Made by a program: the position numbers and the translations under genes. Below the pieces are notes generated by a model, which did not search any database, was not told where the DNA came from, and saw only the letters and a program-made list of their open reading frames with translations. Below, in pieces: positions 1 through 64,000 of a DNA stretch of 64,000 bases. The first letter of the stretch is position 1. Each line of letters starts with the position of its first letter. Source of the stretch: Hahella sp. KA22 (lineage in GTDB: Bacteria > Pseudomonadota > Gammaproteobacteria > Pseudomonadales > Oleiphilaceae); contig NZ_CP035490.1 of NCBI RefSeq assembly GCF_004135205.1, forward strand, positions 5,313,644 to 5,377,643. The letters are read 5' to 3'.

Positions 1-542
1 ATGTCATAGCCCAGGGTCTGCAGGGCGATAGGCAGCATTTCTGTGGCTTGCGGCGTCATCACGATTTTGCCTTTCAGCTCATCCGCCGGACGAAACAACT
101 GCATGAAACGGGAAATCGGCCGCACCAGATCAGAACGATAGGCGACGCCCTGCGTGCCCCAGGCATAGGGCGCGACATAGCCGGCCAATGCCGGTTGATG
201 GCTGCGCCAGAGATTATTGTTGTATTTGAGATTGGGAACTTCGTTTTCAGTTAACGGCGCGGCCCAGCCCAGCTTGATGTAGGCCTCCGCCGTCAGACCG
301 TCCATCAGAATCAGGTCGAAGCCCTGGCCATTGCGCGTGGCCATGATGCGATCGCGTTTCTCTTCGTTCTGAAAATAGCTGAACTTCAGCTTGATATGGT
401 GAGTTTTCTCGAACTCGGCGACCACCTCCGGGTCGAGATAGTCTTCCCAGGTGAAAATGTGCAAAACATCGTCCGCGCGACTGACGAAACTGAACAACGA
501 CAGCACACAGAAGTACAAAAGCGCAACCATAGACCGTTTCAT
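1..542 (-). CDS. ABC transporter periplasmic binding protein, spermidine/putrescine (PotD/PotF) type, C-terminus outside window
   Basis: About 180 N-terminal residues are visible; the rest lies beyond the window edge. The protein starts with a signal peptide (MKRSMVALLYF... ending near SRADD). The mature sequence begins VLHIFTWEDYLDPEVVAEFE, the hallmark opening of polyamine-binding PotD/PotF proteins, in which the WxDY motif lines the ligand pocket. Further family features are 'DLILMDG', 'APYAWGTQGVAYR' and 'PADELKGKIVMTPQA'. By family knowledge it would bind a polyamine or related cation in the periplasm and deliver it to an ABC permease, but no permease gene is visible here. The divergent neighbour is the PHB depolymerase-like gene. 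The substrate is inferred only. Confidence 0.8.
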   Translation of the reverse strand, partial: MKRSMVALLYFCVLSLFSFVSRADDVLHIFTWEDYLDPEVVAEFEKTHHIKLKFSYFQNEEKRDRIMATRNGQGFDLILMDGLTAEAYIKLGWAAPLTENEVPNLKYNNNLWRSHQPALAGYVAPYAWGTQGVAYRSDLVRPISRFMQLFRPADELKGKIVMTPQATEMLPIALQTLGYD

Positions 543-921
543 CAGACACACGCCTCCCCGCACAAACAGGCTGCATCAGTTTAAAGCAAGCGCACGAGGA
601 CGTTAGGGGGGCTCCTGTAAATTCATGCAAAATCTGCGGCGTATAAAAATGGGTGTCCGGCTGGCCGGACAGCATTCTGGCGAAGAATCCGCAACCTGTC
701 AGCCCTTCTGTACATATATTGAACACACCCTGCCCGCTTACGTCCAACCTGCTGAATTCACTGTGTTAATCATCCTGGCGCAGGATTTGATACGCCCTGA
801 ATGCGTTCATGGCAATGACATAGACATAAAAGAAAAATCCGGCGTGTGTTGTTGCGCGGACAGTCGCAACCAACGGATAACGCTCACCAGGGACGCACGA
901 CAACAACTCAAGGGGCCGACT
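543..921. other. divergent intergenic region
   Basis: This 379-base gap separates the binding-protein gene (leftward) from the depolymerase gene (rightward), so it must hold both promoters. The only clear structure is the inverted repeat at 654-671, listed separately. The reading frame of the downstream gene stays open back to about 625. That extension has no ribosome site and does not look like protein, so I treat the stretch as noncoding. Confidence 0.5.
654..671. promoter_or_regulatory. perfect inverted repeat, possible operator
   Basis: TGTCCGGC and GCCGGACA are separated by two bases, giving an 18-bp near-palindrome in the middle of a divergent intergenic region. The size and symmetry fit a dimeric repressor operator. 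No regulator is encoded next to it, so the assignment is inference. Confidence 0.35.
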
Positions 922-2148
922 ATGAACAGATTCATGACGCTGAAAGGCGCAGTCGTTCTGACTTCTACACTGGCCGCCGGCGGCGCCGGACTGGCTGTGT
1001 CTCCCGGGCAGGAGAGCATTGACTTACGCAGTCTCAATGTCGACGCCGCCCAGATTTCCATCTCCGGTTTATCTTCCGGCGCTTTCGCCGCCATGCAGGC
1101 GCATGTGGCCTACTCCAGAACCTTCATGGGGGCCGGACTGGTGGCGGGCGGCCCTTATGGCTGCGCGGAAGGCAGCTTGACCCAGGCCGCCGGGCGCTGC
1201 ATGAGCCAGGGGGATTTGCCGGACGCCGACGCCATCGTCAGGCTGACCCAGGCCTTGGCGGATATGGGCAAGATTGACGGCGTTGAGTTTTTGCGCGACG
1301 ACCGTGTATGGATCTTCCATGGCAAGAGCGATCATCGGGTTAGGAGTTCTTCTTCACAGCGGGCGGCGGAGGTGTATCAGCAGTTAAGCGGAGCTCAGAA
1401 TGTCTCGGTCAATATTGACCTCATAGACGCCGGTCACGCCATGCCGACGCAAAATTTCGGCGCAGACTGCACGCACAGCAATTCCCCCTATATTGGCGAT
1501 TGTCAGTATGACGCCGCGGGGCTATTGCTGAATCACATCTACGGCCCTTTATCGCCCCCTGCGTCGGAAAAACCGGAAAACCTGCTGACTTTCGATCAGA
1601 GCCTGTTGAGCTATTCGCAGTATCTGGATGACACCGGCTACATCTACGTTCCCGACGCCTGCCGGGACGCCCAGGCCGCCTGCCGCGTGCATATCGCCCT
1701 GCATGGCTGCAAACAGAATCGCTCGACCTTGCAAGACACCTTCGCCCGTCACGCCGGCTACAATGCCTGGGCGGAAAGCAATCGCATCATCGTGGTGTAT
1801 CCGCAAACCAGCAATGAGCCAATGAACGGCTGCTGGGATTGGTGGGGGTACGCAGACACAGGCCATGACACACTGGACTACCTCACCCGGCAAGGGCCGC
1901 AGATGCAGTTCATCAAGCGCATTGTCGACCGCTTGACCGGTGAGGAGACAAACGCGTCAGGATCTGTGGCGGCGGCCTGTTATCGGGAGGAAAATCTTAA
2001 CCACTCGCTGGCTGGACGGGCGCAGTATTTCTGGGGGCTCTATTACGCGGTGGGTTCCATGGACTATCTTGGATTTTCACCCTCCCATCGCACCAGTTTG
2101 CGTTGCGATAAAAAGGATTACTGTCGATCGACCAATACTTGCATATAG
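922..2148 (+). CDS. secreted PHB depolymerase-like esterase (alpha/beta hydrolase)
   Basis: The 408-residue protein begins with a signal-like hydrophobic stretch (residues 7-27). The lipase box G-L-S-S-G at residues 49-53 supplies the nucleophile Ser51, followed by 'AFAAMQ' as in poly(3-hydroxybutyrate) depolymerases of the esterase_phb type. Plausible partners are Asp137 in 'FHGKSDHRV' and His172 in 'DAGHAMPT'. A second half (about 215-350) contains 'HIALHGCKQN' and 'NGCWDWWGY', typical of periplasmic or extracellular short-chain PHA depolymerases. It probably hydrolyses PHB or a related polyester outside the cytoplasm. I chose the ATG at 922 because it is preceded by AAGGGGCC and starts the signal peptide. 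The last 60 residues, after 'LTGEE', are not recognised. Confidence 0.8.
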   Translation: MNRFMTLKGAVVLTSTLAAGGAGLAVSPGQESIDLRSLNVDAAQISISGLSSGAFAAMQAHVAYSRTFMGAGLVAGGPYGCAEGSLTQAAGRCMSQGDLPDADAIVRLTQALADMGKIDGVEFLRDDRVWIFHGKSDHRVRSSSSQRAAEVYQQLSGAQNVSVNIDLIDAGHAMPTQNFGADCTHSNSPYIGDCQYDAAGLLLNHIYGPLSPPASEKPENLLTFDQSLLSYSQYLDDTGYIYVPDACRDAQAACRVHIALHGCKQNRSTLQDTFARHAGYNAWAESNRIIVVYPQTSNEPMNGCWDWWGYADTGHDTLDYLTRQGPQMQFIKRIVDRLTGEETNASGSVAAACYREENLNHSLAGRAQYFWGLYYAVGSMDYLGFSPSHRTSLRCDKKDYCRSTNTCI

Positions 2149-2150
2149 CG

Positions 2151-2186
2151 AAAAAAAGCGGCGGCTTCCGTGAGAGGCCGTCGCTT
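2151..2186 (-). terminator. intrinsic terminator of the coiled-coil protein gene
   Basis: Read leftward, a 10-bp stem (AAGCGACGGC pairing with GCCGCCGCTT, one G-U) with an 11-base loop is followed at once by a run of T. It lies 10 bases past the stop codon at 2196, and its A-run side faces the convergent depolymerase gene. Confidence 0.75.
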
Positions 2187-2195
2187 GATGCAAGA

Positions 2196-2663
2196 TTAAT
2201 TGGCGTCGCATTTCACTTTATCGATATCGCACCAGAACGCATCGATTTTTGATTCGCATTGCTGCGCCGCCTTCCCAGTGGCTTCCAGCTTGGTCAGGCC
2301 AATGCCGGTAAAAGTGCCTTTGTGGGTTTTCAGGATGCAGGAATATTGCGTCTGCGGCGTCGTGACTGGAGGGGGCGTCGGCTCGGCATTCTGCAAATCG
2401 TAAACCGTATCCTGTAACTGCCTCACCGCCAGCTCAAGATTTCTGACCCGCTCTCTAAGCTTGCGATTGGCGCGGTAGTGAGATTCATAGTCGTAGCCAC
2501 GCTCACGCATATACTGGTCGTAATCGCGACGGTCAAACTCCTCGTCTTTTGAGGTTTCAATGTAGATGATCTTTTCACCGCCCATCTGCACTCTGAATTC
2601 TTCCGCCCCTGCGTTTTGCATTAAGCTTCCCAGCGCCACCGCCAACAACATCGCTTTTTTCAT
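2196..2663 (-). CDS. exported coiled-coil protein of unknown function
   Basis: The 155-residue protein has a clear signal peptide (MKKAMLLAVALGSLMQNAGA). A charged region follows that ends in a short coiled coil (about 60-95, 'LRERVRNLELAVRQLQDTVYDLQ') and a proline/threonine hinge 'PTPPPVTTPQTQ'. The C-terminal module of about 50 residues contains four cysteines (SCILKT, QQCESK, FWCDIDKVKCDAN) that probably form disulfides. The layout of coiled coil, linker and Cys-rich globule suggests a periplasmic or outer-membrane-associated oligomer. I recognise no family. A strong terminator follows, so it is probably the last gene of its transcript. Confidence 0.7.
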   Translation of the reverse strand: MKKAMLLAVALGSLMQNAGAEEFRVQMGGEKIIYIETSKDEEFDRRDYDQYMRERGYDYESHYRANRKLRERVRNLELAVRQLQDTVYDLQNAEPTPPPVTTPQTQYSCILKTHKGTFTGIGLTKLEATGKAAQQCESKIDAFWCDIDKVKCDAN

Positions 2664-2830
2664 TTTTTATGGTTTCCCCAGTTGAAACGCTTCGTTAGTT
2701 ATAGGGAAGCCATTGTAACGGCAAATCATGAACTTAAACTGAATAAATCTCCCTTTTTCGGTTTAGCGTATTAGTCAGGCGGCCCAAGAAGGTCTCAGGC
2801 CACCATGCTGAAAAACAGAAGAAACATGTT

Positions 2831-3922
2831 TTATTCAAAAGAATCCATAATGACCCGTCCCATGGTTTTGTCGTCCGCATCGGTGATGTAGCGGTATTCC
2901 CTGAACCAGTCCCACCATGCGTAGACGGAGTGATGCTCCACGTCCAATCCGATGGTGCGCGCGCCGGCGTTGTATCGATCAGCGCCGCTGAGCGCGAAGG
3001 TCATGTCCCGGCCGCGTTTGTTGGCCTGCATCTCGTTGTGCGCCATTTTTTCGCTCATGATGATGGGATAGTGATAGTCATACAGTTGACTCAAGGAAGG
3101 CGCATTGCTGACGCTGGTGACGCGGCCGTCCACACGCAAATCCCGCACGCAGGAATCCAACGCTCCGTCATAAGCGGCGCCGCAGGCGCTGTGCAGCGGC
3201 ACGACGCTGTCGTCTTTGCCTTTGATGATGGGGTGCGTCGCGAAGCCGTAAAACTCGCTACCGGTGGCGGCGATTCTCAGTCTTGGAATAGCGGGCAGAT
3301 TATTGACCGCAGTGTTGCGCGCAACCGAGGTCTGCAGATCAATCATCACGCCTGGATTGATGCCCAGCGGAATTTCATAGCCCAGAAACTTCAGCAGCGC
3401 CTCCAATACCTCCGCGCCATGGTTAACGCCATTAATCAGGTCCACCCCGAAGTTAGCCAGTTCGGTGCCGCCGCCGGCGCCCGCCATGTCGATCACCGCA
3501 GTGACTTTAAAACGCTGCGCCAGAGACGAGCCCAACAGCGAGTTCTTGTTGGACAGCACATAGCGCATCACCAGATCGCCAGTGGAATGGGTGATGACGA
3601 CGCATTCGTTATCGCAGAAGCCGGATGAAAGGATCGGTTGCAGCTGGTTGGCGATCAGTGCGGCGATACCGCCCGCCCCCTGCAAACGGTAATGGGACGG
3701 CCAGTAAAGAATGCGAGTGGTGGCGGGGTCTTTCAGTGAGGAATCAAATCCGTCCCAGTAACCAATGCCATCCGCCCGCCCCTGGTCGGTGGGGTTGAAC
3801 AGAATATGCTGGGGTAAAAAGCCCTGAATCAAGAGGACGTTCTTGCCCGCCAGTTGCGCCTTGGCGGCGCCGCAGGCGGCGAACATCAACATTGCAGTCA
3901 GCCATAGCTTGAGTGTTTTCAC
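2831..3922 (-). CDS. secreted triacylglycerol lipase-like alpha/beta hydrolase
   Basis: The 363-residue protein has a signal peptide (about 1-22, ending AAKA). 'KNVLLIQGFLPQHI' resembles the oxyanion-hole strand of bacterial true lipases. The nucleophile elbow is T-H-S-T-G-D ('CVVITHSTGDLVMRY'). The acid is probably in 'KGKDDSVVPLHSAC', and 'KMAHNEM' may supply the histidine. Cysteines near 'GFCDNEC', 'SACGAA' and 'DSCVRD' suggest disulfides in an exported enzyme. It likely cleaves acylglycerols or esters in the periplasm or outside. It lies 75 bases downstream of a membrane-anchored protein gene on the same strand, recalling lipase/foldase pairs. The substrate is unknown. Confidence 0.75.
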   Translation of the reverse strand: MKTLKLWLTAMLMFAACGAAKAQLAGKNVLLIQGFLPQHILFNPTDQGRADGIGYWDGFDSSLKDPATTRILYWPSHYRLQGAGGIAALIANQLQPILSSGFCDNECVVITHSTGDLVMRYVLSNKNSLLGSSLAQRFKVTAVIDMAGAGGGTELANFGVDLINGVNHGAEVLEALLKFLGYEIPLGINPGVMIDLQTSVARNTAVNNLPAIPRLRIAATGSEFYGFATHPIIKGKDDSVVPLHSACGAAYDGALDSCVRDLRVDGRVTSVSNAPSLSQLYDYHYPIIMSEKMAHNEMQANKRGRDMTFALSGADRYNAGARTIGLDVEHHSVYAWWDWFREYRYITDADDKTMGRVIMDSFE

Positions 3923-3965
3923 GTTAAATCTCCTTTTTTATCTTTGTTTTCGAGAACCCGGGCGC

Positions 3966-3984
3966 TGCGGGCCTAAAGCCCGCA
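3966..3984 (-). promoter_or_regulatory. intercistronic stem-loop
   Basis: TGCGGGC and GCCCGCA enclose a five-base loop between the anchored-protein gene and the lipase gene. No T-run follows in the leftward direction. An mRNA-stability or partial-attenuation hairpin is therefore more likely than a full terminator. Confidence 0.4.
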
Positions 3985-3996
3985 ACATCGCACCGT

Positions 3997-5154
3997 TTAC
4001 TGCACGCTTCCCAACTGGCGCAGAAACTCCAAACGTTTCTGCGCGTCTTCATCGACATAGGGAACATCGTCATAGTCAGAGAAAGGAAAACCGTTCACCG
4101 CAAAAGAACTTTGGGCGACGCTTCCGTATTCGGTTTGATAAGTCGGTGGGGCCGGCATCCGGGTTAAGGAAATGTCCCGCAGCCGATAGGGGCCGGCGTC
4201 GCCTTTCTGTTTCAGCGCCGCAATGTGAGCCCGCAGATACACCAGGCCGTTTTCCACCTGAATCTCTTCCTGGGCGGATAAATGCACTAGAGGCTCATTG
4301 GCGTCAGCGCTGTAAAGAATGGCTGAGATCTCGTGAAAACCGGGGGCGTTCACCTGGACATGCACAGGAATATACAAATAGGCGCCGCGCACTTCCGCCG
4401 CGTCCACATGAGTCACTTGCGCCACGCTTGGCGTGTAGGTAACCGGCGTTCCGATTTCATAGGCGCGGCCGTTGATAGTCAGATTGGCGATGACGCGCAA
4501 ATCGCTCCCGGCTCCCGCCAGCGCTGGATCGCTGCCGGAGAAGGTTAAATTAAACACGGAGTCGCTGCGCTGCGCGCCCTCGGTGACGGCCAGGGTCTCA
4601 GCCAGCTCTACCAAACGCCCGTCCGCTTCCACCGTTGATCCGGCATTCAGGCCGGTGACGCTCACCGACGCGATGATGTCCTCGCCGATGAAGTACTGGC
4701 TCTTGGTGGTTTCGAGGCTAATGCGGGGACTGTTTGGATCTTTGAAATCCAAAGGCATGCCAGCGGGAACGCTTTTATTGGGGAGATACTTGGCGAGCGC
4801 CTCTTTATCTCGTATCGGGTTGGAAAAACTGGGGTACTGAATCTGATCCTGATATTGATCGGCGACCTGAGTCAGGCGCGCTTTCACTTCCTTTTCAAAG
4901 AACGGATTTTCGCCAGTTTCTTCATCCTCTTCGATATCCGCCGTCATGGATGGCGACGGCTGCGATGGCGCGATGGCGCTCCCGGTTGGCGCAGCGGTCG
5001 CAGCGGCGACAGGCGGCGTCTCGACGGCAGGCGTCACCGCCGCTTCAGCGTCAGGGATATCCACGCCCTGACCGCCAAAGAAAAAATAACTGCACACCAA
5101 TGCGGCTATTGCGCCACAGGCCAAAACAAGGCCCTGCTTTTCCTTGAAAAACAT
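3997..5154 (-). CDS. membrane-anchored periplasmic protein of unknown function, possible lipase partner
   Basis: The 385-residue protein has one N-terminal transmembrane anchor (about 9-27, 'LVLACGAIAALVCSYFFFGG'). An Ala/Pro/Thr-rich linker (35-75) comes next, then a charged helical segment ('NPFFEKEVKARLTQVADQYQ') and an all-beta region from about 140. The anchor-linker-periplasmic-domain topology matches lipase-specific foldases (Lif), but the Lif signature RxxFDY(F/C)LSALGE is absent. The beta region ('SQYFIGEDIIASVSVTGLNAGS') looks Ig-like, of the kind used for surface or chaperone contacts. The secreted lipase gene follows on the same strand. A helper role for that lipase is inference only. 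Confidence 0.65.
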   Translation of the reverse strand: MFFKEKQGLVLACGAIAALVCSYFFFGGQGVDIPDAEAAVTPAVETPPVAAATAAPTGSAIAPSQPSPSMTADIEEDEETGENPFFEKEVKARLTQVADQYQDQIQYPSFSNPIRDKEALAKYLPNKSVPAGMPLDFKDPNSPRISLETTKSQYFIGEDIIASVSVTGLNAGSTVEADGRLVELAETLAVTEGAQRSDSVFNLTFSGSDPALAGAGSDLRVIANLTINGRAYEIGTPVTYTPSVAQVTHVDAAEVRGAYLYIPVHVQVNAPGFHEISAILYSADANEPLVHLSAQEEIQVENGLVYLRAHIAALKQKGDAGPYRLRDISLTRMPAPPTYQTEYGSVAQSSFAVNGFPFSDYDDVPYVDEDAQKRLEFLRQLGSVQ

Positions 5155-5328
5155 AACGATGAACCTTTGTCCTTTGTTATTTTTGTTTTAACGTTCGGCG
5201 GACCCTGTCTGCGCCAAACGCGGATATTATTATTTCCTGTGGGCCACTATAAGCGTTAGAAAGCGGACGCGAAACCGCCCAAATAGGTGATTTCAAACAT
5301 TAGATCATTAGAAAAAAGAGAATGGGAG

Positions 5329-5350
5329 CTGACCGGAAGGTCAGTTTTTT
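5329..5350. terminator. stem-loop overlapping the stop of the small membrane protein gene
   Basis: CTGACC-GGAA-GGTCAG is a tight tetraloop hairpin. On the plus strand it is followed by six T, and on the minus strand by a T-run about 12 bases later. The only adjacent gene runs leftward and its TGA lies inside the hairpin. It may end that operon or block rightward read-through. Confidence 0.45.
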
Positions 5351-5538
5351 GAGGCAGGAGAAGAAGCGGAGGAACAGTCTTGATCAGCGGCGGCATGAAC
5401 GGCGTTTGGAGTGCAGTCATCCTCCGCCAGATATTGCTTCAGCTTGGGTACCACCATCACGCCAATAATGCCCAGCGCAAACAAGATAACCGGAAACAGC
5501 AGCATCATTTTTGCTTCGCGTGAATAGTGTTTTGTCAT
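5341..5538 (-). CDS. small single-pass membrane protein
   Basis: This 65-residue protein has a basic start (MTKHYSREAKMM), one transmembrane helix (about 12-32, 'LLFPVILFALGIIGVMVVP') and a short tail with two cysteines (DDCTPN, QDCSSA). The start lies 12 bases after the stop of the upstream acetyltransferase gene, so the two are probably cotranscribed. Family and function are not recognised. The clean membrane topology and operon position are the reasons to accept it as real. Confidence 0.55.
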   Translation of the reverse strand: MTKHYSREAKMMLLFPVILFALGIIGVMVVPKLKQYLAEDDCTPNAVHAAADQDCSSASSPASKN

Positions 5539-5550
5539 AGCACGTTCGCC

Positions 5551-6081
5551 CTATTTAGATACCGGTGTATTCAGGTATTTCACAAATAACAACTCATGCA
5601 AAGGCTCGCCGGCGTGTCCATAGTCCACCTTGGATCTTCCGTCGGGCAGAAACCCCAGGTTTTTATAAAACGCCATGGCGCGCAGGTTTCCTTTCAATAC
5701 CCACAGATATATGGCCTTGGCTTTTTCCTGTAGATAGTGGTCGCTCACATACTCCAGCACCCCTTTACCGAGGCCATGTCGCCAGTAGTTGGGATCAATA
5801 TTGATGGAGTACAGTTCGACGCCCTCTTCCCCGGCGAGTTGCTCGTCGCGAAACGCGCCGCAGCTGCAGAACCCGGCGACACGCCCTTCATGCTCAACCA
5901 CCAGACGCAATATCGGGCTGTCTTGCGCTAACGCCGCCGTCCATTGCTGCGTTCTTTTTTCCACGGACAGAGACGCCAGAAATTCACTCGACATCAGCCC
6001 GCGATAGGCTTCCCGCCACGCCGCCACATGAATGACGGCGATGGTTGGGGCGTCTTCCACTGTAGCGGGGCGGATACGCAT
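5551..6081 (-). CDS. GNAT family N-acetyltransferase
   Basis: The 176-residue protein has a full GNAT fold. It opens with 'MRIRPATVEDAPTIAVIHVAAWREAYRGLM'-like sequence, and the acetyl-CoA pyrophosphate-binding motif A is 'INIDPNYWRHGLGKGVLEYV' (R-x-x-G-x-G/A type). Motif B includes 'NLRAMAFYKNLGF'. It transfers an acetyl group from acetyl-CoA to an amine; the acceptor is unknown. It sits between a MOSC gene 17 bases upstream and a small membrane protein gene 12 bases downstream, forming a probable three-gene operon. Confidence 0.85.
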   Translation of the reverse strand: MRIRPATVEDAPTIAVIHVAAWREAYRGLMSSEFLASLSVEKRTQQWTAALAQDSPILRLVVEHEGRVAGFCSCGAFRDEQLAGEEGVELYSINIDPNYWRHGLGKGVLEYVSDHYLQEKAKAIYLWVLKGNLRAMAFYKNLGFLPDGRSKVDYGHAGEPLHELLFVKYLNTPVSK

Positions 6082-6098
6082 GTCAGAGTCCGCGGATA

Positions 6099-6638
6099 TT
6101 AAACAGGAGCAAGCGGCAGATAGGGCTCGGGGGGCAATTGTACGTCGATGGCGTCGTCAACGCTCACAGGACCACCGTCCAGCACAATCGCCATTACGCC
6201 GGATTTGCGGACCAGGTTACCCTCTTCATCACGATCCAGCACGGCGGCGACCAGTCCTTTCTGATGCTTATCAAGCTGCGAGCATGGGCTGCGCAATCCG
6301 GTCAGCTCTATCCGTGCGGTCGCGCCAAATTTAAGAATCGTCCCAACCGGCAACGACAACAGGTCCAAACCGCTGGTGGTGATGTTCTCTCCGATCACGC
6401 CAGGGCTGACATTGAATCCTTTGCCTTGCAGCTCTTCCAGCAACTCATTATGAATCAAATGCACCTGACGCAAGTTTGGCGATTCCGCGTCTTTCTTAAC
6501 GAGATGGATATGCTTCACCATTGCGCCGCGATGGGCGTCGCCATCGACGCCTTCACCGGCGACCAGCTGAATAGTGGGGACCTGTTTCTTGGTAAACGTA
6601 TGTTCAGCGCTCTTGCTGACAGATAGAACTTTAGCCAA
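6099..6638 (-). CDS. MOSC domain-containing protein
   Basis: The 179-residue protein matches the single-domain MOSC family. It has 'GVDGDAHRG' near residue 30, 'GVIGENITTSG' near 100, and the cysteine-bearing 'LTGLRSPCSQLDKHQKG'. MOSC domains handle sulfur carried on molybdenum cofactor or detoxify N-hydroxylated compounds, with that cysteine as the sulfur carrier. No molybdoenzyme gene is nearby, so the partner is unknown. First gene of a likely operon with the GNAT and small membrane protein genes. Confidence 0.85.
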   Translation of the reverse strand: MAKVLSVSKSAEHTFTKKQVPTIQLVAGEGVDGDAHRGAMVKHIHLVKKDAESPNLRQVHLIHNELLEELQGKGFNVSPGVIGENITTSGLDLLSLPVGTILKFGATARIELTGLRSPCSQLDKHQKGLVAAVLDRDEEGNLVRKSGVMAIVLDGGPVSVDDAIDVQLPPEPYLPLAPV

Positions 6639-6779
6639 CGTAAACTCTCCTTTTACTCACTCAGTTCGGCAGGATAAACCTGCGCTCGTCAGCATACCAG
6701 CGCCTCCGCCTGAAAGTTAAGTCGTTGACCTGATTGCGATTGCGCCTTGGTCAAGGCGGGAGCATTTACCAGCGTTGGA

Positions 6780-7226
6780 TCAGGCTTTGCACCAATCGAT
6801 TTTGGTTCCGCCTTCATAGGGAACAGCGAGTTTTTCCCTGATCAGGGACTGCCCCAGACTTTCACCGTCGGCCACGACGTCCGCCAGCACCCTGAAATAT
6901 TTATCCCGCTGGATATTTTCCAGTTTCACCTCTTTTGCGCTTCTCAGCTTCTCCACCAGAAACTGCTTGGCTTTCAGCGCCAAAGCCTTTTCTTTCTTGC
7001 AGGAACCGCGCAGCTCAGGGGTATCGATATGTTTGATGCGCACGCCGATACGCTGCCCCACAATCGCCGGCCAGTCAGCAATGTCGGCGCGAAAGGTGTC
7101 GCCATCATAAATACTGGTGACCTGCGCAACCGTTGCAGAGCCAAAATTTTCATCTTTGATTCCTGCATTGGCGAGCATCGGCGCTGCCAGAATCAAACAC
7201 AAAGCCAGACGTAACTTCATATGCAT
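6780..7226 (-). CDS. secreted thermonuclease-like (SNase domain) protein
   Basis: The 148-residue protein has a signal peptide (MHMKLRLALCLILAAPMLANA) followed by one staphylococcal-nuclease domain. Key positions are conserved: 'IYDGDTF' (metal-binding Asp), 'GVRIKHIDTPELRG' (Arg and the Asp-Thr-Pro-Glu core) and 'RDKYFRVLADV', where the second catalytic Arg is expected. It is probably a periplasmic or secreted Ca-dependent nuclease that cuts DNA and RNA. A second ATG two codons inside (7220) is an equally good start. No partner gene is apparent. Confidence 0.8.
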   Translation of the reverse strand: MHMKLRLALCLILAAPMLANAGIKDENFGSATVAQVTSIYDGDTFRADIADWPAIVGQRIGVRIKHIDTPELRGSCKKEKALALKAKQFLVEKLRSAKEVKLENIQRDKYFRVLADVVADGESLGQSLIREKLAVPYEGGTKIDWCKA

Positions 7227-7361
7227 AACACCCTATTTATCAACAAGACCAGGGCGAATGCTAAAGTTGAGTTGTAGATTTATCCAGTAAATATTTGTTT
7301 AGACTGACTTCTATCTATCAGCCAAACAAAAAGTTGCACACTTCGCGGCATTGATGCGGTC

Positions 7362-7817
7362 TCATTTATCGACGACCGCCGTTCCATAAGCCAGCACTTC
7401 GACTGTGCCCAGGGCGTTTTGCAACCCGTTGGAAATGGTCGAGGTTTCCAGTTTTACGTTGTAGATCTCTTTGGAGCCAAGGGAAACAGCCTGTTCCTTC
7501 ATGCGCAGAATCGCTTCTCGACGCGCTCTTTCCATCAAGGATTCGTAGCTGAACAGGCGGCCGCCGATCAACAGTCGCAACATGGCGAAGAAGCGTTTGA
7601 AATAATCAACGGACACCACCACGCTGCCGGTTACCAGTCGCGCCTCCACATTGGCGCGAGTCGGAGGAATATGCCGCCCCATTGATAAGATGACCGCTCG
7701 ATGCTTCGCCTCGCGAATCCGCAATGACTTGAAGTGAGCTTTCTCAGCGCGACGTCCAAATCCATAGCCCAACGTCATCAAGAGCAAAAACAAGCCAATA
7801 TTGATCAGGATTTCCAT
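7362..7817 (-). CDS. membrane-anchored YbjQ/UPF0145-like protein
   Basis: The 151-residue protein has an N-terminal transmembrane helix ('EILINIGLFLLLMTLGYGFG'). A cytoplasmic YbjQ-like domain follows, ending '...ISNGLQNALGTVEVLAYGTAVVDK'. The ATG at 7817 lies four bases after the stop of the upstream YbjQ gene, indicating translational coupling. The two share the pattern GG-x-L...Y..L...AR.EA..RM..QA..(M/L)G...I.NV...T and the end YGTAVV, so they are tandem paralogues. YbjQ domains are small pentamer-forming units of uncertain function, annotated as heavy-metal-binding. The anchor is a derived feature. Confidence 0.75.
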   Translation of the reverse strand: MEILINIGLFLLLMTLGYGFGRRAEKAHFKSLRIREAKHRAVILSMGRHIPPTRANVEARLVTGSVVVSVDYFKRFFAMLRLLIGGRLFSYESLMERARREAILRMKEQAVSLGSKEIYNVKLETSTISNGLQNALGTVEVLAYGTAVVDK

Positions 7818-7821
7818 GGCG

Positions 7822-8136
7822 TTACTCCATGACCACCGCCGTACCATAGACAAACAGCTCCGCTGCGCCTTGCGCCACAGACGAAGTGGCGAAACGCACG
7901 TTAATCACCGCATTAGCGCCCATGCCGCGCGCCTGTCTTTTCATTCGCTCCAGCGCTTCGCCCCGGGCGTCTTCCAACAGCTCGGTATAACCGCGCAACT
8001 CACCGCCGAATATATTCTTCAATCCCGCCATGATGTCGCGTCCCACATGCTTAGAACGCACAGTACTGCCCTGCACCAGACCAAGATGTTTGACGATATT
8101 TTTACCAGGAATGGTTTCGATATTAGTGATCAACAT
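7822..8136 (-). CDS. YbjQ/UPF0145 family protein
   Basis: The 104-residue protein is the standard, anchor-free YbjQ form: 'MLITNIETIPGKNIVKHLGL', 'VRSKHVGRDIMAGLKNIFGG', 'DARGEALERMKRQARGMGAN', and the terminal 'ELFVYGTAVVME'. I start it at the ATG at 8136, because the open frame further upstream lacks family similarity. First gene of a coupled pair with the membrane-anchored paralogue. Function in vivo is unknown. Confidence 0.85.
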   Translation of the reverse strand: MLITNIETIPGKNIVKHLGLVQGSTVRSKHVGRDIMAGLKNIFGGELRGYTELLEDARGEALERMKRQARGMGANAVINVRFATSSVAQGAAELFVYGTAVVME

Positions 8137-8239
8137 AACTAATCCACAGACCTCTTGTTGGAAACACCTGCGGACATAATATGTCACAAATATTCAAAAA
8201 GGGAAGGACAAATATTTGCACAAGCCGATCAGAGGAAGT

Positions 8240-8581
8240 CTAAAAGTCAGAGCGCGGTTTCATGACTTTATAAATGGCGGGTTGCTTAATAAAAAGAATG
8301 AGCTTGGCGAAGGATACCGTCATTATGACAGCGAACACCGCCATCATTAATTCTTTGCTAACAGAGGCGTATCCAAGATTCACTGTCGCAACAATGCCCA
8401 CGCATATAAGGTTTATACATGCCAGTATCGCCAAACCAAAGCGTGGCTTTTGCACTAGTTTTGAGTGGCAGTGCGGACACACAAAGCAGGTTGCGTCTTT
8501 GATCCTTGTCTTACTGAGCACTATCAGCTCTGGGCCCTTACGTGGAAAAAGAAAGCCGCATTCGGGGCAACTTGATCTCAT
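8240..8581 (-). CDS. zinc-ribbon membrane protein
   Basis: The 113-residue protein carries two CxxC knuckles, 'SCPECGF' at residues 4-10 and 'FVCPHCHSKL' near 33-42, which together make a zinc ribbon. Two transmembrane helices follow (about 49-70, 'GLAILACINLICVGIVATVN', and 76-97). The ribbon should face the cytoplasm. This small family of zinc-ribbon two-TM proteins has no assigned function. No operon partner is obvious. Confidence 0.65.
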   Translation of the reverse strand: MRSSCPECGFLFPRKGPELIVLSKTRIKDATCFVCPHCHSKLVQKPRFGLAILACINLICVGIVATVNLGYASVSKELMMAVFAVIMTVSFAKLILFIKQPAIYKVMKPRSDF

Positions 8582-8790
8582 TCGAACTCCATAATAAACA
8601 GGAACGCTTAAACCTTAGCACAGCGGTAACTGTATGCCGGCTAGATCATTCTTGTCTCTGATAAAGGGCTGCTCTTGAGCACGGCAGAACGTATTGAGAT
8701 CCATACCAATTAAACCAGCCGCCTTTGCTCGCCAAGCCACTCTGAAAAAACACGCTATATCACTCCGCCGCAAATCTTTATCAAAGCTGA

Positions 8791-9849
8791 CTATTCCACA
8801 TACTCATTCCCATTCAGCCAGGTGGGCGATGGGGAGTTCTTATCACGCACAATAGTCCTGTAGGCGGTCTCTCCATCGTCAAAGTGCAGCGTCAGCAGAT
8901 AACCGTGGATGTCATAGCGCCCTGCTTCCTCTGGGTAATAAAAACTCACTGAAGAACTGATGGGGTCGTCGTGAGTTGGATATGAGTCCAACTTGCGAAT
9001 GAACTTGCCGTCAGAGAAAAACTGGTAGCGGATGACGTTGGTGATGAGAAAGGCGCCGCCGTCGGTCTCCTGCTGAAAACGCAGGTCACTTTCTAAGCGA
9101 TAGCCTTCATCAAGAGGCGGGAGGGCTTTGCTAGAGGCAAACTTTTGCCATTTCTCGCCGTTCAGCCATTCACGTTCTCCATTGTTTGTTCGCCAACGCG
9201 TCCACTTGGAGGGATGCTTGGCTTTATGCTTCGCGACGCCGCCGCGAAATACCAGCGCTTGCATATCCATGCAGAGATCGCCGTTTTTAAACAGCAGCTC
9301 AGGCGCATCCACCACCGTCGACTTTCCTGCAACGCGCACTGTGCGACGGTTGAGCATCACCGCTTCTACTTTCGCGATATCCTGCTTGATCAGCTCCGGA
9401 TCTATCGGTTGGCTGTCGGCGCGCTCCCTTTCACTGGTGAGCGCTTCCTGGGGTATTTCATCCAGTAACTTCTGGCTTAACTCATTGAAAGCGAGGAAAG
9501 GCATAAAGTCGGGATTTGCGAGAACTTGCCCCAGATGAGCGCAATAATCCGCGCTGTGCAGTTTAACTTCCGCTGCAGCTTCCCTGGCGATGTCCGTCAA
9601 ACGAACCTGAAGCTGCGCATCATTCACTGATAAAATATTAACGGCTGATTCGATATCGTCGATGCGATTGAGTTTACGCCAGTTGAAGTATTCCGATTGA
9701 TAGTTGTCAGGACAGGCTTCAGTGAGTTTGGCGACATACTGAATCTTCGCCAGCATATCTGGAAGACGCTCAATACTGGCGTCATCGCCAAAAGCGAAAG
9801 CAGATACGCCAATGGAAAACAACAGGGACTTGGCCAGGATATTCTTCAT
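8791..9849 (-). CDS. exported protein of unknown function
   Basis: The 352-residue protein has a signal peptide (about 1-21, 'ILAKSLLFSIGVSAFAFG'). The N-terminal half (to about 160) is mostly helical with two cysteines (EACPDN, DYCAHL). The C-terminal half is beta-rich and tryptophan-rich, with 'WTRWRTNNGEREWLNGEKWQ' and a closing 'SPSPTWLNGNEYVE'. It reads like a ligand-binding or lipocalin-type beta barrel ('GYRLESDLRFQQETDGGAFL' ... 'GRYDIHGYLLTLHFDDGETA'). No family is recognised, and it stands alone. Confidence 0.65.
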   Translation of the reverse strand: MKNILAKSLLFSIGVSAFAFGDDASIERLPDMLAKIQYVAKLTEACPDNYQSEYFNWRKLNRIDDIESAVNILSVNDAQLQVRLTDIAREAAAEVKLHSADYCAHLGQVLANPDFMPFLAFNELSQKLLDEIPQEALTSERERADSQPIDPELIKQDIAKVEAVMLNRRTVRVAGKSTVVDAPELLFKNGDLCMDMQALVFRGGVAKHKAKHPSKWTRWRTNNGEREWLNGEKWQKFASSKALPPLDEGYRLESDLRFQQETDGGAFLITNVIRYQFFSDGKFIRKLDSYPTHDDPISSSVSFYYPEEAGRYDIHGYLLTLHFDDGETAYRTIVRDKNSPSPTWLNGNEYVE

Positions 9850-10070
9850 CTATTCTCACTACCTGTGGAGGGGTTCCTGGCGCGCGCCCAAGGGCGAAAC
9901 TGGTTTTTACGGCCAGGAATATCAAGCGAATATATATTTTTTACAGCAAGTTACAACAATTCTTTAACAAACCTGAACCCACTCTTACAAAAATCAATTT
10001 GGCTATTTTTTGAACCATGCCTATGTTTTTTATTACTTGAGGAACCGAATAAAAAGTAACGTTTCGCTGA

Positions 10071-10076
10071 CAAGGA
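10071..10076 (+). promoter_or_regulatory. ribosome-binding site setting the oxidase start
   Basis: AAGGAG lies eight bases before the ATG at 10085. The frame is open further upstream, but this site and the dinucleotide-binding fold that begins six residues later fix the start. Confidence 0.7.
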
Positions 10077-10084
10077 GTGGGCTG

Positions 10085-11845
10085 ATGGATAACGCTGCAT
10101 TGACCTTGGATGTCGCGGTTGTCGGTGGCGGGGTTTCAGGTGTGTATAGCGCCTGGCGTTTGCAAACGGAGTGCGGCGCACAACAGGATATCGCACTGTT
10201 TGAATACAGCGATCGCATAGGGGGACGACTTTACAGCATCACGCTACCCGGACTTCCCAATGTCGTCGCGGAAGTCGGCGGCATGCGCTACATCCCCGAC
10301 GTTCATATTCTGGTAGCCAGTCTGGTCAAATACCTGCAGTTGCCGACGAAAGACTTTCCCATGGGCGCGCCGGAGCCCGTCGGCTCCCAAGACAACCTCT
10401 TCTTCCTGCGCGGCGCGCGTTTCCGCTATCGGGACTTCAGCAGTCATCCCGACAAGATTCCCTACAACCTGGCGTGGACTGAGCGCGGTTATGGGCCCGA
10501 GGACCTGCAAGTCAAAATCATGAACTACCTGTACCCCGGCTTCGCCGACTTGTCTCTGTGCGATCAAATGCGGGTGAAAGTATTCGGCAAAGAGATCTGG
10601 AAATACGGCTTCTGGGATCTGCTCTACCGGGTGCTCAGCAATGAAGGCTATATGTTCATGAAGGACGCGGGCGGCTATGACGCCAACGTGGCCAACGCCA
10701 ATGCCGCGACACAATTGCCGGCGACGGAGTACAGCGATGAGACGAAGTTTCTCACGCTGAAACACGGTTTCCAGTCACTGCCCCTCACGCTGTGCGAGCA
10801 GTTCGTGCAAGCCCCGGGCAACCTGCTTGGAAGCAAACGACTCTACATGAATCATCGTCTGGCGGAGATTCGTTACACCGGCGACGACGATTATCCCTAC
10901 AGCCTGCATTTTCGGCATACGCATACGGTGGATGGAAAAACCACAGACCAACCCGGCGAAACCATCGTGCGCGCCAAACGTATTATCCTGGCCATGCCGC
11001 GTCGCTCTCTGGAACTGATCAAGTCGGAGTTTTTCGATGATCCCTGGCTGCAGGAGAACCTGCCGTCCGTGCTAATCCAGTCCGCCTTCAAGTTGTTCCT
11101 CGCCTATGAAAAGCCCTGGTGGCGCAGCTTGGGATTGGTGGCGGGACGCTCTGTCACGGATCTGCCGGTGAGACAGGTTTACTACATGGGAACCGAATGC
11201 GAGCAGCCCGGCGGCGAGCCTTTCCTGAACTCTCTGCTGATGGCGTCCTATAACGATATTGGCACGGTCCCGTTCTGGAAGGGGCTGGAAGACGGACTGC
11301 CTTTTATAGGCTACAAACCGTCCTGTCTGGAGGCGGATATCAGCGCCGACAAAATCGTGCCCCGCACCCGCTATCAGGTCAGCGAAGACATGGTGCGCGC
11401 CGCGCAACAACAAGTGCGTCAGGTCCATGATCAAGTAGAGCTGCCAGAGCCTTACAGCGCGGTGTATCACGCCTGGGACCACGATCCCTACGGCGGCGGC
11501 TGGCATGAATGGAAAGCCAATTACCGGCTCGACAAGATCATGTGCCGTATGCGTCACCCGGTGGAGGAGCAACAGATTTTTATTGTCGGCGAAGCCTACT
11601 CCTACGATCAGGGCTGGGTGGAAGGAGCGTTGACTGTCGCCGAGTCGACCCTGGAGGATTTTTTCGCAATGGCGCGGCCTTCCTGGCTGCCCCCGGAACA
11701 ACAATTCTCCCTGATGCCGGTCCCCTGCCCCGACGGTTGCGGTTGCGCTGACGACTGCGGCTGTCTCACCTGCGATGACTGCAAGAAAGTGTTGGATGAA
11801 GTCACTCAATTTGCGTACAAAGGAATCGACAATGTTGAAGGATAA
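10085..11845 (+). CDS. FAD-dependent L-amino-acid-oxidase-like protein with cysteine-rich tail
   Basis: The 586-residue flavin amine oxidase has the Rossmann motif G-G-G-V-S-G (14-19), 'YSDRIGGRLYS' (41-51) and 'EVGGMRYIPD' (63-72). The last resembles the EIGGMRF motif of the aplysianin/achacin/escapin group of L-amino-acid oxidases. 'EAYSYDQGWVEGALTVAEST' near the end is the FAD-proximal C-terminal motif. By family it would oxidise an amino acid to the 2-oxo acid, ammonia and peroxide. It lacks a signal peptide, so it is cytosolic. Unusual is the C-terminal block at 548-566, with seven cysteines (CxxxCxCxxxCxCxxCxxC), which looks metal-binding. Its stop overlaps the next gene by 14 bases, coupling it to a 2-oxo-acid decarboxylase. 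The substrate is unknown. Confidence 0.75.
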   Translation: MDNAALTLDVAVVGGGVSGVYSAWRLQTECGAQQDIALFEYSDRIGGRLYSITLPGLPNVVAEVGGMRYIPDVHILVASLVKYLQLPTKDFPMGAPEPVGSQDNLFFLRGARFRYRDFSSHPDKIPYNLAWTERGYGPEDLQVKIMNYLYPGFADLSLCDQMRVKVFGKEIWKYGFWDLLYRVLSNEGYMFMKDAGGYDANVANANAATQLPATEYSDETKFLTLKHGFQSLPLTLCEQFVQAPGNLLGSKRLYMNHRLAEIRYTGDDDYPYSLHFRHTHTVDGKTTDQPGETIVRAKRIILAMPRRSLELIKSEFFDDPWLQENLPSVLIQSAFKLFLAYEKPWWRSLGLVAGRSVTDLPVRQVYYMGTECEQPGGEPFLNSLLMASYNDIGTVPFWKGLEDGLPFIGYKPSCLEADISADKIVPRTRYQVSEDMVRAAQQQVRQVHDQVELPEPYSAVYHAWDHDPYGGGWHEWKANYRLDKIMCRMRHPVEEQQIFIVGEAYSYDQGWVEGALTVAESTLEDFFAMARPSWLPPEQQFSLMPVPCPDGCGCADDCGCLTCDDCKKVLDEVTQFAYKGIDNVEG

Positions 11846-13526
11846 CTCATTTACCGTCGCCGACTATCTGCTCACCCGCCTGCGCCAGCTTGGTCTCGGC
11901 AAAGTGTTTCAAGTGCCCGGCGATTATGTTTCCGAGTTCATGGAAGCGTTGGAAAAATTCGATGGCGTGGACGCCGTGGGAGACATCAATGAGCTGGGCG
12001 CGGGTTACGCCGCCGACGGCTACGCCCGTTTCGCCGGCATCGGCGCGGTATCCGTTCAGTACGGCGTCGGAACCTTCAGCGTGTTGAACGCCGTGGCGGG
12101 GTCCTACGTAGAACGCAATCCCGTGGTGGTGGTCAGCGCCAGCCCATCCGCCCAAGACAGGCTGATCATTCGCGACAAAGGCGTGCTGTTTCATCATTCG
12201 ACCGGCAACCTGAATGCGGATAAAAAAGTCTTTGAGCAAGTCACTGTGGCGGCGGAAGTCTTGAGCAACGCCGCCGAGGCCCCGCTACAGATCGACCGCG
12301 CCCTCACCGCCGCCATCAGCAAGCGGCGCCCTGTTTATCTCGAGGCGTGGCAAAACGTATGGGGCGAGCCCTGCCGGGAGCCGGAACACCCGCTGCGACC
12401 ACAACCTCCCGTCAGCGACAGAGCGTCATTGCGGGCGGTAGTGGATGAGACGCTGCAGAGACTGGTCAACGCCAAGCGCGGCGTGATCATGCTGGGCATA
12501 GAGATCGCCCGTTATGGCCTGCAGGAAAAGGCGCTGCATATGGTTGAGGCCAGCGGGCTGCCCTTCACCACCACGCTGGAGGCGAAGTCTGTGCTCGATG
12601 AAAGTCATCCTCAGTTCATCGGCACTTATGCTGGCGCCGCATCCTGTCCAGGCACGCGGGAATACATGAAAAATGTCGATTGCATACTGGCCCTTGGCGT
12701 GATTTTCACCGATGACTACCTGGACCTGATGCAGAGCGATTTCTCCGAGATTATTCTGGTTAACGATGAACAAGTGCGCGTGGGCTATGAATACTTTCGC
12801 AATGTCGCCATGACCGACTACATTGATGACCTGTCGGCGCAGATCAGAAGCAAAAACGGATTCCCGCACCCATTGATAAAAGTCCATCTGGACGATGGGG
12901 AGTGCGCCGGCTGGAATACGGAACTGGGCGCCCAGCTCACCTACAACATCTTCTTCGATCAGCTCACGCACTTTTTCCAAGAGCGACGCTTACAGTCTGA
13001 AATTGAGCTTATCCTGGGCGAAAGTTCTTCCCTTTATGTGGCCAGTAATATTAACGGATTACCTCAAAACAGCTTTATCGCCAACGCCGTTTGGGGATCG
13101 CTCGGACATGAAACCGGCTGCGCCATCGGCGTCGCCATGGCCAGCGGCAAGCGTCCCTATGTCGTCGCCGGCGATGGCGGCTTCATGATGATGTGCCAGT
13201 CCCTGTCCACACTGGCGCGCAATCGCATTAACGCCGTCATTTTCGTGATGAGCAATGGGGTTTACGCAATCGAGCAGGCCTTTGTCGATATCAAAGCGTT
13301 TACGCCAGAGGGGCGTTTTGCGCCTTTCGACGTCCTGCCGCAATGGGATTACCAATCCCTCGCCAAAGCCTACGGCGCCATGGGATACCGGGCGCAGACC
13401 ATCGACGAGCTGCAGAAAATACTGTTAGATGTAGAGTCCCTGGTGGACTGCCCCGCATTGGTGGAAATCGTCATTCCTCAAAAAGATCTGGCGCCGCAAA
13501 TTCGCCGTCTGGCCAGACCGTCCTGA
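11832..13526 (+). CDS. thiamine-diphosphate-dependent 2-oxo-acid decarboxylase (pyruvate/indolepyruvate decarboxylase family)
   Basis: The 564-residue protein shows the features of the PDC/IPDC family. The ylide-activating Glu54 lies in 'INELGAGYAADGYAR', the HH pair at 121-122 in 'FHHSTG', and the ThDP/Mg motif in 'AGDGGFMMMCQS...MSNG'. 'YAIEQ' supplies the second catalytic Glu. Acetolactate synthase would lack the HH pair. It should decarboxylate a 2-oxo acid to an aldehyde. The ATG at 11832 has AAAGGA eight bases before it and overlaps the oxidase gene by 14 bases. I infer a two-step route from amino acid to 2-oxo acid to aldehyde, similar in chemistry to an Ehrlich pathway. Aromatic substrates are plausible but not shown. 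Confidence 0.8.
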   Translation: MLKDNSFTVADYLLTRLRQLGLGKVFQVPGDYVSEFMEALEKFDGVDAVGDINELGAGYAADGYARFAGIGAVSVQYGVGTFSVLNAVAGSYVERNPVVVVSASPSAQDRLIIRDKGVLFHHSTGNLNADKKVFEQVTVAAEVLSNAAEAPLQIDRALTAAISKRRPVYLEAWQNVWGEPCREPEHPLRPQPPVSDRASLRAVVDETLQRLVNAKRGVIMLGIEIARYGLQEKALHMVEASGLPFTTTLEAKSVLDESHPQFIGTYAGAASCPGTREYMKNVDCILALGVIFTDDYLDLMQSDFSEIILVNDEQVRVGYEYFRNVAMTDYIDDLSAQIRSKNGFPHPLIKVHLDDGECAGWNTELGAQLTYNIFFDQLTHFFQERRLQSEIELILGESSSLYVASNINGLPQNSFIANAVWGSLGHETGCAIGVAMASGKRPYVVAGDGGFMMMCQSLSTLARNRINAVIFVMSNGVYAIEQAFVDIKAFTPEGRFAPFDVLPQWDYQSLAKAYGAMGYRAQTIDELQKILLDVESLVDCPALVEIVIPQKDLAPQIRRLARPS

Positions 13527-13573
13527 AGATAAGATCCTGAAGATAACATAAAGAAGCTGAATGCCATGAGAGC

Positions 13574-13597
13574 AAGGCGGGCATAGACGCCCGCCTT
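13574..13597. terminator. stem-loop between convergent genes
   Basis: AAGGCGGGC and GCCCGCCTT enclose six bases, 47 bases past the decarboxylase stop and just before the convergent peptidase stop. The T-tract is weak on both strands, so bidirectional termination is likely but not certain. Confidence 0.5.
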
Positions 13598-13608
13598 CTA
13601 TGTGAGAT

Positions 13609-14721
13609 TTAAGGTAAATAGTAGTCTGCGAAAGAAACGAACTCTACCGTCGCCTTGACTGCTCGTTCCATCTGGCTGCTGACTCTGCCAGGGAAGGCGG
13701 ACTCCATGGCGTCGATCCGGTCGCTGCCGGTATGCCAGATTTCTCCCCACTTCTCCTCAGCGTCTTTATCGCAAGCGCCAATAGTCGCCTCGTCAAAACA
13801 GGTCCAGAACTGCGGATTAACGGTTTGTGAATAGCCGTCTTTCCCATACTTCCCAACAATATCGAAGTTAGTCGCTTCAACGTATGCGATGGGAATACCT
13901 CGGCAGGCGAAGGCAACGTGATCAGACCAGTCGCCGGTCTCGCCCGCCTGATAGCCGCCATCTACGCTTGGATGTATTAGGAAATCATTGTCTCCGTCCA
14001 GAGCGATAGAGGCATCCAACATTCCTTTGCGTACAGTCTCTCCTGCAACGTAAGAGGAGTTGTCGCCGTTACAATCATAGGGTGTGGCGCTGTCAGCGGA
14101 GTGCACATACAGGTAATCGCCGCCGGCCACTGTGTCGTAGTTGACCATGCCGACAATCCTGCCAAGATCATCCACCGATAGCTGACTCACGTAGTAATTG
14201 GAGCCATGCAGGCCTTTTTCCTCTGCTCCGAAGAATACGAAGCGCAAGGTGTAAGGTATGGTTTTATCTTTAATGCGTTTGGCGACATCCAGCAGTGTGG
14301 ACACGCCTGTACCATTATCCGTGGCGCCAGTGGAGCCGAGATCTTCGCCAGTGGTGTCGTAATGAGCGCCTAAAACCAACACCTTATCAGCGTTGCTCCC
14401 GGCCTTCTCAAAGATGACATTGCTGGAGTTAAACTCATTGTTGTCTCTATCCTTGTAAGTAAACGCTTGCGCGCTGGGCGCATAACCCAGGGACTTGAGT
14501 TCAGCCAGCAGATAGGCTTCCGCTTTGCGTTCACTCTCGGTTCCGGCCACTCTGGCGCCGATGCCTTTGGTGGGATGAGCCAGATCGACCAGATAGTCGT
14601 CCGCGGTTTTGTTGGCGTTAGCGCCGCCGTTGTTGGAATCATTATTATTGGAACAGCCTGTCACCAGCATCAGGCAAGCCAGTCCAGGCAATAGTTTTCT
14701 TGTATTTATCTCGGAAAACAT
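13609..14721 (-). CDS. lipoprotein M28 family zinc aminopeptidase
   Basis: The 370-residue protein has a lipobox (LVTGC) near residue 23, then an Asn/Gly-rich linker. The M28 domain keeps its two-zinc ligands: 'LGAHYDTTG' (His, Asp), 'GATDNGTGVSTLL' (bridging Asp), and 'VFFGAEEKGLHGS' (catalytic and ligand Glu pair). The later 'GDWSDHVAFACRGIPIAYV' supplies Asp and His. It probably removes N-terminal amino acids from peptides in the periplasm or at the outer membrane. AGGAG eight bases upstream fixes the ATG at 14721. It is transcribed divergently from a periplasmic binding protein gene. Confidence 0.85.
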   Translation of the reverse strand: MFSEINTRKLLPGLACLMLVTGCSNNNDSNNGGANANKTADDYLVDLAHPTKGIGARVAGTESERKAEAYLLAELKSLGYAPSAQAFTYKDRDNNEFNSSNVIFEKAGSNADKVLVLGAHYDTTGEDLGSTGATDNGTGVSTLLDVAKRIKDKTIPYTLRFVFFGAEEKGLHGSNYYVSQLSVDDLGRIVGMVNYDTVAGGDYLYVHSADSATPYDCNGDNSSYVAGETVRKGMLDASIALDGDNDFLIHPSVDGGYQAGETGDWSDHVAFACRGIPIAYVEATNFDIVGKYGKDGYSQTVNPQFWTCFDEATIGACDKDAEEKWGEIWHTGSDRIDAMESAFPGRVSSQMERAVKATVEFVSFADYYLP

Positions 14722-15035
14722 CAAATTTCTCCTATCGTAAAAAGATGCGCAAGGCATCAAAAACCCCGTCCGGCGATAAGCAAATATCGTGGAGAAGTCA
14801 TTATTTTTATTTGAAAAACATCAAGATAACCGATGCAACGACAGTTCACGGCGCACCTTGGCGACGCCGCCGGTTACTGTCGTCGCACCATACTGCAGCA
14901 TTCGACTCTGGCCGGATATCCCTCTTTTGCCTTAGGAGGCGCTTCCACCGCTTCCGTCAACTACAGGTTCGCTATGCTCAGTGCTATAGTTTTTACAGAG
15001 ACTGCACAAATATCACCCAGCCCTCTGAGTAATCC
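14722..15035. other. divergent intergenic region, no gene seen
   Basis: This 314-base gap lies between two divergent genes. Short open frames occur on the plus strand, but none has a ribosome site or protein-like composition. It should hold the promoters of the M28 peptidase and the binding protein. I see no convincing operator or RNA gene. Confidence 0.4.
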
Positions 15036-15872
15036 ATGCGCGCCTACATAACGTCTCCATGGTCGAAATTACTGCTCCTCGTTTTTGCGCTGATGGGAGC
15101 CGTTGGTGCGGCTCGTACTGAATCAGACATCGTTGAAATCAATGTCTGCGGTATTGATGTGGCGAATCCGCCCATTTACCGGCTGACCATGGCGGAGACC
15201 AATGACGCCACCGAATATAAAGGCGTCGCCTATGAGTTAATGGACGAGATTGAGCTACAGGCGCCCATACGCATCATCTTTGAACGCCGCCCCTGGAAGC
15301 GCTGCCTGTCGCAACTGCAGACAGGTCAGTCGGATGCGGTGATTGGCTCCTCCTATGTGCCGGAACGGGAGCAATACAGTCACTACCCGCGCAAGCTGGA
15401 CGGCACTGTGGACAACACCAAGCTGGTGTACAGCAATACCCTTTGGCTATATACCTCAGATCCTGCGGTGCAATGGGACGGCGTGTCGCTGAAGCTGCCT
15501 CCGGGAGCCCAGGCCGCCGCCGGACTGGGCTACTCTTCCGCTGACTTGCTGCAACGTATGGGAGTAGAGGTCATTGAGCGCTACGAACCCAAACACCTCG
15601 CCAATCTGCTGACCAGTCGTCGGGTGGCGTTAGTCGCCAGTTACTCCATGCAGGTGGAGCCGTATCTTGATCTGAATGATCCCAACTCCCCCGTGCAACG
15701 ACTGCCCACTCCTTTGATGCAGGACGATATGTTCCTGGTCTTTTCGCGTCAGTTCTACGCCCGCCACCAACATCTGGCGGAGCGTATTTGGGGAATTTGC
15801 GCCGATATTCATGAGTCCGGTCGCTACAACGAAATCATGGCGCTCTACTTCTCATTTCTGGACTCTCAGTAA
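15036..15872 (+). CDS. periplasmic solute-binding protein, SBP_bac_3 type
   Basis: The 278-residue protein has a signal peptide (about 1-27). The solute-binding fold of polar-amino-acid binding proteins follows: 'YKGVAYELMDEIELQAPIRI', 'RRPWKRCLSQLQTGQSDAVI' (the usual R-W-x-R...L..G..D.v motif) and 'DMFLVFSRQF' near the end. Stand-alone proteins of this sort, with no adjacent ABC permease, are common in marine gammaproteobacteria and may feed sensors instead of transporters. The ligand is unknown. Confidence 0.75.
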   Translation: MRAYITSPWSKLLLLVFALMGAVGAARTESDIVEINVCGIDVANPPIYRLTMAETNDATEYKGVAYELMDEIELQAPIRIIFERRPWKRCLSQLQTGQSDAVIGSSYVPEREQYSHYPRKLDGTVDNTKLVYSNTLWLYTSDPAVQWDGVSLKLPPGAQAAAGLGYSSADLLQRMGVEVIERYEPKHLANLLTSRRVALVASYSMQVEPYLDLNDPNSPVQRLPTPLMQDDMFLVFSRQFYARHQHLAERIWGICADIHESGRYNEIMALYFSFLDSQ

Positions 15873-15926
15873 CGCCAGCAGGCTGTCTGCGTTAGAACGA
15901 GCGCCTCCCGATATTTAGGCTACGTC

Positions 15927-16952
15927 TCAAGCCACTTCCGAATGGGCGCGAGCCAGCAATAGCTCTGGCGACAAGGGCAGCAGGCTTTCAATCGCTTTAC
16001 GCTCTCTCACCAGTTCCTCTTCCGTCACCCGCACCATACGGCGGCAGAAGTCATCCAGATCCAGCCCCTCCACCACTTCCGCGCGACCTTTGCGACAAGT
16101 GACCGGGTAGGAAAAGAACAGACCCGGCGTCACGCCATACTCTCCCTGACTTAATACGCCCATGCTGACGAAGTCCCCTTCTTCCGTGCCAAAACGCCAG
16201 TCTCTCAGGTGATCGATGATCGCCTGCGCGGCGGAGCTGGAGCTGGTTTTTCCTTTGCAGGAAATAACCGCCGCCCCTCGCTGCTGCACTTGATCGATCA
16301 TAATGTCCCGATACCAGTTCATATCCAGCGCCATGCGGATAGGCTGACCATCTATGCGCAAATGAGAGGCGTCCGGAAACAGGGTGCTGGCGTGGTTGCC
16401 CCAGATCGTCAGACGCTTGATGCGGCGCGGATTGATGCCGATTTTACGGGCGAGAAAGCCCAGCGCCCGGTTGTGGTCCAGCCGCATCAGCGCGGAGAAT
16501 TGATGGGGAGGCAGGTAGCGCGCATTCGCCCAGGCGATCAAGGCATTGGTATTGGCGGGATTGCCCACGACCAGGGTTTTCACCGTCTCTTTGGCGACCT
16601 TACCCAAGGCTCTCCCCTGCTCGACAAAAATCGATGGGTTTTCCTGCAATTGCTGCATGCGATCCATACTGGGCGTGCGAGGTTTGGCGCCGGTCAGGAT
16701 GGCGAAGTCTACATCCTTGAAACCGCTGACGGGATCATCATGCAGGCTCACGCTCTCCAGCAAAGGCAGCGCGCAATCCTCCAACTCCATCGCCAGGCCT
16801 TCCAGGGCTTTCATGGACTCACTCTTTTCTATCAGTTGCAAACGGATACTGGCGTCAGGTCCGAACGGCTCACCCGCCGCCAGGCGGAACAGCAATGACT
16901 GACACACGTTGCCGGCGGCTCCGGTGACAGCGACAGTGACGGTTTGACTCAT
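15927..16952 (-). CDS. mdh: malate dehydrogenase
   Basis: The 341-residue protein has the NAD-binding motif 'VTGAAGNVCQSLLFRLAAGE' and the acidic adenine-ribose strand 'IRLQLIEKSE'. It also has the substrate loop 'GAKPRTPSMDR', 'VGNPANTNALIAW', 'MRLDHNRALGFLARK', and the catalytic histidine in 'IWGNHASTLFPD'. This is the cytosolic-type NAD-dependent enzyme of the TCA cycle (malate to oxaloacetate), close in length to the family norm of about 327. It is transcribed alone. The sequence is slightly divergent (KPRTPSMDR for the usual RPRGPGMER), so a related 2-hydroxy-acid role cannot be excluded. Confidence 0.8.
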   Translation of the reverse strand: MSQTVTVAVTGAAGNVCQSLLFRLAAGEPFGPDASIRLQLIEKSESMKALEGLAMELEDCALPLLESVSLHDDPVSGFKDVDFAILTGAKPRTPSMDRMQQLQENPSIFVEQGRALGKVAKETVKTLVVGNPANTNALIAWANARYLPPHQFSALMRLDHNRALGFLARKIGINPRRIKRLTIWGNHASTLFPDASHLRIDGQPIRMALDMNWYRDIMIDQVQQRGAAVISCKGKTSSSSAAQAIIDHLRDWRFGTEEGDFVSMGVLSQGEYGVTPGLFFSYPVTCRKGRAEVVEGLDLDDFCRRMVRVTEEELVRERKAIESLLPLSPELLLARAHSEVA

Positions 16953-17195
16953 AGCGCGCCCTCCTTGAGGTGAATAAAAGATACGGCGACACTTTTATTC
17001 TAATCAGGGCTATTCTGGCGCGACCTCAGCAATAGGTCGTAAATTGAACAACCGAGCCTTAGACTTCCGGCTAATTTATAACGAAGAGATGATCTGGGGT
17101 TTCATCGCATGGGTAAAATCTGAATACTTAATCCCCTTATCGCCAAGTACTTAGGGCGCATTTGTATATAACCACGACTGAGTGAGGAGAATGCT

Positions 17196-17981
17196 ATGAG
17201 TAAGCCGGAAAATCACAACGGGAAAGTTGCGCTGGTCACAGGCGCATCCGTCGGCTTGGGCGAAGCGATTGCAGAACGACTGGCGCATGAGGGCTATGAC
17301 CTGATCCTGTTGGCGCGCCGTCAGGATAAACTGGAAGCGCTGGCGGCCCGCCTGCCGACCAACTGCCATATCATCGCCTGCGACATCTGCGATCAACCAG
17401 CGTTAACCGCGGCGATTGAAAATCTGCCGCCTGCGTTCGCCGCCATAGATCTGCTTATCAACAACGCCGGGCTGGCTTTGGGGTTAGGTCCGGCGCAAAG
17501 CGCCTCCTGGGAAGACTGGAGCCGTATGATTGAAGTGAACTGCACCGGACTGGCGTTCATGACTCATTTGCTGTTGCCGGGCATGGTGGAGCGCAATGCC
17601 GGCCATATCATTAATATCGGTTCCATCGCTGGTTCATACGCTTACTTTGGCGGTAATGTCTACGGCGCCACCAAAGCCTTTGTCGAGCAGTTCTCGCGAA
17701 ACCTAAAAGCCGACCTGTTGGGCACGGCGCTGAGAGTCACCAACATTGAACCCGGCATGGTAGGCGGCAGCGAATTTTCGCTGGTTCGCTTCAAAGGCGA
17801 TGAAGATAAAGCGAAGGCGACATATGAGAACGCCGATGCGTTGACGCCGGAGCATATCGCGGATTGCGTGGCCTGGGCGGCGACCCGTCCCGCCAATGTA
17901 AACATCAACCGCATCGAAGTGATGCCGGTGTGCCAGGCTCCCGAGCGTCTGGCGATTCACCGGGATAAATCCGAAGGCTAG
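17196..17981 (+). CDS. short-chain dehydrogenase, YdfG-like
   Basis: The 261-residue classical SDR has 'ALVTGASVGLGEAIAERLA' (TGxxxGxG), 'LLARRQDKL' (Arg-Arg, favouring NADP), 'LINNAGLALG', catalytic 'NIGSIAGSYAYFGGNVYGATKAF' (Ser, Tyr, Lys) and 'IEPGMVGGSEFSLVRFKGDE'. The last motif is characteristic of YdfG-type 3-hydroxy-acid/L-allo-threonine dehydrogenases. It probably oxidises a 3-hydroxy acid such as serine or 3-hydroxypropionate with NADP. GAGGAGAA precedes the ATG. It is convergent with the hydrolase gene downstream. Confidence 0.8.
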   Translation: MSKPENHNGKVALVTGASVGLGEAIAERLAHEGYDLILLARRQDKLEALAARLPTNCHIIACDICDQPALTAAIENLPPAFAAIDLLINNAGLALGLGPAQSASWEDWSRMIEVNCTGLAFMTHLLLPGMVERNAGHIINIGSIAGSYAYFGGNVYGATKAFVEQFSRNLKADLLGTALRVTNIEPGMVGGSEFSLVRFKGDEDKAKATYENADALTPEHIADCVAWAATRPANVNINRIEVMPVCQAPERLAIHRDKSEG

Positions 17982-18023
17982 CCTAACGTTCACATAGAGA
18001 AACTACTACGCCAACACGAGGCG

Positions 18024-18776
18024 CTAATTGGACCGGATGAAGTTGGCGACAATGTCGCAGAACTCATCCGGCGCTTCCAGCATCATCATATGCCCGGTAT
18101 TTTTCTGTCGAACGCTTTGCCGCGCAGCGGCGCGCGCATAAGCAGGCGTATCCCACCCGGCGTCGGAACGCTCGCCTGAGAGCAGGTATAACGGCAGGCC
18201 GCTGTCCACGACGCGGCGAACAGTTTCCTGATATTCCTCTCCAGCCGTTTCCTTCACGACGGCAGTAGCCACCGCATGGACTGTTTCCGCCGATTGGTTA
18301 AGCAATACTTCGCGCGCCCATTCGAGCCGCTCAGGGGTTGCATCAATCTCCGCGCGAGCTAGCCAGCTCTCTGGATCGCGCTGCATTTCCGCATAATTTT
18401 CTCGCCACTCCGACATGGACATCGCGGCGACTTTCCTGCACCAGAACGCATCATTAAGAGTGAAGTTGCCTTCCACGCTAATAAGGCCGCGCACCAGCTG
18501 CGGATACGCCGCAGCCAACAACATCGCAATGGCGCCGCCCACACTGTGCCCCACTACCCAACAGGGGCCCTCATCCAGCTCCAGTATCAGATCGCGGACA
18601 TATTCGGCCTGACCGCGTAAAGAAAAACCTTCCTCTCCATGCTGCATGGGAGTCGCGGCGTATCCTGGCAAATCCGGCGTTAACCAGCGAAAGTCAGGCA
18701 CACGTTTTTGCGGCTCAAAGTAGCTCAGGGAACCCATTAATCCGTGGATCATCATCACATTCGTGGTATGCGCCAT
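18024..18776 (-). CDS. alpha/beta hydrolase
   Basis: The 250-residue protein has 'MMIHGLMGSLSYF' (oxyanion loop HGxxG), 'VVGHSVGGAIAMLL' (nucleophile elbow G-H-S-V-G), 'YLLSGERSDAGWDT' (acid) and 'KNTGHMMMLEAPDEF' (His). This is the small cytosolic esterase/hydrolase group that includes BioH- and MenH-like enzymes. The start at 18776 lies four bases after the upstream stop, so it belongs to the three-gene GRAM/PH operon. The substrate is unknown. Confidence 0.8.
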   Translation of the reverse strand: MAHTTNVMMIHGLMGSLSYFEPQKRVPDFRWLTPDLPGYAATPMQHGEEGFSLRGQAEYVRDLILELDEGPCWVVGHSVGGAIAMLLAAAYPQLVRGLISVEGNFTLNDAFWCRKVAAMSMSEWRENYAEMQRDPESWLARAEIDATPERLEWAREVLLNQSAETVHAVATAVVKETAGEEYQETVRRVVDSGLPLYLLSGERSDAGWDTPAYARAAARQSVRQKNTGHMMMLEAPDEFCDIVANFIRSN

Positions 18777-18780
18777 AGCC

Positions 18781-19407
18781 TTATGCCTGCTCTGAGTGGG
18801 AAACATTTAAATTCGACGCGAAGCGGGTAAAGCTATCATCCCAAGGCAGAGTCAACCGCTGCTCAGGCATAGTGGAAAGCGTAACATTCGCGAAACGACC
18901 AGAGGGGCTGATGGCGCGTAAAAACTGAGGCGCGCCGGCAGGCAACAGACTTGTAGTGGATTTGATTGCGCTGATATCGCTCCAGGGAATCGCCAGCGTT
19001 GGGTTACCCAGACGAAATACAAACAACGTTTTTAAATATAAGTACTGCTCATCAGCCCCTACAAACAAGATATTCTTGTACGACATCTTCCCTATCATGC
19101 CGCTATTGGGACCAATAAAACGAGTCGCGACGTTATTAGCGGAATATTGATAACGCTCGGCCAAAGCCTTCCAACCGCTCCTCGCTCCCATAGATAAAAG
19201 CATCAGCGGCCACGCAAGAATAAAAAAAATAAATACAGGCAGTGCAAAATATACCGGGGAGCTCACTGCACTCGACAATGTGCTTTTGATAAAAGCCAGA
19301 GGTAACGGCAGCTCTTGAGGAAACATGGATGGGGACACGACAGCGAGAATCACTAACAGGACAAACAAAGCCCATACTGCACTCAATATCCTAAACATCC
19401 ACTTCAT
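18781..19407 (-). CDS. two-TM membrane protein with PH-like domain
   Basis: The 208-residue protein has two transmembrane helices (about 6-27 and 50-73). A soluble beta-rich segment follows with 'NILFVGADEQYLYLKTLFVF' and 'LAIPWSDISAIKSTT', the pattern of bacterial PH-like/YdbT-type domains that meet the membrane surface. Its start overlaps the stop of the GRAM-domain gene by four bases (ATGA). Function is unknown. The operon couples it with a GRAM protein and a hydrolase, suggesting a lipid- or membrane-related role by inference. Confidence 0.6.
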   Translation of the reverse strand: MKWMFRILSAVWALFVLLVILAVVSPSMFPQELPLPLAFIKSTLSSAVSSPVYFALPVFIFFILAWPLMLLSMGARSGWKALAERYQYSANNVATRFIGPNSGMIGKMSYKNILFVGADEQYLYLKTLFVFRLGNPTLAIPWSDISAIKSTTSLLPAGAPQFLRAISPSGRFANVTLSTMPEQRLTLPWDDSFTRFASNLNVSHSEQA

Positions 19408-19736
19408 GCTGGCGCTCCAACTTGCTCCGCGATGGCCGCACGCCAGCTATCCCGCCCAAACAACACAAAGCGAAAGACCGTATTGTCATGGGTGCTGATA
19501 GCCAGAGAATTAGGATAAAGGGGAACCACGCCAAACAACTTGGTCCAACACTTGGTTAACTTACAAACCTGCGCCAAAGGAATCTCCGTCACACCGCCCT
19601 GCACATTCAGAGCATGCGCCCGAAAAACCAGACGCTGATTAGTCAAGTAAAGCTTACCGCCCACCGTCTCAACGTTTTTCTGCAAATTGGCGGCGCCTTC
19701 CTTCAGGATATCTTCACCGGGCGCGAGATGTATCAT
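19404..19736 (-). CDS. GRAM-domain-like small protein
   Basis: The 110-residue protein shows the GRAM/PH start pattern: 'EGAANLQKNVETVGGKLYLT' followed by 'NQRLVFRAHALNVQGG' and 'IPLAQVCKLTK'. GRAM domains (about 70-100 residues) bind lipids or membrane proteins. It is the first gene of a coupled three-gene unit (ATGA overlap with the next). Upstream lies the AT-rich Rhs-associated block, whose base composition differs sharply from this gene. Confidence 0.65.
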   Translation of the reverse strand: MIHLAPGEDILKEGAANLQKNVETVGGKLYLTNQRLVFRAHALNVQGGVTEIPLAQVCKLTKCWTKLFGVVPLYPNSLAISTHDNTVFRFVLFGRDSWRAAIAEQVGAPA

Positions 19737-19873
19737 GGAGAAACTTCCAAGTAGATGGCTTTAAAAAATCGCCCGAATCATAGCGTCACCGCGCAAGTCT
19801 GAGCAATGGCTTTGCTTTGGCCAGATACGTTAGAGACTGTACGAGATGGAAAACCTCCGCAACAACTCAAACT

Positions 19874-20518
19874 TCACAAGGGAAATCTTTCATAAGCCTT
19901 TATTGTATCAAACTCAAAAATGTCTACATATTCTTCAATTCCCTTTATAGCATCATCTTCACATAAAAATCTCTTTTGCAAAAATTCCACTGCATCTGAA
20001 TAAATAAGATCCAAGCAGTTTTCAACATCGGACTTTCTAATTCCTATTAAACAAACAATATACTCATCACACTTTTTTTGAGCTGTAACCCAGTAATAAC
20101 AATATTCAGATAATCCATACACCTCCCCCACCAACAAGTCACCATTTTTCAGCCGAGATGAAATCGATCTTCTTTTAGTTTCAATCGTGACTGGCAAAGA
20201 CTTTTTTCTCTCTTCATCAATACACCTTTCTAGAGAGTAGCCATAGTATTCATAGGCATAAACCGCTTCAGCTTCAGTTATACAAAGGCTTTTCTTAATT
20301 ATATCTAAATTTTTATTAATTTCGTTTTCCAAAATAAGTTTAGCCTCTTCGTAGCCATCACTCATATCAACAGCTTTCTTTATTAGAGAGAGTGGATATT
20401 CTGCCTCATTTCTTAGCTTGTTAATTAAACCTATTTTTTTCATTTTATTGGTATCCGGTATCATCGGGCCTGAGCTCCTATTAGCTCCATACAGAACCAT
20501 CATGCCGGTCAAACCCAA
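19874..20518 (-). CDS. AT-rich orphan protein, possible Rhs-linked immunity or tip remnant
   Basis: The frame encodes up to 214 residues. Internal ATGs at 20464 (MIPD) and 20443 (MKKIG) are alternative starts. The body is AT-rich, Lys/Glu/Tyr-rich and has no recognised motif. A helical N-terminal segment ('KLRNEAEYPLSLIKKAVDMS') recalls the small UBA-like helices of ribosome-associated factors, but this is weak. The first codons have ordinary GC content and spell 'GLTGMMVLYG', echoing the PFGLT end of Rhs cores, so an ancestral Rhs tip junction is possible. Last gene of the acquired block. Confidence 0.5.
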   Translation of the reverse strand: MGLTGMMVLYGANRSSGPMIPDTNKMKKIGLINKLRNEAEYPLSLIKKAVDMSDGYEEAKLILENEINKNLDIIKKSLCITEAEAVYAYEYYGYSLERCIDEERKKSLPVTIETKRRSISSRLKNGDLLVGEVYGLSEYCYYWVTAQKKCDEYIVCLIGIRKSDVENCLDLIYSDAVEFLQKRFLCEDDAIKGIEEYVDIFEFDTIKAYERFPL

Positions 20519-20578
20519 GAACGACTATAAAACATAAAAATAAAGCTATCCGACACTCTCTCGCATGAAAAAAATCAT

Positions 20579-21025
20579 TCATGGATTATCCTGCATATAT
20601 TCTTTTATGCAGACCAAGTTGTCTATATACCTATCAATATGAGAAATCGAATCGTCTTTCGCAAACTTGTAATATGAACGCTTCATCTGCAAGTATAGCC
20701 TAGCATCTCTATCCACATCGCAACCACTATCCTCATATAGAGAAAATTCATCATCGCAAAAAGGAAAGGTAGATATAAATTTCTTCCTTAGGTCTAGAAC
20801 AACATTCAAGTCGTCCTCAGAAAGAGTATCCTGAAACCTTTTAAGCGAGTCTCTATAAGCAATGGCATCACATATACAGCAATCTATATTATCCTTATAA
20901 AAAGCCACATACTCTTCTACTTCCTTCTCATCCTCATCCTCATCCTCATCCTCATCCCAATCATAGGCATACGGAGGAATAACCCAAAATCTTCTTTCTT
21001 TAATCCGCTTAATCGCATCAATCAC
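20579..21025 (-). CDS. AT-rich acidic orphan protein, immunity candidate
   Basis: The 148-residue protein is very acidic. Residues 23-35 are an Asp/Glu alternation encoded by five exact copies of a CTCATC hexamer (plus strand 20927-20956). There are several cysteines (DCCICD, FCDDE, GCDVD). The composition matches that of immunity proteins, which are often small and acidic, and it lies in the AT-rich stretch downstream of the Rhs toxin. No family is recognised. It may protect against a different, now lost toxin tip. Confidence 0.5.
   Translation of the reverse strand: MIDAIKRIKERRFWVIPPYAYDWDEDEDEDEDEKEVEEYVAFYKDNIDCCICDAIAYRDSLKRFQDTLSEDDLNVVLDLRKKFISTFPFCDDEFSLYEDSGCDVDRDARLYLQMKRSYYKFAKDDSISHIDRYIDNLVCIKEYMQDNP
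20927..20956. repeat. hexanucleotide repeat (CTCATC)x5 inside a coding region
   Basis: There are five tandem copies of a six-base unit. Because the unit is two codons, gain or loss of copies would change the Asp-Glu run without shifting the frame. Confidence 0.8.
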
Positions 21026-21123
21026 AAGATTTAAAAAAGAGTTCCCAGAATAATATTATTTTCAAATCTTTTACCAACATTGACAGCGAAGATACCGTCT
21101 ACTGCATAAAACAATATCAAGCC

Positions 21124-21579
21124 TCACTCATCTAGCTGTCTAAAACTATCATACCCTCCATACTCATCCGCCTTCCAGCCTATGAAGATCCACTCTCCAG
21201 AACTCTCATAATCATATTCAAAATGAGAAAAGTGCTTAAACCCATAAGTTTGATCAAGGCGCACTGATCCACTATAAACCATCACATCTGCGATGATTGA
21301 TGGTCTATCTCCGCTGCAGTTCACAATTACATTCACCAACAGTGAAACATCAAGGCAACCAAAACTAGATTCGGCTGTATACCCAATGCAGCCAACGATA
21401 TAATTGTTAGTTATAGGCTGAACATCAAAAAGAATTTTAACGCCTAATTTTTGCGCCAAAGACATAGTCAGCAGAGAAAACAATTGGTGGCATTCATCAC
21501 CCTCACAAAAACCATTAATTTTAATTTTATTTAAAATAAAATCCATTTTTTTCATAATCAGCCCCAAAAATAAATTCAT
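21124..21579 (-). CDS. probable immunity protein for the adjacent Rhs toxin
   Basis: Its ATG (21577-21579) overlaps the TGA of the Rhs gene (ATGA), the standard arrangement for a polymorphic toxin and its cognate immunity protein. It encodes 151 residues. An internal ATG at 21555 preceded by GGGG is a possible alternative start giving MKKMDFILNK. It is AT-rich like the toxin tip. The sequence looks alpha/beta ('LFSLLTMSLAQKLGVKILFD', 'EYDYESSGEWIFIGWKADEY') with no recognised family. Specific neutralisation of the tip encoded just upstream is inferred from position and composition. Confidence 0.65.
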   Translation of the reverse strand: MNLFLGLIMKKMDFILNKIKINGFCEGDECHQLFSLLTMSLAQKLGVKILFDVQPITNNYIVGCIGYTAESSFGCLDVSLLVNVIVNCSGDRPSIIADVMVYSGSVRLDQTYGFKHFSHFEYDYESSGEWIFIGWKADEYGGYDSFRQLDE

Positions 21580-24500
21580 TCTAGCTCAAATAGCGGATAG
21601 TCCTTATTATTAATTCTAGCATTCCTATCATTAGGATCTATCTCCGCATACCGTTCGTTAATGTCGCTACCGTCATCCCCTTTATGCTTCCAGCCAACGA
21701 CTGACTCTTGGCCGTCAACGGTCCTTTTATACTCAGGGTCAACCCATTGATCAATTTTGACATCTTGAGCATCCCGCCAGCGACCTCTTGTTTTCTTCTT
21801 CCCTTCTATACGTCCATATACAGAAATAATACTTCTTTTATTTCCTGCATCAGTGAAAACGGCACTACCTTCTTTATAATATATATCAACGTGATTACCC
21901 CACTTATTCCTTCCTGTAAAAATTCGATCTGGGCTATTCAATATTTCCAACACCTTAGGATCTTTTATGTTTATTTTATGTTTATCTCCAGAGTGACCTG
22001 GCGTCCTGCCCGGCATATCAAAATCATAAACATCATTTTTATCAATTATTTCAAATACATGATCATTCGAAAATGGTATTACACCTCTGTATACTCCATT
22101 TTTATCAAACCCAATTCCATTTTCAATACGATAATTATCAAGCTCTTTACCTTCTTTACAAGTCAACCCAAACGGGTCCACCCACCCCGTAGGATTCGGC
22201 GCATATTGATAATTGTTGTCTCCCCCCAACAGTCCAACAGGGTCCTGATTGATAAATCGTGCGGCGCTGGGGTCGTAATAACGGTGCCGGTTGTAATGCA
22301 GGCCGGTTTCTTCGTCGTAGTATTGGCCTTGGAAGCGCAGAGGGTTTTGTACTTCTTCGACGTCTTGCAGCGCCAGGTTGCCGTAGGCTTTGTAGCGGGC
22401 GGACCAGACGACTTCGCCTTCCGCATTGGTCATTTCCTGCGGCGTGCCCAGGTGGTCCAGGTGGTAGTGGTAGACCTGTTTGTCCTGGATGAACGCCAGC
22501 GGACGGAAGCTGTTGGGTTCGTAGACGTAGACTTTGTTGAGGTGGTTGCGCTGTTCCGAGAGCAGCACGTCGCCGTTCCAGAGGAACTCGGTCTTGCCGA
22601 AGGCGTCCTGTTTGGCGATGCGACGTCCCAGGGCGTCGTATTGGTACTCCGTCTTTTGCCCGTCTTTTTCAATAGCGACCAGTTGGTTCTGTTTGTTGTA
22701 CTGGTAACGGGTTTCCAGCTTGCCGCCTTTGCCGCGTTTTTCGAGTATCAGGTTGCCGGCGGCGTCATATTCGAAGTGGCGGTCGCCGTGGAAGTTCAGG
22801 CGGTTGCCCTTGGCCTGATTCTGGCCGTCGAGAATATTGCCCGCCGGGTCGAAGGCGAATTCTTCGTTGCAATAGCCTTCGACTGTTTTCAAACGATCGA
22901 GAGCGTCGTAACGGTAATGGGTGGTTCCTTTTTTCAGGTCGTCGATGAGCGCCAGATTACCGCTGGCGTCATAACCGTAGCTGCGCTCAATGATGCGCGC
23001 TTTGCTCTGACGATGGCTGACCCGATGACGGATCAGGCGTCCCATGACGTCGTAGTCGTAGCGGGATTCCGCCGCGCCCTGGCGGCGACGCAATTCGCGC
23101 CCGTCCTGGTCCCGTTCGATACTGGCCAATACGTCGCCGTTGTGGCTGACCTGGGTGAACAGACCGTGACGGTCATAGCCAAAGCCAAGGACGCCGCCGT
23201 CCGGCAACAGGGACTTGATGCGGGCGCCCAGCGGGTTGTATTCGTGACGCAATCGCTGCCCGTCCTGAACTTCCTCCGCCAGACGTCCCGTGGGCGTATA
23301 GGAGAATTCCAAGGTGCGGTAAGGGTTGCTGGCCTGCGTTAATTGTCCGTTGGCGTTGTAGGCGAAGCGGCTGATGTCGCCATCCGGACTGTGCTTTTCA
23401 CGCAGGCGTCCCATGGGGTCGCGTTTGAACAATGTGGTGTGTTGCGCGCGAATGCGTTCGTCTTCGTGTACGCCTTCGATATGCGCCTTCAGATGGCCCG
23501 CCGGGTCATACTGATATTGCTGCACCCGACCGTCGAAGCCGATTTCCTGAATCAAGCGCTCGTTGCGGTCATAGGCCAGTTCATAGCGCTCGCCCTTTTC
23601 GTTGATCAGGCCAATCAGGTTGCGTTCTTTATCGTACAGATACTCAAAGGTTTGACCAGCCGGGTCGATGCGTTTGCGCACCTGGGTCAGACCGTCATAA
23701 ACGTATTCAGTGCAACGGCCGGCGGCGTCGATAAAGTGCGTCAGCTGGTCATTGGCGTTGTAACGCATTTTCAGGACGGAGCCGTCCGGGCGTTTGACTT
23801 CGGTGACGTTGCCGTTGCGATCGTACTGATAGGCCGTGGTCTGTCCCTGATGATCGGTGGCGGCGCGGACCTGTCCCTGCGCGTTGTAGGCGTAACGGGT
23901 GGTGTGCTGGTTGTCCGTTTCGCTGACCAGTTGGCCTTCCCGGTTCCACTGCAGTTCCCGGGCCTGTCCCAGGGCGTCGATGATCTTTTGCGGCAGGCCC
24001 TGGGCGTTGTATTCGTACTGGGTCTGCGCGCCTTCCGGATCAGTGATGCGGGCCAGCAGGCCCTGTTCGTTGTACTCGCGGCGCCAGACATGGCCCAGTG
24101 CATTGGTGATCGCCACCGGCATGCCGTCGTCGTTGTAGTCGATCTTGTAATGGCCGCCGTTGGCGTCGATCAGAGCGGTTAACTGGCCGTTGTCATTGTA
24201 GGCGTAGTGGGTGCTGTGGCCGTTGGGATCGGTCTGCTCCACCAGATTGCCGGCGTTGTCGTACAGGCGTCGGGTGATGCCGCCCTCTGGATCGATTTCT
24301 TTAACGATCTGGCCGCGATCATCATAGTGGAAAGTGGTTCTGCCGCCGTTGCTGTCAATAGCGTGGGATGTCTTGTTGGCCGGGTCCCATTCGAAGCGGT
24401 AGTCATAAACGCCCTGGTCGCCCCACTGACGCACACAGCGCGCGGCTTTGTCGTAGCGGCTCCATTCGAAATAGAAACTAAAACCGGTCTTCAGGGTGCG

Positions 24501-26234
24501 GCGGGTGATAACGTGATTGCGATAGGCGTAGGATTCGCCCGCGCCGGCGGGGTCCCGCACCTGCACCAGATCCTGGGCGTCGTCGTATTCGTACTTGGCC
24601 AGGGTGTCCACATCGCCGTCCGCGCGCAGCGACTGGATCTCGCAGATCAGTCCCTGGGCGTTATGCAACACGTACAGGCGTTTACCCCAGCTGGTCTGAA
24701 TAAGGGTGACCGGTCGCTCGTAGCCGTCCAGGTTCTGCCAGTATTGAATACGCACGCCATTGCCGACGCCATCCAGCAATCCTTCCAGACGGTAAACGCC
24801 GCCAGCGCCCACAAACAAGCGGATGGGCTCGCCGCGTTGTTTCAGTACGTAGTGAGTGTCGTCAATCCGACGCAGCTCCAAATGCTCAGCCGAGTTGCGG
24901 ACGGTCTGGCCGGGTTCCGCCAAAGGAAAATCAATGTAGCGGCCTTCGTTCGTGGTGAAGACCAGACGCCCTTCCTGCTCCTCCAGCTGCTGACACAGCA
25001 TATGAGTCCAGCCCACGCCCAAACCGCGCTGATGGGGATTGGAGGATTTATAAGTGCGCTTCCAAATGATCGGCAGAGGGCCGGCGACGGTGAAATCGGT
25101 CAGATCCAGCAATTCCTCGCCGGTGACCATGCTGATGGGTTCGCCTCTTTTACAGACGTTCCTGATTCCAGGCGAGCAAATACTATTGTCATTGAAGCCA
25201 CTTTTCTTGCTACTTACTTCCTTCAATTCAGGGAGCTTTCGGGAGATAGCTGTTGCGCTGACTAGCGCCCCCGCCTCAATCAACAGGGGGGTCCACTCAC
25301 TGAGAGAGTATTCACTTACAACATCCCAAGCCTCCCCTAACTCCTCCTTGAATATTTCCCGGCTTCGCTCATCGCTAGCCAAGCGTCCCATGACAAAGCC
25401 CGCTTCCTGCTCTTGGGCATCCATTTCTCCCACCGATTGCTGATCAAATTGCGCTTGCCTTGGGCTCCAGTTTTCATCAAACTCGTTCGGCAGCCCAGCC
25501 TTGTTGAGCAAGAAATTAATGGTTTTTCTGGCTCCCTCAGCAACCGTACCCAGAGCGCCTCGCTCAGCCACTGTTGCCTTATGATCAAGAACTACTTGTT
25601 TGACTGCCGCCCCATAATCTCGAACCAACTGCTGAGCAGCTGCATCCGTCTTAGGTACAACAAAACCACCATTGGACACCGATGGTGGAGACATTTGCTC
25701 CCGACCAGCATCCTCTATTTCCTCCGAACTCTTCGGTAGTGGCCCTTTAAGATAGTTGCTCACTGCCTTGGGTTCACTAATCCATCCCGGGTTTCCTAAT
25801 AAAGGAGACACCTCCATGACTTCACCTGTAAGCGCAGGAGATGGTGGGGGTGCGGGATTCGCTCTTGTGATTAGTCGCTCCGCCAGTAATGGCTCTGCAT
25901 TAGTGGGGACGACCCCTTCATCATCTTTAATAGCAATCGGGCTGAAAGGCTCTTTACCATCCTTAAAAACCAGAAGTATCTCGCCATATTCCATTTGCCT
26001 AATGAATCTGTCTCTCCACCATTTAAAGTGCCGTGATCCCCTTCCAGGAAACCCGCCAAACGATGAGCGAAAGTGTGAGCCAGAGAGGTAGTTAACGACT
26101 TCCCCCACTTTAAAGTCATTTCTCAAACAACGGTCGGCATAGTTGGCGGCAAAGAAAGGTGATTCAACAAACGGCAGGTCAGCAATGGTAATGTCAGTCC
26201 AGTGCTTGAACTCATACGAGCGAGAGGAAAACAT
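21576..26234 (-). CDS. Rhs-repeat polymorphic toxin with AT-rich C-terminal tip
   Basis: The protein has 1552 residues. Residues 1-350 are an unrecognised N-terminal region without a PAAR motif or signal peptide. Residues 363-395 carry the DUF6531-type opening 'GEPISMVTGEELLDLTDFTV'. Dozens of YD repeats follow (for example 'YDNAGNLVEQTDPNGHSTHY'). The core closes with 'YDEETGLHYNRHRYYDPSAA' and 'DPVGLLGGDNNYQYAPNPTG', then WVDPFGLT. The last 193 residues are the toxin tip. Base composition drops there, at about 22.16 kb. The tip's 'NSPDRIFTGRNKWGNHVDIY' and 'AVFTDAGNKRSIISVYG' faintly recall BECR-fold RNase tips, which is a guess. Delivery is probably by T6SS, though no VgrG or PAAR gene is present. 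Confidence 0.9.
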   Translation of the reverse strand: MFSSRSYEFKHWTDITIADLPFVESPFFAANYADRCLRNDFKVGEVVNYLSGSHFRSSFGGFPGRGSRHFKWWRDRFIRQMEYGEILLVFKDGKEPFSPIAIKDDEGVVPTNAEPLLAERLITRANPAPPPSPALTGEVMEVSPLLGNPGWISEPKAVSNYLKGPLPKSSEEIEDAGREQMSPPSVSNGGFVVPKTDAAAQQLVRDYGAAVKQVVLDHKATVAERGALGTVAEGARKTINFLLNKAGLPNEFDENWSPRQAQFDQQSVGEMDAQEQEAGFVMGRLASDERSREIFKEELGEAWDVVSEYSLSEWTPLLIEAGALVSATAISRKLPELKEVSSKKSGFNDNSICSPGIRNVCKRGEPISMVTGEELLDLTDFTVAGPLPIIWKRTYKSSNPHQRGLGVGWTHMLCQQLEEQEGRLVFTTNEGRYIDFPLAEPGQTVRNSAEHLELRRIDDTHYVLKQRGEPIRLFVGAGGVYRLEGLLDGVGNGVRIQYWQNLDGYERPVTLIQTSWGKRLYVLHNAQGLICEIQSLRADGDVDTLAKYEYDDAQDLVQVRDPAGAGESYAYRNHVITRRTLKTGFSFYFEWSRYDKAARCVRQWGDQGVYDYRFEWDPANKTSHAIDSNGGRTTFHYDDRGQIVKEIDPEGGITRRLYDNAGNLVEQTDPNGHSTHYAYNDNGQLTALIDANGGHYKIDYNDDGMPVAITNALGHVWRREYNEQGLLARITDPEGAQTQYEYNAQGLPQKIIDALGQARELQWNREGQLVSETDNQHTTRYAYNAQGQVRAATDHQGQTTAYQYDRNGNVTEVKRPDGSVLKMRYNANDQLTHFIDAAGRCTEYVYDGLTQVRKRIDPAGQTFEYLYDKERNLIGLINEKGERYELAYDRNERLIQEIGFDGRVQQYQYDPAGHLKAHIEGVHEDERIRAQHTTLFKRDPMGRLREKHSPDGDISRFAYNANGQLTQASNPYRTLEFSYTPTGRLAEEVQDGQRLRHEYNPLGARIKSLLPDGGVLGFGYDRHGLFTQVSHNGDVLASIERDQDGRELRRRQGAAESRYDYDVMGRLIRHRVSHRQSKARIIERSYGYDASGNLALIDDLKKGTTHYRYDALDRLKTVEGYCNEEFAFDPAGNILDGQNQAKGNRLNFHGDRHFEYDAAGNLILEKRGKGGKLETRYQYNKQNQLVAIEKDGQKTEYQYDALGRRIAKQDAFGKTEFLWNGDVLLSEQRNHLNKVYVYEPNSFRPLAFIQDKQVYHYHLDHLGTPQEMTNAEGEVVWSARYKAYGNLALQDVEEVQNPLRFQGQYYDEETGLHYNRHRYYDPSAARFINQDPVGLLGGDNNYQYAPNPTGWVDPFGLTCKEGKELDNYRIENGIGFDKNGVYRGVIPFSNDHVFEIIDKNDVYDFDMPGRTPGHSGDKHKINIKDPKVLEILNSPDRIFTGRNKWGNHVDIYYKEGSAVFTDAGNKRSIISVYGRIEGKKKTRGRWRDAQDVKIDQWVDPEYKRTVDGQESVVGWKHKGDDGSDINERYAEIDPNDRNARINNKDYPLFELE

Positions 26235-26421
26235 TTGAAAACATCCCTGGTATTACGCCATTCCCAGCCATGTAGAAAATATGGCGATGAATTTTGCGCG
26301 GACAATAACTAGCCACATTCTACGTTTCAAAGAAGCACGCATGAACCATCCACATCACCTAATACAGAGGGAGTAACGGACAACTATCATGAAGACTTAT
26401 GCGACCCAGTCTCAATAAAAT

Positions 26422-27176
26422 TCAAGAGCTATATAACGTGACATTTTCAATATCAATCGTCGCAGACTCGACTGCGTCCATGCCTCCCACGCCAGTGCAA
26501 AGGCTGGGTATGGCGATATGCCTGATTTTGTTATCCGACTTCGCATTGTATCGGGCAAGCGTCAGTATTAATCCGGCAGACAAATAGCTTCCTTCTATTT
26601 GTCTGCAACGACAGGGCCTGCACAGGTCAGGCCCTGTCTCCCGCGGCTTGTCGCCGCGCAGGCGCGTCCATGCGCCTGGTGATTAACATGCCAATATCAT
26701 TGCCATGTTAATAACAAGCCGCGCATGGCCAGATAGGCGTTGAGTGTAGCGCTGACGTTACCGGGAATTCTCATAGTCGGGGCCAGGATCAGCACCGGAA
26801 ATTACTGCGTGCGCATATCCAACGCCAACCCAGCGCCGACGGGCAGCTCACCGAGGTATTCCTGACGAATCGCCGCACAGGCTTTTGTTTGCGCCTGGCC
26901 GTCATAAAAGTCGTCTATCGCTTTATCTAGACCGCCGCTCATTTCACCAAAACTGTTGCTGGGACTGACCAGCGCGTCGCACTTCAAATGTAAGATGTCG
27001 CCCTGCGCCACCTCAACTTGATCAACCTCAGAAAACGCAGCAGCCAATGCCTTCGCCGTCATTTCATCGTATCCACACAGATGAAACGCCACCGCTTGCG
27101 GATCTTTATTCCGCCCAAAAGGTTTTACTACTCGAGGCGACTTGCCAGAAACAGAAGCGATGATCGACTTAAACAT
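26422..27176 (-). pseudogene. macro-domain protein gene, broken by a nonsense codon and a 144-bp element
   Basis: The intact 5' part encodes 124 residues with 'VEVAQGDILHLKCDALVSPS' and 'NSFGEMSGGLDKAI', the ADP-ribose-binding core of macro domains. A TAA at 26802-26804 stops it where the family has an aromatic residue. The same frame then continues 'FPVLILAPTMRIPGNVSATL' and NAYLAMRGL up to 26714. There the hairpin element (26568-26711) intervenes. Beyond it the reading resumes in frame as 'RYNAKSDNKIRHIAIPSLCT' and GVGGMD, ending at TGA 26422. Removing the element plus one TA restores 'RGLLLTLARYN', the spacing expected for this fold. Macro domains bind ADP-ribose; the gene is now dead. Confidence 0.85.
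26566..26713 (+). mobile_element. 144-bp five-hairpin MITE-like element, copy 1, with flanking TA
   Basis: The element (26568-26711) begins TTAATCCGG and ends CATGTTAA, flanked on both sides by TA. It consists of five consecutive stem-loops: H1 CAGACAAATAG/CTATTTGTCTG (11-bp stem, 7-base loop), H2 GACAGGGCCTG/CAGGCCCTGTC (11 bp, 7 bases), H3 CGCGGC/GCCGCG (5-base loop), H4 CAGGCGC/GCGCCTG (6-base loop) and H5 TTAACATG/CATGTTAA with an inner CAAT/ATTG. It interrupts the macro-domain gene in frame, which shows that it inserted. It encodes no protein. Confidence 0.85.
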
Positions 27177-27239
27177 GTTTTGTTATTTGTTTTCCTTAGA
27201 AAAGTTTTTGGACGTTAGACATTAACTATCCTTCAAAAC

Positions 27240-27641
27240 CTAGCACGGAGTCCGACGATGGAAAGCAACGTATAAACGCTGTAAGGAAGGCAGGGTCACC
27301 GCCCAATAAAGAGCGGCTTTTTCGGGGGCAACCTGCCAGAACAGGTTCTCGATAAACGATACATCAATACAACGTTTGACCTCGTCATCGCCAACCATCA
27401 ATCCGTGTTTGATCAACTCAGCAACTGCAACGTAGTTATCCAAACCTGCGCCTTTGGCCATCTGTTGATTCAGCACGTTTGCGAAGCTTTCAAACCAAAG
27501 ATAGAGCAGTTCAGCGCTATCAGAGCCCCATAATCGTTTCTGCTCCATATCAGTGAGCGCCGCCAAGTCTGGAAAACGGCGTTTAATTTCCCGCTGTAAT
27601 TCATCAAGCTTCACGTAAGAGTTCACCTGCAATGCAATCAA
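27240..27641 (-). CDS. small protein of unknown function coupled to YbaK
   Basis: The 133-residue protein is soluble and helical, with no signal peptide. The C-terminal 'YWAVTLPSLQRLYVAFHRR' is its most distinctive part, and 'LYLWFESFANVLNQQ' suggests an amphipathic helix bundle. Its ATG overlaps the YbaK stop by four bases (ATGA), so the two are translated together. I do not recognise a family. A link to tRNA proofreading is possible only by position. Confidence 0.6.
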   Translation of the reverse strand: MIALQVNSYVKLDELQREIKRRFPDLAALTDMEQKRLWGSDSAELLYLWFESFANVLNQQMAKGAGLDNYVAVAELIKHGLMVGDDEVKRCIDVSFIENLFWQVAPEKAALYWAVTLPSLQRLYVAFHRRTPC

Positions 27642-28117
27642 TCTGAAACGCCAATCGCCGCGGCGACGCCGCCAGTGAGCGATAGCAAGTCTTGAGGAGC
27701 AAGTTCTATTTCCAGGCCCCGTTTTCCTGCGCTGACGAAGATGGTGGCGTAATTGAGAGAGCTGTCGTCAAGGACGGTAGGAAGGCGCTTTTTCTGGCCC
27801 AGAGGGCTGATGCCGCCGACAATGTATCCGGTGGCGCGCTCCGCTTCTTTTGGGTCCGCCATCTCTGCTTTTTTGGCGCCGAGCGCCTTCGCAACGGCTT
27901 TCAGGTCCAGCTTTCCGGAGACCGGCACTATTCCCACGGCGAGTTTTTGCGCGCCGCCAGTTAATGACACCAGCAGCGTCTTGAATACACGCTCAGCAGG
28001 CGCACCCATCGCCTGTGCGGCTTCCTCTCCGTAGGATTCAGAACGCGGATCGTGCGCGTATTCATGAACTTGGTAGGTTACCTTGGCCTTCTTGGCCTGA
28101 TTGATCGCCGGCGTCAT
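27638..28117 (-). CDS. ybaK: Cys-tRNA(Pro)/Cys-tRNA(Cys) deacylase YbaK
   Basis: The 159-residue protein matches YbaK/EbsC in length and motifs: 'YGEEAAQAMGAPAERVFKTL', 'KLAVGIVPVSGKLDLKAVAK', 'ATGYIVGGISPLGQKKRLPT' (the conserved G-x-x-S-P-x-G loop) and 'RGLEIELAPQDLLSLTGG'. It hydrolyses cysteine mischarged on tRNA(Pro) in the cytoplasm, acting with prolyl-tRNA synthetase. The invariant lysine expected in 'VFKTL' is present. It is followed by an overlapping gene of unknown function. Confidence 0.9.
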   Translation of the reverse strand: MTPAINQAKKAKVTYQVHEYAHDPRSESYGEEAAQAMGAPAERVFKTLLVSLTGGAQKLAVGIVPVSGKLDLKAVAKALGAKKAEMADPKEAERATGYIVGGISPLGQKKRLPTVLDDSSLNYATIFVSAGKRGLEIELAPQDLLSLTGGVAAAIGVSD

Positions 28118-28147
28118 CGGACTTCCTTTTACTGCATCGTAAGTGGT

Positions 28148-29278
28148 TTATGACTGGGTAGTTTCCACCATTTTCCGAAATCGTCCAAGCGCCGCCAGAA
28201 ACAAGGCCAATCCAATCGCCGTGATGGCGAGAAATTGAGGCCATACCGCGGAGAACCCGGCACCGCGATAGATGATCGCCTGCGCAAAACTGACGAAGTG
28301 TGTGGTCGGCGCCGCCAACATAATGTACTGCACGATATCCGGCATGCTTTCCCTCGGCGTGATGCCCCCGGACAACAACTGCATAGGCAGTATCACCAGA
28401 ATAATCAGCAGTCCCAGTTGCGGCATGGAACGTGCAACCGTGCCGAGGAAAATCCCCATGGATGTCGTGGAGAACAGATGCAGCGCCACGCCGATTAGAA
28501 ATAAGGGTATCGACCCTGCAATCGGCACATCCAACACTCCCTGAATCACCACATATAGTGACATGGCAGCCCCCAGTAGAACGACCAGACCATTAGACCA
28601 CACCTTCGCCGCCATGATTTCCAGTGGCGACAACGGCATCACCAGCAAATGCTCCAGAGTGCCGTGCTCTTTCTCTCGGATCAACGCAGCGCCGGTGAGA
28701 ATAATCGACAGCAGTGTGATCTGAGAAATAATCTCCATCACGCCACCGAACCAGTATCCCGTCAGATTAGGGTTAAACATGACGCGCACATTCTGCTCTA
28801 TCGGCAGCGCCGCATCATCACGGCGTCCGCTGACGAACTCGTTCACCTCCGCCGTCACGATACTGCGAATGTAGGTAGCGCCAATGAACGCCTGCGTCAT
28901 GGCGGTGGCGTCGATATTCACCTGTACATCCGCACTGCCTCCCGCCATCACATCCTTCTGAAAACCGGACGGAATAACCACCACAAAGGTGTAGCGCCCT
29001 TCATCCATTCCCGCGTCCACCTCTGCATAAGAGATCAACTCCGGCTCTTTGAAGTGCGGAGGGTAAAACGCATTCGCAATGCGTAAAGACAGTTGGCTCT
29101 GATCCTCATCCACGATTGCAAGCGGCGCGTTGCGCAGTTCCCGCGAGGCCGCCGTCGCGGCGCTGTACACAATGATCGTGAAGGCCGCCAGAACAAAAAT
29201 CAGCAACGCCCGATCATGCAGAAAGCTGCGAATCTCTTTCACTCCCAGGCGGCGAATATTGGCTAATCTGGTGCTCAT
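28148..29278 (-). CDS. ABC-2 type permease (YhhJ-like)
   Basis: The 376-residue protein has one N-terminal transmembrane helix (about 27-45), a large periplasmic loop (about 50-170) and five C-terminal helices, the ABC-2 permease layout of YhhJ/YbhS. 'GTLEHLLVMPLSPLEIMAAK' is the conserved cytoplasmic coupling motif (REKEHGTLE...P....E...AK). It starts one base after the stop of the RbbA-like gene and forms the last gene of an HlyD / ATPase-permease / permease exporter operon. The substrate is unknown; such systems export drugs or other amphiphiles. Confidence 0.85.
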   Translation of the reverse strand: MSTRLANIRRLGVKEIRSFLHDRALLIFVLAAFTIIVYSAATAASRELRNAPLAIVDEDQSQLSLRIANAFYPPHFKEPELISYAEVDAGMDEGRYTFVVVIPSGFQKDVMAGGSADVQVNIDATAMTQAFIGATYIRSIVTAEVNEFVSGRRDDAALPIEQNVRVMFNPNLTGYWFGGVMEIISQITLLSIILTGAALIREKEHGTLEHLLVMPLSPLEIMAAKVWSNGLVVLLGAAMSLYVVIQGVLDVPIAGSIPLFLIGVALHLFSTTSMGIFLGTVARSMPQLGLLIILVILPMQLLSGGITPRESMPDIVQYIMLAAPTTHFVSFAQAIIYRGAGFSAVWPQFLAITAIGLALFLAALGRFRKMVETTQS

Positions 29279-29279
29279 A

Positions 29280-32030
29280 TCAACGCCCCTGCTTTTTCAG
29301 AGTTAATACCGACAGCACAGTAACCACCGGAATGAAGGCGGCGAGAATCAGGAAATAGCGGTACAGATCCGCAAACTCCAGCGCCTTGGTGAAGGTTCCC
29401 CGACTGATAATCAGAAAGTAAGTAGTTGGATACAGACTGCCGATCCAGGCTCCAGCCCCTTCCAGGGAGGACACCGGGTCCGTCATACCGGAAAACTGCA
29501 CCGCAGGAACCAGTGTGGCCAACGCCGTCCCCGCCAACGCGGCAATCTGGGTCCGGGTGAATGATGACACCAGCAATCCCAACCCTGTCGTCGCGGTGAC
29601 ATACAACAGCGCCGCAACGCTTAGCGCAGCGAAGCTACCTTTGATGGGCACATCGAAGAAAAAAACCGACTGCGCCACCAGTAACAAAAAGCTGATCATA
29701 CTGACAAGAATGTATGGCGCCTGCTTGCCCAGCAGAAACTCCAACCGCGTCACCGGCGTGACATACAGATTGACGATGGAGCCCAGCTCCTTCTCCCGCA
29801 CCACCGCCAGCGCCATCAAGATGGCGGGGATGAAAATCAGCAGCATGGGTATCACCGCGGGAACCATGGCGTAGATGCTGCGGAAATCCTGGTTGTATCG
29901 ATAACGCATTTCCAAATTGACTGGAGACAACGCGGGCGCCGAACCCAATGATCGTATGGCGAGATCGCCAAGGTAAGCGTAGTGGGCGGCGGACAAATAT
30001 CCTTTGATCGTCTCGCCCCGGAACGGCATGGCGCCATCCAGCCATACCGCCACGCCTGTCTGCCGTCCGCGGCGTATGTCGCGCCCGTACCCAGAAGGGA
30101 TTTCCACCACGAAGCTGAGTTCGCCGCTGCGCATGCGACGATCCACATCCTCATAGGTAGACGCCTGCGGCTGCTGAATGAAATAGCGCGATCCCGCCAG
30201 ATACTGAACGTAGTCACGGCTTTCCGGCGTTTGATCCTGATCGTAGACGGCGAACGCCAGATCCTCTACATCCAGACTGACGCCGTATCCCAGTACGAAC
30301 ATCAAGATCACCGAACCTAAGAGCGCGAACGTCAGGCGAATCGGATCTCGTAAAAACTCCAGCGATTCCCGGTGCGCATAGGCCAACATTCGGCGCATAT
30401 TGAAGCCTCGCGCCATGGCCGGCTTGGAGCGCTCGGGGGACGGGCTCTCTATCGTAGAAGATTCATCGCCAGCGTTGTTTTCAGCGCCCTGCCCCTCGCT
30501 GGCGGCTTCAGTCAGGCAACTGACGAACGCTTCTTCAAAGCTCTCCGCTTGACGTTGCGCCACAATATTTTGAGGTGTGTCGCAGGCCAATACTTTACCG
30601 GCGTGCATCAACGAAACACGGTCACAGCGCTCGCCTTCATTCATGAAGTGAGTGGAAATAAATATGGTCACCCCATCCTGGCGGGAAAGCTGAATAAGAT
30701 GCTCCCAGAACCGATCCCTCGCCACCGGGTCCACGCCGGAGGTGGGCTCATCCAGAATAAGAATTTTCGGCTTGTGGACGACCGCCACCGCCAGCGAAAG
30801 ACGCTGCCGAATCCCCAGGGGCAGAGATTCCGCAAATTCATTTTCATATGCCTGCAGATCAAACCCGCTCAACAGTTCCTGGGTTCGCGTTTCCGACTGG
30901 CGGGCATCCAGCCCAAATATACGCGCGTGCAGCATAAGGTTTTGGCGCACGGTCAACTCAGCGTAGAGTGAAAACGACTGCGACATGTACCCCACGTTTC
31001 TCTTCGCTGACAGGTCGTTCGACGCCATTTCAGCGCCAAACAGTCGCACGACGCCAGTAGTGGGTGGAGACAACCCGGTGAGCATCTTCATCGTGGTGGT
31101 TTTACCGCAGCCGTTAGAGCCGATAAAACCGAAGATTTCTCCCTGACGAATACTGAAACTCACATGATCTACCGCCGTGAAATCGCCAAAGCGTTTAACC
31201 AGCCCTTCCGCTTCGATGGCGGGGGTCGACGAACGCTCCCGCCAGGGGGAGATCGTCAGCTCACGATGTCCCTTGCGGCTTTCTTCCGGCAGCAAGCGGA
31301 TAAACGCCTCATCGAGATTTCCCGCCCCGGTTCGCGTCTTCAATTCCATTGGCGTTCCCGTCGCCAGAATGCGCCCCTTATCCATCGCCACCAGCCAGTC
31401 AAAACGCTCCGCTTCATCCATGTAGGCTGTGGATACCAGCACGCTCATGCGACCAGCGTCGCCCCGCAGCTCATCAATCAATCGCCAGAACTGGCGACGG
31501 GACAATGGGTCAACGCCGGTGGTCGGCTCATCCAGAATCAGCAAGTCCGGGTCATGAATCAGGGCGCAGCACAGACCCAGCTTTTGTTTCATGCCGCCGG
31601 AAAGCTTACCCGCCGGCCGCTCGCGAAATCGGCTAAGACCCGTGCTGCGCAACAAAGTATTGATACGATGATGACGCTCCCTTTTATCCAGACCAAACAG
31701 GCGACCAAAGAAGTCCACGTTCTCGAAAACAGAGAGAGAAAAGTACAGGTTTTTCCCAAGCCCTTGCGGCATATAAGCGATGCGGGGGGACAATTCATCG
31801 CGCACATTATCGTCGCTGATGTCGCCGCCCAATACGCTCACTGAGCCGCACTGAATGCGCGCGGCCCCGGAGATCAGATTCAACAGACTGGACTTGCCGA
31901 CGCCATCGGGACCAATGATCCCGGCGATGACGCCGGCGGGAATATTCAGGCTCAGCGTTTGTAGCGCGATAAGGTCGCCGTATCTATGTTCGAGCCCATT
32001 GATTTCGACAACCGGCGCAGCTGAACTCAC
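29280..32030 (-). CDS. fused double-ATPase ABC-2 transporter, RbbA/YhiH-like
   Basis: The 916-residue protein contains two nucleotide-binding domains and a C-terminal ABC-2 membrane domain. NBD1 (about 1-235) has Walker A 'GPDGVGKSS', signature '[11 protein letters not shown]' and Walker B '[13 protein letters not shown]'. NBD2 (about 275-500) has '[10 protein letters not shown]', a divergent signature '[11 protein letters not shown]' and '[13 protein letters not shown]'. The membrane part (about 545-916) carries '[20 protein letters not shown]'. This architecture is that of RbbA/YhiH. E. coli RbbA associates with ribosomes, but with an HlyD partner upstream an exporter role is more likely here. 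Its ATG overlaps the adaptor stop by four bases. Confidence 0.9.
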
Positions 32031-33025
32031 TGCAGCCTCACTTGCAGGTCATCCGGCCAGTCGGCGGCGTCTTCCAGTTTCACAAAAGCCACGCCGGTAA
32101 CCCCGGTTTTGACTTTTTCCTGATGCGCTTTCAGCAAGTCAGGATCAATTTTCACTTTCACCCGGAACATCAGTTTCTCACGCTCCGTCTGCGTCTCCAC
32201 CTGCTTGGGCGTGAATTGCGCTCGGGGCGCCACATAAGAAACCCTGGCGGGAATACGCAAGTCCGGCAAGGCGTCGACCACTACTCGCGCATCCGCGCCT
32301 ACTGACAACACGCCAGCCTGATACGTAGGAAGAAAAATCGTCATGTAGACGTCGGTCAGGTCCAACAACGCCAGCACCTTGCCGCCAGAACCCAGCACCT
32401 CTCCCGGTTCCGCCAACCGATAGAGCACCCGGGCGTCGATAGGCGCTTTCAACTCGGATTCGGCGATATTAGCGTGCAGGCGCTCAATGGCCGCTTGCGC
32501 AGCTTCAATCGCCGCCTGTGCTTCCACCACCTTAATGCGGGCGGCCTTCAGTGCGGCTTCAGCCCGGAGCTTGGAGGTCTTGTCCAGGTCCAGTTTCTCT
32601 GCAGAGACGTGGCCTTTCTGACTCAACTGAGTAGAACGAGTCAGCTCCTTTTCCGCAAAGCTCAACTCACTTTCATATTGATCCACCACCGCTTCCGCGT
32701 ACTTGGCGGATTCCTGCACCTGCCGCAGCGTAGCCTGGGCCTGACGCAACTCCGCCTGCAGATCGTCCACATTGATGCGCGCCAGCACTTGCCCGGCTTT
32801 CACCATTTCCCCCTCTTCCACCAGGACTTCCTCAACCCGTCCCGGCAGCTTTGTCGCGACATCAATCTCCTGCGCTTCCAGACGCCCATTTCCCCGGGCG
32901 ATGGAGTCCGGTAGACTGTCCGGCTGGTAGGCCATGTAGGCGAATCCGGCCGCCGCCAGCAATAGCGCCGGAACCAGAAACCTGATCCATTTTTTCTGCG
33001 ATTCGCGCTGCAATTCGCTGTTCAT
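32027..33025 (-). CDS. HlyD-family membrane-fusion (adaptor) protein, YhiI-like
   Basis: The 332-residue protein has one N-terminal transmembrane helix (about 14-31). A split lipoyl/biotinyl domain ('[20 protein letters not shown]' ... '[20 protein letters not shown]') surrounds a long alpha-helical hairpin (about 85-190, Gln/Glu/Ala-rich). A beta-barrel end has '[20 protein letters not shown]'-type sequence. It bridges the inner-membrane ABC transporter to an outer-membrane channel. GGAGGAG five bases upstream fixes the ATG at 33025. First gene of the exporter operon. Confidence 0.9.
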
Positions 33026-33182
33026 TTCTCCTCCTCCCTCGTACAAATTCGAAAACGAAAGGAACAATAAAGAAAAATGATCGCGACAACGCTGACGAGC
33101 GTCAAATCCGATTCGCAAAGGCGCTTAGTTATCAGAAACTTAACGAACGGCGGCGTCTATCCGCCATCCCGGAGACTTGGAC

Positions 33183-33485
33183 ATGATCAGACATTTTGTA
33201 TTCGTGAAGTTTAAAGACAGCCTATCCGAGGCGGATGTGGCGGCAATGGTCGAGCGTTTCGCCAAGATGGCGGAAGAAATGGACGAAGTCGCCGCATTTG
33301 AATACGGCCCCAACAATAGTCCAGAGGGACTGACCAAAGGCCTGGAGCATTGCTTCAATCTGTCCTTCGCCACTATCGCGGACCGCGACGCCTATCTTCC
33401 TCACCCCAAGCATGAAGCGTTCAAAGAGGTTTTCGTTCCAACCATCGCTGATGTCATGGTGTTCGATTACGAAGTGGCGGAATAA
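33183..33485 (+). CDS. Dabb (stress-responsive alpha/beta barrel) domain protein
   Basis: The 100-residue protein has the typical Dabb pattern: 'MIRHFVFVKFKDSLSEADVA', 'CFNLSFATIADRDAYLPHPK' and 'HEAFKEVFVPTIADVMVFDY'. Such domains dimerise into small barrels and are found in stress proteins and in some polyketide cyclases. GGAG nine bases before the ATG at 33183 sets the start. It is a single gene, convergent with the HD-domain gene. Confidence 0.85.
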   Translation: MIRHFVFVKFKDSLSEADVAAMVERFAKMAEEMDEVAAFEYGPNNSPEGLTKGLEHCFNLSFATIADRDAYLPHPKHEAFKEVFVPTIADVMVFDYEVAE

Positions 33486-33496
33486 CGCACGAAAGC

Positions 33497-33539
33497 TCCC
33501 GAGACCAACCTGAAGATATCGCCAGGGTTTGTCTCGGGA
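33497..33539. terminator. long inverted repeat between convergent genes
   Basis: TCCCGAGAC and GTCTCGGGA enclose 25 bases that can extend the stem (AACCTG with CAGGGTT, one bulge). It lies between the stops of the Dabb and HD genes. The position suggests bidirectional termination, though T-tracts are short. Confidence 0.5.
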
Positions 33540-33553
33540 CTATGGTTACCCCT

Positions 33554-34141
33554 TTACTTAGCCAGCCCTTTCCCTGAGCCTTGCGCTTTCTCCAGCGTCT
33601 CCTGATCGACAATTTCCCGTAATTGCTGAATAAATGGGTCTATATTCGCGTACTTTTTGCCGTATTCCAGGTTGAACGCGTAATCGAAATCCTGAGGGTT
33701 TTTCCCCTGGTTGTGCTGCAGGATAGTTTCCATCTTATCCAGGGCTTTGGCGACTTTAGCCTCAATGGACTGCATCTGGTCATAATCATCCCACAGCGCC
33801 AGAATTTCCTGTTGCTGCGCCTTGGGCAGCGGCGTCAGTAACTGCTGTAGATCTTTGCGCTCCTCAATGGATTTATCGACATCCGGCGACTGTTCCGTCG
33901 CGGGAATATCGCCACTGATGGCCTCTCCCAGATCGTGAATAAGGCATATTTTCAACAGCCTGGCGAAGTCCAGCTCCGGCAGTGCCTTTTCAAACACCAT
34001 CGCCATCAGACAAAGGCGCCAGGTATGTTCCGCGGTGCTTTCTTTACGGCCCGCAGAAGTCCAGGCGGAGCGGATGACGTTCTTAAGCTGCTCCGCCCCT
34101 CTTAAAAATTCCAATATTCCATGAATGTCGGATTGCAGCAT
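33554..34141 (-). CDS. HD-domain hydrolase, YfbR/HDDC2-like
   Basis: The 195-residue protein carries metal ligands in HD order: 'STAEHTWRLCLMAM' (His), 'LLKICLIHDLGEAISGDIPA' (His-Asp) and a later Asp in 'AKALDKMETILQ'. The D-L-G-E-x-x-x-G-D-I-P-A motif is diagnostic for the YfbR/HDDC2 5'-deoxynucleotidase group, which removes phosphate from deoxynucleoside monophosphates. AAGGAG precedes the ATG. It is a single gene. Confidence 0.85.
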   Translation of the reverse strand: MLQSDIHGILEFLRGAEQLKNVIRSAWTSAGRKESTAEHTWRLCLMAMVFEKALPELDFARLLKICLIHDLGEAISGDIPATEQSPDVDKSIEERKDLQQLLTPLPKAQQQEILALWDDYDQMQSIEAKVAKALDKMETILQHNQGKNPQDFDYAFNLEYGKKYANIDPFIQQLREIVDQETLEKAQGSGKGLAK

Positions 34142-34236
34142 TCGTCTTCTCCTTCTGCTGTTAATACTTCAAATATCGCGGCTACGCTGGTTCTGTCATT
34201 GCAGACATATCGTTGATTTGCCCGCCCTGCATTAGT

Positions 34237-34953
34237 TTAGTTGCCGCAATCAAGCTCAATGGGCTTCCAGGACGGCGGCGTCTGCATGGAGTCTGGATAG
34301 CCGCCGTTGGAATTACGAATCGCCGAGTAATATTGTCCCTTATAGCTCACCAAGTCGGATACGTAGTAGGACTGCGCAAAACTCCAGGGTTTGATATCCG
34401 CGCATTTCGGTCCATCGGATTCAGGCTCAGGGCTCAACAGGTTTTTAATTTGCGAGATCAGACTCTCTTTCTCACGCCAGTCATCTGAACCAACATCTTC
34501 CACTTGCGCTTCAACAGGCTGCTCAACCGACGAGGTTTCCGTCACTGTCGATGCGCCGCCTTCTATCCCGCCATCGGCCTCGTCACGCCCATCTACGTTC
34601 GCAGCAGCCGCTTGCGCGTCTATAGGACGTGTGTGTTCAGAAGGGGCCGACGGATGACTTGGAGCCTGCTTCTTGGCAGACTCATCATCGCTGGCTTTCA
34701 GGATCGCTTCACAAGGCGGCAGATCCAGTTTCTCCCAGGTAAACCCAATCCCTGGCTGCATGCCTGAATGGCGCATCCGTGATCGATACCAGACGCCCTC
34801 ATAAAAAGTCAGGTCACCTGCTTCATAGTTCTTGCTGGAAAACCACTTAATGACGTTGCTATCGCAAGAGACCATGTTGTCTTCCGCCGCCGCCAGGGAG
34901 GAAATTAAGGCGAGCGCCATAGCGGCGCTCCGAATCGTTTTTGCAGTTTTCAT
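34237..34953 (-). CDS. secreted protein with two CBM5/12-like (chitin-binding) modules
   Basis: The 238-residue protein has a signal peptide starting at the ATG at 34953 (MKTAKTIRSAAMALALISSL...). Two copies of an aromatic carbohydrate-binding pattern follow. The first is 'WFSSKNYEAGDLTFYEGVWY', closed by 'GFTWEKLDLPPCE'. The second is 'WSFAQSYYVSDLVSYKGQYY', closed by 'PPSWKPIELDC'. Between them is a low-complexity Ala/Glu/Val/Ser linker of about 90 residues. The W-x-Y-x-x-x-D-x-V-x-Y-x-G-x-x-Y pattern is that of chitin/cellulose-binding CBM5/12 modules. There is no catalytic domain. It may bind chitin or cell-surface polysaccharide. Confidence 0.65.
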   Translation of the reverse strand: MKTAKTIRSAAMALALISSLAAAEDNMVSCDSNVIKWFSSKNYEAGDLTFYEGVWYRSRMRHSGMQPGIGFTWEKLDLPPCEAILKASDDESAKKQAPSHPSAPSEHTRPIDAQAAAANVDGRDEADGGIEGGASTVTETSSVEQPVEAQVEDVGSDDWREKESLISQIKNLLSPEPESDGPKCADIKPWSFAQSYYVSDLVSYKGQYYSAIRNSNGGYPDSMQTPPSWKPIELDCGN

Positions 34954-35272
34954 AAACGCCTTAAAATCTGGAGCGTAGAACGAAATAGTACTCAAGCCCG
35001 TTCCACGCTGAGCTTTATTGATACTGAATGATTGGCCACATCATACAGAAAAAAGAACAGCAAAAGCCTCCTCCCGTGAAGCGCAGAATAAAAATATTTC
35101 CTGTTGATCAAAAACTAACTAGAATCCCACTCCCGGCTTAATTAACGCCGTTAATCTCAACTCTTACGCCCGCTCGGATACCAGGCGCCTTCTTTCGTGC
35201 ATTCAACATTATTGCGCGTATTCAGAGGTTAGTTTCCTCGAGGGATAGTTTTACACAGGAGTAATACAGAAC
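34954..35272. other. divergent intergenic region
   Basis: This 319-base gap is AT-richer than its surroundings and lies between divergent genes for two exported proteins. The only structured site seen is the palindrome at 35141-35155. No gene or RNA is apparent. Confidence 0.4.
35141..35155. promoter_or_regulatory. palindrome, possible operator
   Basis: ATTAACG-C-CGTTAAT is a perfect 15-base palindrome, 118 bases before the lipoprotein start and 188 bases from the divergent gene. It would suit a dimeric regulator. No cognate protein can be named. Confidence 0.3.
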
Positions 35273-36082
35273 ATGCGACGCAGTTTCTCACTACTTGACA
35301 TCGGTTCAGCCACATTACTGGCCTCAAGCGTTTTACTTTTATCTGCATGTGGAGGCGGCGGAGGCGGTGAAAAGGGAAACGATCCTATTCGCTTTTCAAA
35401 TCCCAATAGCGACAGTTCAACGACCAATTCATTAGCCATCACTGAAGACAATGCCGTTCAGTTAGCCAACCTCGTAGTGAAACTGGAGAATATTACCTTC
35501 TATTCCGGCGACGAAGAAGGTGATGGTGAGTCGGATACTGAGTCCTGCCCTCGTTCCGGCAGCGTTACCAGCAGCGTCAAATCGACTCCCAATAGCACTA
35601 CGGGCAAAAATGATATAACAGCGAAGTTAACGCCAAAGAACTGTTCCATTGATGGCAAACTCGCCATCAATGGGGCAATCGAAATGAAAGGCGAGTACTA
35701 CCAGAAACTGCTTGATATGCACCTGTCAGGCCAGTTAAGTCTTAACTTGATCGGAACCAGCCAGCAGTTGGCCGTAACAAGCATCAATATTCTGGCGACT
35801 GACAACAGCTTGAATACATCCGCCTCATTTAACATGACTTTAAGCGGCTCAATGTTGTCAAATACTTCTGTAAAAGTGCAGTCCACCACCAACGTCGAGA
35901 CAATCGAGGACGCCAATCATCCTTATAAAGGCGTATTCCAAATCACCGGGGATAAAAATACTGTTTTGACGCTCAAATACGATAGCTCCGGAGCGGGCGT
36001 GTACTTAGGCGTTAACGGAAACCCAAGCTACTTTATGACCTGGAAACAGCTCGAAGACGCTAGCTTAGCTGACATCAAATAA
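35273..36082 (+). CDS. lipoprotein of unknown function
   Basis: The 269-residue protein has a hydrophobic leader with lipobox 'LLLSACGG' (acylated Cys near 26), then a Gly run and a Ser/Asn/Thr-rich low-complexity region (about 27-110). The remainder is beta-rich with alternating polar and hydrophobic residues ('SINILATDNSLNTSASFNMT'). There are two more cysteines (ESCPRS, KNCSID), probably disulfide-linked. It is likely outer-membrane-anchored, as 'CGGGGGG' gives no inner-membrane retention signal. No family is recognised. Confidence 0.7.
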   Translation: MRRSFSLLDIGSATLLASSVLLLSACGGGGGGEKGNDPIRFSNPNSDSSTTNSLAITEDNAVQLANLVVKLENITFYSGDEEGDGESDTESCPRSGSVTSSVKSTPNSTTGKNDITAKLTPKNCSIDGKLAINGAIEMKGEYYQKLLDMHLSGQLSLNLIGTSQQLAVTSINILATDNSLNTSASFNMTLSGSMLSNTSVKVQSTTNVETIEDANHPYKGVFQITGDKNTVLTLKYDSSGAGVYLGVNGNPSYFMTWKQLEDASLADIK

Positions 36083-36090
36083 CCCTGCAG

Positions 36091-36119
36091 CCGCCCGTGC
36101 AACTTGTTTGATCGGGCGG
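36091..36119. terminator. stem-loop between convergent genes
   Basis: CCGCCCG and CGGGCGG enclose 15 bases between the lipoprotein stop and the convergent pbpC stop. The 7-bp GC stem lacks a strong T-run. Confidence 0.5.
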
Positions 36120-36137
36120 ATCGTCTCCTATCCTCAA

Positions 36138-38531
36138 CTATTTAACCCCAGCCACTCGGAACGCCACCCGCGCTGTCTTACCCGCCTGATCCATCACAGA
36201 CACGACATGCGGGCCGTTATTCAACGCAGCCAGCGTCCATTCCTGACCGGGTTCTACTGAACCGAGCCATACGCCATCCAGAAACCAGTGGTTTTCTCCC
36301 TGAGCGCCATCCGCTTTTAGCTTAACATCCGGCAGTTCGCCTTCACCGGGAAGAGGGGTTAGCGTAGAGCCGGGGCGAATGCCCTCCATCGCCAGGACGC
36401 CAATGGGCTGGTCAGCTTCCGCGCCACAGGCGGGATGTATTGGCGGCAGAAGATTATCCCTTTGCCGACGCCTGGGCAGCCATGGCTCCAGGGACGCAGG
36501 CCAGAGCGTTACTTGCGTTTGGGTCACTTTCGGTTCAGTACAATGGGGCGTTATTCGATATCGCCCGGATGCATCCAGGCTCACCGCAACAGACAGCGAT
36601 TCTCCAAGGGATTGAAATGGGTCCCGCAGCGTGGGCGGCGCAGCCTCATCCAGCAACCAGGCATGATGTACTTGCTGACAGGCGTCGCCGGACTGTAGTT
36701 GTTGTTGCGTCCCTAGCGGCCAGCATATCGGCACCTGCCGCACGTTCGCCGGTTGCGGCGAGGGCTGTAAGGATTCCACTGGCATCAAGTGAAGCAGTCG
36801 GTCCAGCAGCGGAACAGCGGAGAAACGGCCGGTATTATGCGGCAATGCAGTGCCATCGGGTCTGCCCACCCAGACAGCCACCGTAACGCTAGCGGTCGAA
36901 GCCAGCGCCCAGGCGTCGCGAAACCCGAAGCTGGTGCCGGTTTTGTAGGCGATCTTCGGCATCCAGGCTCGGCTTTGCCGGTAGAGACTGTTGCTGCGCT
37001 CCAACGGCATGCGCAATGCGTTCTGAATAATCCAGGCTGCGCCAGTGGAGAGCAGTCGACGCTCCGTTATAGGATCATCAGGCTGTAGCCGCAAACGCCC
37101 GGCCATTCCTTGTCGCCCCAATGCAGCATAAGCGCCAGCAAGCTCTTCCAAGGTCGCTCCCGAGCCGCCTAACGCCAGTGACAAATTAGGGCGCGCCCCC
37201 GCCGGCAAACGCAAAGGCGTTCCCGCGTTGGCGAGTCTTGCGTAAAACAACTCAGGGCCCAACGCATCCAGCACCTGAACAGCCGGAACATTCAGTGAGC
37301 GACGCAGAGCATCACTGACGCTGACGGGACCGGAAAACCCCGTATCGAAGTTCAAAGGACGATAACCTGCGAACGCAAGAGGGGCGTCCGTCAGCAAGGA
37401 TTCCGAGTGAATCAGCCCTTCATCAATGGCCATGCCATATAAAAACGGCTTCAACGTACTGCCGGGAGAGCGCACCGCCTGAACCATATCCACGTGCCCT
37501 GCTCTTTCCTCCGACCCGAACTCTGCGGTTCCCACGTACGCACGCACCGCCAGTGTCGCATTATCCACCACCAACACCGCCGCGGAAGTCTGCTCAGGAA
37601 ACTGACGAATATAGTCCGCCACCAGCCCTTGCGCAGCCGTCTGTTGCGCGCTGTCGATATTGGTTTGAATCAGCGCCTGGTCCGGAAAAGCCTGACTGAG
37701 TCGCCGCGCCAATAGCGGCGCCAGCATGGGATGGGGATTAAAAAATGCGCTCACCGGCTCCTGCATGGCCTCTCGGGTTTCCTGCTGCGTCCATAACTCA
37801 AATGTACGCATGCGCTGGATAACCTTGTCGCGAGCCTGACGCGCGCGCTCCGGATAGCGATCCGGCCGCAATGCGGAAGGCCGCTGCGGCAACACCGCCA
37901 ACAGCGCCGCTTCGGCATGGGTCAGTTGCGCGGCGGGTTTGCCCAGATAGGTATAGCTCGCCGCCTGAACCCCTTCCACGGCGCCGCCGAAGGGAGCGTA
38001 GTTTAAATAGAGCGTGAGGATTTCGTCTTTGCTGAAATGCGCCTCCAGCTGCAGCGCCCGAAACATTTGGTATAGCTTTCCAGGCAAAGTGCGCGTGTGC
38101 GGATGCAGTATTCGCGCGACCTGCATCGTCAAAGTAGAACCGCCGGATACCGTTTCACGATGGTAAATCCATTGCCCGAAGGCGCGAACCAACGCCAGAG
38201 GATTAACGCCCGGATGATAGTAAAACCAGCGGTCTTCGTAAGACATCAAGGCCTGCAGGTAGCGTGGCGACACCTGCTCCGGCGTAACCGGATAACGCCA
38301 CACGCCATCTTGATCAGGAAACGCCCTTAGCGGCTGCCCCTTGGCGTCCACCACCACCTGGGCGAAGCGACGCCCATGCTCCTGAGGCATCTGCAACGGA
38401 AACAAAGCATCAGCGACAAAGAATACGACGCTCCAGAACATCAGCGCGCAACCCAGCGCCAGCAACAGGCGGGAAGCGTTTTTCCGCTTCCGCCTCCCGT
38501 CCTGCCGCACAGGTTGCGCCGCGTTCATCAT
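36138..38531 (-). CDS. pbpC: penicillin-binding protein 1C
   Basis: The 797-residue protein has one N-terminal transmembrane helix (about 21-44). The glycosyltransferase-51 domain has 'YEDRWFYYHPGVNPLAL' and 'GGSTLTMQVARIL'. The transpeptidase domain has 'RSPGSTLKPFLYG' (SxxK), 'RRSLNVPAVQ' (SxN) and 'YKTGTSFGFRDAW' (KTG). A C-terminal BiPBP-type beta domain (about 690-797) is characteristic of PBP1C. It polymerises and may cross-link peptidoglycan. Its ATG overlaps the TGA of the alpha-2-macroglobulin gene (ATGA), the same pairing as pbpC/yfhM in enteric bacteria. Confidence 0.95.
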   Translation of the reverse strand: MMNAAQPVRQDGRRKRKNASRLLLALGCALMFWSVVFFVADALFPLQMPQEHGRRFAQVVVDAKGQPLRAFPDQDGVWRYPVTPEQVSPRYLQALMSYEDRWFYYHPGVNPLALVRAFGQWIYHRETVSGGSTLTMQVARILHPHTRTLPGKLYQMFRALQLEAHFSKDEILTLYLNYAPFGGAVEGVQAASYTYLGKPAAQLTHAEAALLAVLPQRPSALRPDRYPERARQARDKVIQRMRTFELWTQQETREAMQEPVSAFFNPHPMLAPLLARRLSQAFPDQALIQTNIDSAQQTAAQGLVADYIRQFPEQTSAAVLVVDNATLAVRAYVGTAEFGSEERAGHVDMVQAVRSPGSTLKPFLYGMAIDEGLIHSESLLTDAPLAFAGYRPLNFDTGFSGPVSVSDALRRSLNVPAVQVLDALGPELFYARLANAGTPLRLPAGARPNLSLALGGSGATLEELAGAYAALGRQGMAGRLRLQPDDPITERRLLSTGAAWIIQNALRMPLERSNSLYRQSRAWMPKIAYKTGTSFGFRDAWALASTASVTVAVWVGRPDGTALPHNTGRFSAVPLLDRLLHLMPVESLQPSPQPANVRQVPICWPLGTQQQLQSGDACQQVHHAWLLDEAAPPTLRDPFQSLGESLSVAVSLDASGRYRITPHCTEPKVTQTQVTLWPASLEPWLPRRRQRDNLLPPIHPACGAEADQPIGVLAMEGIRPGSTLTPLPGEGELPDVKLKADGAQGENHWFLDGVWLGSVEPGQEWTLAALNNGPHVVSVMDQAGKTARVAFRVAGVK

Positions 38532-41500
38532 TGCGCAGAGCGCTCCTTGATAGTGACTTTCCCAGGCGTATTGCTGATCGCGCGGTAATACGGACGATAC
38601 ATATCCTCCACAACCGTGGGAGGTATCACGTATTCACCCGGCGACACCGCCCGCGCCAAATAAAAGATCACGGAGGTGCTGTAGGCGTCCAGAGGAACTG
38701 CGGCGACATAACGGTCATCGCGGTATTCCTGATGCAATACTCTGGTATCCGCCACCCAGTCTCTGACCATCTTATTGCGCACCACCACTTCATCAAAGCG
38801 CGTGGCGTTAGCCAGATTCTGGTTTTCCAGCTCCAGACCCGCCGGCAGCAGATCCACCAGTAACGCGTCCGGCAGATAACGATGGCCTTGCGTGCGCGCC
38901 TGTAGCATCACCAACACGAAATCGCCGCTTTCCAGCTTCTTCACATTGAGAGGCTGACCGTTCAGGTCGAAGAACTCCCGCTCGACTTCAATTCCGTCGA
39001 AGGTCTGTTTTGGCGCCTGCGTCGGATACCCTTGCGCCTTGAAGGTGACGAACAGCGGGAAGTCGTTCATGTTGCTCAGTTGCACATCCCCAGGCCAGGA
39101 ACCTTTGCTCCAGGTGTTGATCCACTGTTGCGTCTGCTCCAGCACCTCGCTTTCGCCATTTAACGCCAGAGAGGCTTTCCATTCAGAGCCGGCTTTACTG
39201 TTCAATGCCAGAGACAGGCGATACAGGGCCATCTGCTCCTGAGTGGACAACCAGCGCCGGTCACGCAGTTCATCCCGCAACGGATAGATCAGATCCCAAG
39301 GCTGCTTGGCGACAGCGCTATCCAGCGACAACAGCAAAGTCCAGGCGAGATCGCGCACAGGTGAGCCATAGTCGCCAGCGTAATAGTGACCGATTTCACC
39401 CCAATGCAGCGCTTTGTACCAGGCTTCCTGGGCGCGTCGGGCGTCGCCCAGCTTCTCCAGCGCCAGAGCCAGTTGCGCTAACGGCAAGGGCGATTTGGCC
39501 CACTTGCTGTAGTTATCGTAGAGGGTGCGAACGTCCGCCAGTTTGGCTTGCTGCACCGACGCCAACACCAGTGCGGCGTAGGCGCGATAGGCCAGGTGAT
39601 AATGATCGCGGGCTTCGCTGTAATAACTGTTCTCAGTGCTGAGACGCCCTTGCGTGGTCAGATAGGTGCGCAGGCGGCCCAGTGCGTTGTCGAGCAGACC
39701 CTGGTCCACGTTATAACCGCGTTGCTTCGCAGACAGCAGCAGGTCGGTGGCGTATACGCTCAGCCAGTGATACTCATCGCTGTCGTTGCCCCATAGTCCG
39801 AAGCTGCCGTCGTAACGCTGCATGCCGGAGATACGTCCCAGGCCTTTCTCAACCCACTGATCGCGCTCTTTAGCGAGCTGCTTGCCACTGCTGCGGTCAT
39901 ACTTGAACAAGTCCTGCTCTGTCGCCAGCAACAGCGGCCAAACGCGACTGGACGTCTGCTCCAGACAGCCGTAGGGGTATTGAATCAGATACTTCATGTA
40001 TTCGTTGGAATCCAACGGCGGCACAGGGCCGACTGACAGTTGCGTTTGCAGCGACGAGCTCAGAGCCAAATCAATCAACGGGTCGGTCAGCGACATGGCT
40101 GCGCCGGACTCCAATACATGACTTTGTACGTTCAATTGCGCCGGATAAGGCGGACGCAGGCCGAGCTTCCATTCACGCTGAATATTGATCGCCGGCTCCA
40201 GACCATCCGTCGAAGTAACGCTCAACGACAGTTTGCCCACGCCTTCCGCATCCATCGCCTCCAGAGGCAAGCGCACCCATTCGCGGCCTTTGCCCGCCAG
40301 GGTTATTTCCGTGGCGAATTCGCCGCTACCCAGAGGGTTGTCAGCGCTGACTTTGACGCTCAGTTTACGTTGCTCTGGAAGCAGGTTTTGCAGATCCCAG
40401 AGCGCTTCTGTCTTGTCGCCAAACGCCAGGAAGCGCGGCAAGTTGACTTCCGCTACGATTGGCGCGGCGATGGTCATCCGTTTTTCCGCAGAACCACTGC
40501 GCGCGTCGTCAAACGCCACCGCCATCAAACGCACTTCGCCATTGAAATAAGGCAGTTGCAGTTCGATGGTTCCCTTCCCTTCTGCATCCAGGGCCACTTT
40601 GCCGGAGTAGAGAGAGACAATCTGCACATCGCTGACGGGGGCATCGCCGCCACGGGACATTTCATCCGCGTCGCCGCCAAAACGTTGTCTGGCGCGATCG
40701 GCGCTGCTCATTTCAATCAGACTGGAGTAGGTATCGCGAATTTCCGCAGAGTAACTGCGCGGACTGAAGAACCAGGCGAATGGGTCTGGCGTTTTGAAGC
40801 GGGTCAGGCTAAGCACGCCGGTATCTACTGCAGCCAGAGTCACAGCCACGGTCTTAGAGGTTGTGGCGCCAGGCTGCACCTGAATCTGCACCGCGACTTT
40901 ACTCTCTGGTTCAACACGCTCCGGCGCTTTCAGCTCGATCTGCATTTTTCTGGCTTCGCGATCCAGAGGCAGATGACGCATGCCCCAGGCGCGACGCGGC
41001 ATTTCCATGGCGGATTGTTTACCGGGGCGCAACACCAGCGCCGTGGCGAACATATCATGACGCGTCCAGACGTCTTTCACCGGCACATTAATCTCCGCTT
41101 TGCCGTCTTTGACGTCCACTGCGCCGCGCCACAGCAGCTCGTTTGCTTCCACAGTGACGATGGCGCGTCCGTCAAACGGCGCCTGCAACATCAGCTTGGC
41201 GGTCTCGCCTCCCAGATATGCGTTCTTATCCCAGCGCAGCTCAACCTGTTCCGGGCGGGGGCCTTTGCCGCCGCGTTCGCCGTCCCAGGTCCAGCCTGCA
41301 AAGAACTTATAAGCGTTGAGCAGATTCTGTTGCTTGTCGCGCAGCTCCAGACGATAGTTGCCGTACTCTACCGGTACGGACACCGTCAAACGTTGGCCCG
41401 GCTCGATTTTCAATACGCGATTGTAAACTGGCTGGTTACGCTCCGTGGTCTCGTAGTCCCACCCGTCATCACTCCAGCGCCAGTAATAGGCGGAATCTTC

Positions 41501-43486
41501 CCGAATCAGGGTGGCGTCCAGGTATTCCATGCCCAGTAATTCGTCCGCCTGATTAATATGAATCAGCTCAAATGCCACACTGGTTTCAGGGTCGGCGATG
41601 TCGCCATCCCACAAAGGCCGCACGCCAACCAGGCTCTCACTGGGCCACAGAGACTGTTGCCACTGTCTGGCGACGGGACGACCGCCGGACTCAAACACGC
41701 TGACATTGGCGCGCACCCGCACAGGCATGGTCGCATCAGACCAATGGTTGGGAAGCTCCAGGGAGTAATGACCTTCCTCGTCCAGGTCTACAGGCGGCAA
41801 AGACAGTGTTTCTTTCAGCGCATCATTATCTTCGCCAAAGATAAAATCGGAAAAAGTTTCGGAGACAGTACGCGCTGGCGCAATCTGCAAAGTAGTTTCC
41901 GCACGGTTGCCGGACGCAGGCGCTCCCCAAAGATATTCCGCCTGCAACTGCAGATTGATGGTATCGGACGTACTGTAGTTTTCCGCATCCGGTTTTATTT
42001 CTAAACGCATGCGTTCAGGCAGGAAGTCTTCTACTTGCAGGCGATACAGGAAGTAATCGCCATTGCCCAGGGTGGCCTTGAAGAACCAGTCGCCTGTCAG
42101 GGTGTTTTCAGGCAATGAAAACGTAGTGGTATAGAAACTCTGCTCGTCCCCCTGCCAGGTGAACGAGGTGTGCACGCGCCCGTCTGGACGGGTCAGCTCC
42201 GCCTGAATCGGCATGGCGGTAACCTTGCGGCCGTCATGGTCGCGCAGCAAGGCGTTGATATGTACGGTCTCGCCGGGACGATAGAGATCGCGCGGGCTAT
42301 ACAAAAATAGCTCCAGCGGGTTTTGCTTGCGACTCGGCAGTTTGAACTCAGTCAGATCCATCGCTGGCTGATTCAACCGCACCAGCGCCAGTTGCTTGTC
42401 CGTACGCGCAATCGCCAGCACCGCGGAGGTTTCCGCGCCTTCGAAAGTGGCGACGCCATCGGAGTCGGTCTTGGCGTTTCTCAGCATTTTGCCTTGCTGA
42501 TTGATCAACTCAATGCTGACTCCGCTGCGAGGCTTGGCGTCAGCCAGTCCGTTCACCCACGCCAACATCTGATTTTGATAGGTGCGCACCTGCAAGCCGA
42601 TGTCGCTGACGGTAAACCAGGTCGTGACATATTCATAAGGGTAATGCCCGGCGCCTTTCATAATGGCGACAAAGATGCCCGGTTGCTTGAGAGGTTCGAC
42701 AGAGGAAAGGTCGATCAGGCGGCGTTTGCGTTTATTCACATCGATATTGAGGTCGAAGCGTCCGCCGTACACCAGTTCGCCCCAGGAACGCAGTTGCTCT
42801 AGCTCGTAATAGCTGCGGCCAAGATAGCCGCTGACGAAGTCAGTCATTTTATCGTCGTTGATGCGCCAGATATCCATATCGACCGCGTCGATATTCAGCG
42901 CTTCGATTTCCAGACCGTCAGTCAGCTCCGGCGACAATTGCGCGCCGCGACTGATAAAACGCACGCTGGGGTCCAAACGACGCGTGGTGATATCCTGACT
43001 CGCGCCCTCTTCCAGCATGCGTCCGGTGATGGCTGACAAGCCTTGCGATACGGTGACCTTATAATGCTTTTCCGGCTCAACAAAAGGAAAGAAGGCCGTT
43101 GTGCCGACGGGATTGAGAATCCAGTCGCCGGCGACAGGCTGATTCTGCTCATCCGCTACGGTCAGATAGCGACCCAGCATCGTGTCCTGATCCAAAGGCG
43201 CAGAGAAGGTGACAGAGAGTGCGGGACCATCGTCCCAGGGCTGCTCGCCGATACGTAGAATTTTGAACGGCGTTTGCGCGTATTCTTTCTTCAGCGTTTC
43301 GCGGTCCACTTTAACCGGCGGCTTTTTAGCTTCGGGTTGCGGAGACGGAATAACGGGTCTTTTCTCAGCAGCGGCCGGCTGCGACTGTGCGGTCTTGCCG
43401 CCCTCGTCATTACCGGACTCACCGGAGCAGCCGACCATCAACACCAATAGTAAGCCCCATGCCCAGCGGGTTAGAACTTCTCTCAT
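38528..43486 (-). CDS. yfhM: bacterial alpha-2-macroglobulin lipoprotein, YfhM-like
   Basis: The 1652-residue protein has a signal peptide with lipobox 'LMVGC' and a Pro/Lys-rich linker, then MG-type beta-domains. 'DLYRPGETVHINALLRDHDG' marks the MG region. The thioester motif is P-Y-G-C-L-E-Q with Cys1174. Helical thioester-domain repeats follow. The protein should trap attacking proteases in the periplasm, protecting the wall as PBP1C repairs it. The frame is open further upstream, but the ATG at 43486 begins the signal peptide. Coupled to pbpC by a four-base overlap. Confidence 0.95.
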   Translation of the reverse strand: MREVLTRWAWGLLLVLMVGCSGESGNDEGGKTAQSQPAAAEKRPVIPSPQPEAKKPPVKVDRETLKKEYAQTPFKILRIGEQPWDDGPALSVTFSAPLDQDTMLGRYLTVADEQNQPVAGDWILNPVGTTAFFPFVEPEKHYKVTVSQGLSAITGRMLEEGASQDITTRRLDPSVRFISRGAQLSPELTDGLEIEALNIDAVDMDIWRINDDKMTDFVSGYLGRSYYELEQLRSWGELVYGGRFDLNIDVNKRKRRLIDLSSVEPLKQPGIFVAIMKGAGHYPYEYVTTWFTVSDIGLQVRTYQNQMLAWVNGLADAKPRSGVSIELINQQGKMLRNAKTDSDGVATFEGAETSAVLAIARTDKQLALVRLNQPAMDLTEFKLPSRKQNPLELFLYSPRDLYRPGETVHINALLRDHDGRKVTAMPIQAELTRPDGRVHTSFTWQGDEQSFYTTTFSLPENTLTGDWFFKATLGNGDYFLYRLQVEDFLPERMRLEIKPDAENYSTSDTINLQLQAEYLWGAPASGNRAETTLQIAPARTVSETFSDFIFGEDNDALKETLSLPPVDLDEEGHYSLELPNHWSDATMPVRVRANVSVFESGGRPVARQWQQSLWPSESLVGVRPLWDGDIADPETSVAFELIHINQADELLGMEYLDATLIREDSAYYWRWSDDGWDYETTERNQPVYNRVLKIEPGQRLTVSVPVEYGNYRLELRDKQQNLLNAYKFFAGWTWDGERGGKGPRPEQVELRWDKNAYLGGETAKLMLQAPFDGRAIVTVEANELLWRGAVDVKDGKAEINVPVKDVWTRHDMFATALVLRPGKQSAMEMPRRAWGMRHLPLDREARKMQIELKAPERVEPESKVAVQIQVQPGATTSKTVAVTLAAVDTGVLSLTRFKTPDPFAWFFSPRSYSAEIRDTYSSLIEMSSADRARQRFGGDADEMSRGGDAPVSDVQIVSLYSGKVALDAEGKGTIELQLPYFNGEVRLMAVAFDDARSGSAEKRMTIAAPIVAEVNLPRFLAFGDKTEALWDLQNLLPEQRKLSVKVSADNPLGSGEFATEITLAGKGREWVRLPLEAMDAEGVGKLSLSVTSTDGLEPAINIQREWKLGLRPPYPAQLNVQSHVLESGAAMSLTDPLIDLALSSSLQTQLSVGPVPPLDSNEYMKYLIQYPYGCLEQTSSRVWPLLLATEQDLFKYDRSSGKQLAKERDQWVEKGLGRISGMQRYDGSFGLWGNDSDEYHWLSVYATDLLLSAKQRGYNVDQGLLDNALGRLRTYLTTQGRLSTENSYYSEARDHYHLAYRAYAALVLASVQQAKLADVRTLYDNYSKWAKSPLPLAQLALALEKLGDARRAQEAWYKALHWGEIGHYYAGDYGSPVRDLAWTLLLSLDSAVAKQPWDLIYPLRDELRDRRWLSTQEQMALYRLSLALNSKAGSEWKASLALNGESEVLEQTQQWINTWSKGSWPGDVQLSNMNDFPLFVTFKAQGYPTQAPKQTFDGIEVEREFFDLNGQPLNVKKLESGDFVLVMLQARTQGHRYLPDALLVDLLPAGLELENQNLANATRFDEVVVRNKMVRDWVADTRVLHQEYRDDRYVAAVPLDAYSTSVIFYLARAVSPGEYVIPPTVVEDMYRPYYRAISNTPGKVTIKERSAQ

Positions 43487-43749
43487 ACACTGTCCTTTAG
43501 AAGAGGTTAGTCGTAGCGATTTTTGATAAGCGTTTTTTTGAAGGATATCGCCGCACTCTGCCAACACCCGATAACAGGTGATCTGTATCAGCGTAACAAA
43601 GGTTTAGGGAATTATGCGGGCGAATTATGGCGAAAAATGGCAATAAGGGAAGCGGATTCTTGCGACAGGCCAACACGCTAAGCCTGCAGGGCTTGCGCCG
43701 AGCCGCTCAGCGCCAGGATACGTAGCTCCACCTGTCTGTGACATTGAGC

Positions 43750-43767
43750 GGCCGCTTCCCTGCGGCC
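43750..43767 (-). terminator. stem-loop after the FHA gene
   Basis: GGCCGC and GCGGCC enclose TTCCCT, 18 bases past the stop of the FHA gene. The T-tract is poor, so it is a likely 3'-end hairpin but not a proven terminator. Confidence 0.4.
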
Positions 43768-43784
43768 AAGCGGAATTTGAACGA

Positions 43785-44138
43785 TCAGTCGTCCAATGTG
43801 TAAGCGGTTTTCTCTAAGGTGTTTTCCGCGCCTTCGATATAGGTAAAGGCGTTCCAGGCCACTCTGACCACATCGTTGTTGTTCAGGCGGCGTCTGCCGC
43901 TGACTTTTTCGTCATTAACGAAGGTGCCGTTGGTGCTGCCTTTGTCTGATATAAAGACATCCAGCACACCTTCCATATATTGGTTTTGCTCCACTTCGAT
44001 CAACGCATGTTTACCGCTGACGGCGATGTCGTTGATCTGGATATCGCAGTTGGGATGCCTGCCGATCACGATTTCCCGCTTCTCCAGAAGAAATTTATTC
44101 GCCACCACATCATCAATCAGTTGCGCTAGCATGGGCAT
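43785..44138 (-). CDS. small FHA-domain protein
   Basis: The 117-residue protein is little more than one FHA domain: 'IVIGRHPNCDIQINDIAVSG' (Gly-Arg...Ser), 'KHALIEV' and 'ISDKGSTNGTFVNDEKVSGR'. FHA domains bind phosphothreonine peptides. It is the third gene after a Ser/Thr kinase and a PP2C phosphatase, so it is the natural reader of that kinase's marks. The ATG at 44138 has GAGGT ten bases upstream. The frame continues upstream but adds no domain. Confidence 0.85.
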   Translation of the reverse strand: MPMLAQLIDDVVANKFLLEKREIVIGRHPNCDIQINDIAVSGKHALIEVEQNQYMEGVLDVFISDKGSTNGTFVNDEKVSGRRRLNNNDVVRVAWNAFTYIEGAENTLEKTAYTLDD

Positions 44139-44219
44139 ACTCACATTTACCTCACTTCTTGCGGTCCTTCCGCTGAACATAGTCCTGTTTATCACTTCTT
44201 TTCTCTGCGGCGCATCACA

Positions 44220-44993
44220 TCAAGCGTCGATGGCTACGCCGCTCACTTCTACCATTAATACGGAGACGTTATCTTCGGCCCCCTTGTTCAAGGTGGCGGC
44301 GATCAGGCTGTCGACGCGCTCTTCCTGCGGACGCACGCCGCTGGCCAGATCGCCGATTACGCCATGAGGCAACATGTTGAACAAGCCATCGGAACATAGC
44401 AGGAGGCGCTCCCCCTCTTTGAGACTGACATTGATGCAACTGAACAGCAGGTCTTCCTGACACCCCAGAGCTTTGGTCAGCATATTACGGTACGGCACAT
44501 GCGGTGCGTCCTGTTCTGTAATGGAGCCGTCATCCAGCATTTGCTGCACCACGCTGTCGTCCCGGGTGAGCTGTCTCAGTTCCCCGGATTGCGACACCAA
44601 ATAGCAGCGCGAGTCTCCAGCGTGAACCACACAAGCCTCGCCATCATAAGAAAACGCCGCCACCAGCGTGGTTCCCATGCCAGACAAGGCCTCGTTCAGC
44701 CTGCGTTCGACACACACCGCCTCGTTGGCGGCTTCCGCCGCATCCAACAGCCGTTCACGGATCAGGTATTCGGATAATTCGACATTACGCCACATCAGAT
44801 CGATGGCGCACTCAATAAAGGCTTCGACTGCAATGCGACTGGCTTCGGCGCCCCCCGCGTGGCCGCCCATACCATCCGCCAAAACCGCCAGCGCTCTTCT
44901 TCCATCGGTGGAAACGCGCCAGCCGATATAATCTTCATTCGCCCGACGGACACAGCCCACATGGCTCTGTCCACTTACTTTATATGTCAGCAT
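44220..44993 (-). CDS. PP2C-type Ser/Thr protein phosphatase
   Basis: The 257-residue protein carries the PP2C/PppA motifs: 'GCVRRANEDYIGWR', 'AVLADGMGGHAGGAEASRIA' (metal-binding Asp-Gly), 'SGMGTTLVAAF', 'VVHAGDSRCYLV', 'LLLCSDGLFNML' and 'GAEDNVSVLMVEV'. It dephosphorylates phospho-Ser/Thr proteins using two Mn or Mg ions. Its ATG sits inside the last codons of the kinase gene (the kinase ends TGC TGA within ATGCTGA), so the two are tightly coupled. Confidence 0.9.
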   Translation of the reverse strand: MLTYKVSGQSHVGCVRRANEDYIGWRVSTDGRRALAVLADGMGGHAGGAEASRIAVEAFIECAIDLMWRNVELSEYLIRERLLDAAEAANEAVCVERRLNEALSGMGTTLVAAFSYDGEACVVHAGDSRCYLVSQSGELRQLTRDDSVVQQMLDDGSITEQDAPHVPYRNMLTKALGCQEDLLFSCINVSLKEGERLLLCSDGLFNMLPHGVIGDLASGVRPQEERVDSLIAATLNKGAEDNVSVLMVEVSGVAIDA

Positions 44994-46756
44994 AAGGCGG
45001 TTTTTCCAAACTCGTTCATGCAACATCTCCTTAGTTGTTCCGCCATCTCGCCTGCATTGGCATATCGCTTGGCAGGGTCCTTTTGCAACGCCTTATTGGT
45101 AATTCGAACAGCGCTTGCGGGAAGCTCCGGCCTCAGTTCTCTGACGCTACGGTGCTTTTTGTTCAGAATCTGCTGGGTCAGTTCAGGTAGAGAATCCGCG
45201 TTGAAAGGCGGCTCTCCGGTCAGCAACTGATAAAATGTCACACCCAGACTGAATATGTCCGAGACCCCGTTCACTTTGCCGCCTTTCAACTGCTCCGGCG
45301 ACATATACAACGGACTGCCCAGCATCTGCCCTGTGCGGGTTTTCGACTTGTCGGAGATCCGCGCAATGCCGAAATCAGTTACTTTAACCTGTTGGTTATC
45401 CGGGTTGAAGATGATATTCGCGGGTTTGATATCACGGTGCACGATATTTTTCTGGTGGGCGTATTCCAGAGCCTCCGCCACTTTCGCCATCAGCATGTAC
45501 ACCACTTCCACAGGCAGCAACCGCCCTGGTTTGGCGTAGGCGTTGAGGCTCTTGCCCTGGATATAGTCCATGGCGATAAAGGCGAGATCAGCTTCTTCGC
45601 CGACATCATAAACCGTCACGATATTGGGATGATCCAACCTGCCCGCCGCTTCCGCCTCTCGGAAGAAACGCGCTTTGAGATCAGCCAGACGATGGGAATC
45701 GAACTGCCTGTAATTCAGTGTTTTAACCGCAACCTGACGGGAGATTTTAGGATCGCGCCCCAGATACACCACGCCCATGGCGCCGCGCCCCAGTTCCCGC
45801 ACGATTTCATAGCGCCCCAACACCGGACGGGATATGTCCGCCGGCGTAGCCAGCGTTTGTGTCGCCGCCCATTCGGTGTCTCCCGCCTGCTGCATGGTTT
45901 CGAATTTCGCCAGTTTCTTCGCCCGCTCCGCCGCATCGCGGAATTTGGGGTTGGCGGCGGCTATGGACAAATAGGTATTGGCGGCGGCGTCATATTGACG
46001 CTTTTTCTCCTGCTGCACGGCCACGTCATACACAATGGCGCAGGCGTCCTCTCTGGACAGGCACGGACGCAGCGTCGTCAGCGTTTCTTCCAGCATCCCT
46101 TGCTTTAACTGCATTTTACCCAGGCGTAAACTGACATCCTGACGCGCTTCCCGTAACGCTTCGATCTGTTTCTGCTGTTTCAGCCAGAAGGCCATGACCA
46201 GATAGCCCGCCGCCAAAAACTGAATCGTCACTCCCAGCGGCAGCCATCTGGACTGCGCCACTTGCATGCCTATCTGGATAACAGCGAGAGAGACCACAAG
46301 CACAGCGACAGTAAAAAATCCCGCTGGCCACGTCATTCGGGGCAACGCCGCCACAAGTAACAGCATACAGACCAAAATGAGCGCTTTCTCGGCCAGGAAA
46401 AACCAGGGCGGCGTCTCCAGTCCCGGCGCCACGCGGAAAGCATTGGTCTCAATTTGGCTGGCGGCGTCCCATTTCGCCGGAGCGAGATAGGGGTCTAAAA
46501 AGAATACGGGAGACGGGGCCAGTCCCGGCATCAGCCTTTGCGCCAGGGGAACATCGTCGGCCGGCTTGATGGGGGTATTCTTGTTGACGCTCCAGGCGGC
46601 GTTATATAACCAGGTATCCAGAGAAGGAAGTTGACGGGCCAGTTGTGGCGCGAGCACGACAAGACAAGCAGCCGCAATGACCACTGTACGTAAGCTGTAT
46701 GCGCGCGCCAGCAATCGGCGCACATTGTTGAAAACCGAATGACGCTTCGCCGCCAC
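44987..46756 (-). CDS. transmembrane Ser/Thr protein kinase with C-terminal kinase domain
   Basis: The 589-residue protein has a transmembrane helix near 23-41, then a short periplasmic segment opening 'LDTWLYNAAW', which recalls a shrunken CHASE2 sensor. Three more helices follow (about 120-195), then a Glu/Lys-rich coil and TPR-like repeats (about 245-290). The kinase domain (314-575) has 'LGRGAMGVVYLGRD', 'VAVKTL', 'HRDIKPANI' (440-448), 'DFGIAR' and 'GSPLYMSPEQL'. The order is opposite to PknB, where the kinase comes first. With the phosphatase and FHA genes it forms a phosphorylation switch whose target is unknown. Confidence 0.9.
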   Translation of the reverse strand: MAAKRHSVFNNVRRLLARAYSLRTVVIAAACLVVLAPQLARQLPSLDTWLYNAAWSVNKNTPIKPADDVPLAQRLMPGLAPSPVFFLDPYLAPAKWDAASQIETNAFRVAPGLETPPWFFLAEKALILVCMLLLVAALPRMTWPAGFFTVAVLVVSLAVIQIGMQVAQSRWLPLGVTIQFLAAGYLVMAFWLKQQKQIEALREARQDVSLRLGKMQLKQGMLEETLTTLRPCLSREDACAIVYDVAVQQEKKRQYDAAANTYLSIAAANPKFRDAAERAKKLAKFETMQQAGDTEWAATQTLATPADISRPVLGRYEIVRELGRGAMGVVYLGRDPKISRQVAVKTLNYRQFDSHRLADLKARFFREAEAAGRLDHPNIVTVYDVGEEADLAFIAMDYIQGKSLNAYAKPGRLLPVEVVYMLMAKVAEALEYAHQKNIVHRDIKPANIIFNPDNQQVKVTDFGIARISDKSKTRTGQMLGSPLYMSPEQLKGGKVNGVSDIFSLGVTFYQLLTGEPPFNADSLPELTQQILNKKHRSVRELRPELPASAVRITNKALQKDPAKRYANAGEMAEQLRRCCMNEFGKTALC

Positions 46757-46887
46757 GCTGAGTATCCCTGCTTTAATTCTGATGAAAAAGGCGATCAGCC
46801 GATTAGGCAGAGATTAACGGACACTTAGAGAAACTTATAGATAAATTAGTTTAAGTTTCGTTACATATTGTTGTGTTACGACACAAC

Positions 46888-47002
46888 TATTAATCCGGCA
46901 GACAAATAGCTTCCTTCTATTTGTCTGCAACGACAGGGCCTGCACAGGTCAGGCCCTGTCTCCCGCGGCTTGTCGCCGCGCAGGCGCGTCCATGCGCCTG
47001 GT
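46888..47002 (+). mobile_element. five-hairpin element, copy 2, lacking the last hairpin
   Basis: The sequence is identical to copies 1 and 3 from the flanking TA (46888-46889) through H1-H4, ending at GCGCCTGGT. It then departs from the other copies exactly where H5 would begin. It lies 11 bases downstream of the astB stop and 131 bases upstream of the kinase start. Loss of precisely one hairpin module suggests either deletion or a modular structure. Confidence 0.85.
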
Positions 47003-47013
47003 CAAGGAGGGAG

Positions 47014-48354
47014 TTACGCCAGCTGGAAAGGATACAGCGAGCCTAATTGCAACAGTTGGGTCAGTTCATCCAGCGCCGTGCGGCATTCGGTCAGCAGCTG
47101 CGGGTCAGACAGATCCTGCTGGGAGATGCGGTCGCGGTAGTGCTTGTCCACCCAGGCATTAAGCGTGTCGAACAATGTGTCAGACATCATCACATGGGGA
47201 TGCACCGCCGCCAGCTCCGCTTCCGTCAACGCCACACGCAGACGCAAACAGGCCGGGCCGCCGCCGTTTTTCATGCTTTGCTTCAGATCGAAAACTTCCA
47301 CGCGCTTAATGGGGCCGCCGCGAGTAACCAGATCATCCAGATAGGCTTTGACGTTAGGATTGTCGCGACACTCATGAGGCACCACCAGCATCATGTCGTC
47401 GTCATTCAGACTTAACAACTGGCTGTTGAACAGGTAGCTGGACACCGCGTCCGCCACAGATACTTCGCTATCAGACACTTTGACCGCCTTCAGCAGACAG
47501 CCTTGCAGTTTCGCTTCCAGCTCGGTCAGCATTTGCGACGTATTCACAAACGCCTGTTCGTGGTAGAACAGCACATTGCGGTTACCTACCGCGATAACGT
47601 CATTGTGGAACACGCCCTGATCAATGACCGCCGGGTTCTGTTGCGCGTACACCACTGACGAGTCGGCCAGTCCATGCAAACGCGCCACCGCCTGACAGGC
47701 TTCCAGAGTCTGTCGCGCAGGGTATTTCATCGGACGCGGCGCATTCTCGTCGAAAGCCACTCTGCCATAGACAAACAGCTCCACTCCCTTGTCTTCATAG
47801 TTCTTGCAGAAACGGGTGTGGTTAGCCGCGCCTTCGTCGCCGAACTGACTGGTGGGCGGCAGCGCCTTGTGATGAGCGAAGTGCTGATCATTATTGAAAA
47901 TGCCCTGCAGGATACGGGTCGTTGTCGGGTGCTCAATCGAACGGTGGAACTTCGCATTCAGGTTCGCTGCAGTGAAGTGCACCCGACCATCAGTGGTGTC
48001 GGCGCTGGGCGAGACGGTCGCCGCATTCGCCGTCCACATGCAGGAGGCGGAAGCGACTGCGCCCAGAAACACCGGCGCCTGATGCGCCGCCTGCAGCAGT
48101 ACTTCCCGATCTGACCCGGTAAAGCCCAGACGACGCAGAGTCGCGATGTCCGGGCGCTCCTGCGGCAGCAATACGCCCTGCTTGAAGCCCATGTCGTGCA
48201 GCGCCTTCATTTTGCGCAGCCCTTGCTTGGCGGCTTCCCTGGGGTTGGACACATCGCGAATATTGGTTTCTGAGGCCACGTTGCCGTAGGAAAGCCCGCT
48301 ATAGTTGTGAGTCGGCCCTACCAGCCCGTCAAAATTGACTTCAAATGCCTTCAT
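47014..48354 (-). CDS. astB: N-succinylarginine dihydrolase
   Basis: The 446-residue protein has the AstB signatures: '[20 protein letters not shown]', '[20 protein letters not shown]', '[20 protein letters not shown]', '[20 protein letters not shown]' and '[13 protein letters not shown]', which contains the catalytic Cys. It hydrolyses N2-succinylarginine to N2-succinylornithine, CO2 and two ammonia, the second step of the AST pathway. Last gene of the operon here; hairpin element copy 2 follows within 11 bases. astE, which often comes next, is missing. Confidence 0.97.
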
Positions 48355-48411
48355 CGTCTATCCGCCTCTTCTACTCGTTTAAGTTCGTTGCTGTTATGCA
48401 TGCCATAAAAC

Positions 48412-50924
<2,513 letters not shown>

Positions 50925-50987
50925 GTTGAAATCCTCTTGCTCCGGCCCTGTCTTATGCTTCGCTTAAAGTGTTAGTCCCGACGCCGA

Positions 50988-52001
50988 TTACAGAGGCGCG
51001 AACTGAACGTTGTCGCCTTCCGACACCAATATCGCCTCGGCGGTGCTGCGTTTCAGGCGCAGCAGGTCGCCCATGCCGTCCGTTACATTGGCCAGCGTGG
51101 CGCGGAAGTCTTCGAACAGGGTGTTGCACATCAGGTATTGCAGGCCGGTCTGGTTGTCCGACAGCTTGACCTGTTTGGTTTTAGTGGATTTCACGGTGGT
51201 CAGATTGTCTAAATCCGCTTCCAGAGTCGGGCCGCCATCGAAAATATCGATGTAACGTCCCATGCGGAAGCCTTCCCGATTGAGGAACTGGCAATTGTCC
51301 CTGGCCGCAGAATGCGGTTGCGCGATCGCATCCTGAGCGTCTTTGGTCAGCAGGTTCACATAGATCGGATGAGGCGGCATCATTTCCGCGATAAAGGTTT
51401 TGCTTTTGATGCCGGAGTAGTAGTCCGCCGTCGCAAAATCCATATCGAAGAAGTGGCGGCCCAGGCTGTCCCAGAAAGGAGAGTCGCCGTTATCGCCCTG
51501 CTTGCCCTGAATCTCCACAATAATGCGGGACTGGAAGCGTTCGCGATGCTGTCCCATAAACAGGAAGCGTGAGCGCGACAGCAGATCGAAATATTCCGTT
51601 TTGCGATAACGGGGAGAAATAGTCAGCGAACACAGCAGCGGAGAACCAGTGAGCTCATGAGTCATATAAAGGATGGGAACCTTATTGAACACCCCCAGTT
51701 GCTGGGAGGAGTGAATGAGTTCATCCAGCCGGTAGTTATAAAACGGCGCGCCGTTGCCGGCGCAGGCGTCGATGCCTGACGTCCCCAGGATCTCCTTGCT
51801 TTCGGTATCCTCAAGCACGAACAGGTAGCGTTCCTTGCCCGCCATGGACTCATCGCCGGCGAAGGAGCGACAGGACTGGTCGATCTTCTCGCCCAGTTTG
51901 TCGCGGTCCGCAGGCAGGGTAGATACCTGCGCTGCGCTTTCGTTTATTAACTTCTCAATGCCGGGCAGGTCGGCGAAACGGCTGGGGCGAAAAATCACCA
52001 T
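50988..52001 (-). CDS. aruF: arginine/ornithine N-succinyltransferase, AruF-like subunit
   Basis: The 337-residue paralogue of the next gene has 'MVIFRPSRFADLPGIEKLIN', 'PILYMTHELTGSPLLCSLTI', 'IKSKTFIAEMMPPHPIYVNL' and 'FRMGRYIDIFDGGPTLEADL'. Two side-by-side astA paralogues are the Pseudomonas arrangement (AruF then AruG), whereas E. coli has a single AstA. Of several ATGs I prefer 52001, because GGAGG then lies eight bases upstream. ATGs at 52007 and 52016 are possible. Confidence 0.92.
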   Translation of the reverse strand: MVIFRPSRFADLPGIEKLINESAAQVSTLPADRDKLGEKIDQSCRSFAGDESMAGKERYLFVLEDTESKEILGTSGIDACAGNGAPFYNYRLDELIHSSQQLGVFNKVPILYMTHELTGSPLLCSLTISPRYRKTEYFDLLSRSRFLFMGQHRERFQSRIIVEIQGKQGDNGDSPFWDSLGRHFFDMDFATADYYSGIKSKTFIAEMMPPHPIYVNLLTKDAQDAIAQPHSAARDNCQFLNREGFRMGRYIDIFDGGPTLEADLDNLTTVKSTKTKQVKLSDNQTGLQYLMCNTLFEDFRATLANVTDGMGDLLRLKRSTAEAILVSEGDNVQFAPL

Positions 52002-52063
52002 TCTCATTCCCTCCAATTAATTCAGACTGACAGGTTGTACAAGCTAGTTCCCTTTAACTTTCC

Positions 52064-53281
<1,218 letters not shown>

Positions 53282-53393
53282 TCATCTTCTCCATTCGGGT
53301 GAGCCGGCCAACGCTCCGCAGCGTCTCCGGCGAAGTTATTTTTTACGGGCCTGTCAGGCCCAATGTCAGTTAGTTTAGGAACAAAAGAAATAG

Positions 53394-53435
53394 AAGGATT
53401 TCGCAAAGGCGACATGAATTTACAGATTTGCGCAC
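53394..53435 (-). promoter_or_regulatory. putative ArgR (AraC-type) tandem binding site upstream of astC
   Basis: Read toward astC there are two 21-base half-sites in direct repeat. The proximal one is TGTCGC, eight bases, then AA, a full match to the Pseudomonas ArgR half-site TGTCGC-N8-AA-N5. The distal one is GTGCGC, eight bases, then AA. A gene for an ArgR-like regulator lies 1.5 kb away. Arginine-dependent activation of the operon is inferred from these two facts. Confidence 0.6.
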
Positions 53436-53508
53436 CCCGACGCAGGCCGCCATACGTAATTAAGGCAATTTCAATGGGCTATAGCGTATTGATTCGCCAG
53501 AGAATAAT

Positions 53509-53524
53509 ACTGTCGCGCGACAGT
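53509..53524. promoter_or_regulatory. 16-base palindrome containing TGTCGC on both strands
   Basis: ACTGTCGCGCGACAGT is a perfect palindrome 51 bases before the ATG of the GNAT-like gene. Each arm carries the TGTCGC core of ArgR half-sites, but the AA spacing is not met, so another regulator or a hairpin is equally possible. Confidence 0.4.
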
Positions 53525-53574
53525 CCCGGTCTCGCTTAGTATAGGAAGGCTTTCTATAAAGGGTGTGAATAACC

Positions 53575-54786
53575 ATGAAAAATACGCTCGCCAAGATCAA
53601 GGACGTAAAAAATCGACATAAAGAACGCCGCACGCCTCTGGGACTGGAGTTCGCTATCGCCGACAGCATCAACTTCCTCAATGCGGCGGACTGGGACCGT
53701 GTCGCCGACGCCGCATCCGTATTTCTGCAACGGGACTATCTACAGGCGCTGGAGCTCAACGCGCCGGACAATGTATCTCCCCGCTACGGCCTGATATACA
53801 AAGACCGTACTCCAATCGGCGTGGTCAGCTGCCAGATCGCCGATGTGTCCGGCGACCGTATGATGAAAAGCGAAAAGCCCGACAACGCCAAAGCCAAATT
53901 GAGTCAGAAGTATCAGGAACGCATTTTGGTTTGCGGCAATCTGGTGTCCTGCGGCCTCCATGGCGTCGCCTTCGCCGAGGGCGTCGATGCGGAGCTGGGA
54001 TGGCGCGCCCTGGCGGAGCTGTTGTACCGCATCCGTCGGGGAGAAAAGCTGGGGGGCTCCATCGACTTTGTCATGCTCAAGGACTTCAACAGCGATATGT
54101 TGCCGCAGTCTGAAATCCTGAAACGCTACAGTTACCGATCCATTCAGACTGACCCGGAAATGGTGTTGACGCTGGAGCCGGGAACCCGGACCTTCGAAGA
54201 CTATCTGCAAAGCCTCACCGGCAAGTACCGCAAGCGCATTACCGCCATCATCAAGAAGCTGCAGGACGCCGGCGTGGAAACGCAGACCCTGGACAGCATC
54301 AGCGATGAACAGGATGCAGCGCTGCACGCTCTCTACCTGCAGGTGGAGAACCGCGCCGCCGCCCGTCTGGCGACATTACCCAAGGGGTATTTCAAAGCGC
54401 TGTCGGATTCGCTGGGAGACCGTTTCGCCTGCACCACTTTGTCAATGGATGGTCGGATTGTAGGCTTCGTCACCTCTGTTAAAGACCGCGACACATCCAT
54501 GGCCTACTACGTCGGGCTGGATTACGACGTTAACGCCGACCTGCCCCTGTATTTCCGCCTGCTACAGCTCTCCATTGAACATGGCTGCCAGTTTGGTTGC
54601 GGCAAAGTATCCCTGGGCCGAACCGCACTGGAGCCCAAGGCCAATCTCGGCGCCAAACCTGTGGATTGCCATCTGTGGATGCGGCATCGCGCCGCGGCGG
54701 TCAACTACGTGGTGCGCAAACTGTTTCGCGCCATCCCCCATGCGGAAGCGCCTACTCGCAATGCATTGAAGACCGTCGAGCAGTAA
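53575..54786 (+). CDS. GNAT-fold protein of the peptidogalycan-biosynthesis/FemAB-like type
   Basis: The 403-residue protein has a C-terminal acyltransferase-like half: 'FEDYLQSLTGKYRKRITAII', 'VENRAAARLATLPKGYFKAL', 'MDGRIVGFVTSVKDRDTSMA' and 'YYVGLDYDVNADLPLYFRLL', followed by 'KVSLGRTALEPKANLGAKPV'. The pattern matches the PF04339/FemAB-like branch of the GNAT superfamily. Its substrate is unknown. It lies between the ast operon and argR and may share their control through the palindrome upstream. It has no signal peptide. A role in arginine metabolism is speculative. Confidence 0.7.
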   Translation: MKNTLAKIKDVKNRHKERRTPLGLEFAIADSINFLNAADWDRVADAASVFLQRDYLQALELNAPDNVSPRYGLIYKDRTPIGVVSCQIADVSGDRMMKSEKPDNAKAKLSQKYQERILVCGNLVSCGLHGVAFAEGVDAELGWRALAELLYRIRRGEKLGGSIDFVMLKDFNSDMLPQSEILKRYSYRSIQTDPEMVLTLEPGTRTFEDYLQSLTGKYRKRITAIIKKLQDAGVETQTLDSISDEQDAALHALYLQVENRAAARLATLPKGYFKALSDSLGDRFACTTLSMDGRIVGFVTSVKDRDTSMAYYVGLDYDVNADLPLYFRLLQLSIEHGCQFGCGKVSLGRTALEPKANLGAKPVDCHLWMRHRAAAVNYVVRKLFRAIPHAEAPTRNALKTVEQ

Positions 54787-54809
54787 CCGCTATTATTCGC
54801 CGGCGGCCA

Positions 54810-55742
54810 TCAAGGCTGACCGGCTCTTTCCTCACTGGGCGTCAGCCCGTACAGATTGCGATAAGCAGTGGAAAAATGCGCGCCGGAGGAAAAGCCGGTT
54901 TTCAAACCAATTTCGGTGATGCTCAAAGGGGAAGAGCACAGCATGTCCCGCGCCTTTTCCAGGCGAATCTGCAAATAATAACGGGAAGGCACGGAGTCCA
55001 GATAACGTTTGAACAAACGCTCAAGCTGGCGCCGTGAGATCTCCAGGTGCTTGGCGATATCGTCCGTGGTTAACGGCTCTTCGATATTGTTCTCCATCAG
55101 TTGCACCGCATCACAGAGCGCCGGCGCTTCTCTTTTCGCCACGAGGTCAGGACGCTTGCGCCCGGTGGTTTTGGCGCCGCCAAGACGCTCCCGCATGATG
55201 GCCTGAGACGCCATTTCCGCCAGCTCGACTCCATGATGACGCCCAATCATAAACAGCGCCATGTCCAGCGCGGCGGTGCCGCCGCGGCAGGTCCAGATAT
55301 TAGCGTCAACGGAAAACACATCCTGAGATAGAAAACATGCCTGCGCCTGTGCAGCAAATGCATCAGGAATTTGTAAAGAGACTTTTTTTCCGCGCAACAG
55401 TCCCAGTTCCAGCAGCAAAGCCGCGCCGTTAGCCACGCCTCCCAGCCAGGATAGGCTTTTGCTGTGCGTGGCGAGCCATTCTTTTTCCAGCAGCGGCGTT
55501 TTATAAAGTCCGACAGAGCCACAGACAACCAGCGCGTCCAGGCCGGCGGCATGAGCCAGAGAGCGGTCCACAGACACCGCCACGCCGTCTCCCGACGTCA
55601 CCACCGGCTCCGCTCCCAGCCGCACCAGTCGATACTTGCGCTCGTCCAGCAGCTCATTACATACCCGCAACGGCTCCACCAGGCTGGCGTAGGACAGCAT
55701 GGAGAATCCCGGCAGTAACAGTACGCCCAGTTTGCAGCTCAA
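54810..55742 (-). CDS. argR: ArgR-like AraC-family transcriptional regulator (GlxA type)
   Basis: The protein has about 310 residues. The N-terminal DJ-1/PfpI-like sensor domain ('KLGVLLLPGFSMLSYASLVE' ... 'DALVVCGSVGLYKTPLL') is followed by an AraC HTH domain (about 210-305): 'EEPLTTDDIAKHLEISRRQL', 'ERLFKRYLDSVPSRYYLQIR' and 'ITEIGLKTGFSSGAHFSTAY'. This is the architecture of Pseudomonas ArgR, which controls the aru operon. I prefer a TTG start at 55742 with AGGAA seven bases upstream. An ATG at 55841 lacks a ribosome site and adds residues atypical of the family. Assignment to arginine control rests on context. Confidence 0.75.
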   Translation of the reverse strand: MSCKLGVLLLPGFSMLSYASLVEPLRVCNELLDERKYRLVRLGAEPVVTSGDGVAVSVDRSLAHAAGLDALVVCGSVGLYKTPLLEKEWLATHSKSLSWLGGVANGAALLLELGLLRGKKVSLQIPDAFAAQAQACFLSQDVFSVDANIWTCRGGTAALDMALFMIGRHHGVELAEMASQAIMRERLGGAKTTGRKRPDLVAKREAPALCDAVQLMENNIEEPLTTDDIAKHLEISRRQLERLFKRYLDSVPSRYYLQIRLEKARDMLCSSPLSITEIGLKTGFSSGAHFSTAYRNLYGLTPSEERAGQP

Positions 55743-55965
55743 GACCGATTCCTCACACCCGACAGCCCGCCGCCGGGCGGAGCTGAGAATTTCTGCTATA
55801 AATAAGAGTAATAATAGATTAAGCGGCTGCGACAAAACCATCTAAAGACCGCCTCGGCGATGCCGGGATGGCGAGGTCGCGTCCAGCGGTTACGGAGCTT
55901 ATCCTATTCGTCCGCGAAGTATAACTCCCGCCGCCAGTTGAACTAAATTCAAATACGGAAGCGAC

Positions 55966-57717
55966 ATGGCTCACATCTTCAGCCGGGTAACCCGACACAT
56001 TACCATTTTCCATCGCGCATTAATGATGAGCGCCGTGTTCGCCATCATTCTTACCTGCGCACTATTGTACTTGCTGGGAGCGGTGCACGACATGCTCAGC
56101 ACCATCGAAGGCCAGCGCAGTATGGTGGAGCAGCAGAACACCGCCGTCGCCAAGCAGAATCAACTAGTCAGCCAGCAACAACACCTCAATGCGCTGCTGG
56201 CGGAAAGTCAAACCGCCTTCGCCCAGTATTCCGAGTACCTCTATTGGCGCCTGGACTCCGCCACCACCGCAGAAGAACGCTCCATCAGTCAGGGCGACCA
56301 GGCGGAGAAAAACCTGCGCAACACCTTGGACAAAATCGCTGGAACTGACGAGGAAATGGCGGATGTCGCGGATGTCGTGCTGATGTATCTGGATGACTTC
56401 AACAAATCCATCGCCGAAGCAGTGGAACGCACCCGCAACAATGACTCCCGCCAGCGCGTCAGCGCGATGATCGGCGAGGCCCGCACCGCCAGCATGGCCA
56501 TGAGCTCCACCTTCAAGATCATACTGGAAGAAGCCGCCAAAGCCGCGGCGGAAGCCAACAAGGGAGTTGGGCAGGCGGCGCAGGAAGTGTCCGTCGCCGC
56601 CAGCCAGGTCTTGGAGGCTAACGATTCTGTCGCCGCCGCCGGCCGCAGTTTGCAGCAGGAAGTGTTGTTTATCCTCGTAGTGTCGGTGACGGTTTCGCTG
56701 CTGGTGGGCTTCTTATTATCCCGCTCCATCACCCAGCCCATTCATCGTCTACGCCGGGTGATTACGGAGATTGAGGACACCAACGACCTCACCAAACGGG
56801 TGAATTACAGCCGCCAGGATGAAATTGGCGCTATCGCCCAGGCGTTCAACGCCATGATGGATAAGTTCTCCGTCATCGTGGGCGATCTGGCGAAGACCAC
56901 GGACGAACTTTCCGCCTCCTCTGAGCAAAGCGCCCGCATTAGTGCGCAAACTAAAGAGTCCGCCGAGCAACTGAGTCACGAAACCGATCAGGTGGCGACC
57001 GCATCTAATGAAATGACGGCGACCGTCAAAGGCATCAATGAAAATACGGACAATGCCGCCAATATCGCTCTGGAAGCGCGCAAGGCCTGCGAATCCGGAA
57101 AAGCCTCGGTGGACGGCGCCACCACACGCATCAATGAGCTGACTCAGGCCATCAATGAAACATCAGATTCGGTCAGCCAGCTCGCCAGGGAAAGCGAATC
57201 CATTGGCGCCGTTCTCGACGTGATTCGCGGCATCGCCGAACAGACCAACCTGCTGGCGTTAAACGCCGCCATAGAGGCCGCACGCGCAGGGGATCAGGGA
57301 CGCGGCTTCGCCGTAGTGGCCGATGAAGTGCGCACGCTCGCGCAACGCACCGGCAACTCCACTGATGAAATACAAAAAATGATCGAACAGCTCCGCGCCG
57401 GAGTGAATAAAGCCGTCTCCAGAATGGAGCAAAGCTGCAAACGCGCGGAAGGCACGGTTACTCAAGCGAGTCAGGCCGCCGAATCTATTGATCAGACGCT
57501 CTCCGCAGTCACCTCCATGCATGACGCCAACCAGTATGTGGCGCAAGCCACCTATGAGCAGCGAGAAGCGGCTGAGAGTATTGATCGCAGCATTGTAGCC
57601 ATCAGTGAACTGTCGCAAACTCTGCATACCGCTGCCGAGGAAAACTTCCAGTCCAGCGACAACCTGAAGCAAATGGTGACCCGGCTTAGACAGCTAGTCG
57701 TCCAGTTCAGGTATTGA
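55966..57717 (+). CDS. methyl-accepting chemotaxis protein
   Basis: The 583-residue protein has two transmembrane helices (about 18-40 and 226-248) around a helical periplasmic sensor of about 185 residues. A HAMP domain ('[20 protein letters not shown]') and a long signalling coiled coil follow. The tip matches the conserved hairpin '[20 protein letters not shown]' and '[20 protein letters not shown]'. It senses an unknown ligand and controls CheA at the pole. There is no C-terminal CheR-binding pentapeptide; it ends 'QLVVQFRY'. Single gene. Confidence 0.93.
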
Positions 57718-57790
57718 TCAAGGTCTGGCGACGCTTGCAGAAAGCCATGTCCTTATGGCGTTCGCACATAGCGAGAGCGGTCAATGCGTC

Positions 57791-57836
57791 GACTGGGACG
57801 AGTGACTAGTGCAGCGTCCCCAGTCTCTCTCTTTTG
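57791..57836 (+). terminator. probable terminator of the chemoreceptor gene
   Basis: GACTGGGACG pairs with CGTCCCCAGTC (one bulged C) around a 14-base loop and is followed by TCTCTCTTTTG. It lies 74 bases past the stop. The right arm overlaps the 3' end of the leftward micro-gene. Confidence 0.5.
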
Positions 57837-57940
57837 TAACGCACCCACTCGCCATCCACGCATTTGTAGTAGAACGCCATCATGTATGTGCTAACCGGCA
57901 TTTGAATGCGAATGATATCTCCGTCAGACGAAACCTGCAT
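57806..57940 (-). CDS. 44-residue small protein behind a LexA box
   Basis: A short gene preceded by GAGGG seven bases before the ATG encodes MQVSSDGDIIRIQMPVSTYM and continues 'MAFYYKCVDGEWVRYKRERL' to GTLH. The composition is protein-like (hydrophobic/aromatic core, basic end). A perfect SOS box lies 72 bases upstream with a possible promoter overlapped by it. I know no family for it. It may be DNA-damage induced. The main doubt is its small size. Confidence 0.55.
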   Translation of the reverse strand: MQVSSDGDIIRIQMPVSTYMMAFYYKCVDGEWVRYKRERLGTLH

Positions 57941-58012
57941 AATCAAGCCCTCATATAACAGTGCCAGCGTTCCTGCTTGTGCGGCGACGCCGGGAAGTGT
58001 TTAAACATACAG

Positions 58013-58032
58013 TACTGTAATCTTATACAGTA
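58013..58032. promoter_or_regulatory. LexA (SOS) box
   Basis: TACTGTAATCTTATACAGTA contains the CTGT-N8-ACAG core in fully symmetric form and extends to TACTGTA/TACAGTA arms, the consensus for gammaproteobacterial LexA. Reading leftward, TTGAAC (58060-58055) and a TAAAAA hexamer directly before the box could form a promoter for the micro-gene. Rightward, the dipeptidase start is 124 bases away. Confidence 0.75.
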
Positions 58033-58155
58033 TTTTTAATTCTGTCTACACTTTGTTCAACCCTTGTCTTGTTGGCATCCCCTTTCGCTTTGGGTAAGGT
58101 ACTGACGCCCGCTCGGAGCAATCCGGCTTACTGATGGATAAGGTCTCAATACATC

Positions 58156-59325
58156 ATGAAGAAAAAAATACTGACTGGACTGCTGATTACCCTGATCATC
58201 GCAGTTCTTTCGTTTTTCGCCCTGGTTCCGCCGCTGGTGGATAACGCCAGCAATCAGCTCACAAGCTCACCGCCGCAGCCGGCGACGGATAAAGTCAAAA
58301 GCCTGCACCAGTCTCTGTTCATCGCCGACCTGCACTCGGATTCACTGTTATGGGGCCGCAACCTCTCCAAAGGCTATCAGCGGGGTCACATGGACCTGCC
58401 GCGGCTGCGGGAGGGAGGCATGGCGTTGCAGGCGTTCTCGGTGGTGACCAAAGTTCCCTTCGGCCTGAACATCCAGAAAAATACCGGCGATAGCGACATG
58501 ATATTCTGGCTGGGACTGTCGCAGGCCTGGTCGCCCAGCGCATTACAGAGCCTTTTGAGCCGCGCCGAGCGTCAGGCGGGGATGCTTCACGATATCGCCG
58601 ACTCGCCCGCCAACAAATTCACACTCATTCTGAACCGCAAGAATCTACAGGATTTCATCGCGCGGCGAAAAACCGACAAGGACGCCCTCGCCGGCTGGCT
58701 CACCTTGGAGGGAGCGCAAGCGATGGAAGGCGACCTGAAGAATCTGGATGCTCTGTATGAAGCGGGTTTCCGCATGATTGCCCCTACCCATTTCTTCGAC
58801 ACGGAACTGTCCGGCTCCGCCCATGGGGTTAACAAGGGGGGGCTAACAGCACTGGGGAAACAGTGGGTGAAAGCCATGGAAAACAAGTCCATGATCATTG
58901 ATCTGGCCCATGCTTCCGCCAAAACTATTTCTGACGTGCTCACCATGGCCAAACGCCCCGTTATCGTGTCGCACACGGGCGTCAAAGGAACCTGCAACAA
59001 CAACCGCAACTTGTCCGACGCTCAGCTAAAAGCCATCGCCGCCAACGGCGGTATCGTCGGCATCGGCTTCTGGTCGACGGCGGTCTGCGGACACGATGCG
59101 GCGTCCATCGCCCGCGCGATCAAATACACGGTCAATCTGATTGGCGTGGAACACGTGGCGATGGGGTCGGATTTCGACGGAGCTGTGGCGACGCCTTTCG
59201 ACGTCACCCGACTGGATGGCTTAACCGAAGCGCTGATGAAAGCGGGGCTGAACGAACGTCAGATTCGCAGGATAATGGGCGAAAATATCCGCGACTTTCT
59301 GCTTAAAAACCTGCCGTCCGCCTGA
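58156..59325 (+). CDS. membrane dipeptidase (M19, renal dipeptidase family)
   Basis: The 389-residue protein has an N-terminal signal anchor (about 4-24). The M19 barrel keeps the zinc ligands: His-x-Asp in 'IADLHSDSLLWG', the bridging Glu in 'LTLEGAQAMEGDL', His in 'IIDLAHASAKTI' and 'VIVSHTGVKGTC', and Asp in 'VAMGSDFDGAV'. It hydrolyses dipeptides, including D-amino-acid-containing ones, at the periplasmic face. The LexA box lies 124 bases upstream but is nearer to the divergent micro-gene. Single gene. Confidence 0.9.
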   Translation: MKKKILTGLLITLIIAVLSFFALVPPLVDNASNQLTSSPPQPATDKVKSLHQSLFIADLHSDSLLWGRNLSKGYQRGHMDLPRLREGGMALQAFSVVTKVPFGLNIQKNTGDSDMIFWLGLSQAWSPSALQSLLSRAERQAGMLHDIADSPANKFTLILNRKNLQDFIARRKTDKDALAGWLTLEGAQAMEGDLKNLDALYEAGFRMIAPTHFFDTELSGSAHGVNKGGLTALGKQWVKAMENKSMIIDLAHASAKTISDVLTMAKRPVIVSHTGVKGTCNNNRNLSDAQLKAIAANGGIVGIGFWSTAVCGHDAASIARAIKYTVNLIGVEHVAMGSDFDGAVATPFDVTRLDGLTEALMKAGLNERQIRRIMGENIRDFLLKNLPSA

Positions 59326-59336
59326 TCTTTCCAACC

Positions 59337-59978
59337 TCAGGGCGCCGCCACCGGCGCCCGTTTAAGGCGATACAACTGCCGGTCATGAACCCGCCCAAGG
59401 GTCACTAAAGCAGTGATAGCGCCCACCAGGGCGTAGCACATGTCTGACTGGGTATCCCACTCGTAGCCCTGGGTGCCCAGGAAAGCGACGGAGGAGTCTC
59501 CACTGGCCACCGCCACCCACCATTCAATCAGCTCATAGAAGGCGCTGATCGCCAGGGCGATGCAGACAATAAAGAAGTTCATCCATCCACGCCCTTTCAC
59601 AACCCGCAGACGTAGCAGAATTTCCCGGGCCACCATCGCAGGAATAAAGCCCTGGGCGAAATGGCCGACCTTGTCGTAGTTGTTCCTTCCCCACCCCATG
59701 ATTTCTCCAATGCGGTCGAACAGGGGCACCTCCGCGTAGGTATAGTGCCCGCCCACCATAAGAATGACCGAGTGGATCAAGATCAACCAATACAACAGAG
59801 GCGTCAGCGGAAATCGCTTGTAGGTGGACGCCAGAATGAAGGCGGCGATCACCGCCGGCGCTACTTCCAGCATCCAGGTAAACCGGTCTTTCGGCCATAG
59901 TCCCGACCAGACCAGCACGCCCAAGAAGATGAGAATCCAAACTACGCCGGCTCCAACGCCGCCCCGGCCATGCCCCAT
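59337..59978 (-). CDS. YjdF/DUF2238 family inner-membrane protein
   Basis: The 213-residue protein has about six transmembrane helices. The family signatures are 'MVGGHYTYAEVPLFDRIGEI', 'NNYDKVGHFAQGFIPAMVAR' and 'SAFYELIEWWVAVASG', with conserved His and acidic residues inside the membrane. Function is unknown throughout the family. It lies 77 bases downstream of the FAD oxidoreductase gene on the same strand, so the two may form an operon. Confidence 0.85.
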   Translation of the reverse strand: MGHGRGGVGAGVVWILIFLGVLVWSGLWPKDRFTWMLEVAPAVIAAFILASTYKRFPLTPLLYWLILIHSVILMVGGHYTYAEVPLFDRIGEIMGWGRNNYDKVGHFAQGFIPAMVAREILLRLRVVKGRGWMNFFIVCIALAISAFYELIEWWVAVASGDSSVAFLGTQGYEWDTQSDMCYALVGAITALVTLGRVHDRQLYRLKRAPVAAP

Positions 59979-60055
59979 ATGATTGATCCTTAGCAGTTAT
60001 AATTGCGGATCAACAACATAACGCATTCTGCGGCGGGATTCGATCCCCAGGAGGA

Positions 60056-61699
60056 TTATCCCGCCTCCCTGACTTCCGAGGCCGGCTGCGCAGGTTGCGG
60101 CCCCTGCTTCAGCAGACGCCCCAGCTTGTAGCCTTCTTTGCCTAGCATGGCGAAGCTGGTCATGACGCCTCCCATCAAAGCGCCGCCCACACCGGCGGTG
60201 ACCACATCCGCACCGGTCAGATAGAAGTTTTTGATGGGCGTCACCGGGTGCAGCCAGTCCTGCTGGAAGCGCTCGACAGTATGATCCACCCCGTAAATTT
60301 CTCCCCCCATGTTCATCTGGAACCACTGCGTCGACAGCGGCGTGGATAGCTCGTAAAAGTCCAGCGCCGCCTCTAATTGCGGCAGGCGCTTATACAATTC
60401 ATCGAGCATCCGGTGAGAGAACTGCTCCTTCAGGGCCAGATAATCTTCACCGCGCTTGTTCCACTGCGATCCCGCCCATTTATCAAACCATTGGTTGTTG
60501 ACGGGGACGATGATCTCCACGGTGGAGCGATCCAGATAGCGTGAATTCCAGGTGGGGTCTTTCGCGGAAGGGAAGGACACATAGGTCACAGGAAAAGGCG
60601 CAGACGGATCTTCCATAAAGCGGGCGACGTTACCGTCATGGTCATCGGAGGGATATATCCAGAAGTTGCTCCGCGGCATGCCTAAACTTTCCGGGGAGCC
60701 GCGAAATCCTGCATAGAGACACAGATGTGACGCGGATAGCGCCAGACCCTCCAGCTTTTTCAGCAAGTCGCCCTTCGACGCGGCGGACTCGGGCAGCAGA
60801 TGCTTGATGGTAGGTATGACGCCGGCATCGCTGACCACAGCGTCCGCCTGCAGTTCGTCACCATTGCTCAAACGCACGCCGTAAGCGCGATTAGAGCGCA
60901 CCAGCACCTCCGCCACTTGCGCGTAGGTGAACACTTCCCCGCCGCTGCGGCGAATCATCGGAATAATTTCTTCAGCAATGCGCCAGGAGCCGCCCACCGG
61001 ATAGTTGCCTCCCGTGATGTAGTGCTTCGCCACCATGGCGTGCATCATGAAGGAAGAAGTCGTGGGCGGCAGGCCGTAATCGCCCCATTGCGCCGTCAAC
61101 ACGGAGATCAAGCGCTGATTTTGCGTCAGGCCTTCCAGCACTTCACGGGTGGTCTTGAAAAAGTAATCCGGCAGAAGAAAACGGCGGGCCTTGTGATAAG
61201 CCCAGGCGGCGATCTTGGGCAACGCCTGCCCGGCGAAAAACTTGGGGATGCGTCGACTGACCGAGTACAGCAAATCGACATAGCGGCGGATGGCGTCTTC
61301 TTCGCCGGGAAAACGTCGCGCCATTTCGTTGATGAACGGTTCTTTGCCGGCGATGAAGTCGTAATTGTCTTCGCCAATGAAAATACGATCGTAGCAGGGG
61401 TCCATTTCCGCCCACTCTATCTTGCCGTCGCTGATCAGATCGAACACCCGACGGATCATGGACCAGGGCTTGTGCACTTCGCCGATATAATGCACTCCGA
61501 CATCCCATTCATAGCCGTTGCGTTCGTAGCTATGGGTATAACCGCCAGCGGTGTAGTGCTGTTCCAGCACGCAGACCTTCTTACCGATCAGTGACAACAA
61601 CGCGGCGTTGCATAGTCCGCCGACGCCTGATCCGATGATGATCACGTCATAGTGATCGTCCGCTCGATTCTTACGGTAACGCTTTCCCGTTCTGACCAT
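60056..61699 (-). CDS. NAD(P)/FAD-dependent oxidoreductase, CrtI/retinol-saturase-like
   Basis: The 547-residue protein begins with a dinucleotide fold 'YDVIIIGSGVGGLCNAALLS' and 'VCVLEQHYTAGGYTHSYERN', which places it with phytoene desaturases and all-trans-retinol 13,14-reductases (RetSat). 'GVHYIGEVHKPW' and the C-terminal 'FYLTGADVVTAGVGGALMGG' are typical of the RetSat side. It should saturate or isomerise a polyene or lipid, but no carotenoid genes are near. The hairpin element copy 3 begins only 31 bases upstream of the ATG and probably lies in the promoter. Confidence 0.85.
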   Translation of the reverse strand: MVRTGKRYRKNRADDHYDVIIIGSGVGGLCNAALLSLIGKKVCVLEQHYTAGGYTHSYERNGYEWDVGVHYIGEVHKPWSMIRRVFDLISDGKIEWAEMDPCYDRIFIGEDNYDFIAGKEPFINEMARRFPGEEDAIRRYVDLLYSVSRRIPKFFAGQALPKIAAWAYHKARRFLLPDYFFKTTREVLEGLTQNQRLISVLTAQWGDYGLPPTTSSFMMHAMVAKHYITGGNYPVGGSWRIAEEIIPMIRRSGGEVFTYAQVAEVLVRSNRAYGVRLSNGDELQADAVVSDAGVIPTIKHLLPESAASKGDLLKKLEGLALSASHLCLYAGFRGSPESLGMPRSNFWIYPSDDHDGNVARFMEDPSAPFPVTYVSFPSAKDPTWNSRYLDRSTVEIIVPVNNQWFDKWAGSQWNKRGEDYLALKEQFSHRMLDELYKRLPQLEAALDFYELSTPLSTQWFQMNMGGEIYGVDHTVERFQQDWLHPVTPIKNFYLTGADVVTAGVGGALMGGVMTSFAMLGKEGYKLGRLLKQGPQPAQPASEVREAG

Positions 61700-61729
61700 A
61701 TTCTCCAGCCTCCTTCCTGATTATTGTTT

Positions 61730-61877
61730 TATTAATCCGGCAGACAAATAGCTTCCTTCTATTTGTCTGCAACGACAGGGCCTGCACAGGTCAGGCCCTG
61801 TCTCCCGCGGCTTGTCGCCGCGCAGGCGCGTCCATGCGCCTGGTGATTAACATGCCAATATCATTGCCATGTTAATA
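61730..61877 (+). mobile_element. 144-bp five-hairpin MITE-like element, copy 3, with flanking TA
   Basis: The element (61732-61875) is identical in length and, as read, in sequence to copy 1, with the same five hairpins and a TA on both sides. It sits between the divergent oxidoreductase (31 bases away) and RHH genes. All three copies in the window have the same orientation. Confidence 0.9.
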
Positions 61878-61910
61878 ATACGTCGTCGCCAGTCCAATGC
61901 ATCATACTGC

Positions 61911-61928
61911 TCACACCCGGAAGTGTGA
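61911..61928. promoter_or_regulatory. inverted repeat upstream of the RHH gene
   Basis: TCACAC and GTGTGA are separated by six bases, 103 bases before the RHH start codon. RHH proteins often bind short inverted repeats in their own promoters, so autoregulation is possible but unproven. Confidence 0.35.
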
Positions 61929-62031
61929 ACTGTCAACATTGCTTTTTTAGGCCTACGCCGCATTTACAAAACCAATCGCCAGTTGCTAGGGTCTTCAGTA
62001 ATTTTACCCCGTTTCAATGTCGGAGACGCCT

Positions 62032-62316
62032 ATGTGCGAGATATACGCCAACACCGATCCACAGTTGTATGAAGCGCACTCGAAGTCGGTGCGTCTGCGT
62101 GGGTTTGTCACCAGCGTGCGACTGGAGCAGCGCTTTTGGACGCTACTGGAGGAAATTGCGGAGTCTGAGTGCATGTCGACTTCTCAGTTCATGGCGAAGC
62201 TGTATGATGAAGTCGTAGAGAAAAGAGGCGAAGTCGGTAACTTCGCCTCTCTATTGCGCGTGGTTTGCGCGACTTATCTGGAAAGGAAGTACAGCGCGGG
62301 GCTTATAGCAGTTTGA
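62032..62316 (+). CDS. ribbon-helix-helix domain protein
   Basis: The 94-residue protein has a strand '[20 protein letters not shown]' followed by two helices ('[20 protein letters not shown]', '[11 protein letters not shown]'), the RHH_4 pattern. In this family the beta strand reads the DNA major groove. The extension '[18 protein letters not shown]' is a usual C-terminal part. GGAG six bases before the ATG at 62032 favours this start over the ATG at 62017. The last 14 bases overlap the convergent DJ-1 gene. Confidence 0.75.
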
Positions 62317-62863
62317 CGAACTGCGCCAACCATGCCGGGTGAGCAGGCCAGGCTGGCGCTGTGACGAACTGGCCGTCTGTCACGGATTCGTCCACAGCGA
62401 TGTCGGCATACTGTGCGCCCGCCAGCTGCACTTCCGGCGCACAGGCCGGATAAGCGGAAATCTTTTTCCCTTCGATGACCTTGGCCGCCGCCAGAATCTG
62501 CGCGCCATGGCAAATCGCCGCAATTGGCTTGCCTTGCTGCGTGAATTCCTGCACCAGGCTGATCACTCTCTCTTTCAGCCGCAGGTACTCGGGAGCGCGT
62601 CCGCCCGGCAGCAACAATGCATCAAACTGCTCGGAGCGCACGTCGGCGAAAGTGGCGTTAAGCGTAAAATTATGTCCGGGTTTCTCAGTGTAGGTCTGAT
62701 GCCCTTCAAAGTCGTGAATCGCCGTGGCGACGCTGTCGCCCTGCTTCTTGTCCGGACACACCGCCGCGACTTCGTAACCCATCGCCTGCAGCGCCTGGAA
62801 CGGCACCATCAACTCGTAATCTTCAGCAAAGTCGCCAGTAATGATCAGTATTTTTTTAGTCAT
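62303..62863 (-). CDS. DJ-1/PfpI family protein
   Basis: The 186-residue protein has the DJ-1/PfpI fold: '[20 protein letters not shown]' (conserved Glu), '[17 protein letters not shown]', and the nucleophile elbow '[15 protein letters not shown]' with Cys followed by His. Members act as glyoxalases, deglycases or chaperones. Here the C-H-G-A elbow and the conserved Glu make a catalytic function plausible. Its 3' end overlaps the RHH gene tail-to-tail by 14 bases. Confidence 0.9.
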
Positions 62864-63064
62864 ACCTCTATCTCCTTGTCGTCTAAGGTTGCGGACATCG
62901 CTCGCCTGTCAAAACTCCCGGCCGCCTGGCCGAGGGTCATTAAGCAGACTACCAGTCTAGGCTCCTTTTTCCGACATGGGGTAGTAGTGGGTTACTACAG
63001 AGACCCATCGGCGCCAAAAAGCATATTGGTAAACAAATAAAAGAAAATAGAGAAAGACGGAGAG

Positions 63065-63098
63065 AAAAGGCGGCGCTCTATGCAAGAACGCCGCTTTT
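63065..63098 (-). terminator. intrinsic terminator of the binding-protein gene
   Basis: Read leftward, AAAAGCGGCG pairs with CGCCGCCTTTT (one bulge) around a 13-base loop and runs into TTTTCTCT. It starts eight bases past the stop at 63106. Confidence 0.7.
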
Positions 63099-63105
63099 GA
63101 CAGGA

Positions 63106-64000
63106 TTATTCGAGATGATCGGACTTATTCGCGGAACGACGCTCCGCCAGCCACTCTTGATAGGTCTGCGCCGCTTCGTCTCCGGGCATGCTGTCGATGA
63201 TTTCGAAGTAGTCTTCGTTAAATTCATCCAACATGACTTCCGAACGAGGCTTGCAACGCACGGCGTATACCGTCTGCACGTTCTGATGGTCAAACTCGCG
63301 CCAGTACTGTTCGTCTTTCAACAGCGTGTAGCGATGCCCTTCCAGCTCTTTAATGACGGACGCGGTTCTGAATGTACCGGCGCGTTCCACCGCTTCTTTG
63401 TACTGCCACAGAATGCTGTAGGCGGAGGCGGCGGATGAGGAAGGCCGCAAGCCGTACAGTTCAGAGAATCTCTCGACGAACTCTTTCCCCTTGGGATGGT
63501 TGAAAATATAAGGCACCTCCCAGGTCCAGGGCGCCGCGCCGACAACGCCTTCCATAATCGCAGGGCCCGCCGCCTTCGTCATGCCCAACGTCAGGTTCGG
63601 CACGACGATTTTCATCTTGTCCTTCATGCCCATGGACGTGGCCAGCTCCAGGGCGCGCACCATATCGTCGCCGAACAACACCAGCACCAGTATCTTGGCG
63701 TCACTGGCCTGCGCCTGATTCAAGGCGTCGACGAAGTCTTTCTGCAAAGCGGTGGGGAATGGCGTCAGCACGCCAGGATGACTCTCTTTATCCTGGGTGT
63801 TGCTGAAGATACGAATCGACCGCTCCGTGCTCCACCCCCATGTGTAGTCAGCGGTGATAAAGAAGTATTTCTGACCGGCGTAATTGGTTTTCAGGTACTT
63901 GGACAGCACCTTCGCCCCCATCCAGGCGTTATAGCTCTCCCGGAACATGTGGGTATGCCCTTCTGTGCCAGTGGTTTCATTGGAGTAGGTGAGCGTACCG
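63106..64000 (-). CDS. ABC transporter substrate-binding protein, Peripla_BP_6 (urea/branched-chain type), N-terminus outside window
   Basis: About 297 C-terminal residues are visible; the frame runs off the window edge. It begins 'LTYSNETTGTEGHTHMFRES', with the Asn-Glu-Thr/Thr pocket that binds the ligand in LivK/UrtA-like proteins. 'GQKYFFITADYTWGWSTERS', 'SDAKILVLVLFGDDMVRALE' and 'YSILWQYKEAVERAGTFRTA' continue the type-I periplasmic fold. It captures an amide or amino acid in the periplasm. No permease or ATPase gene is visible on this side. A terminator follows directly. Confidence 0.85.
   Translation of the reverse strand, partial: GTLTYSNETTGTEGHTHMFRESYNAWMGAKVLSKYLKTNYAGQKYFFITADYTWGWSTERSIRIFSNTQDKESHPGVLTPFPTALQKDFVDALNQAQASDAKILVLVLFGDDMVRALELATSMGMKDKMKIVVPNLTLGMTKAAGPAIMEGVVGAAPWTWEVPYIFNHPKGKEFVERFSELYGLRPSSSAASAYSILWQYKEAVERAGTFRTASVIKELEGHRYTLLKDEQYWREFDHQNVQTVYAVRCKPRSEVMLDEFNEDYFEIIDSMPGDEAAQTYQEWLAERRSANKSDHLE

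Follow-up and report, generated by a model that had tools for sequence, protein, structure and literature searches.

The repeat unit of pneumococcus (RUP) is thought to be mobilised by IS630-Spn1 (PMC2229807, PMC3049150). According to the cited sections of these papers, it is short, occurs in about 100 copies, has a TA target and shares its genome with an IS630 element whose ends are similar, and all of this applies to the Hahella element described here as well. RUP measures 107 bp and its terminal repeats pair together, whereas the Hahella element measures 144 bp and, as a single copy, forms five hairpins, the two being likened by description. In its consensus fold, the Hahella element also pairs its ends, as RUP does. 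The Correia elements (NEMIS) of Neisseria are likewise small, TA-flanked MITEs and are called IS630-derived in the relevant part of PMC2817692; their transcripts form stem-loops (PMC2229807). They differ in having lengths of about 107 and 155 bp and 24-bp inverted repeats, and the likeness is again one of description. The enterobacterial ERIC/IRU is another short repeat whose termini carry TA, as listed in the table of PMC2229807. In that part of the source a partner IS is named for RUP only, whereas Hahella has a candidate in the same genome; here, too, the likeness is by description. REP/BIME sequences with their RAYT resemble the Hahella element as intergenic high-copy hairpins (PMC2817692, in the section concerned), but they depend on another enzyme class, and the Hahella element lacks a link to a Y1 gene at 19 of 20 loci.

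We consider the element to be a non-coding MITE of a Hahella lineage that is most likely mobilised by an IS630-family transposase, with a probability of roughly 0.92. It is new only as a family, this kind of genomic parasite, the IS630-derived MITE, being already well known from RUP or Correia elements, and it does not alter current understanding of their mechanism. What is unusual is the array of five hairpins. Titles and beginnings of abstracts in the Hahella literature contained no MITE or IS630 report of such a repeat; the original genome paper was outside that search, and an earlier mention is possible there. Hahella thereby gains a clearly defined MITE family of high copy number for which a candidate partner is at hand. 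The family is useful for asking why strong hairpins occur in some MITEs, and its insertions, present in one species where others have an empty site, are useful for strain comparison.

Three copies lie in the window, by which we mean the whole stretch of 64,000 nucleotides analysed (Table 1). The first-pass annotation had described them as matching base for base, with 144 bp between the TA dinucleotides of two copies and no encoded protein, and its coordinates were exact. The copies at 26566-26713 and 61730-61877 are identical across 148 bp, and the one at 46888-47002, which lacks hairpin 5, has no mismatch to either over 115 bases. None of the copies is overlapped by an ORF of at least 120 aa. 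The pattern of hairpin 1 occurs three times in the window and not once in any of 100 shuffles. Rfam gave no family at its cut-off anywhere in the window, a tRNA scan of the window found none, and no promoter-like or terminator-like consensus site was present at copy 1.

Table 1. Coordinates of the element copies and their parts in the window
Feature	Position	Strand	Remark
MITE copy 1, full length, 144 bp (TTAATCC...GTTAA)	26568..26711	+	identical to copy 3
TA target duplication, left, copy 1	26566..26567	.	from the sequence; empty-site proof from other copies
TA target duplication, right, copy 1	26712..26713	.	from the sequence; empty-site proof from other copies
Left terminal inverted repeat, TTAATCCGGCA...	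26568..26591	+	15/24 identical to left end of IS630 element
Right terminal inverted repeat, TTAACATGGCAATGATATTGGCAT	26688..26711	-	19/24 identical to right end of IS630 element
Hairpin 1, 12-bp stem, 7-base loop	26576..26606	+	both-side changes at 3/12 pairs
Hairpin 2, 11-bp stem, 7-base loop	26610..26638	+	both-side changes at 1/11 pairs
Hairpin 3, 6-bp stem	26642..26658	+	both-side changes at no pair
Hairpin 4, 7-bp stem	26659..26678	+	both-side changes at no pair
Hairpin 5	26682..26712	+	both-side changes at 2/13 pairs; absent from consensus fold
MITE copy 2, truncated after hairpins 1-4, without the right end	46888..47002	+	
MITE copy 3, full length	61732..61875	+	site empty in G001 and G002 (L007 vs L139, L140)
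TA target duplication, left, copy 3	61730..61731	.	single TA in empty site
TA target duplication, right, copy 3	61876..61877	.	single TA in empty site

The element is not confined to these three places. In the whole-genome search that the first-pass annotation had proposed, it recurs throughout the 6.96 Mb genome of the marine Hahella bacterium that holds the window (G000), where about 100–120 copies compare with the three noticed at first. Hairpin 1 has 100 matches there with up to three mismatches, 52 forward and 48 reverse, and the reversed-pattern control has none; a covariance model finds 121 matches. The element thus resembles an IS630-derived MITE in being short (144 bp), non-coding and present in many copies (100–121). 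Among the other Hahella genomes, the model gave at least 150 matches in G002, 64 in G001, 35 in G005 and four in G006, and none in G003 and G004. DNA matching detected the element in none of 51 genomes outside Hahella, with at most 14 candidates scored per genome, and the covariance model, in a search without a positive control, gave no match in seven genomes with related transposases. Blastn did not find the element in plasmids or phages, and the exact core of hairpin 1 was not found in viral contigs. Since 14 of the 84 full copies in G000 are identical, a recent spread is suggested, in agreement with the initial proposal.

We compared 12 insertion loci with the genomes of relatives. At six of them (L005, L006, L007, L013, L091, L135), at least one relative has a clean empty site with a single TA, and at two more (L012, L123) an empty site fits with a small neighbouring difference. 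One insertion (L085) is common to G000 and G002, and three loci (L003, L008, L010) were uninformative; the place in G002 that matches L008 carries a diverged copy. The single-TA empty sites therefore define the element as the 144 bp from TTAATC to GTTAA, with the TA duplicated. This 2-bp target duplication, typical of IS630-derived MITEs, is shown by the empty sites in sister species. Of the outcomes that the first-pass annotation had named as speaking against its proposal, neither a restriction to three places nor a lack of conserved TA was observed. The insertion target is symmetric around TA: in the profile of 78 full copies, T or C precedes it in 70 and A or G follows it in 61.

A possible source of transposase is found in the same genome, which contains PF13358 hits. 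The putative partner transposase (344 aa) matches the IS630 transposase model NF033545 with 235.5 bits (cut-off 100), and its IS is present in five copies in G000 (three with an open frame of 348 codons), five in G001 and four in G002. An IS630-family element with TTAA-type ends, as the first-pass annotation had anticipated, is thus present alongside the MITE. The copy at L158 has the ends TATTAATCCGGCACCGATATAAGCAT and TATTAACCAGGCATCGATATAGGCAT. We used 305 TTAA-anchored 24-mers from the window as a control for end matching. The right end of the MITE agrees with that of the IS at 19 of 24 positions (best control 15) and with the left end of the IS at 17 (best control 14). The left end matches the left end of the IS at 15 of 24 positions, a narrow margin over the best control of 14, and for this reason the likeness of the left end, taken alone, is weak; its 14/24 match to the right end of the IS is equalled by seven of the 305 control 24-mers. 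Compared with one another, the MITE ends agree at only 12 of 24 positions, which speaks against the reading. IS630-like terminal repeats are thus seen on the right (19/24) and, with the left alone a weak match, on the left (15/24). All three genomes with at least 64 MITE copies (G000, G001, G002) contain the partner IS. It was undetected in G005, a draft of about 130 contigs whose 35 copies are more diverged, and G006, with four copies, gave no IS630 hit.

The similar ends and this co-occurrence suggest that the IS630 transposase most likely acts on the MITE in trans, by cut-and-paste or otherwise. This DDE-type IS630-family enzyme, 344 aa in length, has its genes in elements of about 1.1 kb at other places on the chromosome. 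It would recognise the ends of the MITE (TTAA-NNN-GGCA type), mobilise it and insert it at TA, which would thereby be duplicated. Copies, TA duplication and the IS630 element with similar ends all support the mobilisation by an IS630-like transposase that had been put forward from the sequence. The internal hairpins would be tolerated as structure rather than serve as a regulator that has its own target.

The + strand of a single copy folds into five successive stem-loops, as had been read from the letters, with -75.1 kcal/mol; 200 shuffles gave -41.5 kcal/mol with an sd of 3.6, which corresponds to z -9.2. The first two hairpins had been assigned a common 11-bp stem and 7-base loop. This is right for hairpin 2 and for the loop of hairpin 1, but the stem of hairpin 1 has 12 pairs; in hairpin 2, the folding program places one extra isolated pair inside the loop. 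Hairpin 5 contributes its outer arm to the right terminal inverted repeat. The consensus fold, computed from 34 aligned copies, departs from the single-copy fold at one point: here the element's ends pair together and hairpin 5 is unformed.

The very strong folding is a point in favour of an array kept by selection. The folded strand could act, for example, in protecting transcripts that cross an insertion or in transposase recognition, the stems with paired mutations being a structural cargo; we regard this as unlikely. Slightly less likely still, and compatible with a MITE, is that the family owes its spread or persistence to being kept by its hosts, the hairpins being a selected RNA or DNA structure such as an RNase III target, a transcription insulator or an mRNA stabiliser. 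Changes on both sides occur at six of 49 pairs (in 10 cells), which none of 500 shuffles reaches, and partners slid out of register give one to three such pairs. Three isolated copies of hairpin 5 (L190, L191, L192) have complementary arm ends although both arms have changed. However, informative pairs are few because the copies have diverged little, and one slid control scores higher for covariation (0.026) than the true register does (0.024). RNAalifold on the 34 copies gave an unfavourable covariation term of +0.29 kcal/mol, and a subfamily with one broken pair has multiplied too, to at least seven copies. Arm-from-arm repair within a palindrome can also yield paired changes. The gene-pair context is unremarkable, with 43 tandem, 17 divergent and 16 convergent pairs at 76 insertion sites vs 29, 8 and 8 in the window, and these sites show no bias towards the ends of convergent genes relative to that background; nor does a promoter-like or terminator-like site appear by consensus at copy 1. 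Paired base changes are thus present but few, and a function of the hairpins is therefore unproven.

It also seems very improbable that the element is a REP/BIME-like family whose hairpins are moved as single-stranded DNA by a Y1 transposase (RAYT or IS200/IS605) and leave no target duplication. The element is an array of hairpins, Y1_Tnp genes are present in all seven Hahella genomes, and, in formal terms, an insertion beside a TA that duplicates nothing is difficult to distinguish from duplication of the TA. Yet G003 and G004 carry Y1_Tnp genes and no copy of the element by the model, and the symmetric target profile is as expected of a DDE enzyme; similar ends, moreover, occur on an IS630 element. 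Repeats do not accompany a RAYT gene as in REP/BIME (the sole nearby copy is at L072), and we rejected a RAYT/Y1 origin since at 19 of 20 Y1_Tnp loci no match to the hairpins scored more than 0.71 of the maximum. That the element is an old, conserved, non-mobile sequence at syntenic places, as the occupation of L085 in both G000 and G002 and the diverged copy in G002 at the place of L008 might suggest, is contradicted by sites empty in at least one relative at eight of 12 loci and by the many identical or near-identical copies at unrelated places, and we give it almost no credence.

Returning to the IS630-mobilised MITE, we also considered the second IS630 type of the genus (type B). Its ends (TAAGTAGC... 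and TAAGCACC.../TAAGTACC...) match the MITE at only 8–12 of 24 positions, and it was rejected as a partner. Of seven related transposase loci inspected for their ends, five had nothing similar. A transposase with 62% identity from another gammaproteobacterium (L225) is flanked by TATTAACCCGGC ends, found at this locus only, and L229 has TATTAACCGTCTC on both sides. At L072, one of the 20 Y1_Tnp loci and a weak hit, a copy of the element lies nearby.

All three copies of the 144-bp element that the first-pass annotation had placed in the window are present there, and they agree base for base as it had claimed: copies 1 and 3 show no difference in 148 bp, and the 115 bases of copy 2, which ends after hairpin 4 and has neither hairpin 5 nor the right end, match them throughout. 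Folding of the plus strand returned the five consecutive stem-loops described earlier, with an energy of -75.1 kcal/mol versus a shuffled mean of -41.5, and the minus strand likewise folds into five stem-loops in series. A consensus fold of 34 copies retained four hairpins; here the two ends of the element pair with each other, replacing hairpin 5. The window has three occurrences of hairpin 1, and 100 shuffles of it had none. Such an internal hairpin array is unusual. No consensus promoter or terminator was found at window copy 1. A large ORF with RHS-type repeats apparent by eye lies about 330 bases from this copy, and the stop codon of a gene that we take to be astB is situated about 12 bases beyond copy 2.

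Positions of element copies and other features (window coordinates unless a locus or contig of the KA22 genome, G000, is named)
Feature	Position	Remarks
Copy 1	26566-26713	148 bp including both TA
Copy 2	46888-47002	
Copy 3	61730-61877	148 bp including both TA
ORF with apparent RHS-type repeats	21576-26234	1552 aa
Presumed astB	47014-48354	minus strand; succinylarginine dihydrolase
Copy with duplicated hairpin 1 (L095)	G000:C1:2031892-2032081	tandem duplicate
Lone hairpin 1	L104:1502-1530	G000
Lone hairpin 5	L190:1493-1521	G000
Lone hairpin 5	L191:1435-1463	G000
Lone hairpin 5	L192:1464-1492	G000
Three Y1_Tnp genes	G000:C1:5929391-5937118	within 8 kb

The whole G000 genome is one contig of 6,960,771 bases, in which the hairpin 1 pattern matched 100 times with up to three mismatches (52 forward, 48 reverse; none for the reversed pattern) and the hairpin 5 pattern 96 times (none for its control). 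A covariance model with the structure of the 34-copy consensus fold, for which up to 150 candidates were scored per genome, gave 121 matches in G000 and, among the six other Hahella genomes (G001-G006), at least 150 in G002 (7,215,267 bases), 64 in G001, 35 in G005, 4 in G006 and none in G003 or G004. With at most two mismatches, the 19-base core of hairpin 5 was matched once in G003 and twice in G004 (1-2 mismatches each), the reversed control giving no match in either, and these may be faint traces of the element. DNA searches found it in none of 51 genomes from other genera of the family and order, and searches of plasmids, phages and viral contigs were likewise negative. We placed 95 copies in G000 loci, 84 of them full-length; the latter comprise 53 distinct sequences, with 14 copies mutually identical. 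Diagnostic changes define subfamilies, which suggests that the element spread in several bursts.

We consider the element to be an IS630-derived MITE, most likely moved by the transposase of one IS630 type of the genus (type A), and assign this reading a probability of roughly 0.9. The earlier proposal of a MITE with a Tc1/mariner- or IS630-like transposase is supported by a TA duplication, similar ends and a candidate partner, from which we infer the mobilisation. The features tested for were all found, except that the partner was not detected in two genomes having copies (G005 and G006). An IS630 transposase would most likely recognise the GGCA-containing ends and insert the MITE at TA.

The duplication was assessed at 12 G000 insertion sites compared with sister genomes. 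Six of them (L005, L006, L007, L013, L091 and L135, of which L007 is window copy 3) read TA-element-TA in G000, and one or more relatives have in their place a clean empty site containing just one TA. Two more (L012, L123) are consistent with this apart from a small difference beside the TA, and the insertion at L085 is also present in G002. The comparison gives no reading at L003 and L010, where a flank has diverged, or at L008, where the left flank differs and the corresponding place in G002 has a diverged copy. The target is symmetric around the TA: among 78 full copies, the adjoining base is T/C before it in 70 and A/G after it in 61, and two bases away A precedes in 40 and T/C follows in 59. 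Such symmetry is to be expected of a DDE transposase that targets TA. Insertion or survival is mostly intergenic, since only 2 of 84 rebuilt empty sites lie inside a predicted gene versus 1033 of 1680 random TA sites from the same loci, as judged by a simple home-made gene caller that L135, by eye an interrupted gene, escaped. The orientation of the flanking gene pairs is ordinary (43 tandem, 17 divergent, 16 convergent), and six further sites are without a flanking gene call.

A PF13358 search across Hahella gave 28 matches. Type A members number five in G000, five in G001 and four in G002, several being fragments, and were not detected in G003, G004, G005 or G006. A 348-codon frame is open in three of the G000 members; the tested protein (344 aa) scored 235.5 bits with the NCBIfam IS630 model (cut-off 100) and contains DDE_3 and helix-turn-helix domains. 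Since G005 has 35 MITE copies, more diverged, yet no detected type A element, the partner may have been lost there or missed in the draft assembly.

The ends of type A copy L158 are TATTAATCCGGCACCGATATAAGCAT (left) and TATTAACCAGGCATCGATATAGGCAT (right), with slight variation among other copies. Using 305 TTAA-anchored 24-mers of the window as controls, the right end of the MITE agrees with the right end of L158 at 19 of 24 positions (best control 15) and with its left end at 17 (best control 14). The left end by itself appears to be a weak match: its window form (CCGG) agrees at 15 positions with the left IS end (best control 14) and at 14 with the right, a value equalled by 7 of the 305 controls, and by eye the CAGG variant, frequent elsewhere in the family, would score 14 and 15, respectively. 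Ends of another IS630 type in the genus agree less well with those of the MITE, at 8 to 12 of 24 positions. Seven related transposase loci were compared from other gammaproteobacteria: L225, the closest at 62% identity, is flanked by TATTAACCCGGC ends, L229 has TATTAACCGTCTC on both sides, and similar ends are absent at the other five, which slightly lowers our confidence in the IS630-derived reading. G002 also carries a second multi-copy IS630-type element (L161, L165, L169, L173, L176, L178 and L181), ending in TAAGTAGC and TAAGCACC or TAAGTACC.

The MITE works like RUP and Correia elements, as these are described in the available portions of PMC2229807, PMC3049150, PMC3852290 and PMC2817692. 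No earlier description of the Hahella family was found in the available portions of the literature searched; the family itself appears to be new, while the kind of element is already known.

RAYT-like Y1_Tnp genes were also seen in the genus. Three of them lie together in G000, unlinked to the MITE, and a weak Y1_Tnp match in G002 (L072) has a copy at about 1.5 kb or less, the sole case in 20 Y1_Tnp loci.

Pairing was analysed in the 64 ungapped copies among 87 distinct ones, leaving out 21 of different length and the copies at L095 and L115 (148 bases). Paired cells made up 96.3%, and 6 of 49 pairs (10 cells) had changed on both sides, a number reached in 0 of 500 shuffles; controls with slid partners had one to three such pairs. 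The covariation score was 0.024 in the true register and 0.026, thus higher, in one slid control. A subfamily in which one pair is broken multiplied to at least seven copies, and its counterpart with that pair restored to four. On these figures the stems have been conserved to some degree. The paired changes could come from repair between the palindrome arms equally as well as from selection.

Single hairpins also occur. Three G000 loci contain hairpin 5 with the rest of the element absent; its arm ends, TTCACATG...CATGTGAA (L190), ATAACATG...CATGTTAT (L191) and TTTACATG...CATGTAAA (L192), are both changed with pairing intact. The copy at L095 has a tandem duplicate of hairpin 1, and L104 contains hairpin 1 alone with a TTAAT-like or TAAT-like sequence at either side, by its sequence resembling a minimal palindromic mini-element.
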